From: Agromyces sp. LHK192
Lineage (GTDB): Bacteria > Actinomycetota > Actinomycetes > Actinomycetales > Microbacteriaceae
Length of the DNA stretch: 64,000 bases
Assembly: GCF_004006235.1 (NCBI RefSeq)
Contig: NZ_CP034753.1
Location: 3,162,001-3,226,000 of the forward strand
Direction: 5' to 3'
The notes beneath the pieces are model-generated. The model was given only the letters and a program-made list of their open reading frames with translations. It did not search any database and was not told where the DNA came from. Below, piece after piece: positions 1-64,000 of this stretch. The position numbers and the translations under genes were made by a program. Position 1 is the first letter of the stretch; every line of letters begins with the position of its first letter.

Positions 1-591
1 GTAGACGTGCACGTTGGGCCCGAGGTCGCCGCCGCCCTCGATCTCCTCACCGGGATCGGTCGGGTCGGTGGGATCCGTGGGGTCGGTCGAGCCGCCGCCC
101 GGGATGCCGAACACGCGCGCCTCCCAGAGCGAATAGCCGTACCCCGTGCCGCGCTTGGTGAAGTCGAGCTTCACGTAGCGGCCGTCGCCGTCGAGCGGCA
201 CGGTCTGGGTGCCGCCGCGCCCGCCGACGACCTGGCCGACGGTCTCCCATGCCGACCCGTCGTCGGAGGCGAGCACGCGGAAGTCCGCGCCGTAGGCGCC
301 CTCCCAGACCAGCTCGATGCGGTCGAGGTCGGCGCTCTCGCCGAGGTCGACCTGCAACCACTGCGGGTCCCTGAACGTGCTCGACCACCGGGTGCCGAGG
401 TCGCCGTCGACCGCCGCCCGGGCGGGCGTGTAGTCGGGGTTCTCGACCGACGACGCGGTCACCGTGCGTCCCTGCGACAGGAGTTCGGCTTCGGCCGCCG
501 CCGCGGGGGCGACCGCTGCGAAGCCGGTGCCGACGACGGCTGCCGCCGTGATCGCCGCGAGCGCGGCGGTGCGAGGCATCCGGCCGTTCAT
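1..591 (-). CDS. Secreted CBM32 (F5/8 type C) protein, 3' end outside window
   Basis: Open frame of 197 codons running off the left edge. It starts at an ATG whose first four bases (ATGA) overlap the stop of the upstream gene, so translational coupling is likely. Residues 1-34 form a Sec signal peptide ending in an AAAAEA region. Residues ~38-170 are an F5/8 type C (discoidin, CBM32) carbohydrate-binding domain (TASSVENPDYTPAR, DPQWLQVDLGE). A Thr-Asp-Pro linker follows, then the start of another module (GPNVHVY) that the edge cuts off. The catalytic function, if any, lies outside the window. Its CBM32 is closely similar to those of the next two genes, so it is probably an exported polysaccharide-active protein. 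Confidence 0.85.
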   Translation of the reverse strand, partial: MNGRMPRTAALAAITAAAVVGTGFAAVAPAAAAEAELLSQGRTVTASSVENPDYTPARAAVDGDLGTRWSSTFRDPQWLQVDLGESADLDRIELVWEGAYGADFRVLASDDGSAWETVGQVVGGRGGTQTVPLDGDGRYVKLDFTKRGTGYGYSLWEARVFGIPGGGSTDPTDPTDPTDPGEEIEGGGDLGPNVHVY

Positions 592-2042
592 CGTGCACCT
601 CCCGGCAGGGTCGGCGGCAGCAGCTCGAAGCTCTCGTCGAGCACGCCGCCGCGATGCGGCTTGTACTGGTCGAAGCCGCTCGGGTTGCACTGGAGTCCGC
701 CGTTGATGCAGTGCTCGACGAGCCGTTCGAGCACCTCGGGCTCCCACGCGTTCACGAAGTCGTAGTGCCACGACTGGTCGCTGCCGCTGGAGAGCCGGAC
801 GTCGGACAGGTCGCCGGACACCGGCCAGGCGATCTTGAACTCGATCATCGGCACCGCGATCGGGTGCGACATCGGGCACTGCCCGTTCACGGGGTACGCC
901 ATGTGCGGGCCGTGCCCCATCTCCGCCGCCGACTGCGGGGTCAGGTGCATGCCGTCCCAGCAGGACGGCGCCTGGTAGCGGATGTTGAGCTCGGTGCCCG
1001 GGTCGCAGTAGTCGGGGATGCTCCAGCTCTTCGAGATGCCACCGCACTCCCAGCCCTCGACGGCGCCGGGCGCCGTGCGGAACGAGTCGACCGTGGCCTT
1101 CATGTCGCCGGCGACGAACCGCAGTCCCTGCGGGAACGGCTGCACGGCCGTGTAGTCGTCGATGCCCGACTTGTAGTAGATCGTCATGGGGATGTCGGGC
1201 TCCACGGCCGTCGTCCCGTCGTACAGCGAGGGGAACCAGTACGAGGAGTGGTCCTGCGGCACCGTGCACGTCGAGTCGGGGTTCGCGAACAGCGTCTCGG
1301 GCGTCGAGAACGCGTTCGTCGACCGGTTGCCCACGAACGTGTGCAGGTGCGACGCGCCGGGCTGGCCCGGGAAGACGACCGGGTCGTCGGGCAGGTGGTG
1401 CGAGAAGGTGCAGTTCGCCTGGAACTCGTGGTGCGTGACCTCGTCGTTCCACGCCGGCGGATCGCCGGGATCGACGACGTCGCCGTCGCCGTAGACCGAG
1501 AACTCGAACAGCGAGTAGCCGTATCCCGTGCCGCGGTCGGTGGCGACGAGCTGCACGTATCGGCCGGAGCCGGTGAAGGAGAGCTCCTGCACGCCGCCCG
1601 TTCCCTCGGTCACGGCGGCGACCGTCGCCCAGGTCTGCGCGTCGTCGGAGACCTGCACGGTGAACGCGCGAGCGTACGCTGCCTCCCAGTCGAGCACGAC
1701 GCGTTCGAGCGGATGGCTCGCGCCGAGGTCGACGCGGAACCACTCGTCGTCGGTCGGGTTGCTCGCCCAGCGGGTCGATCGGTCGCCGTCGACGGCGAAC
1801 CGGGGGCCGAGGTTGCCGGCCTCGGAGCTCGAGGCAGCGGTCAGGGCGCCTCGGGAGAGCAGGGTCGCCGGCGCGGCGGCGGCCGTCTGCGTGGCGACGA
1901 GGGCGGTCGCCGCGACCGCGAGCGCGGCCAGTCCGGCGAGGGCGGTGGCGAAGCCGGCCGGTCGGCGGACGCCGCGCCTCGGCGGCGGTGCGCCGTCGGG
2001 TGCGGCGCCGAGCGGCGCGGGCATGGGGAGGTCGGTTGACAT
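588..2042 (-). CDS. Secreted CBM32 plus DUF1996 protein
   Basis: 484 residues. A positively charged N-terminus and hydrophobic stretch (~25-58) form a signal peptide. Residues ~60-185 are an F5/8 type C/CBM32 domain (AVDGDRSTRWAS, WFRVDLG). Residues ~195-475 match DUF1996, recognised by its His- and Cys-rich core (HEFQANCTFSHH, GASHLHTFVGN). DUF1996 is common in secreted fungal and actinobacterial proteins and has no settled activity; its conserved His and Cys could bind metal, but that is inference. The gene is translationally coupled (ATGA) to the downstream CBM32 gene. The CBM32 suggests cell-wall or plant glycan binding. Confidence 0.85.
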   Translation of the reverse strand: MSTDLPMPAPLGAAPDGAPPPRRGVRRPAGFATALAGLAALAVAATALVATQTAAAAPATLLSRGALTAASSSEAGNLGPRFAVDGDRSTRWASNPTDDEWFRVDLGASHPLERVVLDWEAAYARAFTVQVSDDAQTWATVAAVTEGTGGVQELSFTGSGRYVQLVATDRGTGYGYSLFEFSVYGDGDVVDPGDPPAWNDEVTHHEFQANCTFSHHLPDDPVVFPGQPGASHLHTFVGNRSTNAFSTPETLFANPDSTCTVPQDHSSYWFPSLYDGTTAVEPDIPMTIYYKSGIDDYTAVQPFPQGLRFVAGDMKATVDSFRTAPGAVEGWECGGISKSWSIPDYCDPGTELNIRYQAPSCWDGMHLTPQSAAEMGHGPHMAYPVNGQCPMSHPIAVPMIEFKIAWPVSGDLSDVRLSSGSDQSWHYDFVNAWEPEVLERLVEHCINGGLQCNPSGFDQYKPHRGGVLDESFELLPPTLPGGAR

Positions 2043-2228
2043 GAGGGTCCAGCTTCCTGGTCTCCGGGGCGGATGCCCCGGCGCACGCCCGTGATGCGGG
2101 CGCGCTCGATCGTGGTCGGCGGCCTGGGCCGCCCGGGTTCGGGTCGGCGCGCGCGGGGGCGCGCCTGCGACGGGGCGGGTCGATGCCCCGTGGTGGCGTG
2201 GGAACGGCCGGTGCGGACCGGCCCGTGC

Positions 2229-2260
2229 GGACCGGCCCGTCGGCGGCGACGGGCCGGTCC
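2229..2260 (-). terminator. Stem-loop terminator of the glycosidase gene
   Basis: Perfect 14-bp inverted repeat (2229-2242 with 2247-2260, 4-base loop) directly after the stop codon of the glycosidase gene on the minus strand. There is no clear T run, as is usual in this GC-rich DNA. A second copy of the left-arm sequence lies just upstream. Confidence 0.6.
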
Positions 2261-2267
2261 GAGACGA

Positions 2268-4544
2268 TCAGTTCGTCCTGAAGATGCCGGCCTCGAAGAG
2301 CGAGAAGCCCCAGTCGGTGCCGCGCTCGGTGAGGTCGAACCGGACGTACCTGGCGTTGCCCGCCGCGTCGAACTCGTCGATGCCGCCGTCGCCGCCGGTC
2401 ACGGTGTGGATCGTCGTCCAGTTCGCGCCGTCGTTCGAGACCTGCACGCGGTAGGACTTCGCGAACGCCGCCTCCCAGGTGAGCTGGAAATGGTCGAACG
2501 CGGTGGGCTGGCCGAGGTCGACCTGCAGCCATCCCGTGGCGCCCCACTCGCTGGACCACCGAGTGGCCTGCTGGCCGTCGAACGCGCGGCCCGGCGTGTA
2601 GTCGTCGCCCCACGTCTGGAAGCTCGACGCGGTCGCCGGCTTGCCGAGCGCCACGTTCACCCCGTCGACGGGCGGAGCGACCACCCGGAACGAGCGGGTC
2701 TCGACGCCGACGTTGCCCTGGCCGTCCTCGACGTACACGTACGCCTTCCAGACGCCCAGCTTCTGCGGCGCGGTGATCGTGATGCGGTTGCCGGCGCGCT
2801 GGTGCTCGACGTACTGCACGCCGCCGGCACCGTCGATGTACTTCGAGTTGACGAACGCGACGTACTCCAGCGGGTCGTTCTCGGGGTCGGTGACATCGAG
2901 CGTGAAGGTGAACGGCTTGCCGGCTTCGATCGCCCCCGATTCGGGGATGTCCATGTCGGTGATGCGCGGCGGCCGGTTGTCGTCTACCGCGGATCCGCCC
3001 CACATCTCGGCGACGGTGTAGTAGCCGAGGCGCTTGTTGCCGCCGGGGATCACGTTGAACCACACGCCGCCGAAGTCGCCCTCGAGGCCGAAGTGGAAGA
3101 ACGTCGCGCCGAGCGCCACGCCGTCGTGCTCGCGCAGGCACCGCCACGAGTCGAGGAGCGCCTGGCCCTTCTGGATGTCGGTGGGCTCGTCGGGCACGCC
3201 GTTCGCGTCGTCCGGGACCTCCCATTCGCCGGCCGCGCCGCCCTCGGTGACGATGTACGGCTTGTCGTAGCCGCCGTCGGTCCAGGTCTGCTCGATGTTG
3301 CAGACGTCGCCGTAGGAGTTCACGGCGAGCAGGTCGAGGGCCGGCGTGTTGACCCGGTAGTACGGCCAGGAGCCGGTCCACGCGTCGGTCGAGGTGACGG
3401 GGTGGTTCGGGTCGATCTGCTTGATCGCGACGGCGACCTCGTTGACGTAGGCGGCGTAGGCGTTGCGCTGCGCCTCGAGCACGTCGCCCGAGTAGCAGTT
3501 CTGCAGGCCGAGCAGCGACTCGTTGCCGACGTTCCACATCAGCACGGCCGGGTGCGACCGGTACGTCGTCACCTGGTTCAGGATGTCGGCCTTCGTCGTG
3601 GCCTTGTAGTTCGCGTCGGTCGTGTAGTCGATGCATCCTCCCGACCCGGGGCCTCCGCCCGGGAGGAGCCAGAACCCGTTGATGACCCGCACGCCGGCCA
3701 GTGCCGCGGCGTCGAGCAGCGGCTTCGTGTCCGCTCCGGTTCCCCAGGTCCGCGTGGTGTTGGCACCCATCGCGGTGAAGTCGTCGAGGTACTCGGCGGC
3801 CTCGCCGAACGACGGCCCCCAGGTGAAGCCCTTCACTGTGTACGGCTCGCCGTTCACCTCGAGCTCCCAGTCGCCGGAGCCGCCCACGACCTTCACGACG
3901 CTCGGCGTCGTGAACGGACCGGGCTCGTTCGGGTGACCCGGGTCGGGGATGGTCGGGTCGGGGATGGTCGGGTCGGTGGGGTCGGTGGGATCGGTGGGAT
4001 CGGTCGGGTCGGTCGGGCCGCCGCCTCCGGCGGTGCCGTAGACCGCGAACTCCCAGAGCGAGTAACCGTAGCCGTTCGCGCGCTGCGTGCCGAGCATGCG
4101 CACGAAGCGGCCCTCGCCGTCGACGTCGATCGACTGGGTGCCGCCCGGGCCGTTCGCGGTGGAGTGGAGGGTGGTCCACCCGCCGGTGCCGGTGTCGGAG
4201 ACCTGGAGCTCGAACGCCTTCGCGTACGCGCCCTCCCAGGTCAGGTCGATGCGGTCGATCGACGAGTCCTGGCCGAGGTCGACCTGCAGCCATTGCGGGT
4301 CGCTCCACTGGCTCGCCCACCTGGTCGCCGGGTCGCCGTCGACCGCGTTCCGGGCCGGCGTGTAGTCGGCGTTCTCCACGGAGGACGCCGTGGCCGGCTT
4401 GCCCTGCGAGAGGTTGACCGGCGCCGCCTGGGCGCCGGAGGGCACGAGCAGTGCCGCGGCGAGGGCGGCGACCGCCCCGACCGCGGCGAGCGCGATCCGG
4501 CGGGCCCTGGGGGGCGCGGCGGTCGGCATGGAATGGACGTTCAC
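2268..4544 (-). CDS. Secreted clan GH-A glycoside hydrolase with two CBM32 domains
   Basis: 758 residues from a GTG start with a GGGAG ribosome site 9 bases upstream; an internal ATG at 4529 has none. Order: signal peptide (~1-40), CBM32 (~42-175), Asp-Pro-Thr repeat linker, TIM-barrel glycosidase (~215-515), Ig-like domain (~530-630), second CBM32 (~635-758). The barrel has a NVGNE motif (proposed acid/base Glu) and a later VTEGG (proposed nucleophile). These are typical of clan GH-A families such as GH2, GH5 and GH72; the exact family and substrate are not assigned. Divergent from a LacI regulator with a palindromic operator between them, suggesting sugar-induced expression. Confidence 0.85.
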   Translation of the reverse strand: MNVHSMPTAAPPRARRIALAAVGAVAALAAALLVPSGAQAAPVNLSQGKPATASSVENADYTPARNAVDGDPATRWASQWSDPQWLQVDLGQDSSIDRIDLTWEGAYAKAFELQVSDTGTGGWTTLHSTANGPGGTQSIDVDGEGRFVRMLGTQRANGYGYSLWEFAVYGTAGGGGPTDPTDPTDPTDPTDPTIPDPTIPDPGHPNEPGPFTTPSVVKVVGGSGDWELEVNGEPYTVKGFTWGPSFGEAAEYLDDFTAMGANTTRTWGTGADTKPLLDAAALAGVRVINGFWLLPGGGPGSGGCIDYTTDANYKATTKADILNQVTTYRSHPAVLMWNVGNESLLGLQNCYSGDVLEAQRNAYAAYVNEVAVAIKQIDPNHPVTSTDAWTGSWPYYRVNTPALDLLAVNSYGDVCNIEQTWTDGGYDKPYIVTEGGAAGEWEVPDDANGVPDEPTDIQKGQALLDSWRCLREHDGVALGATFFHFGLEGDFGGVWFNVIPGGNKRLGYYTVAEMWGGSAVDDNRPPRITDMDIPESGAIEAGKPFTFTLDVTDPENDPLEYVAFVNSKYIDGAGGVQYVEHQRAGNRITITAPQKLGVWKAYVYVEDGQGNVGVETRSFRVVAPPVDGVNVALGKPATASSFQTWGDDYTPGRAFDGQQATRWSSEWGATGWLQVDLGQPTAFDHFQLTWEAAFAKSYRVQVSNDGANWTTIHTVTGGDGGIDEFDAAGNARYVRFDLTERGTDWGFSLFEAGIFRTN

Positions 4545-4969
4545 AGTGCTGGGTCTCCCGTTCCGCAGTCGATCCGCTGGGGATCGAACCGGTCATCTCT
4601 TCATTGAGCTGCACGCCGATGCTCGTGGCATCCGTGGGATAGCGCTCTTACCACCAGGGCTCCGAGTATTCACGGCGGTCTTGCCCCCTGTCAAGGGGAC
4701 AAGGCGAGCGGATGCGGCCTGCTCGGCACGCGTTGCGTTTCCGCGTGATCCGCATGATTCCGCAGAAGTCACGTCGAGCTCGCGCTCACCCGACCTTCGC
4801 CGACCGGTCCGACCCCGGCTGGGTCGCGCCGGGATCGCGCTCTCACGCCTCCCACGGAAAACAAGGGATCGGGGACCGAAACTCGATCCAGGCTGGGAAC
4901 CGTTCCCAATGGTGGAACCGGGAGCCAGCAATCCTCGGATCGCGCTTGCCCGAATGCTATGGTCGTGCG
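4545..4969. promoter_or_regulatory. Divergent control region between glycosidase and LacI genes
   Basis: 425 bases without a gene, less GC-rich than its surroundings. It contains the LacI-type operator at 4894-4908 and a second imperfect palindrome at 4680-4703 (9-base arms CTTGCCCCC and GGGGACAAG, one mismatch, 6-base centre). It should hold the promoters of both divergent genes; no convincing -35/-10 pair could be fixed by eye. Confidence 0.55.
4894..4908. promoter_or_regulatory. LacI-family operator (perfect palindrome)
   Basis: TGGGAACCGTTCCCA: perfect 7-base arms around one central base, 62 bases before the LacI start codon. The form resembles known actinobacterial LacI-family sites such as the CebR box (TGGGAGCGCTCCCA). 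It probably binds the adjacent regulator and controls it, the glycosidase gene, or both. Confidence 0.7.
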
Positions 4970-6010
4970 ATGGACACTCCAGCGGCGCGGATCCCGACCC
5001 TCGACGACGTCGCGCGCGTCGCCGGCGTCTCCCGGGCGACCGTCTCCCGCGCGCTGCGAGACACCCGACGCGTCGCCCCGGAACTCAAGGAACTCGTCGG
5101 GCGCGCCGTCGCCGAGACCGGCTACGTGCCCAACCGCGCCGCCCGCACCCTGGCCGGCGGCCGCACCGGCAGCGTCGTCGTCGCCGTGACCGGCGCATCG
5201 GCCTCCGACTTCGGCGACGACGGCCACGACATGTTCGGCGACCCGTTCTTCAGCCGCGTCATCGGCGGCCTCATCCGCACGCTCCGCGTGCTCGAACGCC
5301 AGCCGCTGCTCATGGTCGTCGACCGGCCGGCAGACCGCGACGAGGTGCTGAACCTCGTCCGGCACGGCGCAGCCGACGGCGCGCTCCTGGTGTCCACCCA
5401 GGCCGACGACCCGCTGCCCGCCTCGTTCGCCGCGGCGAGGCTGCCCGCCGTGTCGTTCGCGCGACCCGCGGGCGGCGCACCGCTCAGCTTCGTCGACGTC
5501 GCCAACCACGACGGCGGCCGGTTCGCGGCCGAACACCTGGCGACCCGCGACCGGCGCCGGGTGGCGGTCATCACCGGCCCGCCCGGAGTCCTGAGCGGGG
5601 AGGACCGGGTGCGCGGGTTCGTCGACGCCATGGCCCGGCGCGGCCAGCCGTTCCCCCCGACGGCGATCGGCGACTACACCCTGGAGAGCGGCGAGCGTGC
5701 GATGGCCGAACTCCTCGCCGCCGACCCGTCGATCGACGGGGTGTTCGCCGGCAACGACCTCATGGCGCTCGGGGCGATGCATGCGATCCAGGCAACGGGC
5801 CGCCGCGTGCCCGACGACGTGGCGGTCGTGGGGTTCGACGATTCGGCCATCGCGACCATCGCCCGCCCGATGCTGACGACCGTGCGCCAACCGATCGAGG
5901 AGATGGCCGCCGAGATGGCTCGCGCGCTCGTCGCCCGCCTCGACGAGCCCGGCGCGGCGCCGGCATCCGTCGTGCTCGAACCCGTGCTCGTCGTCCGCGC
6001 GTCCGCCTGA
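4970..6010 (+). CDS. LacI-family transcriptional regulator
   Basis: 346 residues from the ATG at 4970; the frame stays open upstream, but the operator at 4894-4908 lies there and the protein matches the family from this Met. Residues ~8-60 are the LacI helix-turn-helix (TLDDVARVAGVSRATVSRAL) with a hinge helix (NRAARTLAGG). Residues ~65-345 are a periplasmic-binding-protein-like sugar-sensing domain (VFAGNDLMALGA). It very likely represses the divergent CBM32/glycosidase genes until an oligosaccharide inducer binds. The inducer is unknown. Confidence 0.93.
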   Translation: MDTPAARIPTLDDVARVAGVSRATVSRALRDTRRVAPELKELVGRAVAETGYVPNRAARTLAGGRTGSVVVAVTGASASDFGDDGHDMFGDPFFSRVIGGLIRTLRVLERQPLLMVVDRPADRDEVLNLVRHGAADGALLVSTQADDPLPASFAAARLPAVSFARPAGGAPLSFVDVANHDGGRFAAEHLATRDRRRVAVITGPPGVLSGEDRVRGFVDAMARRGQPFPPTAIGDYTLESGERAMAELLAADPSIDGVFAGNDLMALGAMHAIQATGRRVPDDVAVVGFDDSAIATIARPMLTTVRQPIEEMAAEMARALVARLDEPGAAPASVVLEPVLVVRASA

Positions 6011-6032
6011 CGGCGGCGAGCACCGTTCGGCG

Positions 6033-6611
6033 TCAGCGCAGCGCGCCGACCGAGGCGAGCGCCTGTCGCACGAGCACGCCGCGACCGCCCTCGAGTTCGT
6101 CGCCGACGGCCGGTGAGACGGCCTCCTGCGGCGGCATCCACGTGACCTCCAGCGCGTCCTGGCGCGGTTCGCAGGTGCCGGTCACCGGCACCACGTAGAC
6201 CAGCGACACGGCGTGCTGGCGTTCGTCGGTGAACGGCGTGATGCCGGGCAGGGGGAAGTACTCGGCGACCGAGGCGGGCACCGGGCTCGCGGGCAGCAGG
6301 GGGAACGCCATCGGCCCGAGGTCCTTCTCGAGGTGGCGGAACAGCGCGTCGCGCACGGTCTCGCCGTACATCACGCGGCCGGAGACGAGCGTTCGGGTCA
6401 TCTCGCCCACGGCGTTCGCCCGCAGCAGCAGGCCGACCTCGGTGACCTGGCCGAGCCCGTCGACGCGGACCGGCACGGCCTCGACGTACAGCAGCGGCAA
6501 CCGGCCGCGGATCTCGGCGAGCTCGAGGTCGCTGAGCCAGCCCGGGTTGGTCGGCGGCTGCTGCTGGGGCTCGTCGTCGCGCCAGTCGGGGTCCGGGGTG
6601 CGTACGCTCAT
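6033..6611 (-). CDS. Nudix-hydrolase-like protein (DUF4916)
   Basis: 192 residues from the ATG at 6611. The protein resembles actinobacterial DUF4916, a distant Nudix relative with the fold but a degenerate Nudix box; I do not see a complete GX5EX7REUXEEXGU signature. Conserved stretches include LLLRANAVGEMTRTLVSGR and ITPFTDERQHAVSLVYVVPV. Substrate and activity are unknown. Single gene, divergent from the membrane-protein gene at 6682. Confidence 0.75.
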   Translation of the reverse strand: MSVRTPDPDWRDDEPQQQPPTNPGWLSDLELAEIRGRLPLLYVEAVPVRVDGLGQVTEVGLLLRANAVGEMTRTLVSGRVMYGETVRDALFRHLEKDLGPMAFPLLPASPVPASVAEYFPLPGITPFTDERQHAVSLVYVVPVTGTCEPRQDALEVTWMPPQEAVSPAVGDELEGGRGVLVRQALASVGALR

Positions 6612-6681
6612 GCCTCGATTCTGCCCCACGGACGATGCCGGACCTTGTTCGAACGGCCGTCGGTCTGATTCACTTGACTCC

Positions 6682-7152
6682 ATGGAAAGTGACTCTGGTG
6701 ATCGTTCGGACGCCGCGGCCCACGCGCGCACGGCGCTGAAGGCCATCGGCGACGATCGCAGCCGCATCGGCGAACTGATGACCGCCGAAACCCGCTGGGC
6801 CGCTCCCGCGCAGGGCGCCGGTGCGGCGCTGCTCGTCGCGGCCCCGGCGGCCGGATTGCAGTGGGCGTGGCTGCTGTTCGTCGCGAGCACCTCGGTCTTC
6901 ATCGGGGTCGAGCTGCTCTTCCGCAGACGCAGCGGCCTCTCCGTCACGCGTCCGGCCGGACCGAACGGTCTCGCGCTGCTGATCGCGCTGGCCCTCCTGC
7001 TGCTCGGCTCACTCGGTGCGAGTCTCGCACTCGCCGTCCTCGGTCTTGACGGTTGGGTTCTCGTGGTCGCCGCAGGAGCGGGCATCGTGTTCGCACTCGG
7101 CACCGTGGCCTACGACCGTGTGTACGCGGCGGAGGTGCTCCGTGCGGGCTGA
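6682..7152 (+). CDS. Small integral membrane protein
   Basis: 156 residues. Residues 1-40 are soluble and charged. About four hydrophobic helices follow (near 47-64, 66-82, 100-123 and 126-147), separated by the basic loop RRRSGLSVTR. No enzyme motif is visible. The 3' end overlaps the winged-helix regulator gene by 11 bases. Membrane protein plus small MarR/PadR-like regulator is a common actinobacterial pair in which the regulator controls its partner; the partner's function is unknown here. Confidence 0.75.
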   Translation: MESDSGDRSDAAAHARTALKAIGDDRSRIGELMTAETRWAAPAQGAGAALLVAAPAAGLQWAWLLFVASTSVFIGVELLFRRRSGLSVTRPAGPNGLALLIALALLLLGSLGASLALAVLGLDGWVLVVAAGAGIVFALGTVAYDRVYAAEVLRAG

Positions 7153-7444
7153 GCCCCGCTTCGACGAGACGATCCACGCGCCGACGCGGCTGCGCCTGTG
7201 CGCGATGCTCCGTCCGCTCGACGACGCCGCCTTCTCCACGGTCGCCGCGACGCTCGGGCTCAGCGAGGCGAATCTCTCGAAGACCGTGCGGAACCTCGTC
7301 GAACTCGGCTACCTCACCACCAGCAAGCAGGCTTCCCCGCATCGTGCCGATGCACGCCGGACCACCACGATCGGTCTCACCGCGCTCGGCCGTCGTGCCT
7401 TCGACGGACACCTGGCGGCACTGCACGAGATGGCCGGAGCGTAG
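7142..7444 (+). CDS. Winged-helix transcriptional regulator (MarR-like)
   Basis: 100 residues from a GTG start inside the end of the preceding gene. The single winged-helix domain covers nearly the whole protein (IHAPTRLRLCAML, LGLSEANLSKTVRNLVELGY, TTIGLTALGRRAF). This matches the small 'transcriptional regulator' families with HTH_34/MarR-like folds. It is co-transcribed with the upstream membrane protein and probably regulates that operon. No ligand-binding domain is present. Confidence 0.88.
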   Translation: MRAEPRFDETIHAPTRLRLCAMLRPLDDAAFSTVAATLGLSEANLSKTVRNLVELGYLTTSKQASPHRADARRTTTIGLTALGRRAFDGHLAALHEMAGA

Positions 7445-7484
7445 CGCCGCGGCCGGGTGCGACGCAGCCGGGTACGATGCCGGG

Positions 7485-8117
7485 ATGCGCATCGACGACG
7501 ACGCCGTCCTCTGGTCGGCCTCAGAGGCCGACCGCGAGGGGCGGCCGCTGCTCGTGCTCCTGCACGGCTACAACTCGCACGAGGGCGACCTGTTCGGGCT
7601 CGCTCCGTACCTGCCCCTCGAACCCGTGATCGCGTCGCTGCGCGCCCCGATCGCGGCCGACTTCGGCTACGCCTGGTTCCCGCTGGTCGGGGACGGCCTC
7701 GAGCGCGCCCTCGACCAGGCGGATGCCGCGACGACGGCCGTGCTCGACTGGCTCGAGCGGGCCGCGCCGGGAGTGGCATCCGTCGGGTTGATCGGATTCT
7801 CGCAGGGCGGCGCCATGGCGCTGGAACTGCTGCGTCGCGAACCCGCGCGCTTCGCCTACGCGGTGAGCCTCGCCGGTTTCGCACTGGCCGGCGAACGCGA
7901 CGGCGACGAACAGCTCGCCGAGGTGCGCCCGCCGGTGTTCTGGGGTCGGGGCTCGGTCGACGCCGTCATCCCCGCGGACCGCGTCGAGCACACCGCCGAA
8001 TGGCTTCCCGAGCACGTCGACCTGGACTCGCGCATCTACGAGGGCGTCGGCCACTCGGTGTCGGAGGCGGAACTCGCGGACGTGACGGCGTTCGTGCGGG
8101 CGCGGTACGCGGCCTGA
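7485..8117 (+). CDS. Alpha/beta hydrolase (phospholipase/carboxylesterase family)
   Basis: 210 residues with the compact carboxylesterase/thioesterase layout: oxyanion-hole segment LLHGYNSHEGDL (~28-39), nucleophile elbow GFSQGG (~104-109), an Asp region GSVDAVIP (~163-170) and catalytic His in GVGHSVS (~187-193). No signal peptide, so cytosolic. The likely reaction is hydrolysis of short-chain or acyl esters; the natural substrate cannot be read from sequence. It lies 40 bases after the regulator gene on the same strand, so possibly in one transcript. Confidence 0.85.
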   Translation: MRIDDDAVLWSASEADREGRPLLVLLHGYNSHEGDLFGLAPYLPLEPVIASLRAPIAADFGYAWFPLVGDGLERALDQADAATTAVLDWLERAAPGVASVGLIGFSQGGAMALELLRREPARFAYAVSLAGFALAGERDGDEQLAEVRPPVFWGRGSVDAVIPADRVEHTAEWLPEHVDLDSRIYEGVGHSVSEAELADVTAFVRARYAA

Positions 8118-8166
8118 CCGACGCGAGCCCACGCACGCGGGGCCGGTCTGACCGGCGGCCGAGGGG

Positions 8167-8574
8167 TCAGACCCCGCCGCCTCCGGATGCCCCGTCGGCC
8201 TCGCGACGTGCGGCCCGCTCCTTGTCGCGGTCGGCGACGCGCACCTTCTCGGCGCGCACCGCGGCCTGCGTCGCCCGCTCGGCGACGAGCCACTCGGGGG
8301 GCGCCGCCAGCAGCGCCTTGATCTCGGCCGTGGTCAGCGGATCGGTGATGCCCGCGCGGGCGAGGCCCGAGTTCGAGACTCCGAGCTTCTCGGCGACGAC
8401 GCGCTTCGGGTGCGGCCCCTCGCGGCGGAGGGTCGCGAGCCACTCGGGCGGGTCGGACTGGAGCGCCGCGAACTCCTCGCGCGAGACCGTGCCGTCGCGG
8501 AACGACTCGGGGGTCGCCTCGAGGAGGATGCCGAGCTTCTTCGCCGCGGTCTCGGGTTTCATCGTCTGGCTCAC
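8167..8574 (-). CDS. DUF5997 family protein
   Basis: 135 residues. The N-terminal ~100 residues (MKPETAAKKLGILL, REEFAALQSDPPEWL, GPHPKRVVAEKLGVSNSGLA) match the actinobacterial DUF5997 family, a small helical protein with repeated PPEWL motifs. The C-terminal ~35 residues are charged and low-complexity. The function is unknown. It is downstream of the M1 peptidase gene but separated from it by a strong stem-loop. Confidence 0.8.
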   Translation of the reverse strand: MSQTMKPETAAKKLGILLEATPESFRDGTVSREEFAALQSDPPEWLATLRREGPHPKRVVAEKLGVSNSGLARAGITDPLTTAEIKALLAAPPEWLVAERATQAAVRAEKVRVADRDKERAARREADGASGGGGV

Positions 8575-8611
8575 CCTCCAACGGTAGCCGATGCATCCGA
8601 GACGACGACGG

Positions 8612-8658
8612 CGAGGCCGCCGGCCGCGACCCTCATGGAGTCACGGCCGGCGGCCTCG
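8612..8658 (-). terminator. Stem-loop terminator after the M1 peptidase gene
   Basis: Perfect 15-bp inverted repeat (8612-8626 with 8644-8658, 17-base loop), 18 bases after the M1 peptidase stop on the minus strand. It separates that gene from the DUF5997 gene. Confidence 0.65.
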
Positions 8659-8676
8659 AGCGCGGAACCGGACTGC

Positions 8677-11142
8677 TCAGTTGAGGACGAACGGCACCGT
8701 CGCGGCGTTGCCGGCGACGTCGTACACGACCAGCGTGTTCGCGCCGGGGACCGCACCGAACACCCCGGGCCTGACGAAGTTCAGGTCCGACCACGCGTTG
8801 TCGGTCAGGTCCTTCACCGTGCCGTTGAGCACGACGCGATCGATCTTGCCCGGGTCGTGCAGCTTGAAGCTGACCTTGTCGTACGTCGATCCGGTCGCGA
8901 CCGTGAACGACGAGCCCTCCTTGACGGTCACGACCGGCGCGGTCGCGTCGATCGTGAACGCGAAGGTCCCGGTCGATGCGATATTGCCGGCGAGATCCTC
9001 GGCGTTGAACTTCACCGTGTACGCGCCGTCGCCGAGCGCGACGGTCGCGGTGTGCGTCGCGGACGTCGCACCGTCGGCCGCGGTCTGCGTGCTCTTCACG
9101 AGCTTGCCGTCCCGGTAGACGTTCGCGACGACCCGGCGCAGCCCCTGGTCGTCGGTCGCGTCGACCTGCACCGCGAGCGATTGGAAGGGACCGGATGCCG
9201 CCGGCGAGACGAGCGTCGCGACGGGCTTCGCCGTGTCGACGCCGACGCTGACGGCGCAGTCCGTGCACGTGCCGCCGAGGGTCGCGACCGCCGCGGTGGC
9301 GGTCATCGGGCCGGCGGGGGCGCCCTTCGCGACGGTCGCCGTGAACGACGCGGTCGCAGGTCGGGCGCCCACCGCGGTCGCCGGAACGGCCCAGGTGAGC
9401 GTCGTGCCCTCGAGCGTGACGCCGGCGGGCAGCGACCCGAGCGTCGTGCGGGCCAGCACCTCGGCGAGGTCGACGGTGACGACCGACGACGCGAGGGGAA
9501 CCCTGCCGGTGTTGGCCGCGGTCAGCGTGTAGGTGACGACGTCGCCGGCGTTGAGCACCGCGGCGTCCGTGGCCGCGGCCAGGGCGACGGTCAGCTTCTC
9601 GGGCCAGGCGGGCTTGCCCGGTTCGAGGATCCAGTCGGTCCAGAACGCGTCGAGGTCGCGGCCCGACAGCTCCTCGGCGAGCGCCTGGAGGTCGGCGCCG
9701 GTTCGGCTCGTCCCCCCGTGGCGGGTCTGCCACTGCTCGATCAGGGCGAAGAACGCGTCGTCGCCGATCGCGATGCGAAGGGCCGCCCAGAACTGCGCGC
9801 TCCGGGTGTAGGTCTGGTAGCCGTACAGTTCGGCGGAGTCGACCTGCCCGCCGGGCGGGATCTGCCAGTTCGGGCTCGTCGCGGCACTGTTGTTCCACGA
9901 GTTGAAGTAGACCGTTTCGCTCGAGTTCGCGCTGGTGCCGAATCCCTCGAGCGAGTTGTAGTAGGTCGGACCCCAGGTGGCCATGCCCTCGCCGATCCAG
10001 ATGTCGGTCCACGTGGTCGGTGACACGTTGTCGCCGTACCACTGGTGGACGAGTTCGTGGATGAGCGTGTTGCCGGCGACCGACCCCGTCGACGGGAAGA
10101 ACGAGCGGTCCTGCGTCTCGAGGGCGTAGTTGATGCCGCTCGGGACGCTGTCCACGACGACGCCGGTGCTGTTGCCCGGGTAGGGTCCGTACAGCGTCTC
10201 GAGGTTGCGGATGATCGTGCCGAGCTGCGTCTCCCGGTTGCGGATCGTCTGCTTGTTCGCCTCGGAGAGGGCGGAATCCATGAACGACCACGACGGGATG
10301 ACCCGGCCGTCGCCCAGCGTGACCGACGACTCGATGACGTCGTAGCGGCCGATCGACACGATGACCAGTTCGGACGCCATCTGCTCGGACTGGTTCCACA
10401 CCCAGGTCGTGCGGCTGCCGTCGGCCGACGGCGTCTTCGACACGAGTTCGCCGTTGCCGACGGCGGCCGCGGTGCCGGGCACGCCGGCGACGTTCGAGAC
10501 GACGCTCGGGATGTCGAGCGTCATGGTGTACGTCGCCTTGTCGGCGGGCGTGTTGTTGTGCGGGTATCCGGTCATCATGCCGATGGGCTGGCCGAGCAGC
10601 GTGGCACCGTCGGAGGTCGCGTTCCAGCCCTCGGACGATCCGTCGAGGTCGGTGTGCGAGGTGGGGACGCCGTGGTAGGCCACGGTCACCTCGAACTCGC
10701 CGCTGACCGGCGTCGCGGGCGTGACGATGAGCTTGTACTTGATGGCCGCCGCGTCGACGTCGCGCTCCCAGGCGGCGGGCACGCCGTCGACGGTCACGCT
10801 GTCGACCTCGAGGCCCTCGAAGTCGAGCGAGAAGCTCCGCAGCGGCTCGGGCGCGGTCGCGGTCATCGTGCTGGTCGCGACGATGGAGCCGGCGATCGTG
10901 GCGCCGGACTGCACGGCGTCGGGCGTCCACGCGATGGCGATGTCGTAGTCGAGCGCGTCGTAGCCGCCGTTCCCGACGTTCGGGAACATCGGGTCGGTCG
11001 ACGTGCGAGCGCCGTCGACCGGCTCCTCCGCACCGGCAGCCGGTGCGGGCACCGCGGCCAGGAGGCACGCGGCGAGGATGCCGGGGACGGCGAGGGCGGC
11101 GAATCGCCGACCTCCGGTTCCGGCTCGGGTCGGAGTGGGCAT
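8677..11142 (-). CDS. Secreted M1-family zinc aminopeptidase with Ig-like C-terminal domains
   Basis: 821 residues. The ATG at 11142 was chosen because it has the ribosome site GAAGGAGAAC; the open frame 66 bases further up has none. Residues 1-~35 are a Sec signal peptide. The M1 catalytic module (~45-460) has zinc site HELVHQ (~361-366) and downstream Glu in WIGEGMATW (~385). The exopeptidase motif is GINYALETQ rather than the usual GAMEN. The remaining ~350 residues are a DUF11-like repeat (VVTYTLTAANTGRVPL) and two bacterial Ig-like folds, probably cell-wall or substrate attachment. Predicted role: extracellular trimming of N-terminal residues from peptides. Confidence 0.9.
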   Translation of the reverse strand: MPTPTRAGTGGRRFAALAVPGILAACLLAAVPAPAAGAEEPVDGARTSTDPMFPNVGNGGYDALDYDIAIAWTPDAVQSGATIAGSIVATSTMTATAPEPLRSFSLDFEGLEVDSVTVDGVPAAWERDVDAAAIKYKLIVTPATPVSGEFEVTVAYHGVPTSHTDLDGSSEGWNATSDGATLLGQPIGMMTGYPHNNTPADKATYTMTLDIPSVVSNVAGVPGTAAAVGNGELVSKTPSADGSRTTWVWNQSEQMASELVIVSIGRYDVIESSVTLGDGRVIPSWSFMDSALSEANKQTIRNRETQLGTIIRNLETLYGPYPGNSTGVVVDSVPSGINYALETQDRSFFPSTGSVAGNTLIHELVHQWYGDNVSPTTWTDIWIGEGMATWGPTYYNSLEGFGTSANSSETVYFNSWNNSAATSPNWQIPPGGQVDSAELYGYQTYTRSAQFWAALRIAIGDDAFFALIEQWQTRHGGTSRTGADLQALAEELSGRDLDAFWTDWILEPGKPAWPEKLTVALAAATDAAVLNAGDVVTYTLTAANTGRVPLASSVVTVDLAEVLARTTLGSLPAGVTLEGTTLTWAVPATAVGARPATASFTATVAKGAPAGPMTATAAVATLGGTCTDCAVSVGVDTAKPVATLVSPAASGPFQSLAVQVDATDDQGLRRVVANVYRDGKLVKSTQTAADGATSATHTATVALGDGAYTVKFNAEDLAGNIASTGTFAFTIDATAPVVTVKEGSSFTVATGSTYDKVSFKLHDPGKIDRVVLNGTVKDLTDNAWSDLNFVRPGVFGAVPGANTLVVYDVAGNAATVPFVLN

Positions 11143-11339
11143 CGTTCTCCTTCGGGTTGCGTCGCACGCCCGGGTGCGGGCAAGCGGATGATGCGAACGT
11201 ATGGTCACGACGTTTCGCGCGTGTGCCGCGCAGGTTGCGAGCTCCGGCGCGACGCGGATGCTTCGGACCCTACGCCCGACCGGGCCGTCATCGGAAGGGT
11301 CGGCCGCCTCGGGTCGGCGTCAGCCGATAGCCTGAGGGG

Positions 11340-12080
11340 ATGACCCTCCGGCTCGGCTACGTCGCGGGCGTGAGCCCCGGACGGTGGCTGCGTGCGTGGG
11401 GCGAACGCCGACCCGACCTCCCCCTCGTGGCCGAGCGCACCGAGCAGGCCGGGCAGCTCGACGGCATCGCCTCGGGCGACCACGATCTCGCCTTCGTGCG
11501 GCTGCCGGTCGACGACGAGGGCCTGCACGCCATCCCGCTGTGGGAGGAGGTCGCGGTCGCGGTGCTCGAGAAGGAGCATCCGCTCGCCGAGGCCGAGTCG
11601 ATCACGCTCGCCGATCTCGACGGCGAACCGTCCGCGCCGGTGCAGGCCGAGGCGGCGATGACGGTCGAACTGGTCGCGGCGGGCACCGGGTACGCGATCC
11701 TGCCGCACGGCGTCGCCCGGTTGCACCACCGCCGCGACGTGGTGGCCGTGCCCATCGCGGATGCCTCGCCCACGCAGGTCGCGCTCGTGTGGCGCGTCGA
11801 GCGCGACGACGACGACATCCAGGAGTTCGTGGGCGTGGTCCGCGGGCGCGGGTCGCGCTCGTCGCGCGGCCAGGCCTCCGACGAGCCGACGCTGTCGCCG
11901 GCGAAGGCCGCGAAACGCGCCGCCGCCGAACGGCGTGCTGCGGAGGCCGCGAAGGGCGGCGGCAAGGCCGGCTCCGGGAAGGGCGGCGGGGGCAAGGGCG
12001 GCGCGAAGTCCAAGGATTCGCGCCCGGCCCCGCGCACCGGACGCGGCGCGAAGCAGCGCAACCGACGGAGGGGCCGATGA
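11340..12080 (+). CDS. LysR-type substrate-binding domain protein lacking a DNA-binding domain
   Basis: 246 residues from an ATG preceded by TGAGGGG. Residues 1-~165 match the effector-binding half of LysR regulators (LRLGYVAGVSPGRWLRAW, LVAAGTGYAILPHGVARL). The N-terminal winged helix of true LysR proteins is absent. Residues ~180-246 are a Lys/Arg/Gly-rich tail (GKAGSGKGGGGKGGAKSK) that could bind nucleic acid non-specifically. Such stand-alone domains recur in Actinobacteria; their role is unclear. Coupled by ATGA to the next gene. Confidence 0.8.
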   Translation: MTLRLGYVAGVSPGRWLRAWGERRPDLPLVAERTEQAGQLDGIASGDHDLAFVRLPVDDEGLHAIPLWEEVAVAVLEKEHPLAEAESITLADLDGEPSAPVQAEAAMTVELVAAGTGYAILPHGVARLHHRRDVVAVPIADASPTQVALVWRVERDDDDIQEFVGVVRGRGSRSSRGQASDEPTLSPAKAAKRAAAERRAAEAAKGGGKAGSGKGGGGKGGAKSKDSRPAPRTGRGAKQRNRRRGR

Positions 12081-12844
12081 GCGCGGGGCCGATGAGCGCC
12101 GGGCCCATGACGGCCCGCCCGTTCCTGCTGGTCTCGGCGCGGCCGGAGGTCGAGGCGGTCGGCCCGGAGTACGCCTCGTTCCGGCGGGGCCTCGGGCTCG
12201 GCGAGGAGCGGCTCGAGCACCTGCGGCTCGACGTCGAGCCGCTGTCCACCGTCGTGCTCTCCGACTTCGCGGGCGTGCTCGTCGGCGGCAGCCCGTACAA
12301 CGTGACCACCCCGGTCGAGCACAAGCACCCGGTGCAAGTGCGCGTCGAGGACGATCTCGCCCGCCTGGCCGAATACGGTCTCGCGCACGAGCTGCCCGTG
12401 TTGTTCACCTGCTACGGCATCGGCGTGCTGACCCGCCTGCTGGGCGGCGAGGTGGGGCGCGAGCATCCCGAGCAGGCATCGGCGATCGAACTCGTCCTCA
12501 CCGATGCCGGGCGCAGCGACCCGCTCACGTCGGGGCTTCCCGAACGGTTCCAGGCGCTCGCGGCGCACAACGAGTCCACGACGCGGCTCCCCGACGGCGT
12601 CGACCTGCTCGCGTCATCGACCGGGTGCCCCGTGCAGCTGTACCGCGCCGGCTCCACGGTCTACGCGACCCAGTTCCACCCCGAGGTCTCGCCGACCGAC
12701 TTCGCCGCCCGCGCCGCGGTGTACCGCCACCACGGGTACTTTCCGGCGAGCGAGCTCGCGGCCGTGCGGGAGCGGCTGGCGGAGGCATCCGTCGTCGAAC
12801 CCGAGCGGATCCTGCGCCGGTTCGTCGAACTCGCCGACGCCTGA
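12077..12844 (+). CDS. Class I glutamine amidotransferase (GuaA-like, stand-alone)
   Basis: 255 residues. The start at 12077 overlaps the previous stop (ATGA) and has GGAGG 5 bases upstream; later ATGs at 12092 and 12107 are possible. The triad is visible: Cys112 in FTCYGIGVL, His201 and Glu203 in QFHPEVS. This matches stand-alone GMP-synthase-like amidotransferases. The glutaminase activity is expected to supply ammonia or to cleave gamma-glutamyl bonds; no synthetase partner is adjacent. Confidence 0.88.
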   Translation: MSAGPMSAGPMTARPFLLVSARPEVEAVGPEYASFRRGLGLGEERLEHLRLDVEPLSTVVLSDFAGVLVGGSPYNVTTPVEHKHPVQVRVEDDLARLAEYGLAHELPVLFTCYGIGVLTRLLGGEVGREHPEQASAIELVLTDAGRSDPLTSGLPERFQALAAHNESTTRLPDGVDLLASSTGCPVQLYRAGSTVYATQFHPEVSPTDFAARAAVYRHHGYFPASELAAVRERLAEASVVEPERILRRFVELADA

Positions 12845-12896
12845 CCCGCCGACGGCTGACCCGCCGACGACGGCGCTCGCCTGCCCGTTCCGCGGC

Positions 12897-13286
12897 TCAG
12901 TGATGCGGGTGGTGCAGGTGCAGCCGCGGCAGTCGCTCGCCGAGTTCGCGATAGAGCTCGTCGATCTCCTCGCTGGCCGCGCAGCCGATCCACAGCACGT
13001 ACGGCACCGCCGCGGCCTCCTCGGGCAGCCACTCCGAGACCCAGGCGCGCAGTGCCTGCGCGGCACGACGACCTCGTGGCGCGATCGAGCCGGGCGCGAG
13101 GTCGCGCTGGAGCCAGGTGACCGAGACGTGCGGCGGCACGGGAAGGTCGACGACCTGGATCAGCGAGGCGACCTCGATGAAGACCTGCCCGTACGCGTCG
13201 ACCGGGAACCGGCTCGTCGCGTCGGCGATCGCGCCGAGGTCTTCGGTGCCCCCGAGGAGGAGGAAGTGCGCCTGATGATGCTGCAT
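12897..13286 (-). CDS. Stand-alone siderophore-interacting protein (SIP) C-terminal domain
   Basis: 129 residues resembling only the NAD(P)H-binding C-terminal half of siderophore-interacting ferric reductases (FLLLGGTEDLGAIADA, QVFIEVASLIQVVDLP, VPYVLWIGCAAS). The FAD-binding N-terminal half is missing. It ends in a His-rich tail (HLHHPHH). A DtxR/IdeR-type iron box lies 72 bases upstream, so expression is probably induced on iron starvation. A role in iron release or as a truncated reductase is inferred. Convergent with the amidotransferase gene. Confidence 0.8.
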   Translation of the reverse strand: MQHHQAHFLLLGGTEDLGAIADATSRFPVDAYGQVFIEVASLIQVVDLPVPPHVSVTWLQRDLAPGSIAPRGRRAAQALRAWVSEWLPEEAAAVPYVLWIGCAASEEIDELYRELGERLPRLHLHHPHH

Positions 13287-13354
13287 GGACCCGCCGTTCG
13301 TGCGCCCGCGCCGAGTCGCGGCGGGCCGGTGGTCTCACGCTAACCGGGCGCAGA

Positions 13355-13375
13355 AAATAAGGCAAGCCTTACCTC
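13355..13375. promoter_or_regulatory. DtxR/IdeR-type iron box
   Basis: The core TAAGGCAAGCCTTA at 13358-13371 is a perfect palindrome with 6-base arms, extending to GAGGTAAGGC on the minus strand. It fits the actinobacterial iron-box pattern (TWAGGTWAGSCTWACCTWA). It lies 72 bases upstream of the SIP start and after the YidC stop, so it most likely controls the SIP gene. Confidence 0.75.
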
Positions 13376-13398
13376 ATTCGGCGACCGGTTCCCCGCGA

Positions 13399-14232
13399 CT
13401 ACATCGCCGGCGCGATCGCCGACGACGATCCCGGCAGCGGGAACCTCCGCCGCAGCAGGACCCGCTGCACGAGCGTCCAGGTGACGGTCACGACGAGGTA
13501 GAGACCGGCGGCCAGCGGCACGAACGCCGCGACCACCGCGGTGATGAACTGCAGGAACCCGAGCATGCGCAGCATGCCGGGCGAGCCGAGCACCGCGGCC
13601 GGATTCGGCGCACCCGGAGCCCCCGATGCGCCGCCGCCCGACCCGCTTGCCGGGGCCGCCGGCGCCGCAGGCGTCGTCGGACGGAACACGCGGCGCGTGA
13701 CCTCGCCGACGGCCGCGATGACGAGGATCACCCCGCCGAACACGGCGAGGTCGGCACCGGAGAGCGTGCCGGCCGCGAGTCCGCCGACGAGGCTCGACCC
13801 GAGCGGCACGCCGAGGAACGTCTCGGCGAGCAGCTCGTTCGGGTGCCCGTTGATCGTCGGCAGGATGAACAGCGCGTAGATCACGCCGACGACCGGCGCC
13901 TGCACGAGCATCGGCAGGCAACCCGCGAGCGGCGACGTGCCCTCGTCGGCGTACAGCTTCGCCATCTCGCGCTGGAGGCGTTCGGGGTTCTTCGCGTGCT
14001 TGCGCTGCAACTCCTGCAGCTTCGGTGCGAGTCGCGCCCGCGTCTGCTCGCCCTTCGCCATCGACACGGCGGTCGGGATCAGCGCGGCGCGCACGATGAG
14101 GGTCACCAGGATGATCGCGGCTGCTGCCGCGGCCCCGCCCAGCAGCGGTTCGAGCAGGCCGGCGAGGCCCATCAGCAGCCCGTACGCGCCGTCGATGACG
14201 ACGGCGATGGGCGGGAACGAATAGAAGTCCAT
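13399..14232 (-). CDS. YidC/Oxa1-family membrane protein insertase (paralogue type)
   Basis: 277 residues with the Oxa1 core: membrane segments near 12-55, a charged cytosolic hairpin (TRARLAPKLQELQRKHAKNPER) carrying the conserved TM2 Arg, then helices near 105-125, 150-175 and 225-255. An Ala/Pro/Gly linker sits at ~185-210. It lacks the long periplasmic domain of Gram-negative YidC. The DUF6412 neighbour, rather than rpmH-rnpA, marks this as an accessory insertase, not the primary one. Predicted role: insertion of a subset of membrane proteins. Confidence 0.9.
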   Translation of the reverse strand: MDFYSFPPIAVVIDGAYGLLMGLAGLLEPLLGGAAAAAAIILVTLIVRAALIPTAVSMAKGEQTRARLAPKLQELQRKHAKNPERLQREMAKLYADEGTSPLAGCLPMLVQAPVVGVIYALFILPTINGHPNELLAETFLGVPLGSSLVGGLAAGTLSGADLAVFGGVILVIAAVGEVTRRVFRPTTPAAPAAPASGSGGGASGAPGAPNPAAVLGSPGMLRMLGFLQFITAVVAAFVPLAAGLYLVVTVTWTLVQRVLLRRRFPLPGSSSAIAPAM

Positions 14233-14339
14233 GAGCGTGCGCTCCTTGCGGTGGTCGAGGAAGCCCGCGAGCGGGCAGGGTCGTCCGTCTGGCCGCGGAG
14301 CATCGACGCGCAGGCCCCGGATCCGGGGCGGCTGGTCGG

Positions 14340-14633
14340 CTACGCGGCCGGGATGACCCGACCGGGCGCCCTCGGACGCGCACGACCCGGCGCGTCGGGA
14401 TCGCTCTGCGCGAGCAGGCGCCAGGGGTCGGCCGTCTGCCGCAGGCGCGTCGAGGCCCGGCTCGCGTCGGCCGCGACCAGCGCGGGCATCGCGCGGACCG
14501 CGACGACCGTCACGGCCACGGCAGCGGCGCCCACGACGCCGATGAGCACCATCGCCAGGCCCGCGTCGGCGGCGGTCGCGAGCTCGAGCGAGCCCTGCAG
14601 CGAGCGCAGGAGGGCGAGCAGCAGGTCGATCAC
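14340..14633 (-). CDS. DUF6412 small membrane protein
   Basis: 97 residues from the GTG at 14633, chosen because GGAGGG lies 7 bases upstream; a GTG at 14669 is the alternative (109 residues). One or two hydrophobic helices (LAMVLIGVVGAAAVAVTVVA) are followed by a conserved QSDPDAPGRARPRAPG tail that marks DUF6412. The family regularly sits just upstream of a second YidC gene, as here, which suggests a joint role in membrane-protein insertion. The 107 bases before yidC hold no other gene. Confidence 0.78.
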   Translation of the reverse strand: MIDLLLALLRSLQGSLELATAADAGLAMVLIGVVGAAAVAVTVVAVRAMPALVAADASRASTRLRQTADPWRLLAQSDPDAPGRARPRAPGRVIPAA

Positions 14634-14690
14634 GTCTGCACCCTCCGTCCGCACGATTCCTCCGGCCACGCTAACACCCGAGACCCGGGG

Positions 14691-15242
14691 TCAGTCCTCC
14701 AGCAACCGCTGGAAGAGCACGTGGTCCTGCCACTCGCCGGCAATCCACAGGTATCGCGGCGCCGTCCCGAAGCGCTCGAACCCGTTCTGCTCGAGCACCC
14801 GCTGCGACGCCGTGTTGTGCAGCAGCGTTCCGGCCTGCACCCGATGGAGCCCCGCCGAACGCGCGTGGTGCAGCGCGATGCCGACCGACGCCGTGGCGAG
14901 CCCGCGACCCTGCAGCGAGGCATCCACCCAGTAGCCGAGGTGCACGTTCTGGAACGCCCCGCGCACGATGTCGCTCAAGTTGACCCGGCCCACGATGCGG
15001 TCGCCGTCGTCGAGGACGAGCGGGATCGCCGTGCCCTCGCGGAGACGTCGCACGTCGGCGGCCGCACCGCGTTCGTGCACCGCGGCGGTGAAGAACTCGG
15101 GTTCGCGCAGCGGCTCCCACGGCGCGAGGTGCTCGCGATTGCGGGCGTAGGCCTCGGCGAGCGCGGGCCCGTCGTCGGCGGCGATCGCGCGCAGCACGAT
15201 GCCGTCGTCGAGTTCGATCGGGTGGATCTCGGTGGTGGTCAC
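14691..15242 (-). CDS. GNAT N-acetyltransferase (RimJ/RimL-like)
   Basis: 183 residues from a GTG start. GNAT fold with acetyl-CoA site QGRGLATAS (~111-119) and the following helix. The sequence order (LRAIAADDGPALAEAY, EFFTAAVHER, HNTASQRVLEQNGFERFG) matches RimJ/RimL-type enzymes that acetylate ribosomal-protein N-termini or small amines. The exact acceptor is not predictable. Confidence 0.88.
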   Translation of the reverse strand: MTTTEIHPIELDDGIVLRAIAADDGPALAEAYARNREHLAPWEPLREPEFFTAAVHERGAAADVRRLREGTAIPLVLDDGDRIVGRVNLSDIVRGAFQNVHLGYWVDASLQGRGLATASVGIALHHARSAGLHRVQAGTLLHNTASQRVLEQNGFERFGTAPRYLWIAGEWQDHVLFQRLLED

Positions 15243-15268
15243 CGGGCGATGCTACCGGCGCCGGCGGC

Positions 15269-15559
15269 TCAGGCGCGCTCGACCCGGTATCCGGCGGCCT
15301 CCGCGGCCGCGAGGAACGCGTCGAGGTCGGATGCCCCGCGCAGCAGCCCGCCGAGTTCGCCCTCGTCCTGCGCGGAGTGGAACGTCGCCGTCGCGAACGG
15401 GTGCGTCACCGGGCCGGTGCCCGGCAGCGGCGGCGGCGCCGAGACGCTGACCAGGATGCCCGGCTCGTCGCGCACCTCGAGCACGAGCCGGTCGTCGCGG
15501 AACAGCCGAAAGCTGCGTGCCGAACCGGACGCGCCCGCGGATCCGGAGGTGTCGGTCAT
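15269..15559 (-). CDS. Small hypothetical protein coupled to the eCIS-motif metallopeptidase
   Basis: 96 residues. Its ATG overlaps the stop of the metallopeptidase gene (ATGA). Residues ~15-95 look like a compact alpha/beta domain (SFRLFRDDRLVLEVRDEPG, GLLRGASDLDAFLAAAEAAG); there is no signal peptide or membrane segment. No family is recognised. Strict coupling suggests it works with its neighbour, for example as a chaperone, adaptor or immunity-type partner; this is inference only. Confidence 0.72.
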   Translation of the reverse strand: MTDTSGSAGASGSARSFRLFRDDRLVLEVRDEPGILVSVSAPPPLPGTGPVTHPFATATFHSAQDEGELGGLLRGASDLDAFLAAAEAAGYRVERA

Positions 15560-16896
15560 GGCGTGCCCCCTGCCTGGTAGACCTGCTCGAGCAGTGTGAA
15601 CATGCCCGGATCGTTGGCTTGCAGCCAGGCCTGATTGTACTTCGCGACGGTCGCCTCGTCGGTGGAGTAGGGATGCCCGAGGTACGCGGCGACGGAGTTC
15701 GCGAAGTACTCCTCCTTGTTCGCCGCCGAGTACCAGGCCGGGTCGAGCCACATGTCGGTCGCGGGCCCGGCGGGCGTCGTCTGCGTGATCGGCCCGCTCG
15801 ACCCGAGCCGCGCGGTGTGGAGTGCGGCGAGCTGCGTGACCTGCGCGGGCGTGAGCGCCGAGAACTGCAGGCCGTGTCCGCCCTCGTGCGCCGCGAGGAA
15901 CCCGGGCCCGTACCCCGGCGCCTTGCCCGGGACGCTGGTGAGGTCCTCCTCGGCGATCGCGACGCGGCGCACGCCGTTCACCTCGGTCTGGATGCCGCGC
16001 ACATCGTCCCAGATGCGGCCGTCGAACGTCTGCGTGCCCTGGAGGTGCGCATACGGCGCCAGGTCGGTGAGCTTCTTGTCGTGGGGGATCACGTCGATCG
16101 TGATCGGGTCGGCCTCCATGCGCGTGCGGTTCTCTGGGGCGATGCTCCCGTACAGCTCGATCGCCTGCGTCCGCGCTTGCGCGACCGCGGCGTCGCTCGA
16201 CCCGTGGCCCTCGATCGTGCAGATGCCCTCGAGCGGGTCGGCCTCGGGCTCCGGCTCCGGCTCGGGCTCGGGCTCCGGTTCGGGGCCCGGGCCGGCGTCG
16301 AGTGCACCCCAGGTGAGCGGGCCGACGATGCCGTCGGGCTGGAGCTGGTTCTGCGTCTGGAACGCGCGCACCGCGGCATCCGTGAGCGGACCGAAGATGC
16401 CGTCGACGGCCAACGGCGGATTCGCGCCGCGGTCGTTCAGCTTCGTCTGGAGCTCGCCGACAGACGGACCGACCGAGCCGCGCTTGAGCATCGGTCGTGG
16501 TGGCGCTCCGCCGCCCGCGGGGCCTCCGCCCGCGGCCTGCCCGGGAGCCTGGGTTCCGGCCTGCGGCAGCTGCTGCGGCCCCGCCTCCGACGGCGCCTGC
16601 CCGAGCGAGCCCGGGCCCGCAGGCTCCTCTTCGACCGACTGGCGCGACACGACGAGGGTCGACGCGGCACGGTTGCCCGCCGTGCGCTGGAGCCGCTGGA
16701 CCATGGGACGGGCGGCGGCGGGTGCGATCACCGCGAGCCCGCCGCGGGTAGCTCGGACGGAGCCGACGTCGGAGGGAGCGGCATCCGACTCGCGCGCCGC
16801 AGCACCGGCGCCGTCGACCGCCCCGGTTCGCTGATGCGCTCGCAGGTCGCCGTCGAACTGCTCGTCTCGCGAGCCCTGATGGTGCGCCAGACCCAT
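15556..16896 (-). CDS. Peptidoglycan-binding, HExxH metallopeptidase-like protein with eCIS-type leader motif
   Basis: 446 residues from the ATG at 16896; the frame continues upstream into the tRNA-Ser gene, which cannot be coding, and no strong ribosome site marks any start (a Met at 16704 is possible). Near residue 65 is MVQRLQRTAGNRA, a motif frequent near the N-terminus of proteins tied to extracellular contractile injection systems. Residues ~130-205 form a PG_binding_1 domain (VGELQTKLNDRG, AVDGIFGPLTDAAV), then an acidic Glu-Pro repeat linker (~215-228). The C-terminal domain carries HEGGH (~345) and a downstream Glu in NKEEYFANS, a likely zinc protease site. There is no signal peptide, consistent with loading as cargo. 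Coupled to the 96-residue protein downstream. Confidence 0.75.
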   Translation of the reverse strand: MGLAHHQGSRDEQFDGDLRAHQRTGAVDGAGAAARESDAAPSDVGSVRATRGGLAVIAPAAARPMVQRLQRTAGNRAASTLVVSRQSVEEEPAGPGSLGQAPSEAGPQQLPQAGTQAPGQAAGGGPAGGGAPPRPMLKRGSVGPSVGELQTKLNDRGANPPLAVDGIFGPLTDAAVRAFQTQNQLQPDGIVGPLTWGALDAGPGPEPEPEPEPEPEPEADPLEGICTIEGHGSSDAAVAQARTQAIELYGSIAPENRTRMEADPITIDVIPHDKKLTDLAPYAHLQGTQTFDGRIWDDVRGIQTEVNGVRRVAIAEEDLTSVPGKAPGYGPGFLAAHEGGHGLQFSALTPAQVTQLAALHTARLGSSGPITQTTPAGPATDMWLDPAWYSAANKEEYFANSVAAYLGHPYSTDEATVAKYNQAWLQANDPGMFTLLEQVYQAGGTP

Positions 16897-17010
16897 GCGG
16901 ACATCGTGCGCTGCGACGGTCGCAGCCGCAGCCGCGGGCGACCCGACGATCGGGCACCGGGCCTGCCCGATCGGGCAGCGGGACACGGCCGCGCACTCAC
17001 CGCGAACGCA

Positions 17011-17040
17011 GATGAGCCCCGCTCGAAAGCGGGGCTCATC
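17011..17040 (-). terminator. Hairpin downstream of tRNA-Ser
   Basis: Perfect 13-bp stem with CGAA loop, 10 bases beyond the tRNA-Ser 3' end on the minus strand. No T run follows. Probably a transcription terminator for the tRNA gene. Confidence 0.6.
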
Positions 17041-17050
17041 TGGTGTTTCG

Positions 17051-17141
17051 TGGCGGTGACGGTGGGATTTGAACCCACGGTAGGGGGTTACCCTACACAA
17101 CTTTTCGAGAGTTGCACCTTCGGCCGCTCGGACACGTCACC
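17051..17141 (-). tRNA. tRNA-Ser (anticodon CGA), CCA encoded
   Basis: Complete cloverleaf on the minus strand: acceptor GGTGACG paired with CGTCACC, anticodon loop with CGA (CTCTCGAAAAG), the long variable arm expected of Ser tRNAs (TGTAGGGTAACCCCCTAC), T-loop TTCAAAT. Ends in genomically encoded GCCA. Confidence 0.97.
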
Positions 17142-17250
17142 GGGATCGAGTGTAGACGGCGCGTTGCGTCCGGCCAAATCGAGCGGAGCGAGCGGATGCC
17201 CCGCCGCGGCGCCTCCCGCCGGTGTCGGCGGCCCCGGCTAGTCTCGCCGC

Positions 17251-18615
17251 ATGGCCAGACCCGCATCCTCCTTCCGTTGCAGCGAGTGCGGGTGGACGAC
17301 CGTCAAGTGGGTGGGTCGCTGCGGCGAGTGCCAGCAGTGGGGCACGGTCGTCGAGTCCGGGGCTCCCGCCGCCGCGACGCGCGTGCCGACCGCGATCGTG
17401 CCGATGGGCGAGCGCCGCGCTCGACCGATCGCCGAGGTCGAGGTCGAGCAGACCGCGCACCGGCCGACCGGCATCGGCGAGTTCGATCGCGTGCTCGGCG
17501 GCGGCGTCGTCGCGGGCGCGGCGATCCTGCTGTCGGGCGAGCCGGGCGTCGGCAAGTCGACGCTGCTGCTCGAGGTCGCGTCGCGCATCGCGTCGTCGGG
17601 GCGGCGCGTGCTCTACGTCAGCGCCGAGGAGTCGGCCGCGCAGGTGCGCCTGCGGGCCGACCGCACGGGCGCCCTCTCCCCCGACCTGTACCTCGCGAGC
17701 GAGAGCGACCTCGCGACGATCCTCGGCCACGTCGACGAGGTCTCGCCGCAGCTGCTCATCGTCGACTCCGTGCAGACCGTCGCCAGCTCGCTCTCCGACG
17801 GCCTGCCCGGGCAACCGAGCCAGGTCCGCGAGGTGGCGTCCAGCCTCATCCGAGTCGCGAAGGAGCGCAACCTCCCGGTGCTCATCGTCGGCCACGTCAC
17901 GAAGGACGGCTCGATCGCGGGGCCGCGCCTGCTCGAGCACCTCGTCGACGTGGTGTGCCACTTCGAGGGCGACCGGCAGACGTCGCTGCGATTCGTGCGC
18001 GCGCTGAAGAACCGGTTCGGGCCCACCGACGAGGTCGGGTGCTTCGAGATGACCGGCGACGGCATCAGCGAGGTCGCCGACCCATCGGGGCTGTTCCTCA
18101 GTCGGTCGCGGGCTGCGGTCAGCGGCACGTGCGTCACCGTCGCGCTCGAGGGCCGGCGTGCACTGCCGGTCGAGGTGCAGGCGCTCGTCGTCGAGACCAA
18201 GGCGCCGCAACCGCGCCGGGTGGTCAACGGCGTCGATCCCGCTCGCGTCGCGATGATCCTCGCCGTGCTCGAACGGCGGGCGGGCCTGCGTCGGCTGGGC
18301 GAGTTCGACGTCTACGTCTCGACCGTCGGCGGTGTTCGGCTCGCCGAGCCCGGCGCCGACCTCGCCATCGCCATCGCGATCGCCTCAGCGGTTCGAGACC
18401 GGGCCGTCCCGCACGACCTCGCCGCGTTCGGCGAGATCAGCCTCGCGGGCGAGGTGCGCCCCGTGACCGCGGCCCGCCAGCGCACGGCGGAGGCCGGACG
18501 GCTCGGCTACCGCACGATCGTCGACGTCGAGGCCGGAAGCGTGCGCGCGGCCGTCGAGCAGGCGATGATCGCCTCGGCGAGCCCCCGCGAGCGGGAGCTC
18601 GACGCGGCGTTCTGA
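17251..18615 (+). CDS. radA: DNA repair protein RadA
   Basis: 454 residues. A C4 zinc finger (Cys10, 13, 24, 27) is followed by a RecA-like ATPase with Walker A SGEPGVGKST (~95-104), the RadA-specific KNRFG motif near residue 252, and a C-terminal Lon-like domain (~300-450: LRRLGEFDVYVSTVGGVR). RadA promotes branch migration of recombination intermediates. In many Actinobacteria disA follows radA; here the next gene is unrelated and on the other strand. Confidence 0.97.
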   Translation: MARPASSFRCSECGWTTVKWVGRCGECQQWGTVVESGAPAAATRVPTAIVPMGERRARPIAEVEVEQTAHRPTGIGEFDRVLGGGVVAGAAILLSGEPGVGKSTLLLEVASRIASSGRRVLYVSAEESAAQVRLRADRTGALSPDLYLASESDLATILGHVDEVSPQLLIVDSVQTVASSLSDGLPGQPSQVREVASSLIRVAKERNLPVLIVGHVTKDGSIAGPRLLEHLVDVVCHFEGDRQTSLRFVRALKNRFGPTDEVGCFEMTGDGISEVADPSGLFLSRSRAAVSGTCVTVALEGRRALPVEVQALVVETKAPQPRRVVNGVDPARVAMILAVLERRAGLRRLGEFDVYVSTVGGVRLAEPGADLAIAIAIASAVRDRAVPHDLAAFGEISLAGEVRPVTAARQRTAEAGRLGYRTIVDVEAGSVRAAVEQAMIASASPRERELDAAF

Positions 18616-18644
18616 GGCCGGCGCGCTGACTCGCCTCGGCCCGC

Positions 18645-19052
18645 TCAGGCGTCGAGCACGCGCAGCAGCTCGGCCGGCGGCGCCTGCATCGGATGCGGAC
18701 CCGCGATGTCGAGGAACACCGTCGTGATCGTCGATTCGTACCGCTTGAGGAACGTGCGCAGCCACGCCGGGCTCTGCAGGCCGACGGCCGGCGGCAGGTT
18801 CGCGGGCTTGTTCGCGGCGTCGCTGAACAGCAGCAGCGCGACCTCGCCCGTGTTCGGGTCCCGGTAGGTCCACACCTCGCCGCTGTCGAGCGGCTTGTCG
18901 CGCGGGCCGGGCTTGATCAGCGGAACGACCGTGTTGCCGTTGCGCAGCGCGAGGGCGACGGCGGCCATGTCCTGCTTCTCGAGGGCTTCGGCGAGTGCCT
19001 GCGACCGGAACTCGACGGGTTCGCCGGACTTCTTGCGCGCCTTGCCTGCCAT
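18645..19052 (-). CDS. SseB-like domain protein
   Basis: 135 residues from the ATG at 19052. The central part (LRNGNTVVPLIKPG, VALLLFSDAANKPANLP, AWLRTFLKRYESTITTVFLDIAG) resembles the SseB N-terminal-like family found in small actinobacterial proteins. The function is unknown; the family has been linked loosely to secretion or protein interaction. Basic N-terminus, no signal peptide. Convergent with radA. Confidence 0.7.
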   Translation of the reverse strand: MAGKARKKSGEPVEFRSQALAEALEKQDMAAVALALRNGNTVVPLIKPGPRDKPLDSGEVWTYRDPNTGEVALLLFSDAANKPANLPPAVGLQSPAWLRTFLKRYESTITTVFLDIAGPHPMQAPPAELLRVLDA

Positions 19053-19103
19053 GCGATCCAGCCTATCCGCCGGGCGCGACGACGCAGCCGCCGGGCGGCC
19101 CCG

Positions 19104-19140
19104 CGACACGGCCCCACGACACGGCCCCACGACACGGCCC
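19104..19140. repeat. 13-bp tandem repeat, nearly three copies
   Basis: Unit CGACACGGCCCCA repeated at 19104, 19117 and 19130 (last copy incomplete) in the 112-base gap upstream of the SseB-like gene. Confidence 0.85.
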
Positions 19141-19164
19141 GACGCATCGGCGCCCGCGCGCCCG

Positions 19165-19821
19165 TCAGTACAGCATGAACTGCTTGGACTCCACCTGCTC
19201 GCGCCCGTCGACGGTGACGAACAGGTGGTACGACGCTCCGCCCGACGGCACGGTCTCGCGTGCGCCGCCGCAGGTGTCGGGCGCCGATCGGGTGCGGTCC
19301 CAGATGATCGGAACGCTCGACGACACCGGCGTGCCCGGCGTAAGCAGCACCTCGGCGTCGATGGCGTCGACCTGGCAGTCGGTCGACGTCCAGTACGTCT
19401 CTTCACCGCTCTTGACGACGAACACCTGCGCCTTGGTTCCGGCGTTCATGACGCACGCGTTCTTGCCGGTGTTCGTGAGGGTCACCGAGAGGTTCGGCTG
19501 CTCGCCCTCGCCGTACTGCGTCTTGTCGGTCACGGCCTCGACCTGCACCTGCGACGCCGTGCAGGCGTCTCCGTCGGCGGCGACGGGTTCGGTGGGGATG
19601 ACCGTGGTGGGCGCTTCGGCGGCCTCGGTCGAGGGGGCATCCGATGCCGGTGCGGTGGCGGGCGTCTTGCCCGAGGCATCCGACCCCTGGCTGGCACCGG
19701 GCCGCACGAAGATCAGCACGACCGCAGCGATGACCGCGACCAGGCCGAGCAGCACGACGAGGCGCCGGCGACGGTACACCGCGGGCGAGAGACGCCCGTT
19801 CGGGGTGCGGTTCGTCGACAT
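19165..19821 (-). CDS. Membrane-anchored protein with extracellular beta domain
   Basis: 218 residues from the ATG at 19821 (a GTG two codons upstream is possible). A basic N-terminus and one transmembrane helix (~22-42, VVLLGLVAVIAAVVLIFV) are followed by a Thr/Ala/Pro/Glu-rich linker and an extracellular domain with four Cys (CTASQVQVE, NACVMNAG, STDCQVD, DTCGGA), probably two disulphides. The repeated strand pattern suggests an Ig-like fold. Function unknown. Confidence 0.8.
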   Translation of the reverse strand: MSTNRTPNGRLSPAVYRRRRLVVLLGLVAVIAAVVLIFVRPGASQGSDASGKTPATAPASDAPSTEAAEAPTTVIPTEPVAADGDACTASQVQVEAVTDKTQYGEGEQPNLSVTLTNTGKNACVMNAGTKAQVFVVKSGEETYWTSTDCQVDAIDAEVLLTPGTPVSSSVPIIWDRTRSAPDTCGGARETVPSGGASYHLFVTVDGREQVESKQFMLY

Positions 19822-19884
19822 GCGCACAGGGTACGGCCGCGGGATGCCGCAGCCGGCGCACCGCCACGGCGCGCCGGGCGATGC

Positions 19885-20388
19885 TCAGAGCAGTTTCAGC
19901 ATCCTCGTGTTGCCGAGGGTGTTCTGCTTGACGCGGGCCAGGTCGAGGAACTCCGCGACACCCTCGTCGTGCGAGCGCACGAGTTCGGCGTACACGACCG
20001 GGTCGACGGTCTCTGCACCCATGTCCTCGAACCCGTGGCGGCCGAAGAAGTCGACCTCGAACGTGAGGCAGAACAGCCGGCTGAGCCCGAGCTCTCGCGC
20101 CTGCGTCTCGAGCGCGTCGAGCAGCGCGTGGCCGACGCCGTGGCCGAGCCATCCGTCGGACACGGCGAGCGTGCGCACCTCGCCGAGGTCCTCCCACATG
20201 ACGTGCAGCGCGCCGCAGCCGATGAGCGATCCGTCGGATGCCTCGGCGACGTGGAACTCCTGCAGCGCGCCGTACAGGTCGACGCGCTCCTTGCCGAGCA
20301 GGATTCGTCGCTGGACCAGCGGCTCCACGAGGTCGACGATCTGCACCACGTCGCTCGTGCGCGCCCGGCGCACCTGGAATCCGGTCAT
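19885..20388 (-). CDS. argA: Amino-acid N-acetyltransferase (short ArgA type)
   Basis: 167 residues, a single GNAT domain with acetyl-CoA loop GWLGHGVGHAL (~79-89) and the characteristic FEVDFFGRHGFEDM segment. It matches the short N-acetylglutamate synthase of Actinobacteria (like mycobacterial Rv2747), which acetylates L-glutamate in the first step of arginine synthesis. No other arg gene is adjacent, so a relaxed amine specificity cannot be excluded. It lies just downstream of the D-amino-acid locus on the same strand. Confidence 0.8.
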   Translation of the reverse strand: MTGFQVRRARTSDVVQIVDLVEPLVQRRILLGKERVDLYGALQEFHVAEASDGSLIGCGALHVMWEDLGEVRTLAVSDGWLGHGVGHALLDALETQARELGLSRLFCLTFEVDFFGRHGFEDMGAETVDPVVYAELVRSHDEGVAEFLDLARVKQNTLGNTRMLKLL

Positions 20389-20416
20389 CCGTTCATCGTA
20401 GGGCGATCGGATGCCG

Positions 20417-21553
20417 TCACCGTCCGAGCAGTTCCCGCATGAGCCCGACCAGCAGCGCGGTGCGCGCGGGGATGTCCGCGACCATCACGTGCTCGGTGTC
20501 GGCGTGCGCGCCGCCGCCGACGGCTCCCAGTCCGTCGAGGGTCGGCACGCCGATGCCCGCCGTGAAGTTCCCGTCGGAGGCGCCGCCGACGACGATCGCC
20601 TCGGGCAACTCGAGCCCGAGGTCGTCGGCGACGGCCTGCGCGCGCCGCCACAGCGCCTCGGCCGCGCTGACCTCGAGCGGCGGCCGGTTGATGCCGCCGT
20701 GCACGGCGATGCGGGCGCCGGTGACCGGGACGAGCGAGCGGAACGCCGCATCGACCCGCTCCTGCTCGGAGGCGGTGAGCGCGCGCACGTCGACGACGAA
20801 CGACGCACTCGCGGGCACCGTGTTCGGCGTCGTGCCGCCGTGGGCGACGGTCGGCGTGACCGAGGTCCCCTCCGAGGCATCCGCGAATCCGACGACCACG
20901 CCGACCTGGTGCGCGAGTTCGACCGTCGCGTTCACGCCCTTCTCGGGTTCGAGGCCGGCGTGCGCGGCCCGGCCGGTGATGTCGACGCGGTAGTGCGAGA
21001 CGCCCTTGCGGCCGATCTTCAGCGCACCGCCGTCGCCGCTGGCCTCGAGCACGAGCGCGGCGACGCATCCCTCCGCCTCCTGCTCGATCAACGCACGCGA
21101 CGAGTGCGAGCCGAGCTCCTCGTCGCCGGTCACCAGGAGCGTGACGGCCGCGTCGGACAGGTGCCCGAGGTGGGCCGCCGCGTGCACGGCCATGACGAGC
21201 CCGGTGAGCATGTCGAAGCAGCCCGGGCCGCGGATCACGCCGTCCTGGATCGAGAACGGATGCGTCTCCAGCGACCCGATCGGCCACACCGTGTCGTGGT
21301 GCGCGAGCAGGAGCACGCGCGGGGCATCCGGTTCGGGTGATCCGAGGTGCCAGCGCAGGTGGGTGCTCCCGTCGACGACGATGCGCTCGGGGGCGAAGCC
21401 GAGGCGTCGTTCGCCGACCTCGGCGACCACGTCGGCCGAGCGGGCGACCGCGTCGTGGTCGGCCGACGGTGATTCGACGCGCACGACCGCTTCGAGGTCG
21501 GCGAGCAGGTCGGGAAGGACCGACTCGGCCCAGGCCAGGAGTTGATGCGTCAT
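20417..21553 (-). CDS. M20-family metallohydrolase (carboxypeptidase G2/deacylase-like)
   Basis: 378 residues with the M20 zinc ligands in order: His86-Asp in LLLAHHDTVW, Asp114 in GPGCFDM, Glu145-Glu146 in TGDEELGS, and a C-terminal His in GGGAHADTEH. A lid domain lies at ~185-285. It resembles CPG2-type enzymes, which remove N-acyl groups from L-glutamate or other L-amino acids. ATGA-coupled to the D-acyl-deacylase upstream. With the nearby acyltransferase and racemase it is the obvious candidate for the N-acyl-L-amino acid hydrolase that finishes a D-to-L conversion. Confidence 0.88.
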   Translation of the reverse strand: MTHQLLAWAESVLPDLLADLEAVVRVESPSADHDAVARSADVVAEVGERRLGFAPERIVVDGSTHLRWHLGSPEPDAPRVLLLAHHDTVWPIGSLETHPFSIQDGVIRGPGCFDMLTGLVMAVHAAAHLGHLSDAAVTLLVTGDEELGSHSSRALIEQEAEGCVAALVLEASGDGGALKIGRKGVSHYRVDITGRAAHAGLEPEKGVNATVELAHQVGVVVGFADASEGTSVTPTVAHGGTTPNTVPASASFVVDVRALTASEQERVDAAFRSLVPVTGARIAVHGGINRPPLEVSAAEALWRRAQAVADDLGLELPEAIVVGGASDGNFTAGIGVPTLDGLGAVGGGAHADTEHVMVADIPARTALLVGLMRELLGR

Positions 21554-23055
21554 CGCGGTTCGCCTCGCAGTCCACGTCCGGGGAACGACCCTTCGACGAT
21601 ATCCCCGTCGCGCACGACGAAGACCCCGTTGACGAGCAGGTGCTCGACGCCCTGCGAGGGTCGGGTCGAGTCCAGGTAGGTCGCGCGGTCGGTGATCCGG
21701 GCCGGATCGATGACCACGAGGTCGGCGTCGGCGCCCGGTGACAGCCGGCCCTTGCGGGTCGCGCCCGGCGCGATGCCGTCGAGGATGCGCGCCGGCAGGT
21801 GGCTGCAGCGGCGGAACGCCTCCATCCAGGTCCACAGCCCGTGCTCGCGAACCATCATCCGCAGCGACCGCGCGAACGTGCCGGCGGTGCGGGGGTGGGT
21901 CTGTCCGCCCGGCGGCAGCGGCCACTGGGCGGTGTCGGTCGAACCGTCTGGCCACGTGACGTGCATCGCGTCGGAGGCGACGATGCTGTCGGGGAAGGCG
22001 AGCGACTGCCGGAGCAGGGCGGCGTCGCGTTCGTCGCGCTCGTCGAGGAACTCGACGATGACGAGCGCTCCCGGCTGGGTCTCGCGCAGGTGCCGCAGCC
22101 GGGCCTCGTCGGCGATGCGCTCCTGCGTGTCGACGACGACCAGGTTCTGCGGCCGCAGGTCCCACGCCGGCAGCGCCTCGGGCGCGAGGAACGCCGCCCC
22201 GATCCCCGTCGAGCCCGCGCCGTACGGGTACGCCTCGACGGTGATGCCGGCGCCGCCGGCCCGCGCCGCCTCGATGGTGCCGAGCGTGCGGTCGACGTGG
22301 CGGCGCGACGTGCTGTTGACGTGGCAGTGGTGGGCGGTGCCGCCGAACTCCATGGCCGAGCGCGCGACCTCGAGGGTCCCGTCGATGGGCGTGGTCGGGT
22401 CGGCCTCGACGATCTCGCGGACGTGCGTGAACGTCGGGGCACCGGCGGATGCCGCGAGCCTCGCGACCGCACGGAACTCCTCAGGGTCGGTGCGCGGCGC
22501 GTACCCCATGAGCACGCCGATGCCGAGCGCCCCCTGCGCGAGTTCCTCCTCGAGGAGTCCGATCCAGCGGCTGAGCTGCGCGGGCGACGAGTCGCCGAGC
22601 CACGCGCGGTCGTTCAGGATGTCGAGGTCGCCGAACGGGTCGGCATCGCTCGTGCGTCCCGACAGCACGGCGGCGCGGGCCATCGTCCACGAGGCCGAGA
22701 AGCCGTAGTTGAGCGGTCGGCCCTCCTCCGCGGCGCGCGCGTACGCGCGGTCGACGGGCATCAGGCCCATCTCGAGGTCGAGGGCCGTGGTGACGCCGTC
22801 CATCGCCTGGAGCCGCTGGCCCGCGATCGAGTGCACGTGGCTGTGCAGGTCGACGAAGCCCGGGCCGACGACCTTGCCGGTCACGTCGACGACGGTGACG
22901 CCGGAGGATGCCTCGGGCACTGCGCCCACGGCATCCGATGACGCCCTCGGCCGGATCTCCGCGACGGAACCGTCGCGGATGAACACGTCGGCGATCCCGT
23001 CGAACCCGGAGGCCGGGTCGACGACCCGGCCCCCGGTCAGCAGCACATCGGTCAT
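21550..23055 (-). CDS. N-acyl-D-amino-acid deacylase (amidohydrolase)
   Basis: 501 residues of the amidohydrolase superfamily. Metal motif DLHSHVHS (~67-74), TIM barrel to ~450, and the D-aminoacylase signatures ASDAMHVTWPDG and HPRTAGTFARSLRMMVRE; the small beta-sandwich is split between both ends (GRVVDPASGFDGIADVFIRD; RKGRLSPGADADLVVIDPA). Expected reaction: hydrolysis of N-acyl-D-amino acids to D-amino acids. ATGA overlaps on both sides place it in one translationally coupled unit with the serine hydrolase and the M20 enzyme. Confidence 0.9.
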   Translation of the reverse strand: MTDVLLTGGRVVDPASGFDGIADVFIRDGSVAEIRPRASSDAVGAVPEASSGVTVVDVTGKVVGPGFVDLHSHVHSIAGQRLQAMDGVTTALDLEMGLMPVDRAYARAAEEGRPLNYGFSASWTMARAAVLSGRTSDADPFGDLDILNDRAWLGDSSPAQLSRWIGLLEEELAQGALGIGVLMGYAPRTDPEEFRAVARLAASAGAPTFTHVREIVEADPTTPIDGTLEVARSAMEFGGTAHHCHVNSTSRRHVDRTLGTIEAARAGGAGITVEAYPYGAGSTGIGAAFLAPEALPAWDLRPQNLVVVDTQERIADEARLRHLRETQPGALVIVEFLDERDERDAALLRQSLAFPDSIVASDAMHVTWPDGSTDTAQWPLPPGGQTHPRTAGTFARSLRMMVREHGLWTWMEAFRRCSHLPARILDGIAPGATRKGRLSPGADADLVVIDPARITDRATYLDSTRPSQGVEHLLVNGVFVVRDGDIVEGSFPGRGLRGEPR

Positions 23056-24515
23056 GCGTCCAGTCTCGGGGTCGCACGGGCACCGAGGTGCACGTACCTG
23101 CGGCCGCCGTCGAGTTCGTAGAACGTGACCGCCATCCATGTCTCGGTGCCGGCCGCGCGGGTGACCCAGAGGTTCTCGGCGACCGGGTGCAGCGGGTAGT
23201 CCGTGCCCGGGTCCTCCTCGAGTTCGGCGAGCAGCCCCAGCGGCGTCATCCGGAGCACCGGCGGGGCGTCGCCCTCGCCCGCGGAGACCTCGATGCGCAC
23301 CGACGCGCGGCCGTAGACGCCGACGTGCGGCGCGATGTCGCCCTCGAAGCCCTCGACCGGTTCGAGCTGGGCGGCCATCTCGACGCCGGCGAGCTCGGCG
23401 AAGATCTCGCGGTACAGGTCCATGTGGAGGTCGCGCGTGTGGCCGCCGTTCGTCAGCAGCGCGACGGCGAAGCCCTGCTCGGGCAGCACCCGCAGGAACG
23501 CGGCCTGGCCGATCGTGTTGCCGTCGTGCCCGAGCAGTCGGTGCCCGTTCCAATCGAACCGGATCCAGCCGACGCCCCACGAGTCGCCCAGGGTGTACGG
23601 GTCGGGCAGTTCGGCCTGCTTCGACGCCATCTCCGCGACGGATGCCTCGGAGAGCACGCGCGTGCCGTCGGCTGCGAGCCCGCCGGCCAGGTGCATCCGC
23701 GCGAACGACAGCAGGTCGGAGACGGGGCAGGTGATGAGGCCGGCGGGGCCGAGCGGGCGCGGCAGGCTCCAGACGGGCACGACCTGCGGCTCGCCGTCGG
23801 GCCCGTCGACGTGCCCGACCGCGGCGGGGTGCAGCAGCGCCTCCTCGGGCAGGGTGCCCGTGGCCCGCAGGCCCAGCGGCGTGTAGAGGCGTTCGCGCAT
23901 CGCGGCATCCCACGTCTTGCCGGTGAGCACCTCGATCACGCGGCCGGCCAGCGAGAAGCCGGCGTTGCAGTACGACCAGGTCTCGCCGATGGGGTGGTTC
24001 TGCGTCTGCTCCTTGAGGAGCGCGACGTACTTCTCGAGGTTGTCGTCGCCGCGGCCGGTGTCGGTGAACACGTCGCCGTCGATGCCGCTCGTGTGCGCGA
24101 GCAGGTGCCGCAGCGTCACGGCACGCGCGACGTCCATGTCGGCGAGCTCGAAGTCGGGCAGCACCTCGATGACCGGGGTGTCGAGCGTGACGAGCCCCTC
24201 GTCGACGAGCTGCATGACGACGGTCGCCGTCCACACCTTGGAGATCGAGCCGATCTGGAACACGGCCTCGGGCGACACCGGGATCTTCGCCGGCACGTGC
24301 AGGTAGCCGTGCACGGCGGTGACGAGTTCGTCGGGCTCGCCGTCGGCGCCCAGGCGCAGGATGCCCAGCTGCGCGCCGGGCACGCCGTGGCGTGCGGCGA
24401 GCTCGGCGAGGCGCCGCTCCCAGTGCGCCGCGTCGATCGGCGGGGTCGCGTCGGTGGGCTGGGTCGCGGGCGCCTCGTCGGCGGCCGTGGTGCTGACGGT
24501 GACGGTGTCGGTCAT
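23052..24515 (-). CDS. Serine hydrolase of the class C beta-lactamase/D-aminopeptidase family
   Basis: 487 residues, no signal peptide, so cytosolic. The serine beta-lactamase-like domain (~35-385) has the SxxK pair Ser90-Lys93 (GSISK), Tyr182-Asn184 (SYCN) and HDGNTIGQ in place of the KTG box. A C-terminal beta domain of ~100 residues is like that of D-aminopeptidases (DmpA/DAP type). The neighbours (importer, D-acyl deacylase, M20) favour peptide or D-amide hydrolysis over antibiotic resistance. Paralogue of the gene at 30265. Confidence 0.88.
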   Translation of the reverse strand: MTDTVTVSTTAADEAPATQPTDATPPIDAAHWERRLAELAARHGVPGAQLGILRLGADGEPDELVTAVHGYLHVPAKIPVSPEAVFQIGSISKVWTATVVMQLVDEGLVTLDTPVIEVLPDFELADMDVARAVTLRHLLAHTSGIDGDVFTDTGRGDDNLEKYVALLKEQTQNHPIGETWSYCNAGFSLAGRVIEVLTGKTWDAAMRERLYTPLGLRATGTLPEEALLHPAAVGHVDGPDGEPQVVPVWSLPRPLGPAGLITCPVSDLLSFARMHLAGGLAADGTRVLSEASVAEMASKQAELPDPYTLGDSWGVGWIRFDWNGHRLLGHDGNTIGQAAFLRVLPEQGFAVALLTNGGHTRDLHMDLYREIFAELAGVEMAAQLEPVEGFEGDIAPHVGVYGRASVRIEVSAGEGDAPPVLRMTPLGLLAELEEDPGTDYPLHPVAENLWVTRAAGTETWMAVTFYELDGGRRYVHLGARATPRLDA

Positions 24516-25261
24516 GCTGGGCTCCTGATCGGATCGGGGACCGCGGCGAGCAGCTCGCGGGTGTACGGGTGGTCGGGGGACTCGAGCACGGACCCGGCCG
24601 GGCCGTGCTCGACGATGCGGCCGTCGCGCATGACGGCGACCGACGAGGCGACGTACCTGACGACGGCCAGGTTGTGCGAGATGAAGAGCATCGACAGGCC
24701 GAGCTCGCGCTGCAGCTCGCGCACGAGGTTCAGCACCGCGCCCTGCACGGAGACGTCGAGCGCCGAGGTGATCTCGTCGGCCACGATCACGTCGGGCCGC
24801 GCCGCGAGGGCGCGCGCGATCGCGACCCGCTGGCGCTGGCCGCCCGACAGTTCGCCGGGCCGGGCGTCGCGACGCGACGGGTCGAGGTGCACCAGTTCGA
24901 GGAGCCGTTCGATCTCGGCGCGCCGCTCGGAGCGCGGCACGTCCCGCGGGAGCGACTCGGCGATCGTCGCGCCGATGCTCATGCGGGGGTCGAGCGACGA
25001 CTGCGGGTCCTGGAACACCATCTGCACCGGGCGACGACCGTGGCGCGGCAGGTCCACGCCGTCGAGCAGGATGCGTCCGCCCGCCGTCGGGGCGAGGCCG
25101 ACCACCGCGCGGGCGATCGTGGACTTGCCGGAGCCCGACTCCCCCACCAGGCCCACGATCTCGCCGTGCGGCACGGTGAGGCTGACGCCGTCGACCGCGA
25201 GGTGCGCGTGGGCACCATGGCCGTAGCGCACGACGAGGTCCTCGATGCGCAGCTCGCTCAT
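24512..25261 (-). CDS. Peptide ABC transporter ATP-binding protein (DppF type)
   Basis: 249 residues with Walker A GESGSGKST, Q-loop VFQDPQSSLDPRM, signature LSGGQRQRVAIARAL and Walker B VIVADEITSALD. The C-terminus (ILESPDHPYTRELL-like) is that of oligopeptide ATPases. It pairs with the ATPase half of the DppC-DppD fusion upstream. ATGA overlaps at both ends. Confidence 0.93.
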   Translation of the reverse strand: MSELRIEDLVVRYGHGAHAHLAVDGVSLTVPHGEIVGLVGESGSGKSTIARAVVGLAPTAGGRILLDGVDLPRHGRRPVQMVFQDPQSSLDPRMSIGATIAESLPRDVPRSERRAEIERLLELVHLDPSRRDARPGELSGGQRQRVAIARALAARPDVIVADEITSALDVSVQGAVLNLVRELQRELGLSMLFISHNLAVVRYVASSVAVMRDGRIVEHGPAGSVLESPDHPYTRELLAAVPDPIRSPA

Positions 25262-27357
25262 CGGCGCACCATCCTCTCGTCGGATGCCTCGGCCCCGTCG
25301 GATGCCTCGGTCGGGTCGGATGCCTCGGTCGGGTCGGATGCGACGGCCGGGTCGGATGCGACGGCCGGGTCGGCTGCCTCGGCCCCGTCGGATGCGACGG
25401 CGGCGATGTCGGCGGCGGCGACCGGGTTCCAGCACGCGACGCGCTGGCCCGGCGCCGTCTCGCGCAGGGTCGGGTCCTCCTCGAGGCAGCGGGCGGTCGC
25501 GAACGGGCAGCGGGCGGCGAACGCGCACCCGGTCGGCACCCGCGAGGGGTCGACCGGGCGCCCCGGGATCGTCGCGAGCGGAAGCCCGCGATCGGTGTCC
25601 ATGTCGGGCACGGCGGCGATGAGCGCCCGGGTGTACGGATGCGCCGCGTCCTCGGCGATCCGGTCGGACGCGATCTCCTCGACGACGCGTCCGGCGTACA
25701 TGACCAGGATCCGGTCGCACACCTCGCGCACGACGGCGATGTCGTGGCTGATCATCAGGATCGCCGCCCCGTTCTCGTCGCGGACCCGGCCGAGCAGCTC
25801 GAGCACCTGCTGCTGCACCGTCACGTCGAGCGCGGTCGTCGGCTCGTCGGCGATCACGAGCTTCGGCTGCGCCATCACGCCCATCGCGATCATGGCCCGC
25901 TGGCGCATGCCGCCCGAGAACTCGTGGGGGTACTGCTTCGCACGGCGTGCGGGGTCGGGGATGCTCACCGCGCCGAGCCGGTCGACGGCGTGCGCTGCGG
26001 CCTCCCGTCGCGACATCCCGCCGTGGAATCGCGACACCTCGGCGAGCTGGTCGCCCATCCGGATCGTCGGGTTGAACGAGGTCATCGGGTCCTGGAACAC
26101 CATCGCGAGCGACGTCCCGAGCAGGCGACGACGCTCGGCGGCAGCCGACGGCGACGCGGGCGTCCGCCGGAGGTCGACGCCGAGGAAGTCGAGCCGCTCC
26201 GCCTCGACCCGCAGGGGCGCCTCGACGAGCTGCGCGATCGCGAGTGCCGTCAGCGACTTGCCCGAGCCGGACTCGCCGACGATGCCGACCGACTCGCGTT
26301 CCCCGATCCGCAGGTCGATACCCCGCACCGGGGCGACCTCGCCCGCGGGTCCGGGGACGACGGCCCGGAGGCCCCGCACGTCGAGCACGGCGTCGTCGGC
26401 GCGCGCGCCCTCCCACTCGGTTCCGGCCGAGCGGGTGGGCTCCGGCGACGACGCCTGCGACTGGGCCTTCGCGTGGGCCGTCGCCCCGGCCGGCGTCGCC
26501 CGGCGTCGCCTGACGCCGAGCCCGAGCAGCGTCCCCGGCAGCGCGGAGACCGAGTACACCTTGGCGAGCGCCTCGCCGGTCAGGTTGAACGCGAGGCCGG
26601 CGATCACGACGGCGATCCCGGGGGCGAGGGCGGCCAGCGGGTTGAGGTAGATACGGCCGAGGCCCTCCATCATGAGCCGCCCCCAGTCGTACGCCGGCGG
26701 CTGCACCCCGAGGCCGAGGAACGACAGGCCCGCGAAGGCCAGCAGCATGCCGCCGGCGGCGATCGTCGCGTTCACGATCAACGGCTCGGCGACGTTGGGC
26801 AGCACGTGGCGCACCAGGATCCGGACCCGGCCCTGGCCCGCGATCCGCGCGGCCGCGACGAAGTCGCGCTGCGAGACCCCGGCGATCAGCGTCTGGCAGA
26901 ACCGTGCGAAGCTCGGGGCGCCCGCGATGCCGATCGCGAACATCGCCGCGAACTCGCCGACGCCGAGCACGGTCGCGAGGAACAGCGCGAGCAGGATCCC
27001 CGGGAACGCGACGGCGATGTCGACGGCGGCCACGACCGGGCGTCCGAGCCGCGGACCGAGCAGGATCGGGGCGGAACCGAGCACGAGGCCGATGACGAGG
27101 GCGATCGCGGTCGCGCCGAGCGCGAGCAGCACCGTGAGGCGGGTCGCGACCAACGTGCGCAGCAGCAGGTCGCGACCGAGGGCATCGGTGCCGATCGGAT
27201 GCTCCGCCGAGGGCCCGGCGTTGATGTTCGAGGTGTCGGTGACGTCGGCCGCGGCACCCCAGAGGATCGGGGCGACGATCGCGACCGCCAGCACGAGGCC
27301 CAGCAGGACCGCCGCGGCGAGACCGACCGCCGTGCGAAGCACCTGCATCGCGCGCAT
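25258..27357 (-). CDS. Fused peptide ABC transporter permease and ATPase (DppC-DppD)
   Basis: 699 residues, about twice the usual size because two subunits are fused. Residues 1-~285 are a DppC permease: five or six membrane helices and the EAA-like loop AARIAGQGRVRILVRHVLPN. Residues ~325-625 are a DppD ATPase with GESGSGKSLTA, VFQDPMTSFNP, FSGGMRQRAMIAMGV and VIADEPTTALD, ending in the oligopeptide-type Cys motif (GCAFAARCPFATARC). The last ~45 residues are a repetitive Ala-Ser-Asp-Pro tail encoded by 18-bp repeats. Overlaps DppB by one base (TGATG). The unbroken frame across the joint argues for a real fusion. Confidence 0.9.
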   Translation of the reverse strand: MRAMQVLRTAVGLAAAVLLGLVLAVAIVAPILWGAAADVTDTSNINAGPSAEHPIGTDALGRDLLLRTLVATRLTVLLALGATAIALVIGLVLGSAPILLGPRLGRPVVAAVDIAVAFPGILLALFLATVLGVGEFAAMFAIGIAGAPSFARFCQTLIAGVSQRDFVAAARIAGQGRVRILVRHVLPNVAEPLIVNATIAAGGMLLAFAGLSFLGLGVQPPAYDWGRLMMEGLGRIYLNPLAALAPGIAVVIAGLAFNLTGEALAKVYSVSALPGTLLGLGVRRRRATPAGATAHAKAQSQASSPEPTRSAGTEWEGARADDAVLDVRGLRAVVPGPAGEVAPVRGIDLRIGERESVGIVGESGSGKSLTALAIAQLVEAPLRVEAERLDFLGVDLRRTPASPSAAAERRRLLGTSLAMVFQDPMTSFNPTIRMGDQLAEVSRFHGGMSRREAAAHAVDRLGAVSIPDPARRAKQYPHEFSGGMRQRAMIAMGVMAQPKLVIADEPTTALDVTVQQQVLELLGRVRDENGAAILMISHDIAVVREVCDRILVMYAGRVVEEIASDRIAEDAAHPYTRALIAAVPDMDTDRGLPLATIPGRPVDPSRVPTGCAFAARCPFATARCLEEDPTLRETAPGQRVACWNPVAAADIAAVASDGAEAADPAVASDPAVASDPTEASDPTEASDGAEASDERMVRR
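25279..25404. repeat. Seven 18-bp tandem repeats inside the DppC-DppD gene
   Basis: Units begin at 25279 and recur every 18 bases (core GTCGGATGCCTCGG, some with GCGACGG). They encode six-residue variants of ASDPTE/ASDPAV/ASDGAE at the protein C-terminus. Each unit contains the abundant heptamer GGATGCC or a one-base variant. Confidence 0.92.
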
Positions 27358-28421
27358 CAGCGGGCTCCCTTCCCGTCGAGGGTCGAGGTCCGCGGGTCGA
27401 GCACCGCGAGCGCGACGTCGACCGCCGTGTTGGCCAGCAGCACGCCGATCCCGTACACGAGCACGATGCCCTGCACGAGCTGGTAGTCCTTCGAGAGGAT
27501 CGACCCGGTCACCGTGGACCCGATGCCCGGCCAGGCGAACACGTTCTCGACGAGCACGGTGCTCGCCACCATCGCCCCGAGGAGCAGCCCGCCGAGCGTC
27601 AGCGACGCGGTCACCGCGTTGGGCAGGGCGTGCCGCCACACCACCCGGGCCGGCGGCAGCCGCTTGGCCCGGGCGGTGCGCACGTGGTCGGTGTCGAGCA
27701 CGCCGAGGAGTTCGACCCGCACGATCCGGGCGAGCACCATCGCGGGGCCGACGGCGAGCGCGATGACCGGCAGCACGAAACTGTCGACCCCGTCCATGCC
27801 GGCCACCGGCAGCCACTGCAGGCTGACGCCGAAGACCCAGACGAGCGCGACGCCGAGGAGGAAGTCGGGAATGGTCGCGAGCACGATGCTCGATCCCGCG
27901 AAGCCGGCCTCGAGGAACCGGCGGCGCCCCCGACGCGTCGCGACCGCCACGACGGCGCCGAGCGGGATCGAGACGACCACCGCGACGACGAACCCGGCGA
28001 CACCGAGCGCCAGCGTCGCGGGAAGCCGGTCGGCGATGATGTCGGCGACCGGCAGGCGGTACTGGATCGACATCCCGAGGTCGCCCGTGAAGATCCCGGC
28101 GATGAAGTCGAGGTACTGCTGCCAGAGCGGGGCGTCGAAGCCGAGGTTGGCGCGGGTCTGCTCGATGAGCTCCGGCGTGGCCTTGGGGCCGAGCGCGCCG
28201 CGGATGGGGTCGCCGGGCACGAGGTGGATCATGGCGAACGCGGCCGTGACGAGCACCCAGAGCGACAGCAGCAGTCGGCCGCCGCGCCGCACGCCGAACC
28301 GCACCCATCGGTTCTGCGACATCCGGCGGAATGTGCCGGGCGCGCCGGAACCGCCCGGCGCGCCTGCGGCCGCGCCGGGCGGCGCGGTCGTGGTGTCGGC
28401 GGCCGTCTGGCTGATCGTCAC
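27357..28421 (-). CDS. Peptide ABC transporter permease (DppB type)
   Basis: 354 residues from a GTG start, with an unusual Thr/Ala/Pro/Gly-rich 35-residue N-terminal extension. It has the DppB N-terminal signature (HLVPGDPIRGALG, QYLDFIAGIFTGDLG), six membrane helices and the inner-membrane permease loop TARAKRLPPARVVWRHALPN. It forms the channel with the permease half of the fusion encoded downstream. Confidence 0.93.
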   Translation of the reverse strand: MTISQTAADTTTAPPGAAAGAPGGSGAPGTFRRMSQNRWVRFGVRRGGRLLLSLWVLVTAAFAMIHLVPGDPIRGALGPKATPELIEQTRANLGFDAPLWQQYLDFIAGIFTGDLGMSIQYRLPVADIIADRLPATLALGVAGFVVAVVVSIPLGAVVAVATRRGRRRFLEAGFAGSSIVLATIPDFLLGVALVWVFGVSLQWLPVAGMDGVDSFVLPVIALAVGPAMVLARIVRVELLGVLDTDHVRTARAKRLPPARVVWRHALPNAVTASLTLGGLLLGAMVASTVLVENVFAWPGIGSTVTGSILSKDYQLVQGIVLVYGIGVLLANTAVDVALAVLDPRTSTLDGKGAR

Positions 28422-28464
28422 GGTCGGTCCGTCGCTTCCGTCGTTCGGTGGGGGTGGAACAGGT

Positions 28465-28500
28465 CCCGGGCGCCTCGGTCACAGGTCCGAGGCGCCCGGG
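28465..28500 (-). terminator. Stem-loop between binding-protein and permease genes
   Basis: Perfect 14-bp inverted repeat with 8-base loop, 5 bases after the binding-protein stop. It could be a partial terminator or an mRNA-stabilising hairpin that keeps binding-protein mRNA more abundant than permease mRNA, as is common in ABC importer operons. Confidence 0.65.
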
Positions 28501-28505
28501 AGGCA

Positions 28506-30104
28506 TCACTGCTGGAGGCGGATGCTCGTCGGCTCGATCGAGTCGGAGCCGGTGAACTCGGCGCCGTTCCCGAACACCGTGAGCACGTTGCTCGCGAAGG
28601 GCAGGACGTCGACGTTGCCCACGAGCGCCTGCTCGGCCTCGAACCAGGTGTCGCAGCTGTCGGTGCCGACGAGGCCCATCGCCGCCGTCGCGGTCGCCTC
28701 GTAGTCGGCGTTCGCGATCGACGCGAAGTTCACGCCGCCGTCGGCCGGGGTCGGGCCCGTGAGGAAGCCGAGCAGCTGATCGGGGGTGTTCACGTTGAGG
28801 GGCTCCCAGATGAGGTCCCAGTCGCCGCCGCCGAACATGACGCCCGACACCTCGTCGGTGGGCATGGTCGACGCGTCGACCTGGACGCCCAGCTCGGTCC
28901 ATGCCGCGACCGCCAGCTCGGCCGCGGCGGCACCGCCGGTGCCGAGCGCGGAGTCGTGGATGAACGTGACGGCCAGCGGGGCGCCGTCCTTCGACCAGCC
29001 GTCGCCGGACTTGGCCCAGCCTGCGGCCTCGAGCGTGGCGGCCGCCTGGTCCGCCCCCGACTCGGGGAGTGCCGAGGTGAAGTCGCCGCCGACGCACGCG
29101 GCGGGTGCCGCGACCGCGAGCTGCGTGGCACGGACGCCGGTGCCCGACGTGATCACGTTCGCGAGTTCGTCGAGGTCGAGCGCCTGGGCGAGCGCCGTGC
29201 GCACGGCGAGATCGGCCGTGACGCGGCCTGCGGCCTGGTTGAACCAGGTCTCGCCCGTGATGGCCTGGCTGTCGAACGCCTCCTTGCCGGCCAGTCGCTC
29301 GGCGTCCGGCCCGATGACCAGGGCCGCGTTGACGTCGCCCGACAGCAGGAGGTTCGCCGCCGTGGTCTCGTTGGGCACGACGCGGAGTTCGACCGACGCG
29401 GGCATGCCGGGCTCGTCGGTCGTGGCACCGTCGGGACCCCACGCGTAGCCGTCGCGGACCTCGTAACTGTAGTGGTCGTTCGAGGCGACCTCGGCGACCG
29501 TGTACGGCCCGGTGCCGTCGGTGCCCTCGACGAGGGTCGAGCGGTCGGCCAGGCCGGCGTCGCAGACCATCGCGACCTGCGCGAGCCCCTCGACCACGAA
29601 CGGCGCGGGCGCGGCGAGCGTCAGGGTGAGCGTGCCGGCCTCGTCGTCGGCCTCGGCCGTCACGCCCGCCGGGACGAAGGCGCCCAGCAGCGGGCTCGCG
29701 TTCTCGGGGTCGGCGATGAAGTCGATGTTGCCCTTCGCGGTCGACGCGGTGAACGGGGTGCCGTCGGCGCAGGTGACGTCGTCGCGGAGGGTGAACGACA
29801 CGGTCGTGCCGTCGACCGCCCACTCCGACGCGAGGCCCGTCGAGAGCACGCCGTCGGCGTCGAGGTTGACGAGCGAGTCGTACGCGAACTTCGAGGCGGC
29901 GAACGCGGCGCTCGTCGCGCCGAGGTGCGGGTCGAGCGATCCGACGTCGGTCGCGATGGCGTAGACGAACGAGCCGCCGGCCGCGGAGTCGGAGTCGGCG
30001 TTCGACCCGCCGCCCGAGCAGCCGGCGAGCGCGAGCACGCCGACGAGCGGGAGGCCGATCAGTGCGGCGCCGCGGCGGCCGCGTGGGAGGTCGCTGAGGT
30101 TCAT
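28506..30104 (-). CDS. Peptide ABC transporter substrate-binding lipoprotein
   Basis: 532 residues. Signal peptide with lipobox LAGC (Cys29), then Gly/Ser linker and a SBP_bac_5 domain (extracellular solute-binding family 5: DVGSLDPHLGATSAAF, VSFTLRDDVTCADGTPF). It captures di- or oligopeptides outside the cell for the DppB/DppCD/DppF importer. The upstream gap holds a repeat and an 11-base G run (C run on the mRNA). Confidence 0.92.
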   Translation of the reverse strand: MNLSDLPRGRRGAALIGLPLVGVLALAGCSGGGSNADSDSAAGGSFVYAIATDVGSLDPHLGATSAAFAASKFAYDSLVNLDADGVLSTGLASEWAVDGTTVSFTLRDDVTCADGTPFTASTAKGNIDFIADPENASPLLGAFVPAGVTAEADDEAGTLTLTLAAPAPFVVEGLAQVAMVCDAGLADRSTLVEGTDGTGPYTVAEVASNDHYSYEVRDGYAWGPDGATTDEPGMPASVELRVVPNETTAANLLLSGDVNAALVIGPDAERLAGKEAFDSQAITGETWFNQAAGRVTADLAVRTALAQALDLDELANVITSGTGVRATQLAVAAPAACVGGDFTSALPESGADQAAATLEAAGWAKSGDGWSKDGAPLAVTFIHDSALGTGGAAAAELAVAAWTELGVQVDASTMPTDEVSGVMFGGGDWDLIWEPLNVNTPDQLLGFLTGPTPADGGVNFASIANADYEATATAAMGLVGTDSCDTWFEAEQALVGNVDVLPFASNVLTVFGNGAEFTGSDSIEPTSIRLQQ

Positions 30105-30160
30105 GCGGATCCTTCGGGGTCGGTGCGCGGTGCGGGCCGCGCGATGCAGGATGGGACGGT

Positions 30161-30228
30161 ACGGTGCGGGGCAGAGCGGTACGGTGCGGGGCAGAGCGGT
30201 GCGGTGCGGTGCGGTGCGGGGGGGGGGG
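30161..30228. repeat. Repeat tract with 11-base G run in the leader of the binding-protein gene
   Basis: Two identical 20-base copies at 30161-30180 and 30181-30200 (core GGTGCGGGGCAGAGCGGT), then GCGGT units, then 11 consecutive G at 30218-30228. It lies between a serine hydrolase stop and the binding-protein start, in the transcribed leader on the minus strand. Such tracts are prone to slippage. Confidence 0.9.
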
Positions 30229-30264
30229 TTCGTGGACGGTGCTGTGGGGTGCTCGTGCTCGTGC

Positions 30265-31692
30265 TCAGGCGGTCGCGCGGGGCATCGCCCGACCGGTGTG
30301 CAGGAACGCCGCGCGCCCCTGCCCGTCGTCGCCGAGGAACACGTAGATCCAGTGGGTGCCCATCTTCTGCTCGGTCGTGATGAGCGACCCGTCGCCGTGC
30401 GGGACGACCCGTGCGGGCGGCGCCGCCGACACGAGCGAGGCGAACTCGCCCTTGCCCACGTCCTGGGCCCAGAGCCGTCCCTCCTCGTCGACGGTGACGA
30501 CCACGTCCATGACGGACGCCGAGTAGGTGCCGACGAATCGTGCCGCCGCGACCTCGTCGAGCACCGCCTCCGCGTCGGCCGGCGTCTGCGGCGCGCGCAG
30601 CACGTCGCCGCCGGTGAGCCGCGCGAAGAGCGATTCGAAGAGCTCGCGCGAGATCGACATGACGTCGCCGCCGTTCGTGAGCAGGGCGACCGCGACGCCG
30701 GCCTCGGGCAGCACCCGCAGGAACGCGTTCTGGCCGATCGTGCTGCCGTCGTGCGAGATCATCGGGCCGGCGGGGGTCGGGTCGAGCTCCCAGCCGAGCC
30801 CCCACGACTCGCCCATGAGGCCGATGTCGGGGACGCCGACCTGGACCTCCTGCATGGCGGCGACGGATGCCTCGGAGAGCACGCGCGTGCCGTCGGCGGC
30901 GAGGCCGCCCGACGCGTGCATGCGCGCGAACGCGAGCAGGTCGGCGACGCGCATGGCGAGCGTCGATCCGGCGGGGCCGTTGGAGCGGACCAGCGACCAG
31001 ATCGGCGCCGGGACGAGGACGCCCTCGGGGCCGGGGAGGTGGCCCTGCGCGACGCGGTGCATGATCGCCTCGTACGGACCGGGGGCTGCATGCGCGAGGC
31101 CGAGCGGCCGGAGGAGCCGCTCGGTGAGCACGTCGTCGTAGGCGCCGTCGCGCAGCACCTCGACGAGCCGGCCGAGCACGACGTATCCGGCGTTGTTGTA
31201 CGAGAACTGCGTGCCTGGCTCGAACAGCTGCGGGGTGTCCGCGAGGGTCGCGACGTACTTCTCGACGCAGTCGTCGCCACGGCCGGTGTCGGTGAACAGG
31301 TCGCCCTCGAAGCCCGCCTGGTGCGACAGGAGGTGCCGGGCGGTGATGACGGCAGCGGCATCCTCGTCGGCGATGCGGAACTCGGGCAGGTAGGTGCGGA
31401 TGGGCACGTCGAGGTCGAGCAGGCCGTCGTCGACGAGCTGCATGACGAGGGTCGCCGTCCAGACCTTGGTGATGGAGCCGATCTGGAAGAGCGCGTCGTC
31501 GGTGGCCTCGACGCCGGTGCCGAGGTGCAGCACGCCCGTGGCGTGGCCGACGACCTCGCCGTCGACCAGGACGCCGGCGGCAGCGGCGGGGACGCCGTGC
31601 GATTCGATGAGGCGCGGGAGCTCGGCCTCCAGCCACTCGCGGATGCCTTCGGCCGTCGCGAGCGGGGCGGTGGGTGCGGTGGGGTTCGCCAT
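30265..31692 (-). CDS. Serine hydrolase of the class C beta-lactamase/D-aminopeptidase family (paralogue)
   Basis: 475 residues from the ATG at 31692. Same architecture as the hydrolase at 23052: SxxK Ser73-Lys76 (GSITK), Tyr165-Asn167 (SYNN), SHDGSTIGQ as third motif and a ~100-residue C-terminal beta domain. No signal peptide. The two copies bracket the transporter genes, suggesting duplication within the locus and different substrate stereochemistry or length. First gene of the minus-strand run, 116 bases from the divergent acyltransferase gene. Confidence 0.88.
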   Translation of the reverse strand: MANPTAPTAPLATAEGIREWLEAELPRLIESHGVPAAAAGVLVDGEVVGHATGVLHLGTGVEATDDALFQIGSITKVWTATLVMQLVDDGLLDLDVPIRTYLPEFRIADEDAAAVITARHLLSHQAGFEGDLFTDTGRGDDCVEKYVATLADTPQLFEPGTQFSYNNAGYVVLGRLVEVLRDGAYDDVLTERLLRPLGLAHAAPGPYEAIMHRVAQGHLPGPEGVLVPAPIWSLVRSNGPAGSTLAMRVADLLAFARMHASGGLAADGTRVLSEASVAAMQEVQVGVPDIGLMGESWGLGWELDPTPAGPMISHDGSTIGQNAFLRVLPEAGVAVALLTNGGDVMSISRELFESLFARLTGGDVLRAPQTPADAEAVLDEVAAARFVGTYSASVMDVVVTVDEEGRLWAQDVGKGEFASLVSAAPPARVVPHGDGSLITTEQKMGTHWIYVFLGDDGQGRAAFLHTGRAMPRATA

Positions 31693-31808
31693 GGCACGAC
31701 GGTACGAGTCGCGCGACACCGCTCGTTCGTCGGAACGGACGACGTTCGGTGGTCGTGTTCGTGCGATCGCACAGCGCGGCGGATGGGCGGGCCGTGGATG
31801 CTGTCCCT

Positions 31809-32822
31809 ATGCACACGACCGCGCGCCCGACGGCGAACGACGCCGCCACCCTGGGCGACCTCGTGACCCCCGGCCACCCGCCGACCGGCGAGAGAACCGG
31901 CAATAGAACCGGCGAGGCAACCGGAGCGGCCGGCGACGCCATCCGAACCGGGGCCCACGGCGCCGCGTCGCTCGCCGGGCCGGCGCGACGCATGGCGGAC
32001 GAGGCGCTCGCCGCCGCCGGCATCCGGATGCTCGACGCGCACGATCGCACCGCCGCCGAGCAGGTCGAGTCCGTGCTCTCGGACATCTGGGGACGGGACG
32101 ACGGCATGATCGACCCGGCCCTGCTCGTCGCCATGGCGCACGCGGGCAACCTGGTCGCCCTCGTGTCCGCCGGCGACGCGCCGATCGGCGCTGCCGTCGG
32201 CTTCTGCGGCCCGCCCGGGGCGCCGTTCCACTCCCACATCGTGGGACTCCTGCCCGAGGCCGTCGGGGCCGGCCGCGGCCGCGCGGTCAAGCTCGCGCAA
32301 CGCGCCTGGTGCCTCGAACGCGGCATCGACGAGATGACGTGGACCTTCGATCCGCTCGTCGCGCGCAACGCGTACTTCAACCTCCGCAGGCTCGGGGCGA
32401 CGGCGCTCGAATACCTGCCGGACTTCTACGGGGTGATGACCGATGCGATCAACGCCGGACAGCACTCGGATCGCGTGCTCATCCGGTGGGACCTCGCGCA
32501 GGAACCGCCCAGTGCGGAGGCCACCCGCGTCGAACTCCCCCTCGACGCCGTCACGGCGGCCGTCGCCGACCTCGACGGCGAGCCGACGCCGTACGTCGCA
32601 CCGGCCGTCACCGCTGTCGTGACGACCGTCGCCGTCCCGGAGGACATCGAGCGCCTGCGCCGCGCCGATCCCGACGCCGCACGTCGCTGGCGCACCGAGA
32701 CCCGTGCGGCGTTCCTCGACCTGCTGGGGTCGGGCTGGGCGATCACCGGGTTCACCCGGTCATCCCGGTACGTGCTGCGACGAGCGAACCCCGCCGCCAT
32801 GGAAGGATCCACCGCCGAATGA
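31809..32822 (+). CDS. GNAT acyltransferase (COG3375 type) of the D-amino acid conversion set
   Basis: 337 residues. The first ~70 are Ala/Gly/Thr-rich and probably disordered. The GNAT domain (~70-220) has acyl-CoA motif VGAGRGRAVKLAQRAW and a characteristic IDEMTWTFDPLVARNAYFN stretch. It matches the predicted acetyltransferases that recur beside N-acylamino acid racemase genes, where a homologue succinylates D-amino acids. ATGA-coupled to the racemase. The 116-base divergent upstream region contains TCGTC-N6-GACGA (31727-31742), a possible operator. Confidence 0.85.
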   Translation: MHTTARPTANDAATLGDLVTPGHPPTGERTGNRTGEATGAAGDAIRTGAHGAASLAGPARRMADEALAAAGIRMLDAHDRTAAEQVESVLSDIWGRDDGMIDPALLVAMAHAGNLVALVSAGDAPIGAAVGFCGPPGAPFHSHIVGLLPEAVGAGRGRAVKLAQRAWCLERGIDEMTWTFDPLVARNAYFNLRRLGATALEYLPDFYGVMTDAINAGQHSDRVLIRWDLAQEPPSAEATRVELPLDAVTAAVADLDGEPTPYVAPAVTAVVTTVAVPEDIERLRRADPDAARRWRTETRAAFLDLLGSGWAITGFTRSSRYVLRRANPAAMEGSTAE

Positions 32823-33943
32823 AGCTCCTCAGCCTCCGCCTCCACCACCTCGCGATGCCGCTCGTCGCGCCCTTCACGACCTCGTTCGGCACCCAGACCG
32901 CGAAGCGGTGCTTCCTCGTCGAGGCGACGCTCGAGACCGCCGACGGCGCGGTCGTGACCGGGTGGGGCGAGAACGTCGCGCTGGACCGCCCCGTGTACTC
33001 GCCCGAGTACCTCGACGGCGCGGCGGACGTCGTCGAACGATGGCTCGCTCCCCTGCTCTTCGCCGCCGGCGACCTCACCGCCGAGACCGTCGGCCACCTC
33101 CTGCACCGCATCGTCGGCAACCCGATGGCGAAGGCCTCGGTCGAGATGGCCGTGCTCGACGCCCAGTTGCGGGCCGAGGGCCGCTCGTTCGCCTCGTACC
33201 TCGGCGCCGTCGCCGAGACGGTGCCCTCGGGCGTGTCCGTCGGCATCCAGGACTCGGTCGCCGCGACCGTCGGCGTCGTCGGCGGCTACGTCGACCAGGG
33301 GTACGCGCGCATCAAGCTCAAGATCCAGCCCGGATCGGATGTCGCGCACGTCGCGGCCGTCCGACGCGAGTTCGGCGACGACCTCCCGTTCCAGGTCGAT
33401 GCGAACGCGGCGTACACGCTGGTGGATGCCGCGCACCTGCGCCGGCTCGACGACTACGGGCTGCTGCTGATCGAGCAGCCGCTCGGCGAGGCCGACCTGC
33501 GCCAGCACGCCCAGCTCGCGAAGCTCATGCACACGCCGATCTGCCTCGACGAGTCGATCGTGTCCGCCGAGGCCGCCGCCGACGCGATCGCGCTCGGATC
33601 GGCGTCGGTGATCAACATCAAGCCGGGCCGGGTGGGCGGCTACCTCGAAGCCCGCCGCATCCACGACATCGCGCGGGCGAACGGGGTCGCGGTGTGGTGC
33701 GGCGGGATGCTCGAGACCGGGGTCGGCCGCGCGGCGAACGCGGCCCTCGCCGCTCTGCCCGGCTTCACGCTGCCGGGCGACATCTCCGGGTCCGACCGTT
33801 TCTACGCCGAGGACATCACGACCGAGCCGATCCGGATGCACGACGGCGTCGTCGACGTGCCGACCGGCCCGGGCTTCGGCGTCGAGGTCGACCCGGAGCG
33901 CCTCGAGCGGTTCCGCGTCGGACTGGTCGAGCTCGCGCCCTGA
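32819..33943 (+). CDS. N-acylamino-acid racemase (NSAR/OSBS enolase superfamily)
   Basis: 374 residues of the MenC/NSAR branch of the enolase superfamily. Catalytic Lys166 and Lys168 in IKLKIQ, metal ligands Asp194 (QVDAN), Glu219 (LIEQP) and Asp244 (CLDES), and Lys268 (INIKPGRVGG). The same fold serves o-succinylbenzoate synthase (menaquinone). No men gene is nearby, whereas a coupled acyltransferase and an M20 deacylase are, so N-acylamino acid racemisation is the better call. It interconverts N-acyl-D- and N-acyl-L-amino acids. Confidence 0.9.
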   Translation: MKLLSLRLHHLAMPLVAPFTTSFGTQTAKRCFLVEATLETADGAVVTGWGENVALDRPVYSPEYLDGAADVVERWLAPLLFAAGDLTAETVGHLLHRIVGNPMAKASVEMAVLDAQLRAEGRSFASYLGAVAETVPSGVSVGIQDSVAATVGVVGGYVDQGYARIKLKIQPGSDVAHVAAVRREFGDDLPFQVDANAAYTLVDAAHLRRLDDYGLLLIEQPLGEADLRQHAQLAKLMHTPICLDESIVSAEAAADAIALGSASVINIKPGRVGGYLEARRIHDIARANGVAVWCGGMLETGVGRAANAALAALPGFTLPGDISGSDRFYAEDITTEPIRMHDGVVDVPTGPGFGVEVDPERLERFRVGLVELAP

Positions 33944-33996
33944 GCTCGCCGGCGGCGGGTACCGCCGCCCAGGAGTCGCAGTCGGATGCCTGCCCG

Positions 33997-35751
33997 TCAG
34001 GGGCGTCGCGCCCGGAGCTCCGGGAAGATCCGCAGCTGCAGCTGCGCCGCGAACCGTGCCTCCGGGTCGGCGAGGTCCATCTCCGCAACCCCGGCGAGGC
34101 GCTTCAGCCGGTACCGGAACGTGTTCGGGTGGATGTGGAGGGCGTCGGCCGCGGCCGAGACGTCGCCGAGGTGGTCCAACCACGCCCGGAGCGTCTCGAC
34201 GAACGCAGTGTCGTGCTCGACGTCGTGCTCGTGCAGTCGCGCGACCGGCCCGGTCATCTGCTCGCCGCCGGCCCGGACCCGATCGCGCAGTTCAAGAACG
34301 AGCGCCTCCACGTGGACCTCGCTGAACCGCGCGACCGCGGAGCGGGTGGCGGCGGAACGGGCATCCGCACCGCCGACGTGCTCGAGCCTGACCCGCAGGG
34401 CGCGCTCGGCGCTCTCGCGCGATCGCATCACGCCCTGCGGACCGCTGGAGACCCGGCCGATGCCGATCTGCACGGGCGTCCGCGTGCCGATCCTGGCCAG
34501 GAAGTCGTTCGCGAGCCGTGCGGCCTGCGCCTCGCCCTCGTCACCGGGTCGGACCGGAAGCAGGCCGTAGATCGTGCCGCCGAGCAGGGCCGCCGACGCC
34601 TTCGGATGCACGGCCGCGAGGTGCATCGCGACCGCATCCGCCATCCGTTGCGCCTGCGCCTGACGGTCGCCCTCACGGTCGATGCCGTCGCCCTCCCCCG
34701 TGCCGACGGCGGCGGCGAGCACGACGACCGGCGAGGCATCCAGTCCGAGGCGCTCGAGCGCGAACGCGGCGCCCTCCGCACCCTCGAGCGCCGTGCTCAG
34801 CAGGTCGGCGCGCAGGCGCCGCCCGACGTCGGCTCCGGCGCGCAGCCGCAGCAGGTGCAGGGCGACGACCTTCGCCGCGTCGCGCAGGGCCGCCGTGCGT
34901 TCCGCGTTGAGCTCCTCGGGGACCGCGGCCCAGATGGACCCCAGGATCTCGCCGCCGGCTCGCACCGCGATCGCGCACCTGGTCTTCAGCTCGGTGCCGT
35001 CGAAGGTCAGGTTCGCGTAGACCGGGTCGGGGCTCGAGTACAGCTGCTTGAAGACCCCGGCCTCGGTGAGCAACCGCGCGTACCGCTCGGGAACCTGCCG
35101 TTCGAGCACGGTCTCGATCCGCGACGGATCGGCCTCGTCCTGTCGGCTCGAGAAGGCGAGCACCCGGGAGTTGCGGTCCTCGATCGTGATCGGGGCGTCG
35201 AGGAGGGCGGCGATCGCGTTGGCGAGCGTGAACAGGTCGCCGCTCGGCAGTCCGCCGATCGCCTCATGCACGCGATCGTCGTCCGGCTCCGTGAGCAGGG
35301 CCGCGACCATCGCGCTGAGCTGCGCCCACGAGGCGCCGCGCGTCAGGCTGAGCAGCGCGACGCCGCGATCCCGCGCGAGCGCCGACGTCTCGTCGTCGAG
35401 CGCGACCGGCTCGCGCAGCACGACGGCGGATGCCCCGACGTCGTCGATCCGTTCGAGCACCGCACGCAGGTCGGCACCGCCCGACAGGCCGACGCCGAGC
35501 ACGACGGCGCCGTCGGGGACCGCCTGGTCGTCGAACGGGTCGAAGACGACGACCCCGCCGATCCGCCGGTGCGGGTCGGGTATCGGTCCGAGCGGCGCGA
35601 GGAAGGTGGAACCCAGGTCGTCGAGGAGTCGCTCGACGGTCGGCAGCGCGCGCGCCGCCCCCGAGCGCGCGGGCTCCGCCCGGACCGCCGACCCGCGTGC
35701 GCCACTCGGCGCTGCGCTGCGCGAGGTACCACCGGGGAAGGAGCCGAACAT
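33997..35751 (-). CDS. PucR-family transcriptional regulator
   Basis: 584 residues from the ATG at 35751 (GGTGGA 4-9 bases upstream); a GTG at 35808 would add 19 residues. Residues ~40-190 are a PucR N-terminal sensor (TVERLLDDLG), ~200-330 a GAF-like region, ~340-470 a GGDEF-like CdaR segment, and the C-terminus is the PucR HTH (ADALHIHPNTFRYRLKRL). PucR proteins activate purine, amino acid or polyamine catabolism. It faces the racemase gene tail to tail and probably controls the D-amino acid locus. Confidence 0.88.
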   Translation of the reverse strand: MFGSFPGGTSRSAAPSGARGSAVRAEPARSGAARALPTVERLLDDLGSTFLAPLGPIPDPHRRIGGVVVFDPFDDQAVPDGAVVLGVGLSGGADLRAVLERIDDVGASAVVLREPVALDDETSALARDRGVALLSLTRGASWAQLSAMVAALLTEPDDDRVHEAIGGLPSGDLFTLANAIAALLDAPITIEDRNSRVLAFSSRQDEADPSRIETVLERQVPERYARLLTEAGVFKQLYSSPDPVYANLTFDGTELKTRCAIAVRAGGEILGSIWAAVPEELNAERTAALRDAAKVVALHLLRLRAGADVGRRLRADLLSTALEGAEGAAFALERLGLDASPVVVLAAAVGTGEGDGIDREGDRQAQAQRMADAVAMHLAAVHPKASAALLGGTIYGLLPVRPGDEGEAQAARLANDFLARIGTRTPVQIGIGRVSSGPQGVMRSRESAERALRVRLEHVGGADARSAATRSAVARFSEVHVEALVLELRDRVRAGGEQMTGPVARLHEHDVEHDTAFVETLRAWLDHLGDVSAAADALHIHPNTFRYRLKRLAGVAEMDLADPEARFAAQLQLRIFPELRARRP

Positions 35752-35838
35752 GCGTTCCACCGTACGTCGGTGCGCACGGGGAGCCCGCATCGAGGCGGAG
35801 GTCGTCACGAGATCGCAACCTCATGCCCGACTTCTCGT

Positions 35839-35907
35839 TTCAGGAGATCGGAGGCTGCTCAGGACCGAATCGCCGATCGAGTCCTGAGCAGCCTCCGATC
35901 TCCTGAA
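35839..35907. repeat. Perfect 27-bp inverted repeat (large intergenic hairpin)
   Basis: Arms 35839-35865 and 35881-35907 are exact reverse complements around a 15-base loop, in the gap between the PucR start and the clpC terminator. Not at a gene end in the way of a simple terminator. It may be one copy of a dispersed palindromic element. Confidence 0.92.
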
Positions 35908-35984
35908 TCCGGCACGTCCGCTTGCCCGCCGCGTAGCCGCCGAGCGCAGACGCACGCGAGCACACACGACGAGCGCACACACGA

Positions 35985-36018
35985 CGAGGGGCGGATGCCT
36001 CACGGCATCCGCCCCTCG
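35985..36018 (-). terminator. clpC terminator
   Basis: Perfect 15-bp stem (35985-35999 with 36004-36018) with a 4-base loop, 11 bases after the clpC stop codon on the minus strand. Confidence 0.75.
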
Positions 36019-36029
36019 AAGGTGACGCG

Positions 36030-38555
36030 TTATTCGGCGGTGGCCGCCAGGTCGGGCGTCGCGGGCCCGGTGCCGAGCGCGGCGCCGGCGTTCACGCCGA
36101 TGCCGACCGGCAGCGCGCGCTGCGTCGTGGTGAACACGAACTCGCCGTCCTGGAAGTCGACCTTCACGTGGTCGCCCGAGTTGAGCTCGCCGTGCAGGAT
36201 CTTCTCCGACAGGCGGTCCTCGATCTCGCGCTGCACCGCGCGGCGCAGCGGCCGGGCGCCGAGCGCCGGGTCGAACCCGACCTCGATGAGCCGCAGCTTG
36301 GCGGGCTGCGCGAGCTCGATCGTCATGTCGCGGTCGAGCATGCGCTCGCCCAGGCGCTTGATGAACAGGTCGACGATCTGGAGGAGCTCCTCCTTCGACA
36401 GCTGCGGGAACACGATGATGTCGTCGACGCGGTTCAGGAACTCGGGCTTGAAGTGCTTCTTCAGCTCCTCGTTGACCTTGGCGCGCATGAGGTCGTACCC
36501 GGTGCGCGAGTCACCCTCCATCTGGAAGCCGACGGGGCCGCCCGAGATGTCCTTCGTGCCGAGGTTGGTCGTCATGATGATGACCGTGTTCTTGAAGTCG
36601 ACGACGCGACCCTGGCCGTCGGTGAGGCGGCCTTCCTCGAGGATCTGCAGCAGCGAGTTGAAGATGTCGGGGTGCGCCTTCTCGATCTCGTCGAAGAGCA
36701 CGACCGAGAACGGCTTGCGCCGCACCTTCTCGGTGAGCTGGCCGCCCTCCTCGAAGCCGACGAACCCGGGAGGGGCGCCGAAGAGCCGCGAGACGGTGTG
36801 CTTCTCGCCGTACTCCGACATGTCGAGCGAGATCATCGCCGCCTCGTCGTCGAACAGGAACTCGGCGAGCGCCTTGGCGAGCTCGGTCTTTCCGACGCCG
36901 GTGGGGCCGGCGAAGATGAACGAGCCGGAGGGGCGCTTGGGGTCCTTGAGGCCCGCGCGCGTGCGGCGGATCGTGCGGCTGAGGGCGGCGATCGCGTCCT
37001 CCTGGCCGATGACGCGCTCGTGCAGCGCCTTCTCCATGAAGACGAGTCGGCTCGACTCCTCTTCCGTGAGCTTGAACACCGGGATGCCGGTGGCCTGCGC
37101 GAGCACCTCGGCGATCAGGCCCTCGTCGACGACGGCGGTCGTCTTGACGTCGCCCGACTTCCACTGCTTCTCGAGGCGGAGGCGCTCGCCGAGCAGGTTC
37201 TTCTCCTCGTCGCGCAGCGACGCGGCCTTCTCGAAGTCCTGCTCCTCGATCGCGGTCTCCTTCGCGGCGCGGACCACGGCGATCTTCTCGTCGAACTCGC
37301 GCAGCTCGGGCGGGCTCGACAGGATCGACAGGCGCAGGCGTGCGCCGGCCTCATCGATCAGGTCGATCGCCTTGTCCGGCAGGAACCGGTCTGAGATGTA
37401 GCGGTCGGCGAGGTTCGCCGCGGCGACGATCGCGCCGTCGGTGATCGACACCTTGTGGTGCGCCTCGTAGCGGTCGCGCAGCCCCTTCAGGATGTTGATC
37501 GCGTGGGGCAGGCTCGGCTCGGCGACCTGGATCGGCTGGAAGCGGCGCTCGAGCGCGGCGTCCTTCTCGAAGTGCTTGCGGTACTCGTCGAGCGTCGTCG
37601 CACCGATGGTCTGCAGCTCGCCGCGGGCGAGCAGGGGCTTCAGGATCGAGGCCGCGTCGATCGCGCCCTCGGCGGCGCCCGCGCCGACGAGCGTGTGGAT
37701 CTCGTCGATGAAGACGATGATGTCGCCGCGGGTGCGGATCTCCTTGGTGACCTTCTTGAGGCGCTCCTCGAAGTCGCCGCGGTAGCGGGAACCGGCGATG
37801 AGCGAGCCGAGGTCGAGCGAGTAGAGCTGCTTGTCCTTGAGCGTCTCGGGGACTTCGCCCTTGACGATCGCCTGGGCGAGGCCCTCGACGACGGCGGTCT
37901 TGCCGACGCCGGGCTCGCCGATGAGGACGGGGTTGTTCTTGGAGCGGCGCGACAGGATCTGCATGACGCGCTCGATCTCCTTCTCGCGCCCGATCACCGG
38001 GTCGAGCTTGGACTCGCGGGCGGCCTGCGTGAGGTTGCGGCCGAACTGGTCGAGGATCTGCGAGCCGCCGGCGGGCTGCACCTGGTCGTTCGCGCCGACC
38101 TGCACCTGCTCCTTGCCCTGGTAGCCCGAGAGGAGCTGGATGACCTGCTGGCGCACGCGGTTGAGGTCGGCGCCGAGCTTGACGAGCACCTGGGCGGCGA
38201 CGCCCTCGCCCTCGCGGATGAGGCCGAGCAGGATGTGCTCCGTGCCGATGTAGTTGTGGCCGAGCTGCAGCGCTTCGCGCAGCGACAGCTCGAGCACCTT
38301 CTTGGCGCGCGGCGTGAACGGGATGTGCCCGGTCGGCGGCTGCTGGCCCTGGCCGATGATGTCCTGCACCTGCTCGCGCACCGCGTCGAGCGAGATGTTC
38401 AGCGACTCGAGCGCCTTGGCGGCGACGCCCTCACCCTCGTGGATGAGGCCGAGCAGGATGTGCTCGGTGCCGATGTAGTTGTGGTTCAGCATCTTGGCCT
38501 CTTCTTGGGCCAGGACGACGACACGACGGGCTCGGTCGGTGAATCTCTCGAACAT
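36030..38555 (-). CDS. clpC: ATP-dependent Clp protease ATPase subunit ClpC
   Basis: 841 residues. The start is the ATG at 38555 ([13 protein letters not shown], preceded by AAGGAG). Two N-terminal Clp repeats (~4-145), AAA+ domain 1 with GEPGVGKT (~207-214), a UVR-type coiled middle domain (~425-465), AAA+ domain 2 with GPTGVGKTE (~550-558) and D2-small domain. It is the hexameric unfoldase that feeds ClpP. Single-gene unit with its own terminator and a possible ClgR site upstream. Confidence 0.98.
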
Positions 38556-38633
38556 GCTCAACTCCTTGCGCGCAGGGTAGGTGCGTGCCGCGTACTTCGA
38601 GGGTAGGCGGATCGGCGGCGCCGCGGGCGGGTG

Positions 38634-38648
38634 TTCGCCGTGGGCGCA
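38634..38648. promoter_or_regulatory. Candidate ClgR box upstream of clpC
   Basis: TTCGCCGTGGGCGCA: near-palindrome (TTCGCC / GGCGCA, one mismatch), 79 bases upstream of the clpC start. It resembles the TTCGC-N-GCGAA type of site bound by ClgR, the activator of clp genes in Actinobacteria. Confidence 0.35.
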
Positions 38649-38683
38649 CCGGGGGCTTGCGCCGGGGCATCCGCTCGTCGTAA

Positions 38684-38718
38684 CATATCGATCATCGATA
38701 TTATCGATGAACGATATG
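38684..38718. promoter_or_regulatory. 35-bp palindromic operator of the DUF2975/XRE operon
   Basis: AT-rich island in GC-rich DNA: 17-base arms (38684-38700 and 38702-38718) with one mismatch around one central base; the core repeats ATCGAT. It ends 68 bases before the DUF2975 start. A size and symmetry like this fit a dimeric HTH repressor, most simply the XRE protein encoded second in the operon. Confidence 0.8.
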
Positions 38719-38786
38719 CAACGGATGTCCCGGCGAAGGCGGGATGCCGCCGCGAAGACCGGATGCCCCGACGAACGGAGACCACG

Positions 38787-39398
38787 ATGCCCGCCACCGA
38801 TTCCCGGCTGGGCCGAAGCGACCGGGTCGGCATGTACCTGACCATCGCGATCGGGGCGATCGGCGCCGTCGGCATCGCCGCGACCGCGGTCACCCGACTC
38901 GTCGAGGTGCTGCCCGGCACCGACGTCCCGGTGCTCGTGCCCTTCATGGACGAGACCGCGCCACTGCCGATCGGCCCCGACGGCGCCCTCGTCGACGTGC
39001 AGGTCGACCGGGCCGTCGTGACCGTGCCGCAGCCCGCGGCCGCCACGCAGTTCGCGCTCGTCGCCGAGCCGATCGTCGCCGGCCTCACCATGATCATCGC
39101 CGTCGCGCTCCTCGGCTGGTTCGCGTGGACGCTCGCACGCGGCAGCGCCTTCACCCGACGCAACGTGCGCGTCTTCTGGATCGGCACGTTCACGATCCTC
39201 GGCGGCTGGGTGCTCGGCGGGCTGTTCACGACGATGGGCGTGAACGGTGCGCTCTCGGCCGTCAGCGACTACACCTACGACGGCGTGCTGTTCTCGACCG
39301 ACTTCGGTGCGCTCCTCGCGATCCTCGCGCTCGGCGTCGTCGGCGCCGCCTTCCAGGTCGGCGAACGCCTGCAGCGCGACAGCGAGGGCCTCGTCTGA
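38787..39398 (+). CDS. DUF2975 membrane protein
   Basis: 203 residues from the ATG at 38787 (GGAG 8 bases upstream). Four membrane helices (~15-37, ~95-118, ~132-155, ~170-190) with an extracellular loop between the first two; this is the DUF2975 pattern (TLARGSAFTRRNVRVFW). DUF2975 proteins almost always sit next to a YozG-like XRE regulator, as here (TGATG overlap). Function unknown; the pair may be a membrane-sensing regulatory unit. Confidence 0.88.
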   Translation: MPATDSRLGRSDRVGMYLTIAIGAIGAVGIAATAVTRLVEVLPGTDVPVLVPFMDETAPLPIGPDGALVDVQVDRAVVTVPQPAAATQFALVAEPIVAGLTMIIAVALLGWFAWTLARGSAFTRRNVRVFWIGTFTILGGWVLGGLFTTMGVNGALSAVSDYTYDGVLFSTDFGALLAILALGVVGAAFQVGERLQRDSEGLV

Positions 39399-39634
39399 TG
39401 GTCGCCCCCGCGGCCGACCCCGGCGACGCGCACGAGATCCACTGCCGGCTCGACGAGCTGCTCGCCGAGCGCGGCATGACCCTCGCGCGGCTGAGCGAGC
39501 TCGTCGGCGTCACGGTCGTGAACCTCAGCGTGCTGAAGAACGACCGTGCCCGCGCCATCCGCTTCTCGACGCTCCAGGCGATCTGCGACGCGCTCGGCTG
39601 CGAGGTCGGCGACCTGCTCGTCCGGCGGCGCTGA
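39398..39634 (+). CDS. XRE-family regulator (YozG-like)
   Basis: 78 residues, essentially one Cro/CI-type helix-turn-helix (LDELLAERGMTLARLSELVG, NLSVLKNDRARAIRFSTLQ, LGCEVGDLL). Its start overlaps the DUF2975 stop. It probably binds the palindrome at 38684-38718 and represses its own operon. Confidence 0.93.
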   Translation: MVAPAADPGDAHEIHCRLDELLAERGMTLARLSELVGVTVVNLSVLKNDRARAIRFSTLQAICDALGCEVGDLLVRRR

Positions 39635-39663
39635 CGGAGCCGACGAGCGCACCGAGACGACGA

Positions 39664-39689
39664 AGGGGGTCGGCGCGCGCCGACCCCCT
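39664..39689. terminator. Bidirectional terminator
   Basis: 12-bp stem (39664-39675 with 39678-39689) around a 2-base loop, centred in the 71-base gap between the convergent XRE and lipoprotein genes. Confidence 0.75.
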
Positions 39690-39705
39690 CCTGACGTTCG
39701 TCAGC

Positions 39706-40221
39706 TCACTTGACCGGAACCGTCAGCTCCTCGCCGGCGATCTGCACGGTCAGCTCCTGCGTGGGAGCGATGTTCATCGGCGTCCAGAAGACCGAGGTGT
39801 ACGGCACGAAGTCCATCGTGCAGACCTGGTCGTCGGGGTACTGCTTCGTGACGATCTCGACCACGTTGCCCTCGCTCGCGGGCTGGATCACGCGGATGTC
39901 GGTGCCCACGACCGGGCACGTCGACGAGCCCCACGTCGTCACCGCGAGCTGCCCGCCCTGCTGGAGCCAGGTCCCGAAGGTCTCGCCCTCGACGACCGCG
40001 TGCCCGTCCTCGGCGTGCGAGTCCTCGCCCTCGTCCTCCTCGCCCTCGGCCTCCGCCGCTTCTTCGTCCTGCTCGACGATGTGGTCCGTGATGTGATCGC
40101 GCACCGGCTCACCGGGGTAGCTCTCGACCAGGGACTTCGGCGGCGCGCACGCCGCGAGCAGGAACACGGACGCGAGCACGGCGCCCCCGAGGACGGCGCG
40201 ACGAAGGGAGGTGGAAGCCAT
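39706..40221 (-). CDS. Hypothetical lipoprotein
   Basis: 171 residues from the ATG at 40221. Lipobox LAAC (Cys25), then a strongly acidic linker (~55-75, Glu/Asp/Ala) and a globular domain with two Cys (SSTCPVVG, QVCTMDFVPY) that probably form a disulphide. No family recognised. Predicted to be anchored on the outer face of the membrane. Confidence 0.82.
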   Translation of the reverse strand: MASTSLRRAVLGGAVLASVFLLAACAPPKSLVESYPGEPVRDHITDHIVEQDEEAAEAEGEEDEGEDSHAEDGHAVVEGETFGTWLQQGGQLAVTTWGSSTCPVVGTDIRVIQPASEGNVVEIVTKQYPDDQVCTMDFVPYTSVFWTPMNIAPTQELTVQIAGEELTVPVK

Positions 40222-40282
40222 GCGGCCATCGTACCGGCTCGGACGCGGCCGTCCGTTCTCCGGGCTGGCTAGGATGCGGCGC

Positions 40283-41386
40283 ATGAGCAACCTCGAACGC
40301 GAGCCGGCCGAACTGGTCTGCCCTCCCGAGTCGGGCGGGCCGCCGACGATCGACGTGCTGCAGCCCCGTGAGGTCCCACTGGGCGGTCCGCGGGCGATGC
40401 CCGTCCGCCGGACCCTGCCGCAGCGCGGCCGCACGACGATCGGCGCGTGGTGCTTCGCCGACCACTACGGGCCCGACGAGGTCGCCGCGACCGGCGGCAT
40501 GGTCGTGCCGCCCCACCCGCACACCGGCCTGCAGACCGTGAGCTGGCTGTTCGAGGGCGAGATCGAGCACCGCGACTCGACCGGCAGCGTCGAGCTCGTG
40601 CGCCCGGGCGCCGTCAACCTGATGACGGCCGGTCGCGGCATCTCGCACTCCGAGGTGTCGACGCCCGGCACGACGACCCTCCACGGCGTACAGCTCTGGG
40701 TGGCGCTGCCCGACGACGCCCGCGATACGACGCCCTTCTTCGAGCACGCCGACACCGACGAGGTCGGCATCGACGATGCGCTCGTCCGGGTGTTCGCGGG
40801 GGCGCTGCCCGGCGTTCCCTCGCGCACGGATGCGGGGCCCGAGGCATCCGTCACGGTCTTCTCGCCCCTCGTGGGTGCGCAGGTCGAGCTGCCGGCGGGC
40901 GGTGAGGCGTGGATCGACCTCGACCCGGCCTTCGAGCACGGCGTGCTCGTCGACCGCGGACCGGTGCGCATCACCATCGCCGCGCTCGACGAGGAGATCG
41001 GCGGCGAGATCGGCAGCGAGGGCGGCGGCGGCGCCGACCGGCCCGACGACGCCGACCCGCTCACCGAGACCGGGCATTCCGAACTCGTCGAGCGCAGCGC
41101 GCTCGCCTACCTCCCCGTCGGGCACGAGGGCGTGCGGCTGACCGCGACGGATGCCCCCGCCCGCGTGATCCTGATCGGCGGCGTGCCGTTCGGCGAGGAA
41201 CTCGTCATGTGGTGGAACTTCATCGGCCGCTCGCACGACGAGGTCGCCGAGTACCGGCGGACCTGGCAGGCCGAGGTGATCGGCGGCGACGACCCCGACG
41301 GCCGGTTCGGCACGGTCGCCGGGTACGACGGCTCGCCGCTGCCGGCGCCGGAACTGCCGACGGTGCGGCTGAAGCCGCGCGGCTGA
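40283..41386 (+). CDS. Pirin family protein
   Basis: 367 residues, longer than typical bacterial pirins (~230-320) because of an acidic Gly-rich insert (~245-265). The N-terminal cupin keeps the metal ligands: His-x-His in PHPHTGLQT, and His and Glu in GRGISHSEVS. Pirins are iron cupins with quercetinase-like or regulatory roles; the substrate here is unknown. The C-terminal cupin has the usual GGVPFGEELVMWWNF motif. Confidence 0.93.
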   Translation: MSNLEREPAELVCPPESGGPPTIDVLQPREVPLGGPRAMPVRRTLPQRGRTTIGAWCFADHYGPDEVAATGGMVVPPHPHTGLQTVSWLFEGEIEHRDSTGSVELVRPGAVNLMTAGRGISHSEVSTPGTTTLHGVQLWVALPDDARDTTPFFEHADTDEVGIDDALVRVFAGALPGVPSRTDAGPEASVTVFSPLVGAQVELPAGGEAWIDLDPAFEHGVLVDRGPVRITIAALDEEIGGEIGSEGGGGADRPDDADPLTETGHSELVERSALAYLPVGHEGVRLTATDAPARVILIGGVPFGEELVMWWNFIGRSHDEVAEYRRTWQAEVIGGDDPDGRFGTVAGYDGSPLPAPELPTVRLKPRG

Positions 41387-41401
41387 CCGGTCACTCCAGC
41401 A

Positions 41402-41442
41402 GCGCGCGGCGCGCGGCGCGGGGCGCGCGGCGCGCGCCGCGG
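41402..41442. other. 41-base tract of only G and C
   Basis: Low-complexity GCGCGCGG-type sequence without A or T between the convergent pirin and cardiolipin synthase genes. Several self-complementary pairings are possible; it may end transcription from both sides. Confidence 0.6.
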
Positions 41443-41444
41443 AG

Positions 41445-42920
41445 CTACTGCAGCGCGCTCGTGAGCCGCGCGAGGTTGTCGAGCACCGTCGACCGCAGCG
41501 GCTGCTGCATCCACTCGTCGAGCGTCAGCTCACGGCTGTCGCGACGGTATTGCGCCTCGACGCCGCGCATCTCGGCGACGAACGACGCGCCGCGCACCAG
41601 CAGCGACACCTCCATGTTGAGCTCGAACGAGCGGATGTCCATGTTGCTCGACCCGATGACGGCGACGTCGTCGTCGATCGTGAAGTGCTTCGCGTGCAGG
41701 ATGTACGGCGCCCGGTACATGTAGATGTGCACGCCCGCCCGCAGCAGCGCCTCGTAGTACGACCGCTGCGCGTGGTAGACGAGCGCCTGGTCGCCGATCT
41801 CCGAGACGAACAGCTCGACGTGGATGCCCCGCTGCGTCGCACCGCTGATCGCGCGGAGCATCGCCTCGTCGGGCACGAAGTACGGCGACGTGATGATGAT
41901 CTGCTCCTTCGCCGCGTACAGCAGCGCGAGGAAGAGCTTGAGGTTGTTCTCGTTCTGGAACCCGGGGCCGCTCGGCACGACCTGGCAGTCGAGGTTCTGC
42001 CGCTCCGCCGGCTGCTCGAGCGCCTCGAACTCCTCGCGGGTCAGGGCGTCGCCGGTCTCGAGGTACCAGTCGGTCGCGAAGATCGCGTCGAGGCCCGCGA
42101 CGATCGGGCCCTCGAGCCGGGCGACGAGCTCCTTCCACTTGAGCCCGCGACGGATGTTGACCCGCTTGTTGTAGCTGCGGTCGATGATGTTCTGCGACCC
42201 GAGGAACCCGATCTCGCCGTCGACGACGAGGATCTTGCGGTGGTTGCGCAGGTCGGGCCGCTGGTACTTGCCCTTCAGGGGCTGCACCGGAAGCATGAGC
42301 CGCCAGTCGACGCCCATCTCGGTGAGCCGCCGGATCGTGCGCCGGTACCCCTTCGACCGCAGGGATGCCACGTGGTCGAGCAGCACCCGCACCTCGATTC
42401 CGCGCGCGACCGCATCGCCGAGCGCATCGAAGAAGGGCTTCGTCGTGCGGTCGAGGGCGAAGATGTAGAACTCGACGTGCACGAAGTGCCTCGCGTCGCG
42501 GATCGCGTCGGTCATCGCGTCGAGCGAGCCCTGGTAGTCGCCGATGAGGCTCGCGCTGTTCGAGCCGATGAGCGGCATGGCCCCCAGGTTGCGGTTCAAC
42601 CGCACCACGCCCTCGAACCACGCCGGCCACTCGGCGGCGTCGCTCACACGCTCGATGCCGTGCGTGGATTCGCGGATGAACCGGTCGACCTCGGCCTGCT
42701 TCTCGCGGCGGCGCTTGGGCAGCTTCGGGTTGCCGATCAGCAGGAAGAAGAGCACCCCGAGGTAGGGGATGAAGAAGATCGCGAGCAACCACGCCATGCC
42801 CGCGGTGGGACGCCGGTTGCGGGGGACGACGATGATCGCGACGACGCGGATCACCAGGTCCAGCAGGAGCAACCCGATCGCGATGGTCGGTCCGACCCAA
42901 CCGCCCCCGGCATCCCCCAT
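41445..42920 (-). CDS. cls: Cardiolipin synthase (phospholipase D family)
   Basis: 491 residues. Two N-terminal membrane helices (~12-32, ~42-62), then two PLD domains with HKD motifs: NHRKILVVDGEIGFLGSQN (~235) and LHAKHFTIDDDVAVIGSSN (~412). It joins two phosphatidylglycerols (or PG and CDP-DAG) to cardiolipin at the membrane. Followed upstream by two tiny membrane-protein genes on the same strand. Confidence 0.95.
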   Translation of the reverse strand: MGDAGGGWVGPTIAIGLLLLDLVIRVVAIIVVPRNRRPTAGMAWLLAIFFIPYLGVLFFLLIGNPKLPKRRREKQAEVDRFIRESTHGIERVSDAAEWPAWFEGVVRLNRNLGAMPLIGSNSASLIGDYQGSLDAMTDAIRDARHFVHVEFYIFALDRTTKPFFDALGDAVARGIEVRVLLDHVASLRSKGYRRTIRRLTEMGVDWRLMLPVQPLKGKYQRPDLRNHRKILVVDGEIGFLGSQNIIDRSYNKRVNIRRGLKWKELVARLEGPIVAGLDAIFATDWYLETGDALTREEFEALEQPAERQNLDCQVVPSGPGFQNENNLKLFLALLYAAKEQIIITSPYFVPDEAMLRAISGATQRGIHVELFVSEIGDQALVYHAQRSYYEALLRAGVHIYMYRAPYILHAKHFTIDDDVAVIGSSNMDIRSFELNMEVSLLVRGASFVAEMRGVEAQYRRDSRELTLDEWMQQPLRSTVLDNLARLTSALQ

Positions 42921-42927
42921 GCCCGGG

Positions 42928-43104
42928 TCAGCCCGCCGGGTGTTCCCGGCCGAGCTTCGCGCGCTCCTCGGCCTCGATCTTGGCGTACACGTCGCGCTCC
43001 GTGCGGTCGGCCCGGAGGATCGCGCGCATGATGAACCAGAACAGCAGCCCGATGAGCACGGTGGGTGCCAGCGACCAGATCGCGTTGGCCCAGAAGTCGT
43101 CCAT
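42928..43104 (-). CDS. Small membrane protein (58 residues)
   Basis: MDDFWANAIWS start, one membrane helix (~12-30, PTVLIGLLFWFIMRAI) and a charged C-terminal helix (RTERDVYAKIEAEERAK). This type of short protein is often annotated next to lysS in Microbacteriaceae. It lies 7 bases before the cardiolipin synthase start, so they are probably co-expressed. Function unknown. Confidence 0.8.
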   Translation of the reverse strand: MDDFWANAIWSLAPTVLIGLLFWFIMRAILRADRTERDVYAKIEAEERAKLGREHPAG

Positions 43105-43170
43105 AGTCCCCTCAGAATACGACGGCGAAGCTCCGAATCCGCCTGTCGGGCGGTGATCGGATGCCCCGGG

Positions 43171-43311
43171 TCAGGTCAGCGCGCCCCAGAGGCCCGAGAT
43201 CACGAGGTACAGGCCGATGCCGCCGACGATGATCCAGATGGCGAGACGGGTCGGCGAGGGCTTCTTCGGGTCACGCGGCTCGAGTTCGTCCTTGGGCAGG
43301 TAGTCGTTCAT
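43171..43311 (-). CDS. Small membrane protein (46 residues)
   Basis: Starts MNDYLPKDELEPRDPKK and ends in a single membrane helix (LAIWIIVGGIGLYLVISGLW). It begins 10 bases after the lysS stop on the same strand, so it is probably translated from the lysS message. Function unknown. Confidence 0.8.
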   Translation of the reverse strand: MNDYLPKDELEPRDPKKPSPTRLAIWIIVGGIGLYLVISGLWGALT

Positions 43312-43321
43312 GCGGGTCGCC

Positions 43322-44836
<1,515 letters not shown>

Positions 44837-44942
44837 GATTCTCTCTCGTCGGCGCGGAAACGTGCGGATGACAGCCTACCGGGGCGGACCTGGGCGGCTC
44901 CCGGCGGTCGAGCCACCGACGATCGAGCCCGGCGAGACCCCG

Positions 44943-45851
44943 CTATCCCAGCGTGATGCGCGCGTTGTCGATGAGCCGGGTCGCGCCGACGCGGGCTGCG
45001 ACCAGCACGATCGCGTCACCCGAGGCATCCGATTCGACCGGCAGGAACGTCGCCGGATCGACGACGACGAGGTAGTCGGGCTGCACCTCGTGCGCGCCGA
45101 ACGCGGCATCCGCCTCGGCGAGCACCTCGGCGAGGCCCTGCGGCGCCGCCTCCGCGGCGGCGGCGAGCGCCTCCGAGAGCGCGAGCGCGGCGCGGCGGTC
45201 GTCGGCCGACAGGAACCGGTTGCGGCTCGACAACGCGAGGCCATCGGCTTCGCGCACCGTCGGCACGACGTCGATCGCGATCGGCACGTCGAGGTCGCGC
45301 ACCATGCGTTCGACGAGGAACACCTGCTGCGCGTCCTTCTGCCCGAAGCAGGCGACGTCGGCACGGCTGATGTGGAACAGCTTCGCGACGACCGTGAGCA
45401 TGCCGTCGAAGTGCCCGGGGCGCGAAGCGCCCTCGTAGAGCGATCCGACGCCGCCCGCGACGACGCGCGTCGAGCTCGGGCCGTCGGGGTACATCTCGGA
45501 GACGCTCGGCGCGAACACCGCGGTCACGCCGAGCCCGTCGAGCGCGGCGAGGTCGGCGTCGAGCGTGCGCGGGTACCGGTCGAGGTCCTCGCCGGGGCCG
45601 AACTGCAGCGGGTTCACGAAGATCGAGACGATGACGACGTCGGCGAGCTCGCGGGCCCGGCGCACGAGCGCCAGGTGGCCGTCGTGCAGCGCACCCATCG
45701 TCGGCACGAGCGCGACCGTGGCTCCCGCCGCGCGGCGCTCGGCGACGAGGGATCGGAGCTCGGCCACCGTGTCGACGACGCGGGTGTCGACGATGCGGGT
45801 GCCGTCGACGCGGGTGCCGTCGACGCGGGTGCCCGAAACGGCTTGGATCAC
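44943..45851 (-). CDS. panC: Pantothenate synthetase
   Basis: 302 residues from a GTG whose bases overlap the upstream stop (GTGA). The core is standard: PTMGALHDGHLALVRRA (HIGH-like, ATP), FGQKDAQQ, SSRNRFLS. It condenses pantoate with beta-alanine (coenzyme A pathway). Unusual is a ~25-residue N-terminal extension built of VDGTRVDGTR-type units encoded by 15-bp repeats, before the normal start near VAELRSLV. Confidence 0.95.
   Translation of the reverse strand: MIQAVSGTRVDGTRVDGTRIVDTRVVDTVAELRSLVAERRAAGATVALVPTMGALHDGHLALVRRARELADVVIVSIFVNPLQFGPGEDLDRYPRTLDADLAALDGLGVTAVFAPSVSEMYPDGPSSTRVVAGGVGSLYEGASRPGHFDGMLTVVAKLFHISRADVACFGQKDAQQVFLVERMVRDLDVPIAIDVVPTVREADGLALSSRNRFLSADDRRAALALSEALAAAAEAAPQGLAEVLAEADAAFGAHEVQPDYLVVVDPATFLPVESDASGDAIVLVAARVGATRLIDNARITLG
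45771..45830. repeat. Four 15-bp tandem repeats in the 5' end of panC
   Basis: Units at 45771, 45786, 45801 and 45816 (core GTCGACGCGGGT). They encode repeated Thr-Arg-Val-Asp-Gly-type pentapeptides ahead of the conserved PanC core. Confidence 0.88.
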
Positions 45852-46606
45852 ACGGCACCTCCTGGCGGCCTGATGTTCCCGGCCTCGTCGATCGTACCCG
45901 TCCCGTCGGGGCCCGGCCCCGTGTCGTGCCGCGAGAGGGCGTTCTCGACCGCGCTGCGCACGAGCGGCGCGAGCACGGCTCCGGGTCGTGCGACGCCGAT
46001 GCCGTCGAGCTGGCCACTCGCCTGGTCGACGATCGCGGTCGAGAACGAGACGGCCGTGTCGATGGCCTCGGCGTACGCGGCGCGGTGCTCCTCGGCGACG
46101 ACGAACGGCTCGCCGCCCATCTCGACGACGAGGGCCTGCGCGATGGGCAGCACCGGAGACGGCGCGGTGACGGCGAACCAGGTGCCGGCGAGGCGGGCGA
46201 TGTCGAGCGACGTGCCCGTGAAGTCCATCACCGGATGCACGGCGAGCGGGATGCCTCCCGCGCGCCGCGCGGGATCGAGCACGCCGGTGCCGTAGCGCGC
46301 GGCCGTGTGCAGCACGAGCTGCCCCGGCTGCCACACCCCCGCGCTCGCGAGCCCCGCCACGAGCGGCTCGAGCTCGTCGGCCGGCACGGCGAGCAGCACG
46401 AGTTCGCTCCGCTCGACGATCTCGGGCACCGCCAGTACGGGCACGCCGGGCAGCATCGCGTCGGCCCGGCTCCGGCTGCGCTCGGAGACGGCGGCGACGC
46501 CGGTGAGTGCGTGGCCGGCTCCGCCGAGGGCTGCGGCGAGCACGGCGCCGACCCGACCCGCGCCGACGACGCCGACGCCGAGCCGGCCCGCCCGGGGCTC
46601 AGCCAT
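45848..46606 (-). CDS. Rossmann-like domain protein (DUF2520)
   Basis: 252 residues. N-terminal NAD(P)-binding Rossmann fold (GVGVVGAGRVGAVLAAAL) and C-terminal DUF2520 helical domain, a 6-phosphogluconate-dehydrogenase-like arrangement. Homologues commonly sit directly upstream of panC in Actinobacteria and have been proposed as ketopantoate-type reductases, but this is not proven here. Overlaps the preceding gene by 8 bases (ATGGCTGA) and panC by 4. Confidence 0.88.
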   Translation of the reverse strand: MAEPRAGRLGVGVVGAGRVGAVLAAALGGAGHALTGVAAVSERSRSRADAMLPGVPVLAVPEIVERSELVLLAVPADELEPLVAGLASAGVWQPGQLVLHTAARYGTGVLDPARRAGGIPLAVHPVMDFTGTSLDIARLAGTWFAVTAPSPVLPIAQALVVEMGGEPFVVAEEHRAAYAEAIDTAVSFSTAIVDQASGQLDGIGVARPGAVLAPLVRSAVENALSRHDTGPGPDGTGTIDEAGNIRPPGGAV

Positions 46607-48407
46607 GCTCGAGCTCCGCGCCCCACTGGTCGCTGCGGTCGGCGTTCGCCCGCACCACGACCTCGACCGCGACCCGCTCGTACGCCGCCTCGGCCTCCGC
46701 CGCGTCGAAGGCGGGCAGGGTGGCCGTGATCGGCCCGGTGACCGTGTGCAGTCGCAGGGTGGCAAGGCGCAGCATCCGGCGGATCGGCCCGCGGTGGATC
46801 GCGACCGACTGGAGGCGCGCGAGCGGCACGATCACGAGTCCGCGCAGCAGCACGCCATGTCGGATGCCGGCGAGCCCGGCCTGCTCGGTCCAGCCGATAC
46901 GGCGCCACGAGAACGGGTGGAGCCACGCCGATCGGCGCGGCGCCGGCCGGAAGCCGCCGGCCTCGCCGCGGCCCGTGAGCCCGGCGTCGAACGCATCGCC
47001 GAGGGCCTCGGCGCTGCCGGGCAGCAGCAGGTCGAGCACGCGGCGCACGTCGTCGGCCGTGCCGACCGGGAGCACGAGCGTGCGGTTGGCAGCCTCGCCG
47101 CTCGCGGTCAGGGACTGCCCGGCGAGGTTCACGCGGACGCTCCACCAGCCGAACGGCCTCCAGAACAGCCACTGCTGCGCCTCGACGGCGTGCACGCGGC
47201 CCGGCGGGATGGTCTGGTTGCCGGTCGACAGGAGGCCGTGCCCGATGCGCACGCCGTCGGGCGTGCCGGCGATCGAGTAGCGCAGCGACCTGGTGATGCG
47301 CGTCCAGACGTAGCTGACGACACCGATCAGGGCGGGCACGAAGCTGAACAGCACCCACCACTGGTGGGTCGCGATGCCGACGCCGAGGACGGCGACGAGC
47401 ACGATGACCCAGATGGTGGTGCCGCCGAGCAGCGTCGACCCGATCACGCGGCCGAGCGGCAGGTGCACCACGGACTCCGGCGGCGCCAGGTCGGGGTCGA
47501 GCTCGGGCGCGAGGAAGTCGTCGACGCGTCGCCCCACGACACCCGAGACGCGGGCGCGGACTCCGGCGGGGGCATCCGCTCCGACCCGGACGTCCGCTTC
47601 GGCGGGGGCATCCGCACCGGCCGGGGCATCCGCTTCGGCGAGCGCCGCCCCTGCGACGGCAGCCGCGTCCGTCGCGTCGCCGGGCGCACGGGTGGCCGCC
47701 TTCGTCGCGCGTGCGCCGGAGGCGAGCCGCAGGATGTCGGCGCGCAGCCCGTCGGCGAGCGCGGAGGCGAGGTACGACAGCTGCACGTCGGCCGACTGCC
47801 CGGCCACCGACACCTCGAGCTTCGCCGCGCCGAAGAGTCGCGCGAAGAACGGGCGCTGGATATTGATGCCCTGGATCCGGTCGAGCCGGGCGCTGCGGTG
47901 CGAGCGGAACAGGATGCCGCTGCGCACCTCGACCGCGTCGGCCGTGATGCGGAAGCTGTGCATGCGCCACGACAGCCAGAACCCGCCGACGATGCCGATC
48001 AGCACCAGCGCGACCGCGAGCAGCGCCCAGCCGACGAGTCCGTTGAGCACGATCCCGCCGATCGGGTCGTTCGCCCAGTCGCCGCTCCACTCGTCGTAGG
48101 CGCCGCCGAACTCGTCCTCGAAGTCGGGGGCGAAGATCGGCACGAACATCTCGACGAGCCGCTCGCGGAGGTTCGCGATGATGAAGCCCAGGATCGCGAT
48201 GAGGGCCAGGCCGCCGCGCAGCAGCGGGCTCGCCGGATGCAGGCGGTGCCATTCGCCGTCGGCGAGGCCCGTGCGCGTCGGCTGGGCCGACGGCTCGGGC
48301 GACGACGCCGGGGGCGTGATCGGCTCGCCCGGTGCGTCGGTGCCGCCGTGACGCTCGGCCGGCGCCTCGGGCGACGACTCGGCCGACGGCTCGGTCGCGT
48401 CGGTCAC
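46599..48407 (-). CDS. PH domain-containing membrane protein (YdbT-like)
   Basis: 602 residues from a GTG start in a GTGA overlap. Proline-rich N-terminus, membrane helix pair (~60-80, ~130-155), then repeated bacterial PH (DUF304/bPH2) domains separated by another helix pair (~300-345). An Ala-rich insert (~225-275) carries repeats. It works presumably with the smaller bPH2 protein upstream, as YdbS/YdbT do. The function in Bacillus is linked to resistance to antimicrobial peptides; here unproven. Confidence 0.85.
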   Translation of the reverse strand: MTDATEPSAESSPEAPAERHGGTDAPGEPITPPASSPEPSAQPTRTGLADGEWHRLHPASPLLRGGLALIAILGFIIANLRERLVEMFVPIFAPDFEDEFGGAYDEWSGDWANDPIGGIVLNGLVGWALLAVALVLIGIVGGFWLSWRMHSFRITADAVEVRSGILFRSHRSARLDRIQGINIQRPFFARLFGAAKLEVSVAGQSADVQLSYLASALADGLRADILRLASGARATKAATRAPGDATDAAAVAGAALAEADAPAGADAPAEADVRVGADAPAGVRARVSGVVGRRVDDFLAPELDPDLAPPESVVHLPLGRVIGSTLLGGTTIWVIVLVAVLGVGIATHQWWVLFSFVPALIGVVSYVWTRITRSLRYSIAGTPDGVRIGHGLLSTGNQTIPPGRVHAVEAQQWLFWRPFGWWSVRVNLAGQSLTASGEAANRTLVLPVGTADDVRRVLDLLLPGSAEALGDAFDAGLTGRGEAGGFRPAPRRSAWLHPFSWRRIGWTEQAGLAGIRHGVLLRGLVIVPLARLQSVAIHRGPIRRMLRLATLRLHTVTGPITATLPAFDAAEAEAAYERVAVEVVVRANADRSDQWGAELEHG

Positions 48408-49006
48408 AGCCCCGCCCGACGCGTCTCGGCGAGCGCGACCAGCTCGTCGCGGAGCCGGTCGGCCTCCTCGGCCGGGATGCCCGGCACGGTGACGGCCGTG
48501 GCCGCCGCCGCCGTGACGAACTTCAGGTCGGCGAGCCCGAGGGCGCGTGCGATCGGGCCGCGCGTGATGTCAACGAGCTGCATGCGCCCGTACGGCACGG
48601 CGACCTGCCGCTGGAACATGATGCCGCGCCGGAACACGAGGTCGTCCTCGCGGAGTCGGTAGGCGATCGACCGCACGCGGCGCGGCTCGAACGCGAGCGA
48701 CACGAGGAACACCACGCCGATCGCGATCGCGGCCCACAACGCCCACGCCCAGCCGAGGACCGCGAACATGAACACCCCGACGCCGACGAGCACGACCCCG
48801 CTGATCAGCGTGCCGACCACCTCGACCACGAGGTACTTCGGCGAGACGCGCCGCCAGTCGGCGTCGACGTGGGAGCCGATGGGACCGTCGGGCACGACGG
48901 CGGGTTCGGATGCCCCGCCGGCTTCGGATGGCCCGCCGGCTTCGGATGCCCCGCCGGCTTCGGATGCCTCGGCGGCCGGCTCGACCGGCACCTCGGGTTC
49001 AGGCAT
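48404..49006 (-). CDS. PH domain-containing membrane protein (YdbS-like)
   Basis: 200 residues from the ATG at 49006, which overlaps the DUF3180 stop by 8 bases (ATGCCTGA). The N-terminal ~45 residues are Ala/Glu/Gly repeats encoded by 18-bp units; then two membrane helices (~63-108) and one bPH2 domain (REDDLVFRRGIMFQRQVAVP). Partner of the larger protein downstream. Confidence 0.87.
   Translation of the reverse strand: MPEPEVPVEPAAEASEAGGASEAGGPSEAGGASEPAVVPDGPIGSHVDADWRRVSPKYLVVEVVGTLISGVVLVGVGVFMFAVLGWAWALWAAIAIGVVFLVSLAFEPRRVRSIAYRLREDDLVFRRGIMFQRQVAVPYGRMQLVDITRGPIARALGLADLKFVTAAAATAVTVPGIPAEEADRLRDELVALAETRRAGL
48905..48976. repeat. Four 18-bp tandem repeats in the YdbS-like gene
   Basis: Units at 48905, 48923, 48941 and 48959 (core TTCGGATGCCCCGCCGGC) encode ASEAGG-type hexapeptides at the protein N-terminus. 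Each carries GGATGCC or a one-base variant. Confidence 0.92.
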
Positions 49007-49463
49007 GGGCGTGCTCCTCGTCGTCATCGTCGGGTGGAAGGGTGCAGCACCACTCGGCGACCAGTCCCCCGGCCAGCATCACGGCGGCGCCCAGCGCGGT
49101 GGCGAGCGCGAGCCACAGCGTACCGGGGTTCGGCACCACGGCGCGGGTCGCGAGGAAGAGCACGATGCCCAGGCCGAGACCGACGACCACGGCGCCGGTC
49201 AGGCTCGACGCCTTCGCGAGCACCGCGACGCGCATCGCGCGGAACGGATCGACCCGTCGCGTCGACGCCCCCGTGACCGAGCGCCGGATCGGCCAGGCGA
49301 GGCTCAGCACGATCGCCGCGACGCCGACGAGGGTGATCGGCAACGACAGCGGCGGCACGACGGCGTTCGCGCCGGAGGTGACGAGCAGCAGCTCGCCGAG
49401 GTATCCGATCACGGCGCCGGCGATCACGCAGGCGATCAGGGAGGTCGGGTGGGTGCGCTTCAT
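48999..49463 (-). CDS. DUF3180 membrane protein
   Basis: 154 residues, four membrane helices (~8-27, ~38-58, ~85-108, ~118-140) with a basic middle loop and an acidic His-containing tail (DDDDEEHAHA). DUF3180 is an actinobacterial family nearly always placed directly after folK, as here (ATGA overlap). Function unknown. Confidence 0.9.
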   Translation of the reverse strand: MKRTHPTSLIACVIAGAVIGYLGELLLVTSGANAVVPPLSLPITLVGVAAIVLSLAWPIRRSVTGASTRRVDPFRAMRVAVLAKASSLTGAVVVGLGLGIVLFLATRAVVPNPGTLWLALATALGAAVMLAGGLVAEWCCTLPPDDDDEEHAHA

Positions 49464-49945
49464 CGCCTGGTCACCTCGTCGGTCGCGGCGGCGAGCAGGT
49501 CGCGGACCGACCCTCGGCCGGTGATCGAGGCGTCGGGGTCGACGTCGAGCCACGGCGCGAGCACGAAGGCGCGCTGCCACGCACGCGGATGCGGCAGCGT
49601 CAGTCGCTCGTCGTCGACCACGAGCCCGTCGACGTCGAGGAGGTCGAGGTCGAGGGTGCGATCGCCCCAGTGCTCGGTGCGCACGCGGCCGTGGTCGGCC
49701 TCGATACGCAGCAGCAGGTCGAGCAGGGCGTGCGGCTCGAGCGTCGTGTCGACCGCGACGACGCCGTTGAGGTACCCGGGCGCCTCGTGGTCGACGCCGG
49801 TGTCCTTGATCGCGACGGATTCGTAGACGGGAGAGACCCGCACGAGCTCGACCCCGTCGGCGTCGGCCAGTGCGCGGATCGCCGACGCGATGGTCGCCTC
49901 GCGGTCGCCGAGGTTCGCCCCGAAGGCGATGATCGCACGGCTCAC
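49460..49945 (-). CDS. folK: 2-amino-4-hydroxy-6-hydroxymethyldihydropteridine pyrophosphokinase
   Basis: 161 residues from a GTG overlapping the folB stop (GTGA). HPPK signatures: FGANLGDREATI, YLNGVVAVDTTL and RTLDLDLLDVDGL, the last containing the metal-binding Asp pair. It transfers pyrophosphate from ATP to the pterin, the step before FolP. The gene order folE-folP-folB-folK is complete and overlapping. Confidence 0.96.
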   Translation of the reverse strand: MSRAIIAFGANLGDREATIASAIRALADADGVELVRVSPVYESVAIKDTGVDHEAPGYLNGVVAVDTTLEPHALLDLLLRIEADHGRVRTEHWGDRTLDLDLLDVDGLVVDDERLTLPHPRAWQRAFVLAPWLDVDPDASITGRGSVRDLLAAATDEVTRR

Positions 49946-50313
49946 GCGCGACCCCGCACCACGGTGACCGCGACGTCGTCGAACGCGACGGCGATCGGGG
50001 CATCCGGCTTGTGGACCGTGACCTCGACCTCGTCGACCGCCCCGAATCCGAGGGCGACGGATGCCACCCGCTCGGCGACGGTCTCGATCAGGTCGACCGG
50101 GTCGCGCTCGACGGCGGCCACGACGGCCTCGGCCAGCACGCCGTAGTGCACGGTGCGCTCGAGGTCGTCGCCGGCGGCGGCCGCGGCGAGGTCGACGAAG
50201 GCGACGACGTCGACGACGAAGACCTGCCCCTGCTCGCGTTCGAAGTCGAAGACGCCGTGGTTCGCCTGCACGCGCAGGCCGGTCAGGGTGATGCGATCTC
50301 GCCGGTCAGCCAC
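49942..50313 (-). CDS. folB: Dihydroneopterin aldolase
   Basis: 123 residues from the GTG at 50313, preferred over the GTG at 50322 because it gives the 8-base GTGGCTGA overlap with folP seen at other junctions here and has GGAA upstream. FolB fold with conserved Glu/Tyr region (HGVFDFEREQGQVFVVDV, TVHYGVLAEAV, LIETVAERVA, VTVHKPDAPI). It cleaves dihydroneopterin to hydroxymethyl-dihydropterin and glycolaldehyde. Confidence 0.95.
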   Translation of the reverse strand: MADRRDRITLTGLRVQANHGVFDFEREQGQVFVVDVVAFVDLAAAAAGDDLERTVHYGVLAEAVVAAVERDPVDLIETVAERVASVALGFGAVDEVEVTVHKPDAPIAVAFDDVAVTVVRGRA

Positions 50314-51124
50314 GGCTTCCACTCTGCCACGCCCCGAGGACGTCGAGGGCGCGCCGGGTGGCGGTGACGTCGTGCACCCGCACGGCCCACGCCCCGGCCT
50401 GCGCGGCGAGCACGCTGATGACCGCGGTCGGCAGGTCGCGCTCCTCGACCGGGGCGCCCTCGGGCAGCATCGCGCCGAGGAACCGCTTGCGCGACGCGCC
50501 GACGAGCACCGGGAACCCGAGGGACTGGAGCTCGTCGAGCCGGCCGAGCAGCTCCCAGTTCTGCGGGGCGCGCTTGGAGAATCCGAGCCCGGGGTCGAGG
50601 ATCAGCCGCTCGCGCGCGACGCCCGCCTCGACCAGCGCCTCGACCCTGGCGAAGAGCTCGTCGCGCACCTCTCGCGCGACGTCGTCGTAGTCGGCGTGGC
50701 TGTCGACGACACCAAGGTGGCCGCGCCAGTGCATCGCGACGTAGTACGCGCCGCTGGATGCCGCGATCCGGGCCATGGCTGTGTCGGCGAGTCCCGCCGA
50801 CACGTCGTTGATGACGTCGGCGCCCGCCTCCACCGCGGCGGCCGCGGTGGCCGCGTGCATCGTGTCGACGCTCACCCGGATGCCTCGGCCCGCGAGTTCG
50901 CTGATGACCGGCACCACGCGACGGATCTCCTCGTCCGGCTCGACCAGCGCGGCGCCCGGCCGGGTGGACTCCCCGCCGACGTCGACCAGGTCCGCGCCCT
51001 GCGCGACCAGCTCGAGCCCGTGGGCGATCGCGGCGTCGGGGTCGAACCACCGGCCGCCGTCGCTGAAGGAGTCGGGCGTCACGTTGAGCACGCCCATGAT
51101 GAGCGGAAGCGTGGGCTCAGGCAT
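50306..51124 (-). CDS. folP: Dihydropteroate synthase
   Basis: 272 residues from the ATG at 51124, which overlaps the folE stop by 8 bases (ATGCCTGA). TIM barrel with MGVLNVTPDSFSDGG (N-terminal loop), DVGGESTRPGA and a C-terminal VGASRKRFLG phosphate-binding motif. It joins pterin pyrophosphate and p-aminobenzoate; it is the sulfonamide target. All known active-site motifs look intact. Confidence 0.97.
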   Translation of the reverse strand: MPEPTLPLIMGVLNVTPDSFSDGGRWFDPDAAIAHGLELVAQGADLVDVGGESTRPGAALVEPDEEIRRVVPVISELAGRGIRVSVDTMHAATAAAAVEAGADVINDVSAGLADTAMARIAASSGAYYVAMHWRGHLGVVDSHADYDDVAREVRDELFARVEALVEAGVARERLILDPGLGFSKRAPQNWELLGRLDELQSLGFPVLVGASRKRFLGAMLPEGAPVEERDLPTAVISVLAAQAGAWAVRVHDVTATRRALDVLGAWQSGSRG

Positions 51125-51782
51125 CCGTCGGGGTCCTGCTCGACGACGCGTCTGCATCAATGACGCCCGCCCCGATGAGCGCGATGATCTCGGCGCGCGC
51201 GGCGGGTTTCGCGAGCTCGCCGCGACCGGCGATCGTGATGGTCGAGCTGCGCTGCTGGAGCGCGCCTCGGGTCGTCACGCACCGGTGCTGCGCGTCGAGC
51301 ACGACGAGCACGCCGCGCGGGTCGAGGCCGGCGACGAGGGTGTCGGCGATCTCCTCGGTGAGGCGTTCCTGCAGCTGCGGGCGCCGCGCCAGGGTGTCGA
51401 CGACGGCCGGGATGCGGCCGAGGCCGACCACGCGCTCGCCCGGGAGGTACGCGACATGGGCGGTGCCGACGAACGGCAGCAGGTGGTGCTCGCACACCGA
51501 CCGGAACGCGAGGTCGCGCAGCACGACGGCATCGCCGGTGGCGGCAGCCGGAGCGGCTTCGGTGTCGGCACCGGTCGCCGCCGCGTGGATCGCGGAGTCG
51601 ACCGCGACCGAGTCCGCGAGGTGGCTCAGCGGGTCGACGGCGAGGCCGCCGAAGAAGTCGGCGTAAGCCTCGGCGACCCGCTGCGGGGTGCGCTCGAGGC
51701 CCGCCCTCGTCGGATCCTCGCCGATCGCGAGGAGGATCTCCGTGACCGCCCGTTCGATGCGGGCGGCGTCGACCTCGGCCAT
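51117..51782 (-). CDS. folE: GTP cyclohydrolase I
   Basis: 221 residues, about 25 more than usual because of an Ala/Thr-rich insert (~65-82, HAAATGADTEAAPAAATG) in the core. Zinc and active-site motifs are present: SVCEHHLLPF (Cys and His), GLGRIPAVVD and QHRCVTTRG. First step of folate synthesis, from GTP. It starts 17 bases after the ftsH stop, so it is co-transcribed with ftsH. Confidence 0.96.
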   Translation of the reverse strand: MAEVDAARIERAVTEILLAIGEDPTRAGLERTPQRVAEAYADFFGGLAVDPLSHLADSVAVDSAIHAAATGADTEAAPAAATGDAVVLRDLAFRSVCEHHLLPFVGTAHVAYLPGERVVGLGRIPAVVDTLARRPQLQERLTEEIADTLVAGLDPRGVLVVLDAQHRCVTTRGALQQRSSTITIAGRGELAKPAARAEIIALIGAGVIDADASSSRTPTDA

Positions 51783-51799
51783 GCGGCCCTCCGTGGTGG

Positions 51800-53818
51800 T
51801 TACGCGGTCGCGGGTCGGGGGTTGGAGCGCGGCTTGCGCGTCGCGACCGGCTCCTCGATGGGCGTGTCCTGCGAGTCCACGCCGCCGTCGACCATGCCCT
51901 CGTCGATGGGCAGCTTGTCCTCGGGGAACGTGATCGGCGGGATGTCGGACACCGGGCGCTTGTCGCTCGACAGCCACAGCGGACGCGGCGGCAGCTTCCT
52001 GACGTCCTTGAAGATCTCGGCGATCTGGTTGTGGTCGAGCGTCTCGTGCTCGAGCAGCTCGGCGGCCAGCTTGTCGAGGATGTCGCGGTTGTCGTTCAGC
52101 ACCTGCCACGCCTCGTCGTGCGCCTGCTCGATGAGCGCGCGCACCTCGACGTCGACCGTCTCGGCGATCTCCTCGGAGTAGTCGCGCTGGTGGCCCATGT
52201 CGCGACCGAGGAAGACCTCGCCCTGCGACTGGCCGAGCTTGACCGCGCCGACGTTCGCCGACATGCCGTACTCGGTGACCATCTTGCGGGCCGTCGAGGT
52301 GGCCTTCTCGATGTCGTTCGAGGCGCCCGTCGACGGGTCGTGGAACACGATCTCCTCGGCGACCCGGCCGCCCATCGCGTAGGTGAGCTGGTCGAGCAGC
52401 TCGTTGCGGGTGACCGAGTACTTGTCCTCCAGCGGCATGACCATCGTGTAGCCGAGGGCGCGACCGCGCGGCAGGATCGTGATCTTCGTCACCGGGTCGG
52501 TGTGGTTCATCGCCGCCGCGGCGAGGGCGTGGCCGCCCTCGTGGTACGCGGTGATGAGCTTCTCCTTGTCCTTCATGACGCGCGACCGGCGCTGCGGGCC
52601 GGCGATGACGCGGTCGACCGCCTCGTCGAGGGCGCGGTTGTCGATGAGCTGCGCGTTCGAGCGGGCGGTGAGCAGCGCGGCCTCGTTCAGGACGTTCGCG
52701 AGGTCGGCGCCGGTGAAGCCCGGCGTCTTGCGCGCGAGCACCTCGAGGTCGACGCCGTTCGCGAGCGGCTTGCCCTTGGAGTGCACCTCGAGGATCTTGT
52801 GTCGGCCCTTGAGGTCGGGCGCGTCGACGCCGATCTGGCGGTCGAAGCGGCCCGGGCGCAGGAGCGCGGGGTCGAGGATGTCGGGGCGGTTGGTCGCCGC
52901 GATGAGGATGACGTTCGTCTTGGGGTCGAATCCGTCCATCTCGACGAGGAGCTGGTTCAGCGTCTGCTCGCGCTCGTCGTGCCCGCCGCCGAGGCCGGCG
53001 CCGCGGTGACGGCCGACCGCGTCGATCTCGTCGACGAAGATGATGGCCGGCGAGTTCTGCTTGGCCTGCTCGAACAGGTCGCGCACGCGGCTCGCACCGA
53101 CGCCGACGAACATCTCGACGAAGTCGGAGCCCGAGATGGAGTAGAACGGCACGCCCGCCTCACCCGCGACGGCGCGAGCGAGCAGGGTCTTGCCCGTACC
53201 GGGAGGGCCGTACAGCAGCACGCCCTTCGGGATGCGGGCGCCGACGGCCTGGAACTTCGCCGGCTCCTTGAGGAACTCCTTGATCTCGTGGAGCTCCTCG
53301 ATCGCCTCGTCGCTGCCGGCGACGTCGTCGAACGTGACGGTCGGGCTCTCCTTCGAGACGAGCTTCGCGCGCGACTTGCCGAACTGCATGACCTTGTTGC
53401 CGCCGCCCTGCATGCCCGAGAGCATGATCCAGAAGAAGAGGCCGATCAGCACGAGCGGCAGCAGGATGCCGAGCATCGAGAGGAACCAGTTCGGCTGCGG
53501 CACCTCGTCGTTGAAGCCGTCGGACGGGTTCGCCGCGTCGACGGCCTCGACCACGTCGGTTCCGCGAGGCGTCACGTAGTAGAACTGCACCTGCGTGCCG
53601 TACTCGTCGTCGGCCTCGGTGAGCGTGAGGTCGACGCGGTTCTCGCCGTCGACGATCTTCACGGCGGCGACCTTGCCGTCGTTGAGGAAGTCGAGGCCCT
53701 CCTGCGTCGAGACCTGGCGGAAGCCGGACGCGGTGATCAGGCTCGACCCGATCCAGACCGCGACGATCGCGAGCAGGATGTAGATGATCGGCCCGCGCAG
53801 GATCTTCTTCATGTTCAT
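51800..53818 (-). CDS. ftsH: ATP-dependent zinc metalloprotease FtsH
   Basis: 672 residues. Two membrane helices (~8-27, ~108-130) flank an extracytoplasmic domain. AAA+ domain with [11 protein letters not shown] (~203), [11 protein letters not shown], and SRH region [19 protein letters not shown]. The zinc protease motif is HEGGH (~424). The C-terminal tail is long and Pro-rich. It degrades membrane and regulatory proteins. The ATG at 53818 is used; a second Met two codons later (MKKIL) is equally possible. Confidence 0.98.
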
Positions 53819-53892
53819 GGTCTTGCAAGGCTACCCTCGCGTCCCCGAGCGTCGCCTGTCTGTTCGCTGTGGGCGCGCAGCGAGCGCGCCCC

Positions 53893-53965
53893 GGTGGTCG
53901 AACAGGGAGCGCAACGAGCGCACCCCGGTGGTCGAGGAGGGCGCGCAGCGACCGTATCGAGACCC
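53893..53965. repeat. Interspersed GGTGGTCGAG...TATCGAGACC repeat, copy cluster 1
   Basis: Two head-to-tail degenerate copies of the element also found at 55432-55517, 56130-56232 and 57897-58032, between the divergent ftsH and membrane-protein genes. Full form begins GGTGGTCGAG and ends CGTATCGAGACC. Confidence 0.85.
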
Positions 53966-54071
53966 AGCCATGACCTCGGAGGTCATCGCCTCCATGACCT
54001 CCCCGTTCGTACGCTCGTGCCGTTCCCGCTGCCGACCGGCGGCACGCACACCGTTCGAGAGGACCCAGACC

Positions 54072-54554
54072 ATGACCGTCTCCGCTTCGATCACCGCCCC
54101 GGCGACGTCCGGCCCCCGCACGCTCCGCTCGCCCGAGGGGCTGCTGCGGGCGAGCGTCGGCCTCGACGCGGTGGGCGGCATCGCACTCGGCACCGCCTTC
54201 ATCGTGCTCGGCAACGGCTTCGCCGCCGAACTCACCATTCCCGCGGGGCTCCTGCTCGCGGCGGGCTGGTTCCTCGTGCCGTTCGGCCTGGCGCTGGGCC
54301 TGCTCGCGACCGAGGCCGTGCTCCGCACCCGGCTCGTCATCGCGCTCGTGGTGTTCAACGTGCTCTGGGTCGCGGCGAGCGTCGCCCTGCTCACCGCGTC
54401 CTGGGCCCCGACGGCACCGCTCGGCGTCGCCCTCGTGGTCGCCCAGGGGGTGCTGATCGCCGGGGTCACGGCGTTCGAGGTCGCCGCCCTGGCCGCGCTG
54501 CACCGTCGCTCGGGCGCTGCGGCTCGACCGGCTCGACCTCGACCGGCTCGGTGA
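54072..54554 (+). CDS. Four-helix integral membrane protein
   Basis: 160 residues from the ATG at 54072. Soluble N-terminus (~28 residues), then four helices (~30-52, ~58-80, ~88-108, ~116-138) and a basic Ala/Arg/Pro tail. No named family recognised. It lies 37 bases before the XRE/MmyB-like regulator on the same strand, so the regulator may control it. Confidence 0.78.
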   Translation: MTVSASITAPATSGPRTLRSPEGLLRASVGLDAVGGIALGTAFIVLGNGFAAELTIPAGLLLAAGWFLVPFGLALGLLATEAVLRTRLVIALVVFNVLWVAASVALLTASWAPTAPLGVALVVAQGVLIAGVTAFEVAALAALHRRSGAAARPARPRPAR

Positions 54555-54591
54555 GCACGGCCGTGGCAGGATCGGGTTCGGGGAGGGCCGG

Positions 54592-55425
54592 ATGCACACG
54601 ATCGAGACCGCGACCGACGTCGGCGGCCTGCTGCGGGAGTGGCGTGAGCACCGTCGGTACAGCCAGTTGGCCCTCTCGTCGGAGACGGGCATCTCGACGA
54701 GGCATCTGAGCTTCGTGGAGACGGGCAAGTCGAATCCGGGCAGGGACCTGCTGCTCCGGCTCGCCGAGCATCTCGACCTGCCGCTGCGGGAGCGAAACCG
54801 GCTGTTGCTCGCGGGCGGCTTCGCCCCCGCGTTCCCGGCCGACGACCTCGACGGCGATCGGAGTCAGGGTGTTCGTGCGCAGCTGCGCCGGTTGCTCGAC
54901 GTGCACGCGCCGTATCCGGCGCTCGTGGTGGATGCCGCGTGGAACGTCGTGGACGCGAACGCGCACGTCGGCATCCTGCTGCAGGGGGTCGACCGGGCGC
55001 TGCTGGCGCCGCCGATGAACGCGCTGCGGGTCACCCTCGACCCGCGCGGCATGGCACCGCACATCGAGAACCTGGAGCAGTGGCGCGAGCACCTGCTCGG
55101 CCGTGCCCGTCGGCAGGCGAGCCTGACGCGCGACGGTCGCCTGCTCGAGGTGCTGCACGAGTACGACGTCCACGAGCACGACGAGCCGGGCGGGCACGAA
55201 CCGGGCACCGCCCCGCACGACGGCGAGATCGCGCTGCCGCTCCGACTGCGGGTCGGCGGCGAGACGCTCAGCTTCCTGTCGACGATCTCGACGTTCGGCA
55301 CACCGCTCGACGTCACGCTCTCGGAGCTCGCGGTCGAGGCGTTCCTTCCCGCGGACGACGCCACGAGACGCGCCCTCGAACGGTTCGAGCCGGTACTGCA
55401 GCCCGACGACGTGCTCGGCGGCTGA
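54592..55425 (+). CDS. XRE-family regulator with MmyB-like ligand-binding domain
   Basis: 277 residues. HTH at ~9-70 (LLREWREHRRYSQLALSSETGISTRHLSFVETGKSNPGRD in outline), followed by the MmyB-type sensing domain (~95-270; PYPALVVDAAWNVVDANA, LSFLSTISTFGTPLDVTL). This family often binds lipids or fatty-acyl ligands and controls short-chain dehydrogenase or membrane genes. No such gene is adjacent except the membrane protein upstream. Confidence 0.92.
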   Translation: MHTIETATDVGGLLREWREHRRYSQLALSSETGISTRHLSFVETGKSNPGRDLLLRLAEHLDLPLRERNRLLLAGGFAPAFPADDLDGDRSQGVRAQLRRLLDVHAPYPALVVDAAWNVVDANAHVGILLQGVDRALLAPPMNALRVTLDPRGMAPHIENLEQWREHLLGRARRQASLTRDGRLLEVLHEYDVHEHDEPGGHEPGTAPHDGEIALPLRLRVGGETLSFLSTISTFGTPLDVTLSELAVEAFLPADDATRRALERFEPVLQPDDVLGG

Positions 55426-55431
55426 CTCCGC

Positions 55432-55517
55432 GGGTCTCGATACGCTCCGCTACCCGACCACCGACGGCGAGCTGCCCCGGCGGTCGAGTAGGGAGCGCAG
55501 CGACCGTATCGAGACCC
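55432..55517. repeat. Interspersed repeat, copy cluster 2 (inverted pair)
   Basis: Two copies in opposite orientation (55432-55472 and 55480-55517) form a long imperfect palindrome between the convergent XRE and hpt genes. It probably also serves as a terminator. Confidence 0.87.
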
Positions 55518-55523
55518 GCGGGG

Positions 55524-56075
<552 letters not shown>

Positions 56076-56129
56076 TCCTGCTCCTGTCGTGCTCGTCCAG
56101 CGGATGCCACGAGCCTACGCGGAAGCCCC

Positions 56130-56232
56130 GGTGGTCGAGTAGCGAAGCGCCCGGTGGTCGAGTAGCGAAGCGTATCGAGACCCGCCCCACTCCGCGTGTC
56201 GATACGGCGCTGTGCGCCTACTCGACGACCGG
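56130..56232. repeat. Interspersed repeat, copy cluster 3
   Basis: Two direct copies (56130 and 56153) and one inverted copy (~56196-56232) between the hpt start and the tilS stop. The inverted pair can form a hairpin that would end tilS transcription. Confidence 0.87.
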
Positions 56233-56235
56233 CGC

Positions 56236-57267
56236 TCAGTGGTCGTGCGGCAGGATCTCGGTCGCGCCCGTCGCCGAGAAGACGACGTGACGCCCGGTGC
56301 GGGTGGCGCGCCCGCCGCCGGGCAGGTCGACCGGTCCCTGCCCATGCCAGTCGGTGACGAGCCGGGCGACCTCGAGGGTCTGCACCCGGCTCAGCGAGAC
56401 GCCGAACTCGCTCGCGACGACGTGCCGGATGATGCGCTGCCGCAGCGCCGCGGGGTTCGCGGCGAGCCACGGCGCCGACACCGCGATGCCGGCCTCGGCG
56501 GGCTCGCAGACCTCCTCGATGAACTCCTCGATCTGCGCGTCGAAGGCCGCCTCGTCTTCGCGAAGCTGTTCGGCGGTGCGGGCGAGCGCCTCGGCGATGC
56601 CCGGGCCGAGTTCGCGCTCGAGCACGGGCAGCACCATCTCGCGGACGCGCACGCGCGCGTAGGAGGCATCCGTGTTGTGCGGGTCGTCCCACGGTTCGAG
56701 TCCGGCATCGAGGCAGGCCTGTCGTGTCGTCTCGCGACGGATGCCGAGCAGCGGCCGCGCGTACCGACCGGTGCGGGCAGCCATGCCCGACAGGCTCGCG
56801 CCGCCCGAGCCGCGGGCGAGGCCGAGCAGCACGGTTTCGGCCTGGTCGTCGAGGGTGTGACCGAGCAGCACGATCTCGGCGCGGGTCTCGAGCGCGGCCG
56901 CGTCGAGCGCCGCGTACCTGGCTCGGCGAGCGGATGCCTCGGGCCCGCCCTCGCCGTCCACCTGGACCCGGCGCACGAGCACGGGATCGAGGCCGAGCGC
57001 GCGGGCCTCGTCGGCCGCACGCGCGGCGACCACCGCGGAGGCATCCTGCAGTCCGTGGTCGACGATCACCGCACCGGCCTCGAGCCCTGAGCGCGGCGCC
57101 TCGAACGCGGTCGCCGCGGCGAGCGCGAGCGAGTCGGCGCCGCCCGACAGGGCGACCAGCACGCGTCCCGACTCGGGCAGCACGGCACGCACCGCACGTC
57201 GCACGTCGGCGATCGGCGGGGTCAGGCGGGGGCGGCGAGAGGCATCCGTCTGGTCTTCGGAGGGCAT
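56236..57267 (-). CDS. tilS: tRNA(Ile)-lysidine synthase
   Basis: 343 residues from the ATG at 57267 (a TTG directly before is unlikely). N-type ATP pyrophosphatase P-loop SGGADS (41-46), [26 protein letters not shown]. It modifies C34 of tRNA-Ile(CAU) so that it reads AUA. Length is that of short actinobacterial TilS without a full C-terminal domain. Divergent from ppa. Confidence 0.96.
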
Positions 57268-57339
57268 CAAGTAACCTTATTGCGCCGTTCGCGCGCCCGA
57301 CCGGGGCGGCCGGCGAGACTTCCACCGACAGGAGTGCAC

Positions 57340-57825
57340 ATGGGCGAGTACAACGCCGTCATCGAGATCCCCAAGGGGAGCCGCAACAAGTACGAGGTCG
57401 ACCACGAGACGGGTCGCATCTTCCTCGACCGCGTGCTCTACACGAGCTTCGTGTACCCGACCGACTACGGCTTCTTCGAGAACACCTTGGGCGACGACGG
57501 CGACCCGCTGGACGTGCTCGTGCTGCTCGAGTACCCCGTCTTCCCCGGCGTCGGCCTCAAGGTGCGCCCGGTCGGCGTGTTCCACATGACCGACGACGGC
57601 GGCGGCGACGCCAAGGTGATCGCGGTGCTCGCGGGCGACCCGCGCTGGAACCACATCCAGGACGTCGACGACATCCCCGAGTACACGCGCAAGGAGATCG
57701 AGCACTTCTTCGAGCACTACAAGGACCTCGAGCCCGGCAAGTGGGTCAAGACCGAGGGCTGGGCGAACGCGGCCGAGGCCGAGGCGCTGATCCAGAAGGC
57801 GATCGAGGCCTACCCCGGTCACTGA
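57340..57825 (+). CDS. ppa: Inorganic pyrophosphatase (family I)
   Basis: 161 residues preceded by GGAG. Metal-binding motif [11 protein letters not shown] (~56-66) plus conserved [11 protein letters not shown] and [13 protein letters not shown]. Cytosolic hydrolysis of pyrophosphate to phosphate. Single-gene unit with a strong terminator. Confidence 0.98.
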
Positions 57826-57841
57826 TCGACGCACGATTCAT

Positions 57842-57876
57842 CGAACGAGCGGATGCCTCAGGCATCCGCTCGTTCG
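57842..57876 (+). terminator. ppa terminator
   Basis: Perfect 16-bp stem with a 3-base loop, 16 bases after the ppa stop, followed by a short T-containing stretch. Confidence 0.8.
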
Positions 57877-57896
57877 CGTTTCGGGGCGCTGCACCC

Positions 57897-58032
57897 GGTG
57901 GTCGAGTAGCGAAGCGCCGAACCCGGTGGTCGAGTAGCGAAGCGTATCGAGACCCGGCCGTCCCCGCGTCTCGATACGGCGCTGCGCGCCTACTCGACGA
58001 CCGGTGGTCGAGTAGCGAAGCGTATCGAGACC
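57897..58032. repeat. Interspersed repeat, copy cluster 4 (four copies)
   Basis: Direct copies at 57897, 57919 and 58002 and an inverted copy at ~57966-58003, between the convergent ppa and NlpC/P60 genes. The best preserved copy has GGTGGTCGAG, TAGCGAAGCG and TATCGAGACC in succession. Confidence 0.88.
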
Positions 58033-58038
58033 GCGTGC

Positions 58039-59343
58039 TCAGCCGGCGGGGCGGGCCGCGGCGGCCGGCGATCCCCAGATGAAGTACTCGCGGACGGGCA
58101 CGCCCTCGCGGGGCGCCTCGAGGATGCGTCCGCCGCCGAGGTAGATCGCGACGTGGTAGTAGTCGCCCCCGCCGCCCCAGAACAGCAGGTCGCCGCGTTG
58201 GATCTGCGACAGCGGCACCGCCTTGCCCTGCGCGGCGAGCGTGCGGTACTGGTTCGTGGCCGAGTGCGTGCCGACGTAGATGCCGGCGTTCGCGTACGAC
58301 ACCTTCGTGAGGCCTGAGCAGTCCCAGACGTCGGGGCCGGCACCGCCGAGCACGTAGCGTTCGCCGAGCTGCTGGCTCGCGAACCAGATCGCGGTCTCGA
58401 CGGCGCTGGAGTTCGGCGGGCCGACGACCGGGCCGCCGCCTCCACCGCCGGAGCCGCCGCCCGAGCTCCCGCCTCCGCCGCCGTTGCCTGGTGGCGGCCG
58501 GTTCGCCGCTTCCGCTGCGGCTGCGGCTGCCGCCGCCTCGGCCGCTGCCGCTGCAGCGGCGGCCGCCTCCTGGCGTTCGATCTCGATGCCCTCCGCGCGC
58601 TGGCGTTCGAGGTCGGCCGTCGTGCCCTGCAGGCTCGCGAGCTGCGCATAGAGCTCGCCCGACCTCGTCTCGGCCTCGGCGACCGCGGCGCTCGCGGCGT
58701 CGGCGGCCTCGCGGGCCTCGTCGGCCTGCTGCTCGGCGCGCTTCGCGAGGCGTTCCCGTTCGGCGGTCGCCGTCTGCGCCTGCTCGCGTAGGGACTGCGC
58801 GCTGTTGCGGTCGGCCAACGCCTGCTCGTACACCGTCTGCGAACGCTGCCCGAGCTGCGACGCGAGGCCGAGCTGGTCGAGCAGGCCGTCGGCGTCGCCC
58901 GAGAACGCGAGCTCGGCCGAGAGGTCTTGACCGGCGGTCTTCGCGAGGTGCGCGGCGAGGAGCCCGGCCCGCATGCGCGATATCTCGGCGACCGCCTCAG
59001 CCTCGTCGGCCTCGGCGCCGAGTTCGCGCTCGCGCTCGGCGGCGGCATCCCGTTTCACGATGGTGGTGCGGTACGCCTCGTCGGCGATCATCGACGCCTC
59101 GATCGCGGCATCCGCTGCGCTGCGCAGGCCCGCGAGCAACTCGTTCAGCCGGTCGATCTCGGCCTGCTTGGTGTGCTCGTTCGCCTTGGCCTGCTCGATC
59201 TCCTCCCAGGTGGGATAGTCGGGCGCGGCGAACGCCGGGCCGCCCGCAGCGGCCGCGGTGACCGTGACGGCGCCGATGGCGACCGCCGAGAACACGGTCG
59301 CGGGCTTCACCCGCGACACCGGTCTCGTGCGGTGCTCAGCCAA
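58039..59343 (-). CDS. NlpC/P60 cell-wall hydrolase (RipA-like)
   Basis: 434 residues. A TTG start at 59343 gives an 8-base overlap with the upstream gene (TTGGCTGA); a GTG at 59319 is possible. Signal peptide (~1-40), a conserved YPTWEEIEQAKAN segment, long coiled coil (~45-265), Gly/Ser linker (~280-305), then the NlpC/P60 endopeptidase (~315-425) with catalytic Cys in WDCSGL and His in YYHVAIYLGG. It cleaves peptidoglycan stems, probably at cell division. Paralogous N-terminus to the M23 protein upstream. Confidence 0.92.
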   Translation of the reverse strand: MAEHRTRPVSRVKPATVFSAVAIGAVTVTAAAAGGPAFAAPDYPTWEEIEQAKANEHTKQAEIDRLNELLAGLRSAADAAIEASMIADEAYRTTIVKRDAAAERERELGAEADEAEAVAEISRMRAGLLAAHLAKTAGQDLSAELAFSGDADGLLDQLGLASQLGQRSQTVYEQALADRNSAQSLREQAQTATAERERLAKRAEQQADEAREAADAASAAVAEAETRSGELYAQLASLQGTTADLERQRAEGIEIERQEAAAAAAAAAEAAAAAAAAEAANRPPPGNGGGGGSSGGGSGGGGGGPVVGPPNSSAVETAIWFASQQLGERYVLGGAGPDVWDCSGLTKVSYANAGIYVGTHSATNQYRTLAAQGKAVPLSQIQRGDLLFWGGGGDYYHVAIYLGGGRILEAPREGVPVREYFIWGSPAAAARPAG

Positions 59344-60739
59344 GGCCCACGCCCCGCTCCGCCATGAACGGGCCGGGGTTGATGCGGGTACCGCCGTGCC
59401 AGACCTCGAAGTGCAGGTGGCATCCGGTCGACGCGCCCGTCGTGCCGCTTCGCGCGATCAGCTGACCCGCCTCGACCCACGCGCCCGTGCCGACGAGCAG
59501 CCCGCCGTCGCGGATGTGCGCGTAGCCCGTCGAGATGTCGCCGCCGTGGTTGACCTTGATGTAGTTGCCGTAGCTGCCGCTCCAGCCCGAGATCACGACG
59601 ACGCCGCTGTTGGCCGCATAGATCGGGGCGTCGCATCCGGTGCCGAGGTCGTAGGCGTAGTGGAAGGAACCGGAGCAGTATCCGCCGCCGCACAGCGAAC
59701 TGCGAGCGCCGTAGCCGCTCGTGATGCGACCGTACGCGGGCTTCGCCCAGCCGGAGCTGGCGACCGTGCCGGCCGCCGCACCGTTACCGGCGCGCAGGGC
59801 AGCCTCGAGTGCCTCGCGGCGCTTGCGCTCCTCCTCCTTGCGGATGCGCTCGCCCTCCTCGTACGCGGCGGTGGTCTTGGCCTCGACGTCGCGGAGGAAT
59901 GCGAGCTGCGCCTCGAGCTCGACCTTCTTCGCCTCGGACTCGGCGAGCGCCGCCTCGGCCGCGGCCTGCGCCTCCTGCGCGGCGACCAGCGCCTCCTCGG
60001 CCGCGATGCGGAGCTTCTCGCGCTCGCCCTGCGCCACCTTCGCCTGCTCGCCGAGCGAGGCCGCGGTGTTCGCCTGCTCCTGCGCCTTCTCGTAGATCGC
60101 GGAGGTGCGCTCGACCATCTTGTCCATGCTGCCGAGCTTCGCGAGCAGCGCGTCGGTCGACTGCGCGTCGCCAGCATCGAACATGAGCGACATCGAGACG
60201 TCGCTCGACCCCGTGCGGAACAGCTGCGCCGCGACCTGGCCGGCGTTGGTCTTCGCGGTCGCCGCCTCGGCGGCGGAGGCATCCGCTTGCCGCTGGATCT
60301 CGTCGGCACGCCGCACCGCATCGTCGTAGCGGTCCTGCGCCTCGAGCATCTCGACCATGCGGCGCTCGGCCTCGGCGCGCGTCGCCTCGACGTTCGCCTC
60401 GAGCTGCGCGATGAGCCCGACGATCTGGGTGACCGCGGCGGCTCCCGCGGCGGTGTTCGCCTTCGCCGCCTGCAGTTCGTCCCAGGTGGGATACGTCGCC
60501 GCCGTCGCGGCGCCGGGCTGGGCGATCGAGAGACTCAGCGCGAACGTGGCCGACAGGAGGGCGGCGATCGCCCGGTTGCGGCGGGCGCCGCGGAGGATGC
60601 GCGGGCCGCCTCGGCGGGCGCCGCGTTCGTCGGCGCCGGCGCGACGGATGCTGCGCAGGATGCTTCCGCGGGGCGCGACCGAGCGCTCGCTGAGGCGTCG
60701 GCGGCTCGTGTCCGGCCGGCGTGCAGTGGTTCGGTCCAT
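59336..60739 (-). CDS. M23-family peptidoglycan endopeptidase with coiled coil
   Basis: 467 residues. Arg-rich N-terminus and signal sequence (~55-80), YPTWDELQAAKAN segment, coiled coil (~85-310), then a LytM/M23 domain with HYAYDLGTG and HLHFEVWHGG zinc motifs. Its layout (coiled coil + M23) is that of EnvC/NlpD-type or PcsB-like partners. It overlaps the NlpC/P60 gene, so both probably act together in septal wall splitting. Confidence 0.92.
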   Translation of the reverse strand: MDRTTARRPDTSRRRLSERSVAPRGSILRSIRRAGADERGARRGGPRILRGARRNRAIAALLSATFALSLSIAQPGAATAATYPTWDELQAAKANTAAGAAAVTQIVGLIAQLEANVEATRAEAERRMVEMLEAQDRYDDAVRRADEIQRQADASAAEAATAKTNAGQVAAQLFRTGSSDVSMSLMFDAGDAQSTDALLAKLGSMDKMVERTSAIYEKAQEQANTAASLGEQAKVAQGEREKLRIAAEEALVAAQEAQAAAEAALAESEAKKVELEAQLAFLRDVEAKTTAAYEEGERIRKEEERKRREALEAALRAGNGAAAGTVASSGWAKPAYGRITSGYGARSSLCGGGYCSGSFHYAYDLGTGCDAPIYAANSGVVVISGWSGSYGNYIKVNHGGDISTGYAHIRDGGLLVGTGAWVEAGQLIARSGTTGASTGCHLHFEVWHGGTRINPGPFMAERGVGLG

Positions 60740-61000
60740 GGTTCCCCGTCCACGCAGGGAGGTCCCCGCGCCGTCGCTCGCGTGCAGGCGGTCCTTGTCA
60801 CCCTAGGCACGCGATCGCGCACGATCGGGGATTCCGCCTCCGCGTGGCGGAACCTCGGTGGCTGCGGCTCGAGGCGGGCTCGGGGGTGGCTCGGCGCGCC
60901 CTCGACGCGCCCGGGACGATGGCGCGGCGGCCTCGTTTTGGATTCTCGCCCGGAAGCACGTATGCTCTTCTCTCGGTGGTTGTGCCAGTCACAAACCCCC

Positions 61001-61073
61001 GGCCCCATCGTTTAGCGGCCTAGGACACCGCCCTTTCACGGCGGCAGCACGGGTTCGAATCCCGTTGGGGTCA
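61001..61073 (+). tRNA. tRNA-Glu (anticodon TTC)
   Basis: Acceptor GGCCCCA pairs with TGGGGTC (one G-T), anticodon stem-loop CCGCCCTTTCACGGCGG, T-loop TTCGAAT with ACGGG/CCCGT stem. No CCA encoded. Confidence 0.96.
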
Positions 61074-61106
61074 CGCTCGAACGAGTGGGTATAATTCAAT
61101 AATCAT

Positions 61107-61180
61107 GGCCCTGTAGCGCAGTTGGTTAGCGTGCCGCCCTGTCACGGCGGAGGTCGCGGGTTCAAGTCCCGTCAGGGTCG
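61107..61180 (+). tRNA. tRNA-Asp (anticodon GTC)
   Basis: Acceptor GGCCCTG pairs with CAGGGTC, anticodon loop CTGTCAC, T-loop TTCAAGT. No CCA encoded. 33 bases after tRNA-Glu. Confidence 0.97.
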
Positions 61181-61191
61181 CTCAAGGCGAC

Positions 61192-61216
61192 AAGCCCTTT
61201 CGAGAGAAGGGGCTTT
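61192..61216 (+). terminator. Terminator after tRNA-Asp
   Basis: 10-bp stem (one G-T pair) with GAGA loop followed by a T-rich stretch, 11 bases after tRNA-Asp. Confidence 0.7.
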
Positions 61217-61269
61217 CTCCTTATATCGCGGTAGTTGTTCCGGACGCAGTCCACGAACGGATGCCCCGA

Positions 61270-61342
61270 GGCTCTGTAGCTCAGTTGGTAGAGCGTTCGA
61301 CTGAAAATCGAAAGGTCACCGGATCGATGCCGGTCGGAGCCA
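61270..61342 (+). tRNA. tRNA-Phe (anticodon GAA)
   Basis: Acceptor GGCTCTG pairs with CGGAGCC, anticodon loop ACTGAAAAT, T-stem ACCGG/CCGGT. The T-loop reads ATCGATG, with A where T54 is expected. The 3' end borders an integrase gene, so this is the probable integration target. Confidence 0.95.
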
Positions 61343-61347
61343 CAGTC

Positions 61348-61375
61348 AAAACCCCCGGTTTACCGGGGGTTTTTT
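61348..61375 (+). terminator. Intrinsic terminator after tRNA-Phe
   Basis: Textbook Rho-independent terminator: AAAACCCCCGG stem with TTTA loop and a run of six T. The only clear one with a T run in this window. Confidence 0.93.
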
Positions 61376-61379
61376 CGTG

Positions 61380-62666
61380 TCAGCGGGTCATTCCGCGAGA
61401 CCGCCGGTGAGGCTGTGCCATTAATGTGCCATTAATGGTTCGCCTGGTTCGGCGTTGTGCCATTCCTGGTTCTGGATGGGCTGGCTTGGCTTCGTGCTGA
61501 GTGCCGGTCTTGGCTCTGCTCGCATCGGTGCTTTCGTCGGCTCGCTTGAGCGCATCGTTGAGTGCTGCGCCGGCTCGGAGCGCGACGCCCTCGCGAGCAC
61601 GCGAGTAGCGCTCGGTGACCTGCAGGCTCGAGTGGCCGAGGGTCGCCTGCACGTCGGGCGCGGTGGCGCCGGCGTCGAACAGGATCGTCGCGAACGTGTG
61701 CCGCAGATCGTGGATGCGCAGGTCGGGCCGGCCGATCGCCTCGCGCAGTTCTTCCCAGTTCACCGCGCGGCGCGCGTTGTGATTCGTGAGGCGACCGCCG
61801 TCGGGTCCGTCGAAGAGCAGGTCGCTCCCCCGCTTGCCGCGCGCCGCAGCCTCGGCGTACGGACGCAGCGCGTCGATCAGCGGGACATCCCGTGACTTGT
61901 GACTCTTGGGCGATTGCTCGATGAGCTCGCCGCGCATGCCCGGACTCAGCGAGCGGCTGACGCGGATGACGGCGCGCCCGAAGTCGACGTCGCCGACGCG
62001 CAGCGCGGTCGCTTCGCCCGCGCGCATCCCCGTGTAGACGAGGGCGGCGAAGTACCGGCGGTAGACGCCGTCGGGAATGAGGCCGAGCAGCGTGGCGATC
62101 TGCTCGAGCGTGAGCGCCCGCGACACCGGCGAAATCGACTCGCGCATGCTCGGCCGCTTCACCTCGCGGGCCGGGTTGTAGTCGATGAACCGCGACCGAC
62201 GCGCGCCGTCGAGGAGGCGTGAGAGCACCGCGAGCGCATCGTTCTTGGCGGATGCCCCACCCGACCACGCGACCATCGCCGACTCGATCATCGGCGAGGT
62301 GATCTCATCGAGCCGGTGCCGGCCGAGGCTCGGCTTCACGCGGAGCCGCCAGGCGACGCCGTAGCTGCGGGCCGTCGCCGGGCGAATGGAGGACTCGATC
62401 GCCGGCCAGTACTTGTCGTACCACTGGTCGAGCGTCATCGAGCCGTTCGGGTTACGACCGGCGACCATCTTGGCGAGTTCGCGCTTGGCCTCGGCGAGGG
62501 TGAGGAACGTGCGGGAGCGTTCGGCGGCACCGCCATCGACGCTCGGACCGACGACGCGGATCTGGTAGCGCTGGCGGTCGGCGCGCCAGCGGATGCCCTC
62601 GGGCAGCGGCCGTCCCGTGCGCGGATCAACCCGCGACGGGGTGTCCTTGGTCGGCCGCCCGGCCAT
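61380..62666 (-). CDS. Tyrosine recombinase/integrase
   Basis: 428 residues. N-terminal AP2-like/SAM-like core-binding region (~55-165) and catalytic domain with Arg in YTGMRAGEATALRVGD (~210), HDLRH (His-x-x-Arg, ~318-322), GHSSLQVTERY (His and the nucleophile Tyr, ~343-353). A ~65-residue Arg/Ala-rich tail follows. It inserts the element, most likely at the adjacent tRNA-Phe. Overlaps the excisionase-like gene by one base (TGATG). Confidence 0.95.
   Translation of the reverse strand: MAGRPTKDTPSRVDPRTGRPLPEGIRWRADRQRYQIRVVGPSVDGGAAERSRTFLTLAEAKRELAKMVAGRNPNGSMTLDQWYDKYWPAIESSIRPATARSYGVAWRLRVKPSLGRHRLDEITSPMIESAMVAWSGGASAKNDALAVLSRLLDGARRSRFIDYNPAREVKRPSMRESISPVSRALTLEQIATLLGLIPDGVYRRYFAALVYTGMRAGEATALRVGDVDFGRAVIRVSRSLSPGMRGELIEQSPKSHKSRDVPLIDALRPYAEAAARGKRGSDLLFDGPDGGRLTNHNARRAVNWEELREAIGRPDLRIHDLRHTFATILFDAGATAPDVQATLGHSSLQVTERYSRAREGVALRAGAALNDALKRADESTDASRAKTGTQHEAKPAHPEPGMAQRRTRRTINGTLMAQPHRRSRGMTR
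61414..61464. repeat. TGTGCCATTAA repeats near the att side of the integrase gene
   Basis: Tandem 11-base copies at 61414-61424 and 61425-61435, and a third TGTGCCATT at 61456-61464, in the 3' end of the integrase gene, ~75-120 bases from the tRNA. Could be integrase arm-type binding sites. Confidence 0.5.
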
Positions 62667-62863
62667 CAGTGTTCCGTTCCACCCCGCGCGAGCAGCTCGT
62701 CGATCGTGTCGGCGCTCCAGAGCAGGTGCTTGCCCATGCGCGCGTCGGGCTCGGGGATGAGCCCGTCATGCCGCAGCTTGTCGAAGCTCGAGACGGGGAT
62801 GCGACACCGCTCAGCGGCCTCGACTCGGCTCAGATACTCGACCCTCCACGCGGTGTCGGCCAT
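62666..62863 (-). CDS. Excisionase-like MerR/HTH protein
   Basis: 65 residues from the ATG at 62863 (GGGGGAG upstream). A single winged-helix of the excisionase/AlpA type: VEAAERCRIPVSSFDKLRHDGLIPEP then LLWSADTIDELLA in outline. Sits directly upstream of the integrase gene in one transcript, so a recombination-directionality factor is likely; it may also act as a regulator. Confidence 0.85.
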   Translation of the reverse strand: MADTAWRVEYLSRVEAAERCRIPVSSFDKLRHDGLIPEPDARMGKHLLWSADTIDELLARGGTEH

Positions 62864-62980
62864 GACGCTCCCCCTCGACTCATCGGCCGCCGGCTGGCAT
62901 CTCGTGCATGCCGACCCACGCGCGGCTATTTGCAAGTACCTGAGATTATCACCGCACATGGGTTTCGGCAAGTATCTGAG
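62829..62980. promoter_or_regulatory. Three AGTAYCTGAG sites around the divergent xis/cargo promoters
   Basis: GCAAGTACCTGAG at 62932-62944 and GCAAGTATCTGAG at 62968-62980 (direct, 36 bases apart), and an inverted AGTATCTGAG at 62829-62838 inside the excisionase gene. The sites flank the divergent start codons, in locally AT-richer DNA. Likely binding sites of an element-encoded regulator or of the excisionase. Confidence 0.55.
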
Positions 62981-63001
62981 TTGTGTGGCTAGACTCGTGC
63001 C

Positions 63002-63715
63002 ATGGACCTACCCGAGTCCCCCTGGTGGGCGGACCAGTCTCGAGACGGACTCCTCGTCGCAGACGACCTCCCCGAAGAGTGGTACCTGCATCTCCACTTC
63101 CCGGGCGACCGAGGTGACGACCCGTCGCTCGAGATCGACGAACTGCTCGGCTACGACCGGTGGATGACCGCGCCGAATGAGCAGTACCGCGTTTCCGTGT
63201 CCGACCAGAACGAGACCATCGACGGCCGCTGGCGATGGATCGAACACATTCCGACGCACACACGCGTGATGATCCGCCTGCAGCGCCAGACGTTCGCCGT
63301 ACCGGAGGAAGTGCGCATCACGGGTGTCATCTACCTTCCTTGGCGGGTCGGCCAACCAATCACCAGCCAACTCCTCCGCGAGTTGCCGACCGCCCGCATC
63401 GAGGCCGCGATCAACAAGCGGCTGTTCGCGATGAAGCGCACCGAGACGAGATCCGGCGGCAAAATCGTGCTGCCGTCAGGCCACAGGATCAGCGAGCGCG
63501 ACCTGCTCAACCCGATCGGCGACCCGAAGAAGACGCCCGACTTCTACGAGCTGGTCGCCCTGCAGCATGGCCAGCTCACCCGGGAGGGCGACAAAAACCC
63601 GAGCGCGACGATGGCGGAGATCAATGGGGTTGCCCTCTCCACCGCGCAGGGCTGGATCACGAAGGCCCGCGAGCGCGGGCTGCTGCCGCCCGGCCGGCGA
63701 GGGCGGGCTGGCTAG
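63002..63715 (+). CDS. Element-borne protein with C-terminal HTH
   Basis: 237 residues. The N-terminal ~170 residues (DLPEEWYLHLHFPGDRG, VMIRLQRQTFAVPEEVRITG) are unassigned and mostly beta-strand-like. The C-terminus (FYELVALQHGQ, SATMAEINGVALSTAQGWITKARERGLL) is the helix-turn-helix often found in proteins of actinobacterial integrated elements and phages. Divergent from the excisionase-like gene; a repressor or control protein of the element is plausible. Confidence 0.75.
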   Translation: MDLPESPWWADQSRDGLLVADDLPEEWYLHLHFPGDRGDDPSLEIDELLGYDRWMTAPNEQYRVSVSDQNETIDGRWRWIEHIPTHTRVMIRLQRQTFAVPEEVRITGVIYLPWRVGQPITSQLLRELPTARIEAAINKRLFAMKRTETRSGGKIVLPSGHRISERDLLNPIGDPKKTPDFYELVALQHGQLTREGDKNPSATMAEINGVALSTAQGWITKARERGLLPPGRRGRAG

Positions 63716-63778
63716 CACCGCTTCAACGAGAAGGTTGACCTCTGGTCGCAAGACATGACAATCGCGACGATGGGCCGG

Positions 63779-64000
63779 CTACTCGCCTTCCAGCACTGCT
63801 GCGACCCAATCACCCAGTGAGTTCGCCCCGAGTCCCTCGACTAGCACGCCGGTGTCGTCTACGAGGACGGTGGTCCAAGGAGAGCTTGACCGCAAGAACT
63901 GGGCGACGCGGTTCAGCTCGTCGTCCGACAGCTCGTCATGTCGCGTCAAGTACACGACAACGTCTCCAGACTCGAGAATTTCTTGCCGCTCGATGCCTCC
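63779..64000 (-). CDS. Hypothetical protein, 5' end outside window
   Basis: 73 codons open to the right edge, ending in TAG. The sequence (QEILESGDVVVYLTRHDELS, LRSSSPWTTVLVDDTGVLVEG in outline) reads like a compact acidic soluble domain. No family recognised. Codon choice (CTA, TCA, ATT, TTG) is less GC-biased than in the chromosome, fitting the foreign element. Confidence 0.6.
   Translation of the reverse strand, partial: GGIERQEILESGDVVVYLTRHDELSDDELNRVAQFLRSSSPWTTVLVDDTGVLVEGLGANSLGDWVAAVLEGE

Follow-up and report, generated by a model that had tools for sequence, protein, structure and literature searches.

An irreversible route from D- to L-amino acids was reportedly described in Geobacillus kaustophilus by Sakai et al. 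in 2006 and is said to employ a GNAT acyltransferase, an N-succinylamino-acid racemase (NSAR) and an M20 deacylase as a set. The dppABCDE-ykfABC system of Bacillus subtilis, which handles murein peptides, combines a peptide ABC importer with enzymes for D-residue peptides and a member of the enolase superfamily. Later work from the Glasner laboratory is said to write NSAR/OSBS for the racemase and not to settle what these enzymes do biologically. Passages of PMC4215206 and PMC4271523 treat an Amycolatopsis relative as an o-succinylbenzoate synthase (OSBS) with promiscuous racemase activity, and a passage of the former describes family members capable of both activities. In an artificial in vitro cascade, set out in PMC4823265, a variant of the Amycolatopsis racemase and an L-selective aminoacylase, enzymes of different organisms, turn supplied N-acetyl-DL-amino acids into L-amino acids.

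The window analysed here, a 64,000-nucleotide stretch of the Agromyces sp. LHK192 genome, carries at positions 20417–35751 a block of genes that probably constitutes a self-contained catabolic unit, one that takes up D-residue-containing peptides, hydrolyses them and irreversibly converts D- to L-amino acids. With the G. kaustophilus pathway it shares the acyltransferase (ACT), NSAR and M20 gene set and the chemistry we propose; it differs in being actinobacterial, in an ACT without a Pfam or NCBIfam match, and in the addition of a Dpp importer, serine and other hydrolases (of S12, S9 or M19 type, counting window and relatives together), an amidohydrolase and a PucR regulator. The racemase is of the same family as the Amycolatopsis NAAAR/OSBS enzymes (1SJA, 4A6G, 7S8W) and 60% identical to them, but in contrast to the OSBS description its setting here is one of putative D-to-L conversion, with MenC encoded elsewhere. 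A peptide importer, an enolase-superfamily member and (here putative) enzymes for D-residue peptides are shared with dppABCDE-ykfABC, whereas the window has an NSAR and not a dipeptide epimerase, and M20 and ACT in place of LD-carboxypeptidase and NlpC/P60 proteins. Like the artificial cascade, the actinobacterial locus pairs a racemase with a putative L-selective deacylase, to which it adds an acyltransferase and an importer. No prior description of the full combination was found among the titles listed in the open-access literature.

All genes named in the initial annotation were recovered by profile searches and open reading frames at the places it gave. ACT (31809–32822, or from 31992, about where homology begins) and NSAR (32819–33943) lie on the plus strand, coupled by an ATGA overlap at 32819–32822 as had been claimed, and diverge from a minus-strand run that extends from the serine hydrolase gene S12b to M20. 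Four of the seven minus-strand junctions of the block are 4-bp overlaps, and in aligned rows the catalytic residues of the block's enzymes are intact.

The importer is complete for the Dpp/Opp type, with an SBP_bac_5 protein and two permease and two ATPase domains of the oligopeptide kind, all on the minus strand. The substrate-binding lipoprotein SBP (28506–30104; PF00496, 148 bits) has a hydrophobic N-terminus and an LAGC lipobox, and is nearer to NikA-like proteins and to its best PDB match, 6lu2, than to murein-peptide binders. The permease DppB (27357–28421) matches PF00528 and PF19300, and the Opp2B family at 266 bits (cut-off 350). The Dpp genes are present as annotated, except that DppC and DppD form one fused protein (25258–27357), with BPD_transp_1, ABC_tran and oligo_HPY domains within a single ORF. 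The DppF/OppF-type ATPase (24512–25261) matches PF00005, with oligo_HPY and the OppF/DppF families below their cut-offs.

Two beta-lactamase/PBP-type serine hydrolases, S12a (23052–24515, minus strand; PF00144, 206 bits) and S12b (30265–31692, minus strand; PF00144, 220 bits), carry the SxxK, YxN and HxG motifs, conserved in 37 rows for S12a (one gapped at S and K) and in 38 of 38 for S12b. Neither has an N-terminal hydrophobic stretch, hence no signal peptide is predicted. The pair had been likened to D-aminopeptidases; the S12 motifs bear out the class, but not the D-specificity, for S12b is nearest to IS11 (7spn, 202 bits) and reaches just 38 bits with D-aminopeptidase 1ei5. Since S12b is nearest to IS11 and SBP to NikA-like proteins and 6lu2, the assignment of a D-peptide substrate rests on context.

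The amidohydrolase Dac (21550–23055, minus strand), D-aminoacylase-like and of the PRK09061 subfamily, matches NF006560 at 581 bits (cut-off 340) and D-aminoacylase 1m7j at 90 bits. Its H71 and H73 (HxH), H211, H242 and D362 are kept in eight of eight rows. The bridging Cys of D-aminoacylase, which we take to be Cys96 in 1M7J, is absent: Met is aligned in the window and Ala in six of eight rows, and Glu95, neighbour of the lost Cys position, is invariant in all eight. Dac occurs in seven of the best-scoring 80 of at least 588 racemase relatives, in two of 199 Microbacteriaceae genomes (our own included) and in five of five Amycolatopsis-genus loci read. The annotated N-acyl-D-amino-acid deacylase gene is there, but with so few of the best-scoring loci carrying it, it is an accessory and not a core component; Dac would counteract the pathway if N-succinyl-D-amino acids were its substrates.

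The acyltransferase gene annotated at this locus is likewise present, but its own sequence gives no Pfam, NCBIfam or PDB match and its assignment comes from relatives, some of which match PF00583 or are named predicted GNAT superfamily acetyltransferases, and from its predicted structure, which is a GNAT fold. We propose that ACT may be an acyl-CoA (succinyl-CoA):D-amino acid N-acyltransferase. M20 (20417–21553, minus strand) has the Pfam M20 and M20_dimer domains and is carboxypeptidase G2-like (best PDB match 1cg2, 122 bits). Its residues H85, D87, D114, E145, E146, E170 and H350 are invariant in 60 of 60 rows, the window included, and its metal site is intact; it is a putative N-acyl-L-amino-acid deacylase.

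The PucR/CdaR-type, AdeR-like transcription regulator (33997–35751, minus strand) has HTH_30 and GGDEF_2 domains and scores 136 bits against AdeR (cut-off 700). The divergent intergenic region at 31693–31808 contains two imperfect palindromes (31726–31743 and 31758–31775). Allowing two mismatches, the palindrome TTCGTNNGATCNNACGAA, derived from the window and locus L216, has four matches in 525 kb (27 chosen locus stretches) and one in 1.17 Mb (60 control stretches). L216 accounts for two of these, one is in the M20–ACT stretch of L128 and one, with a single mismatch, is in the divergent promoter of L094; because L216 is a source of the pattern and the L128 match falls outside such a promoter, L094 is the sole independent match. 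At up to three mismatches there was no enrichment (11 matches in locus and 22 in control stretches, at similar density). The palindromes might be a PucR operator, for which they are weak candidates.

The genes for NAGS and ClpC are separated by the block, a 15.6-kb insertion with no edge repeats longer than 8 bp. The NAGS gene (19885–20388, minus strand; PRK07922, 251 bits, cut-off 180) lies directly downstream of M20. We excluded it as a locus member: it is an arginine-pathway housekeeping flank that adjoins ClpC across the genus. NAGS is found in 58 of 60 Agromyces genomes; in 56 it is on the same contig as ClpC, and in 54 of these 56 (our own included) less than 2 kb separates the two. The block itself is rare and patchy in the genus, with neither Dpp nor M20 found in 18 of the 20 Agromyces ACT loci read (out of 25 listed ACT matches outside our own genome), and its range exceeds the Microbacteriaceae.

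Across Actinomycetota the genes of the block are met again around NSAR. Among the NSAR loci of the best 80 of at least 588 relatives, which are top-scoring loci and no random sample, ACT occurs in 70, M20 in 44, PucR in 43, and DppCD and S12 in 38 each. These counts were taken from tblastn because the gene caller misses genes in lower-GC genomes (it called almost no genes, or none, in L062, L069, L071, L072 and L090). The DppCD query started 34 residues ahead of the likely start, the S9 query was residues 1–640 of the fusion in L041, the accompanying tree was a quick build with long branches flagged, and loci of this and the family set were often truncated by contig ends or by the 10-kb flank. 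As controls, 40 fetched menC neighbourhoods (a subset of the family genomes) gave a single DppF match, and 20 arbitrary regions from three genomes gave no match to the locus gene set. The gene association around NSAR exceeds chance. ACT and NSAR are on the same strand in all 104 loci holding both, and M20 is within 300 bp of ACT (between match edges) in 49 of the 56 loci holding both.

One operon of M20, ACT, NSAR, Dpp and S12/S9 is found in two Microbacteriaceae genomes (L039 and L041) and also in Nocardioides, Streptomyces, Actinomadura, Arthrobacter, Microbacterium and Planotetraspora. In L216, from the same genome as the Microbacterium marinilacus locus L149, the order from PucR to M20 is fully that of the window. 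The peptidase slot varies among loci (S12, S9–S12 fusion or M19), and in L048, L056, L143 and L171 ACT–NSAR is accompanied by a polar amino-acid ABC importer, not Dpp. Thirty-six of the best 80 loci have no M20 within the stretch read; 24 of these were submitted and 23 genomes searched for M20 relatives, of which 18 have one somewhere in the genome and five have none at E 1e-40. In Nesterenkonia the sole M20 relative of the genome lies next to a second ACT on a different contig. A D-amino-acid transaminase in distant loci was discarded as a candidate, since the class IV aminotransferase of L081 fits aminodeoxychorismate lyase (272 bits) better than D-amino-acid transaminase (65 bits). A SIS-domain gene had no NCBIfam match at E 1e-5, which leaves its assignment as MurQ unsupported.

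The genes of the locus do co-occur in relatives. This recurrence, with M20 and ACT close together and many loci arranged as a single operon that includes Dpp and S12/S9 hydrolases, strongly supports the proposal that the importer and the ACT–racemase–M20 module act together as a functional unit. The neighbourhood search across Microbacteriaceae that had been suggested also finds co-occurrence, but in a minority of the family's loci (of 53 NSAR loci, DppCD is in 10 and M20 in 14, and most are without Dpp), and the spread is wider than the family.

That the enolase is simply the MenC of menaquinone biosynthesis, its racemase activity promiscuous and its neighbours unrelated, is exceedingly improbable. 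The top NCBIfam match is indeed o-succinylbenzoate synthase (TIGR01928, 287 bits, above cut-off), the same function that the passages of PMC4215206 and PMC4271523 give the Amycolatopsis relative, and one of 30 genomes tested, a Planotetraspora, has MenD with no MenC above cut-off. However, besides the racemase the window's genome encodes a canonical MenC (461 bits), which largely refutes this identity for the window, whose racemase is distinct from the menaquinone enzyme; MenC is also found in 197 of 199 Microbacteriaceae genomes (E 1e-20) and, as a separate gene, in 60 of 60 Amycolatopsis-genus genomes searched. In 8 of the 30 NSAR-bearing genomes neither MenC nor MenD is above cut-off and therefore the OSB route seems absent from them, and the called genes of the block include ACT and M20 and no men gene. 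At the level of the protein, NSAR is of the NSAR/OSBS branch: its best PDB match is 1sja at 448 bits, K166, K168, D194, E219 and D244 are kept in 135 of 135 rows, and K268 and R271 in 134. R271 falls in a KPGR motif, as in 1SJA and in contrast to the KPGQ of 7S8W; this second-shell Arg reportedly favours racemisation. In Amycolatopsis, all five loci read (out of 48 genomes with NSAR) are of the same kind as the window's, and the NSAR of one, L272, is 91.5% identical (324/354) to 1SJA.

If the block is a D-peptide unit as we propose, SBP with DppB, DppCD and DppF would import short peptides, from which cytoplasmic S12a and S12b, aided by Dac, would free D- and L-amino acids; in relatives an S9 peptidase accompanies S12 or is fused to it, or an M19 dipeptidase takes its place. 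ACT would then N-acylate, and probably N-succinylate, the D-amino acid, NSAR would racemise the N-acyl-amino acid, its two lysines carrying out a 1,1-proton transfer, and M20 would deacylate the L-enantiomer alone, drawing the equilibrium to L, with PucR presumably regulating the block. Here we infer the substrates, the acyl donor, the stereoselectivities and the PucR effector. An unlikely, though not far-fetched, alternative is that N-acylated amino acids are what the module processes, or that it detoxifies free D-amino acids with N-acetylation as the end point, the importer merely bringing in mixed-peptide food. A GNAT fold is compatible with succinyl and acetyl groups alike, and both the D-acylase-like amidohydrolase of the window and the four loci with a polar amino-acid importer would suit such a role, but plain detoxification by acetylation leaves the racemase without a use and the proximity of M20 to ACT points to acyl removal. 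It is decidedly unlikely that the locus targets D-residue peptide antibiotics (nonribosomal or lasso-type) in place of ordinary peptides, as defence or as food. Soil actinobacteria, the carriers, are rich in such compounds, the S9 part of L041 matches the models of lasso-peptide isopeptidase at 124 bits and of Dpp5 at 166 bits, each far short of its cut-off, and the PBP cyclase Ulm16 is among the PDB relatives of S12b; against this, the hydrolases appear to be cytoplasmic, behind an importer, which fits nutrition better than defence, and the genes called in the block include none for efflux or self-resistance. We give little credence to a murein-peptide scavenging system like Bacillus dpp-ykf, whose layout is echoed in the Dpp importer, epimerising enolase and PBP-like hydrolases. 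The enolase is NSAR-type and not a dipeptide epimerase of the ykf type (L-Ala-D/L-Glu epimerase 1jpm scores 120 bits, far below 1sja, and PRK15129 62 bits against a cut-off of 343), and LD-carboxypeptidase, NlpC/P60 and amino-sugar genes are absent from the called genes. The peptidoglycan source offered as an example in the initial annotation thus finds no specific support.

Taken together, we lean towards the view that the block represents an undescribed mobile D-peptide operon of Actinomycetota (Dpp, S12/S9/M19, ACT, NSAR, M20 and PucR) and that the Amycolatopsis racemase naturally serves in this pathway and not in menaquinone synthesis. Papers present the racemase activity of that enzyme as promiscuous and physiologically irrelevant; if our view is true, it would be the natural role instead, and a textbook case of promiscuity would be challenged, in that selection may have acted on the supposed side activity. 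Amycolatopsis NAAAR/OSBS (1SJA), a model enzyme in industry and in evolutionary work, would gain a concrete physiological setting, and the locus would offer a matched set of acyltransferase, racemase, deacylase and peptidases for L-amino acid production. For soil actinobacteria we propose an oxidase-free recovery of D-amino acids, in which acyl-protected racemisation would be pulled towards L by an L-selective hydrolase.

All of the genes that the initial annotation had assigned to one locus lie, in the complete 4.09-Mb genome, between the NAGS gene (PRK07922; 19885-20388) and clpC (36030-38561), both on the minus strand. The same strand carries, in transcription order, the beta-lactamase/PBP-type serine hydrolase S12b (30265-31692), an SBP_bac_5 lipoprotein (the substrate-binding protein, SBP; 28506-30104), the peptide importer genes DppB (27357-28421), a DppC-DppD fusion (DppCD; 25258-27357) and DppF (24512-25261), a further serine hydrolase, S12a (23052-24515), the D-aminoacylase-like amidohydrolase Dac (21550-23055) and the proposed N-acyl-L-amino-acid deacylase M20 (20417-21553), and four 4-bp overlaps link the last five. 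The acyltransferase ACT (31809-32822, plus strand) diverges from this run and shares an ATGA overlap with the N-succinylamino-acid racemase gene NSAR (32819-33943, plus strand), which is faced by the convergent regulator PucR (33997-35751, minus strand). The S12b-SBP intergenic region (30105-30264) is unusually repetitive, containing a run of G residues and units resembling GGTACGGTGCGGGGCAGAGC. The divergent promoter between ACT and S12b has a pair of imperfect palindromes (31726-31743 and 31758-31775), statistically weak candidates for a PucR operator; both recur in relative locus L216, and L094 has one of them in its own divergent promoter.

NAGS and ClpC share a contig in 56 of 60 genomes of the genus, this one included. 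The gap between them is below 2 kb in 54 of the 56, 7.0 kb in G286 and 15.6 kb here; the block is therefore a 15.6-kb insertion, which entered, or was kept in, this genome as a unit. No repeats longer than 8 bp were found at its edges. ACT itself occurs (E 1e-30) in 25 of the 60 genomes, again counting our own, and in two of the 20 such loci read (L250, L251) it is accompanied by Dpp and M20; among the remaining 18, NSAR is present in 16 and a saccharopine-dehydrogenase-like gene in 13. More widely, a saccharopine-dehydrogenase-like or carboxynorspermidine-synthase-like enzyme adjoins NSAR, with or without ACT, in L043 (9183-10469) and 20 further loci. By label this second context makes up 21 of 135 rows of the NSAR tree, and no M20 match was seen in its stretches.

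The co-occurrence in relatives on which the initial annotation staked its proposal was borne out by a gene-neighbourhood search: the set accompanies NSAR and is nearly absent from controls. NSAR relatives (E 1e-40) were found in 51 of 199 Microbacteriaceae genomes, and the surroundings of the 53 family matches outside our genome held, at 100 bits or more, ACT in 34 cases, M20 in 14, DppCD in 10 and S12 in two. Among named genomes, the best 80 of at least 588 NSAR relatives had ACT in 70 loci, M20 in 44, PucR in 43, DppCD and S12 in 38 each and, more rarely, S9 and SBP (24 each), M19 (10) and Dac (seven). The same scan of 40 family menC neighbourhoods gave one DppF match and none of the other listed block genes; in 20 arbitrary regions, drawn from three genomes, it matched nothing. 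ACT and NSAR lie on the same strand in all 104 loci holding both, no more than 300 bp apart in 88, and the distance between M20 and ACT stays inside the same limit in 49 of the 56 loci with both. For the 36 named loci whose stretch lacks M20, 23 genomes were searched at E 1e-40, and an M20 relative was found somewhere in 18 and in none of the other five.

Many genomes carry a single same-strand run, SBP-DppB-DppCD-DppF-S9-S12-M20-ACT-NSAR-PucR (e.g. L112, L123, L124, L136, L141, L146, L162), and in L039 (11394-14744) and L041 (5195-8548) a single protein of about 1116 residues combines an S9 prolyl-oligopeptidase domain with an S12 beta-lactamase-type domain. L216, from the genome that also holds the Microbacterium marinilacus locus L149, repeats our order from PucR to M20, Dac included (identities: NSAR 86%, S12a 81%, Dac 80%, M20 73%, ACT 62%). 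Nesterenkonia muleiensis (L092) keeps the order from Dac to PucR, and its only M20 relative adjoins a second ACT on a different contig. Elsewhere a polar amino-acid ABC importer replaces Dpp beside PucR-ACT-NSAR (L048:5536-12034, L056:8277-14337, L143, L171), an arrangement that suggests uptake of free D-amino acids. A quick NSAR tree requires at least 24 changes of Dpp context; order and membership shuffle across it while the theme persists.

In 11 distant loci (L080-L090; NSAR identity 38-45%), Dpp genes accompany M20 and a divergent ACT-NSAR pair in eight, often with a SIS-domain gene in between, the product of which had no NCBIfam match. These loci (e.g. L087:7699-14717) encode M20, ACT, the small SIS-domain protein, an M19 dipeptidase and a GATase-like protein, and L087 and L088 also a D-amino-acid-dehydrogenase-like (DadA-like) FAD enzyme, at 176 bits against a cut-off of 383. 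M19 reaches 100 bits in six of the 53 family loci, and some Streptomyces loci (L111, L113, L122) have M19-like genes ahead of M20-ACT-NSAR. Enzymes of the M19 and renal-dipeptidase kind are known to accept C-terminal D-residues. Unrelated peptidases thus take turns in this position while the importer and the D-to-L module stay the same, and this is our best argument for peptides containing D-residues as the substrate.

It is very unlikely that NSAR instead serves menaquinone synthesis as an o-succinylbenzoate synthase (OSBS). A canonical OSBS, MenC (461 bits), is encoded at another site in our genome, and MenC occurs in 197 of 199 family genomes at E 1e-20, exceeding the cut-off in 196. Among 30 named NSAR-bearing genomes, MenC exceeds the cut-off in 21 and its pathway partner MenD in 20; eight have neither, and from these the OSB route is probably absent, while two have MenC with MenD solely as sub-cut-off pieces. 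The sole genome with NSAR and MenD over the cut-off but not MenC, Planotetraspora kaengkrachanensis (G226, locus L102), counts against a role outside menaquinone synthesis unless the draft is incomplete, and NSAR there could double as OSBS. Two papers present the Amycolatopsis enzyme of PDB entry 1SJA as an OSBS with promiscuous racemase activity (PMC4215206; PMC4271523). Its genomic setting suggests the opposite: in the genus of Amycolatopsis kentuckyensis 48 of 60 genomes carry NSAR (E 1e-100) and all 60 have MenC over the cut-off, and the five loci read from those 48 (L128, L270-L273) all contain Dac-M20-ACT-NSAR with S12, SBP and Dpp genes, three of them also PucR. The NSAR of L272 is identical to 1SJA at 324 of 354 residues.

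The gene set, its coupling, conserved active sites, the GNAT fold of ACT, recurrence against controls and a separate MenC are established here. We propose that D-residue peptides would be imported and hydrolysed by S12, S9 or M19 enzymes, that the D-amino acids would be N-succinylated and then racemised, and that the acyl group would be removed L-selectively, with PucR perhaps controlling the block from the 116-bp divergent promoter. Dac is a possible conflict, since its action on N-succinyl-D-amino acids would reverse the first step; a more probable role would be to open D-residues that are acylated or bound in peptides, ahead of ACT.

The D-to-L chemistry is reportedly known from Geobacillus through work by Sakai in 2006. 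The same chemistry is proposed for the actinobacterial locus, which would join it with import and peptidases. In the open-access library searched we found no description of this joining or of how widely it is distributed, nor of the ACT family or a connection to the Amycolatopsis enzyme, which does not imply absence from print. Any specific peptide source would be a less secure assignment than D-peptide use as such, which we regard as a reasonably probable function of the block.
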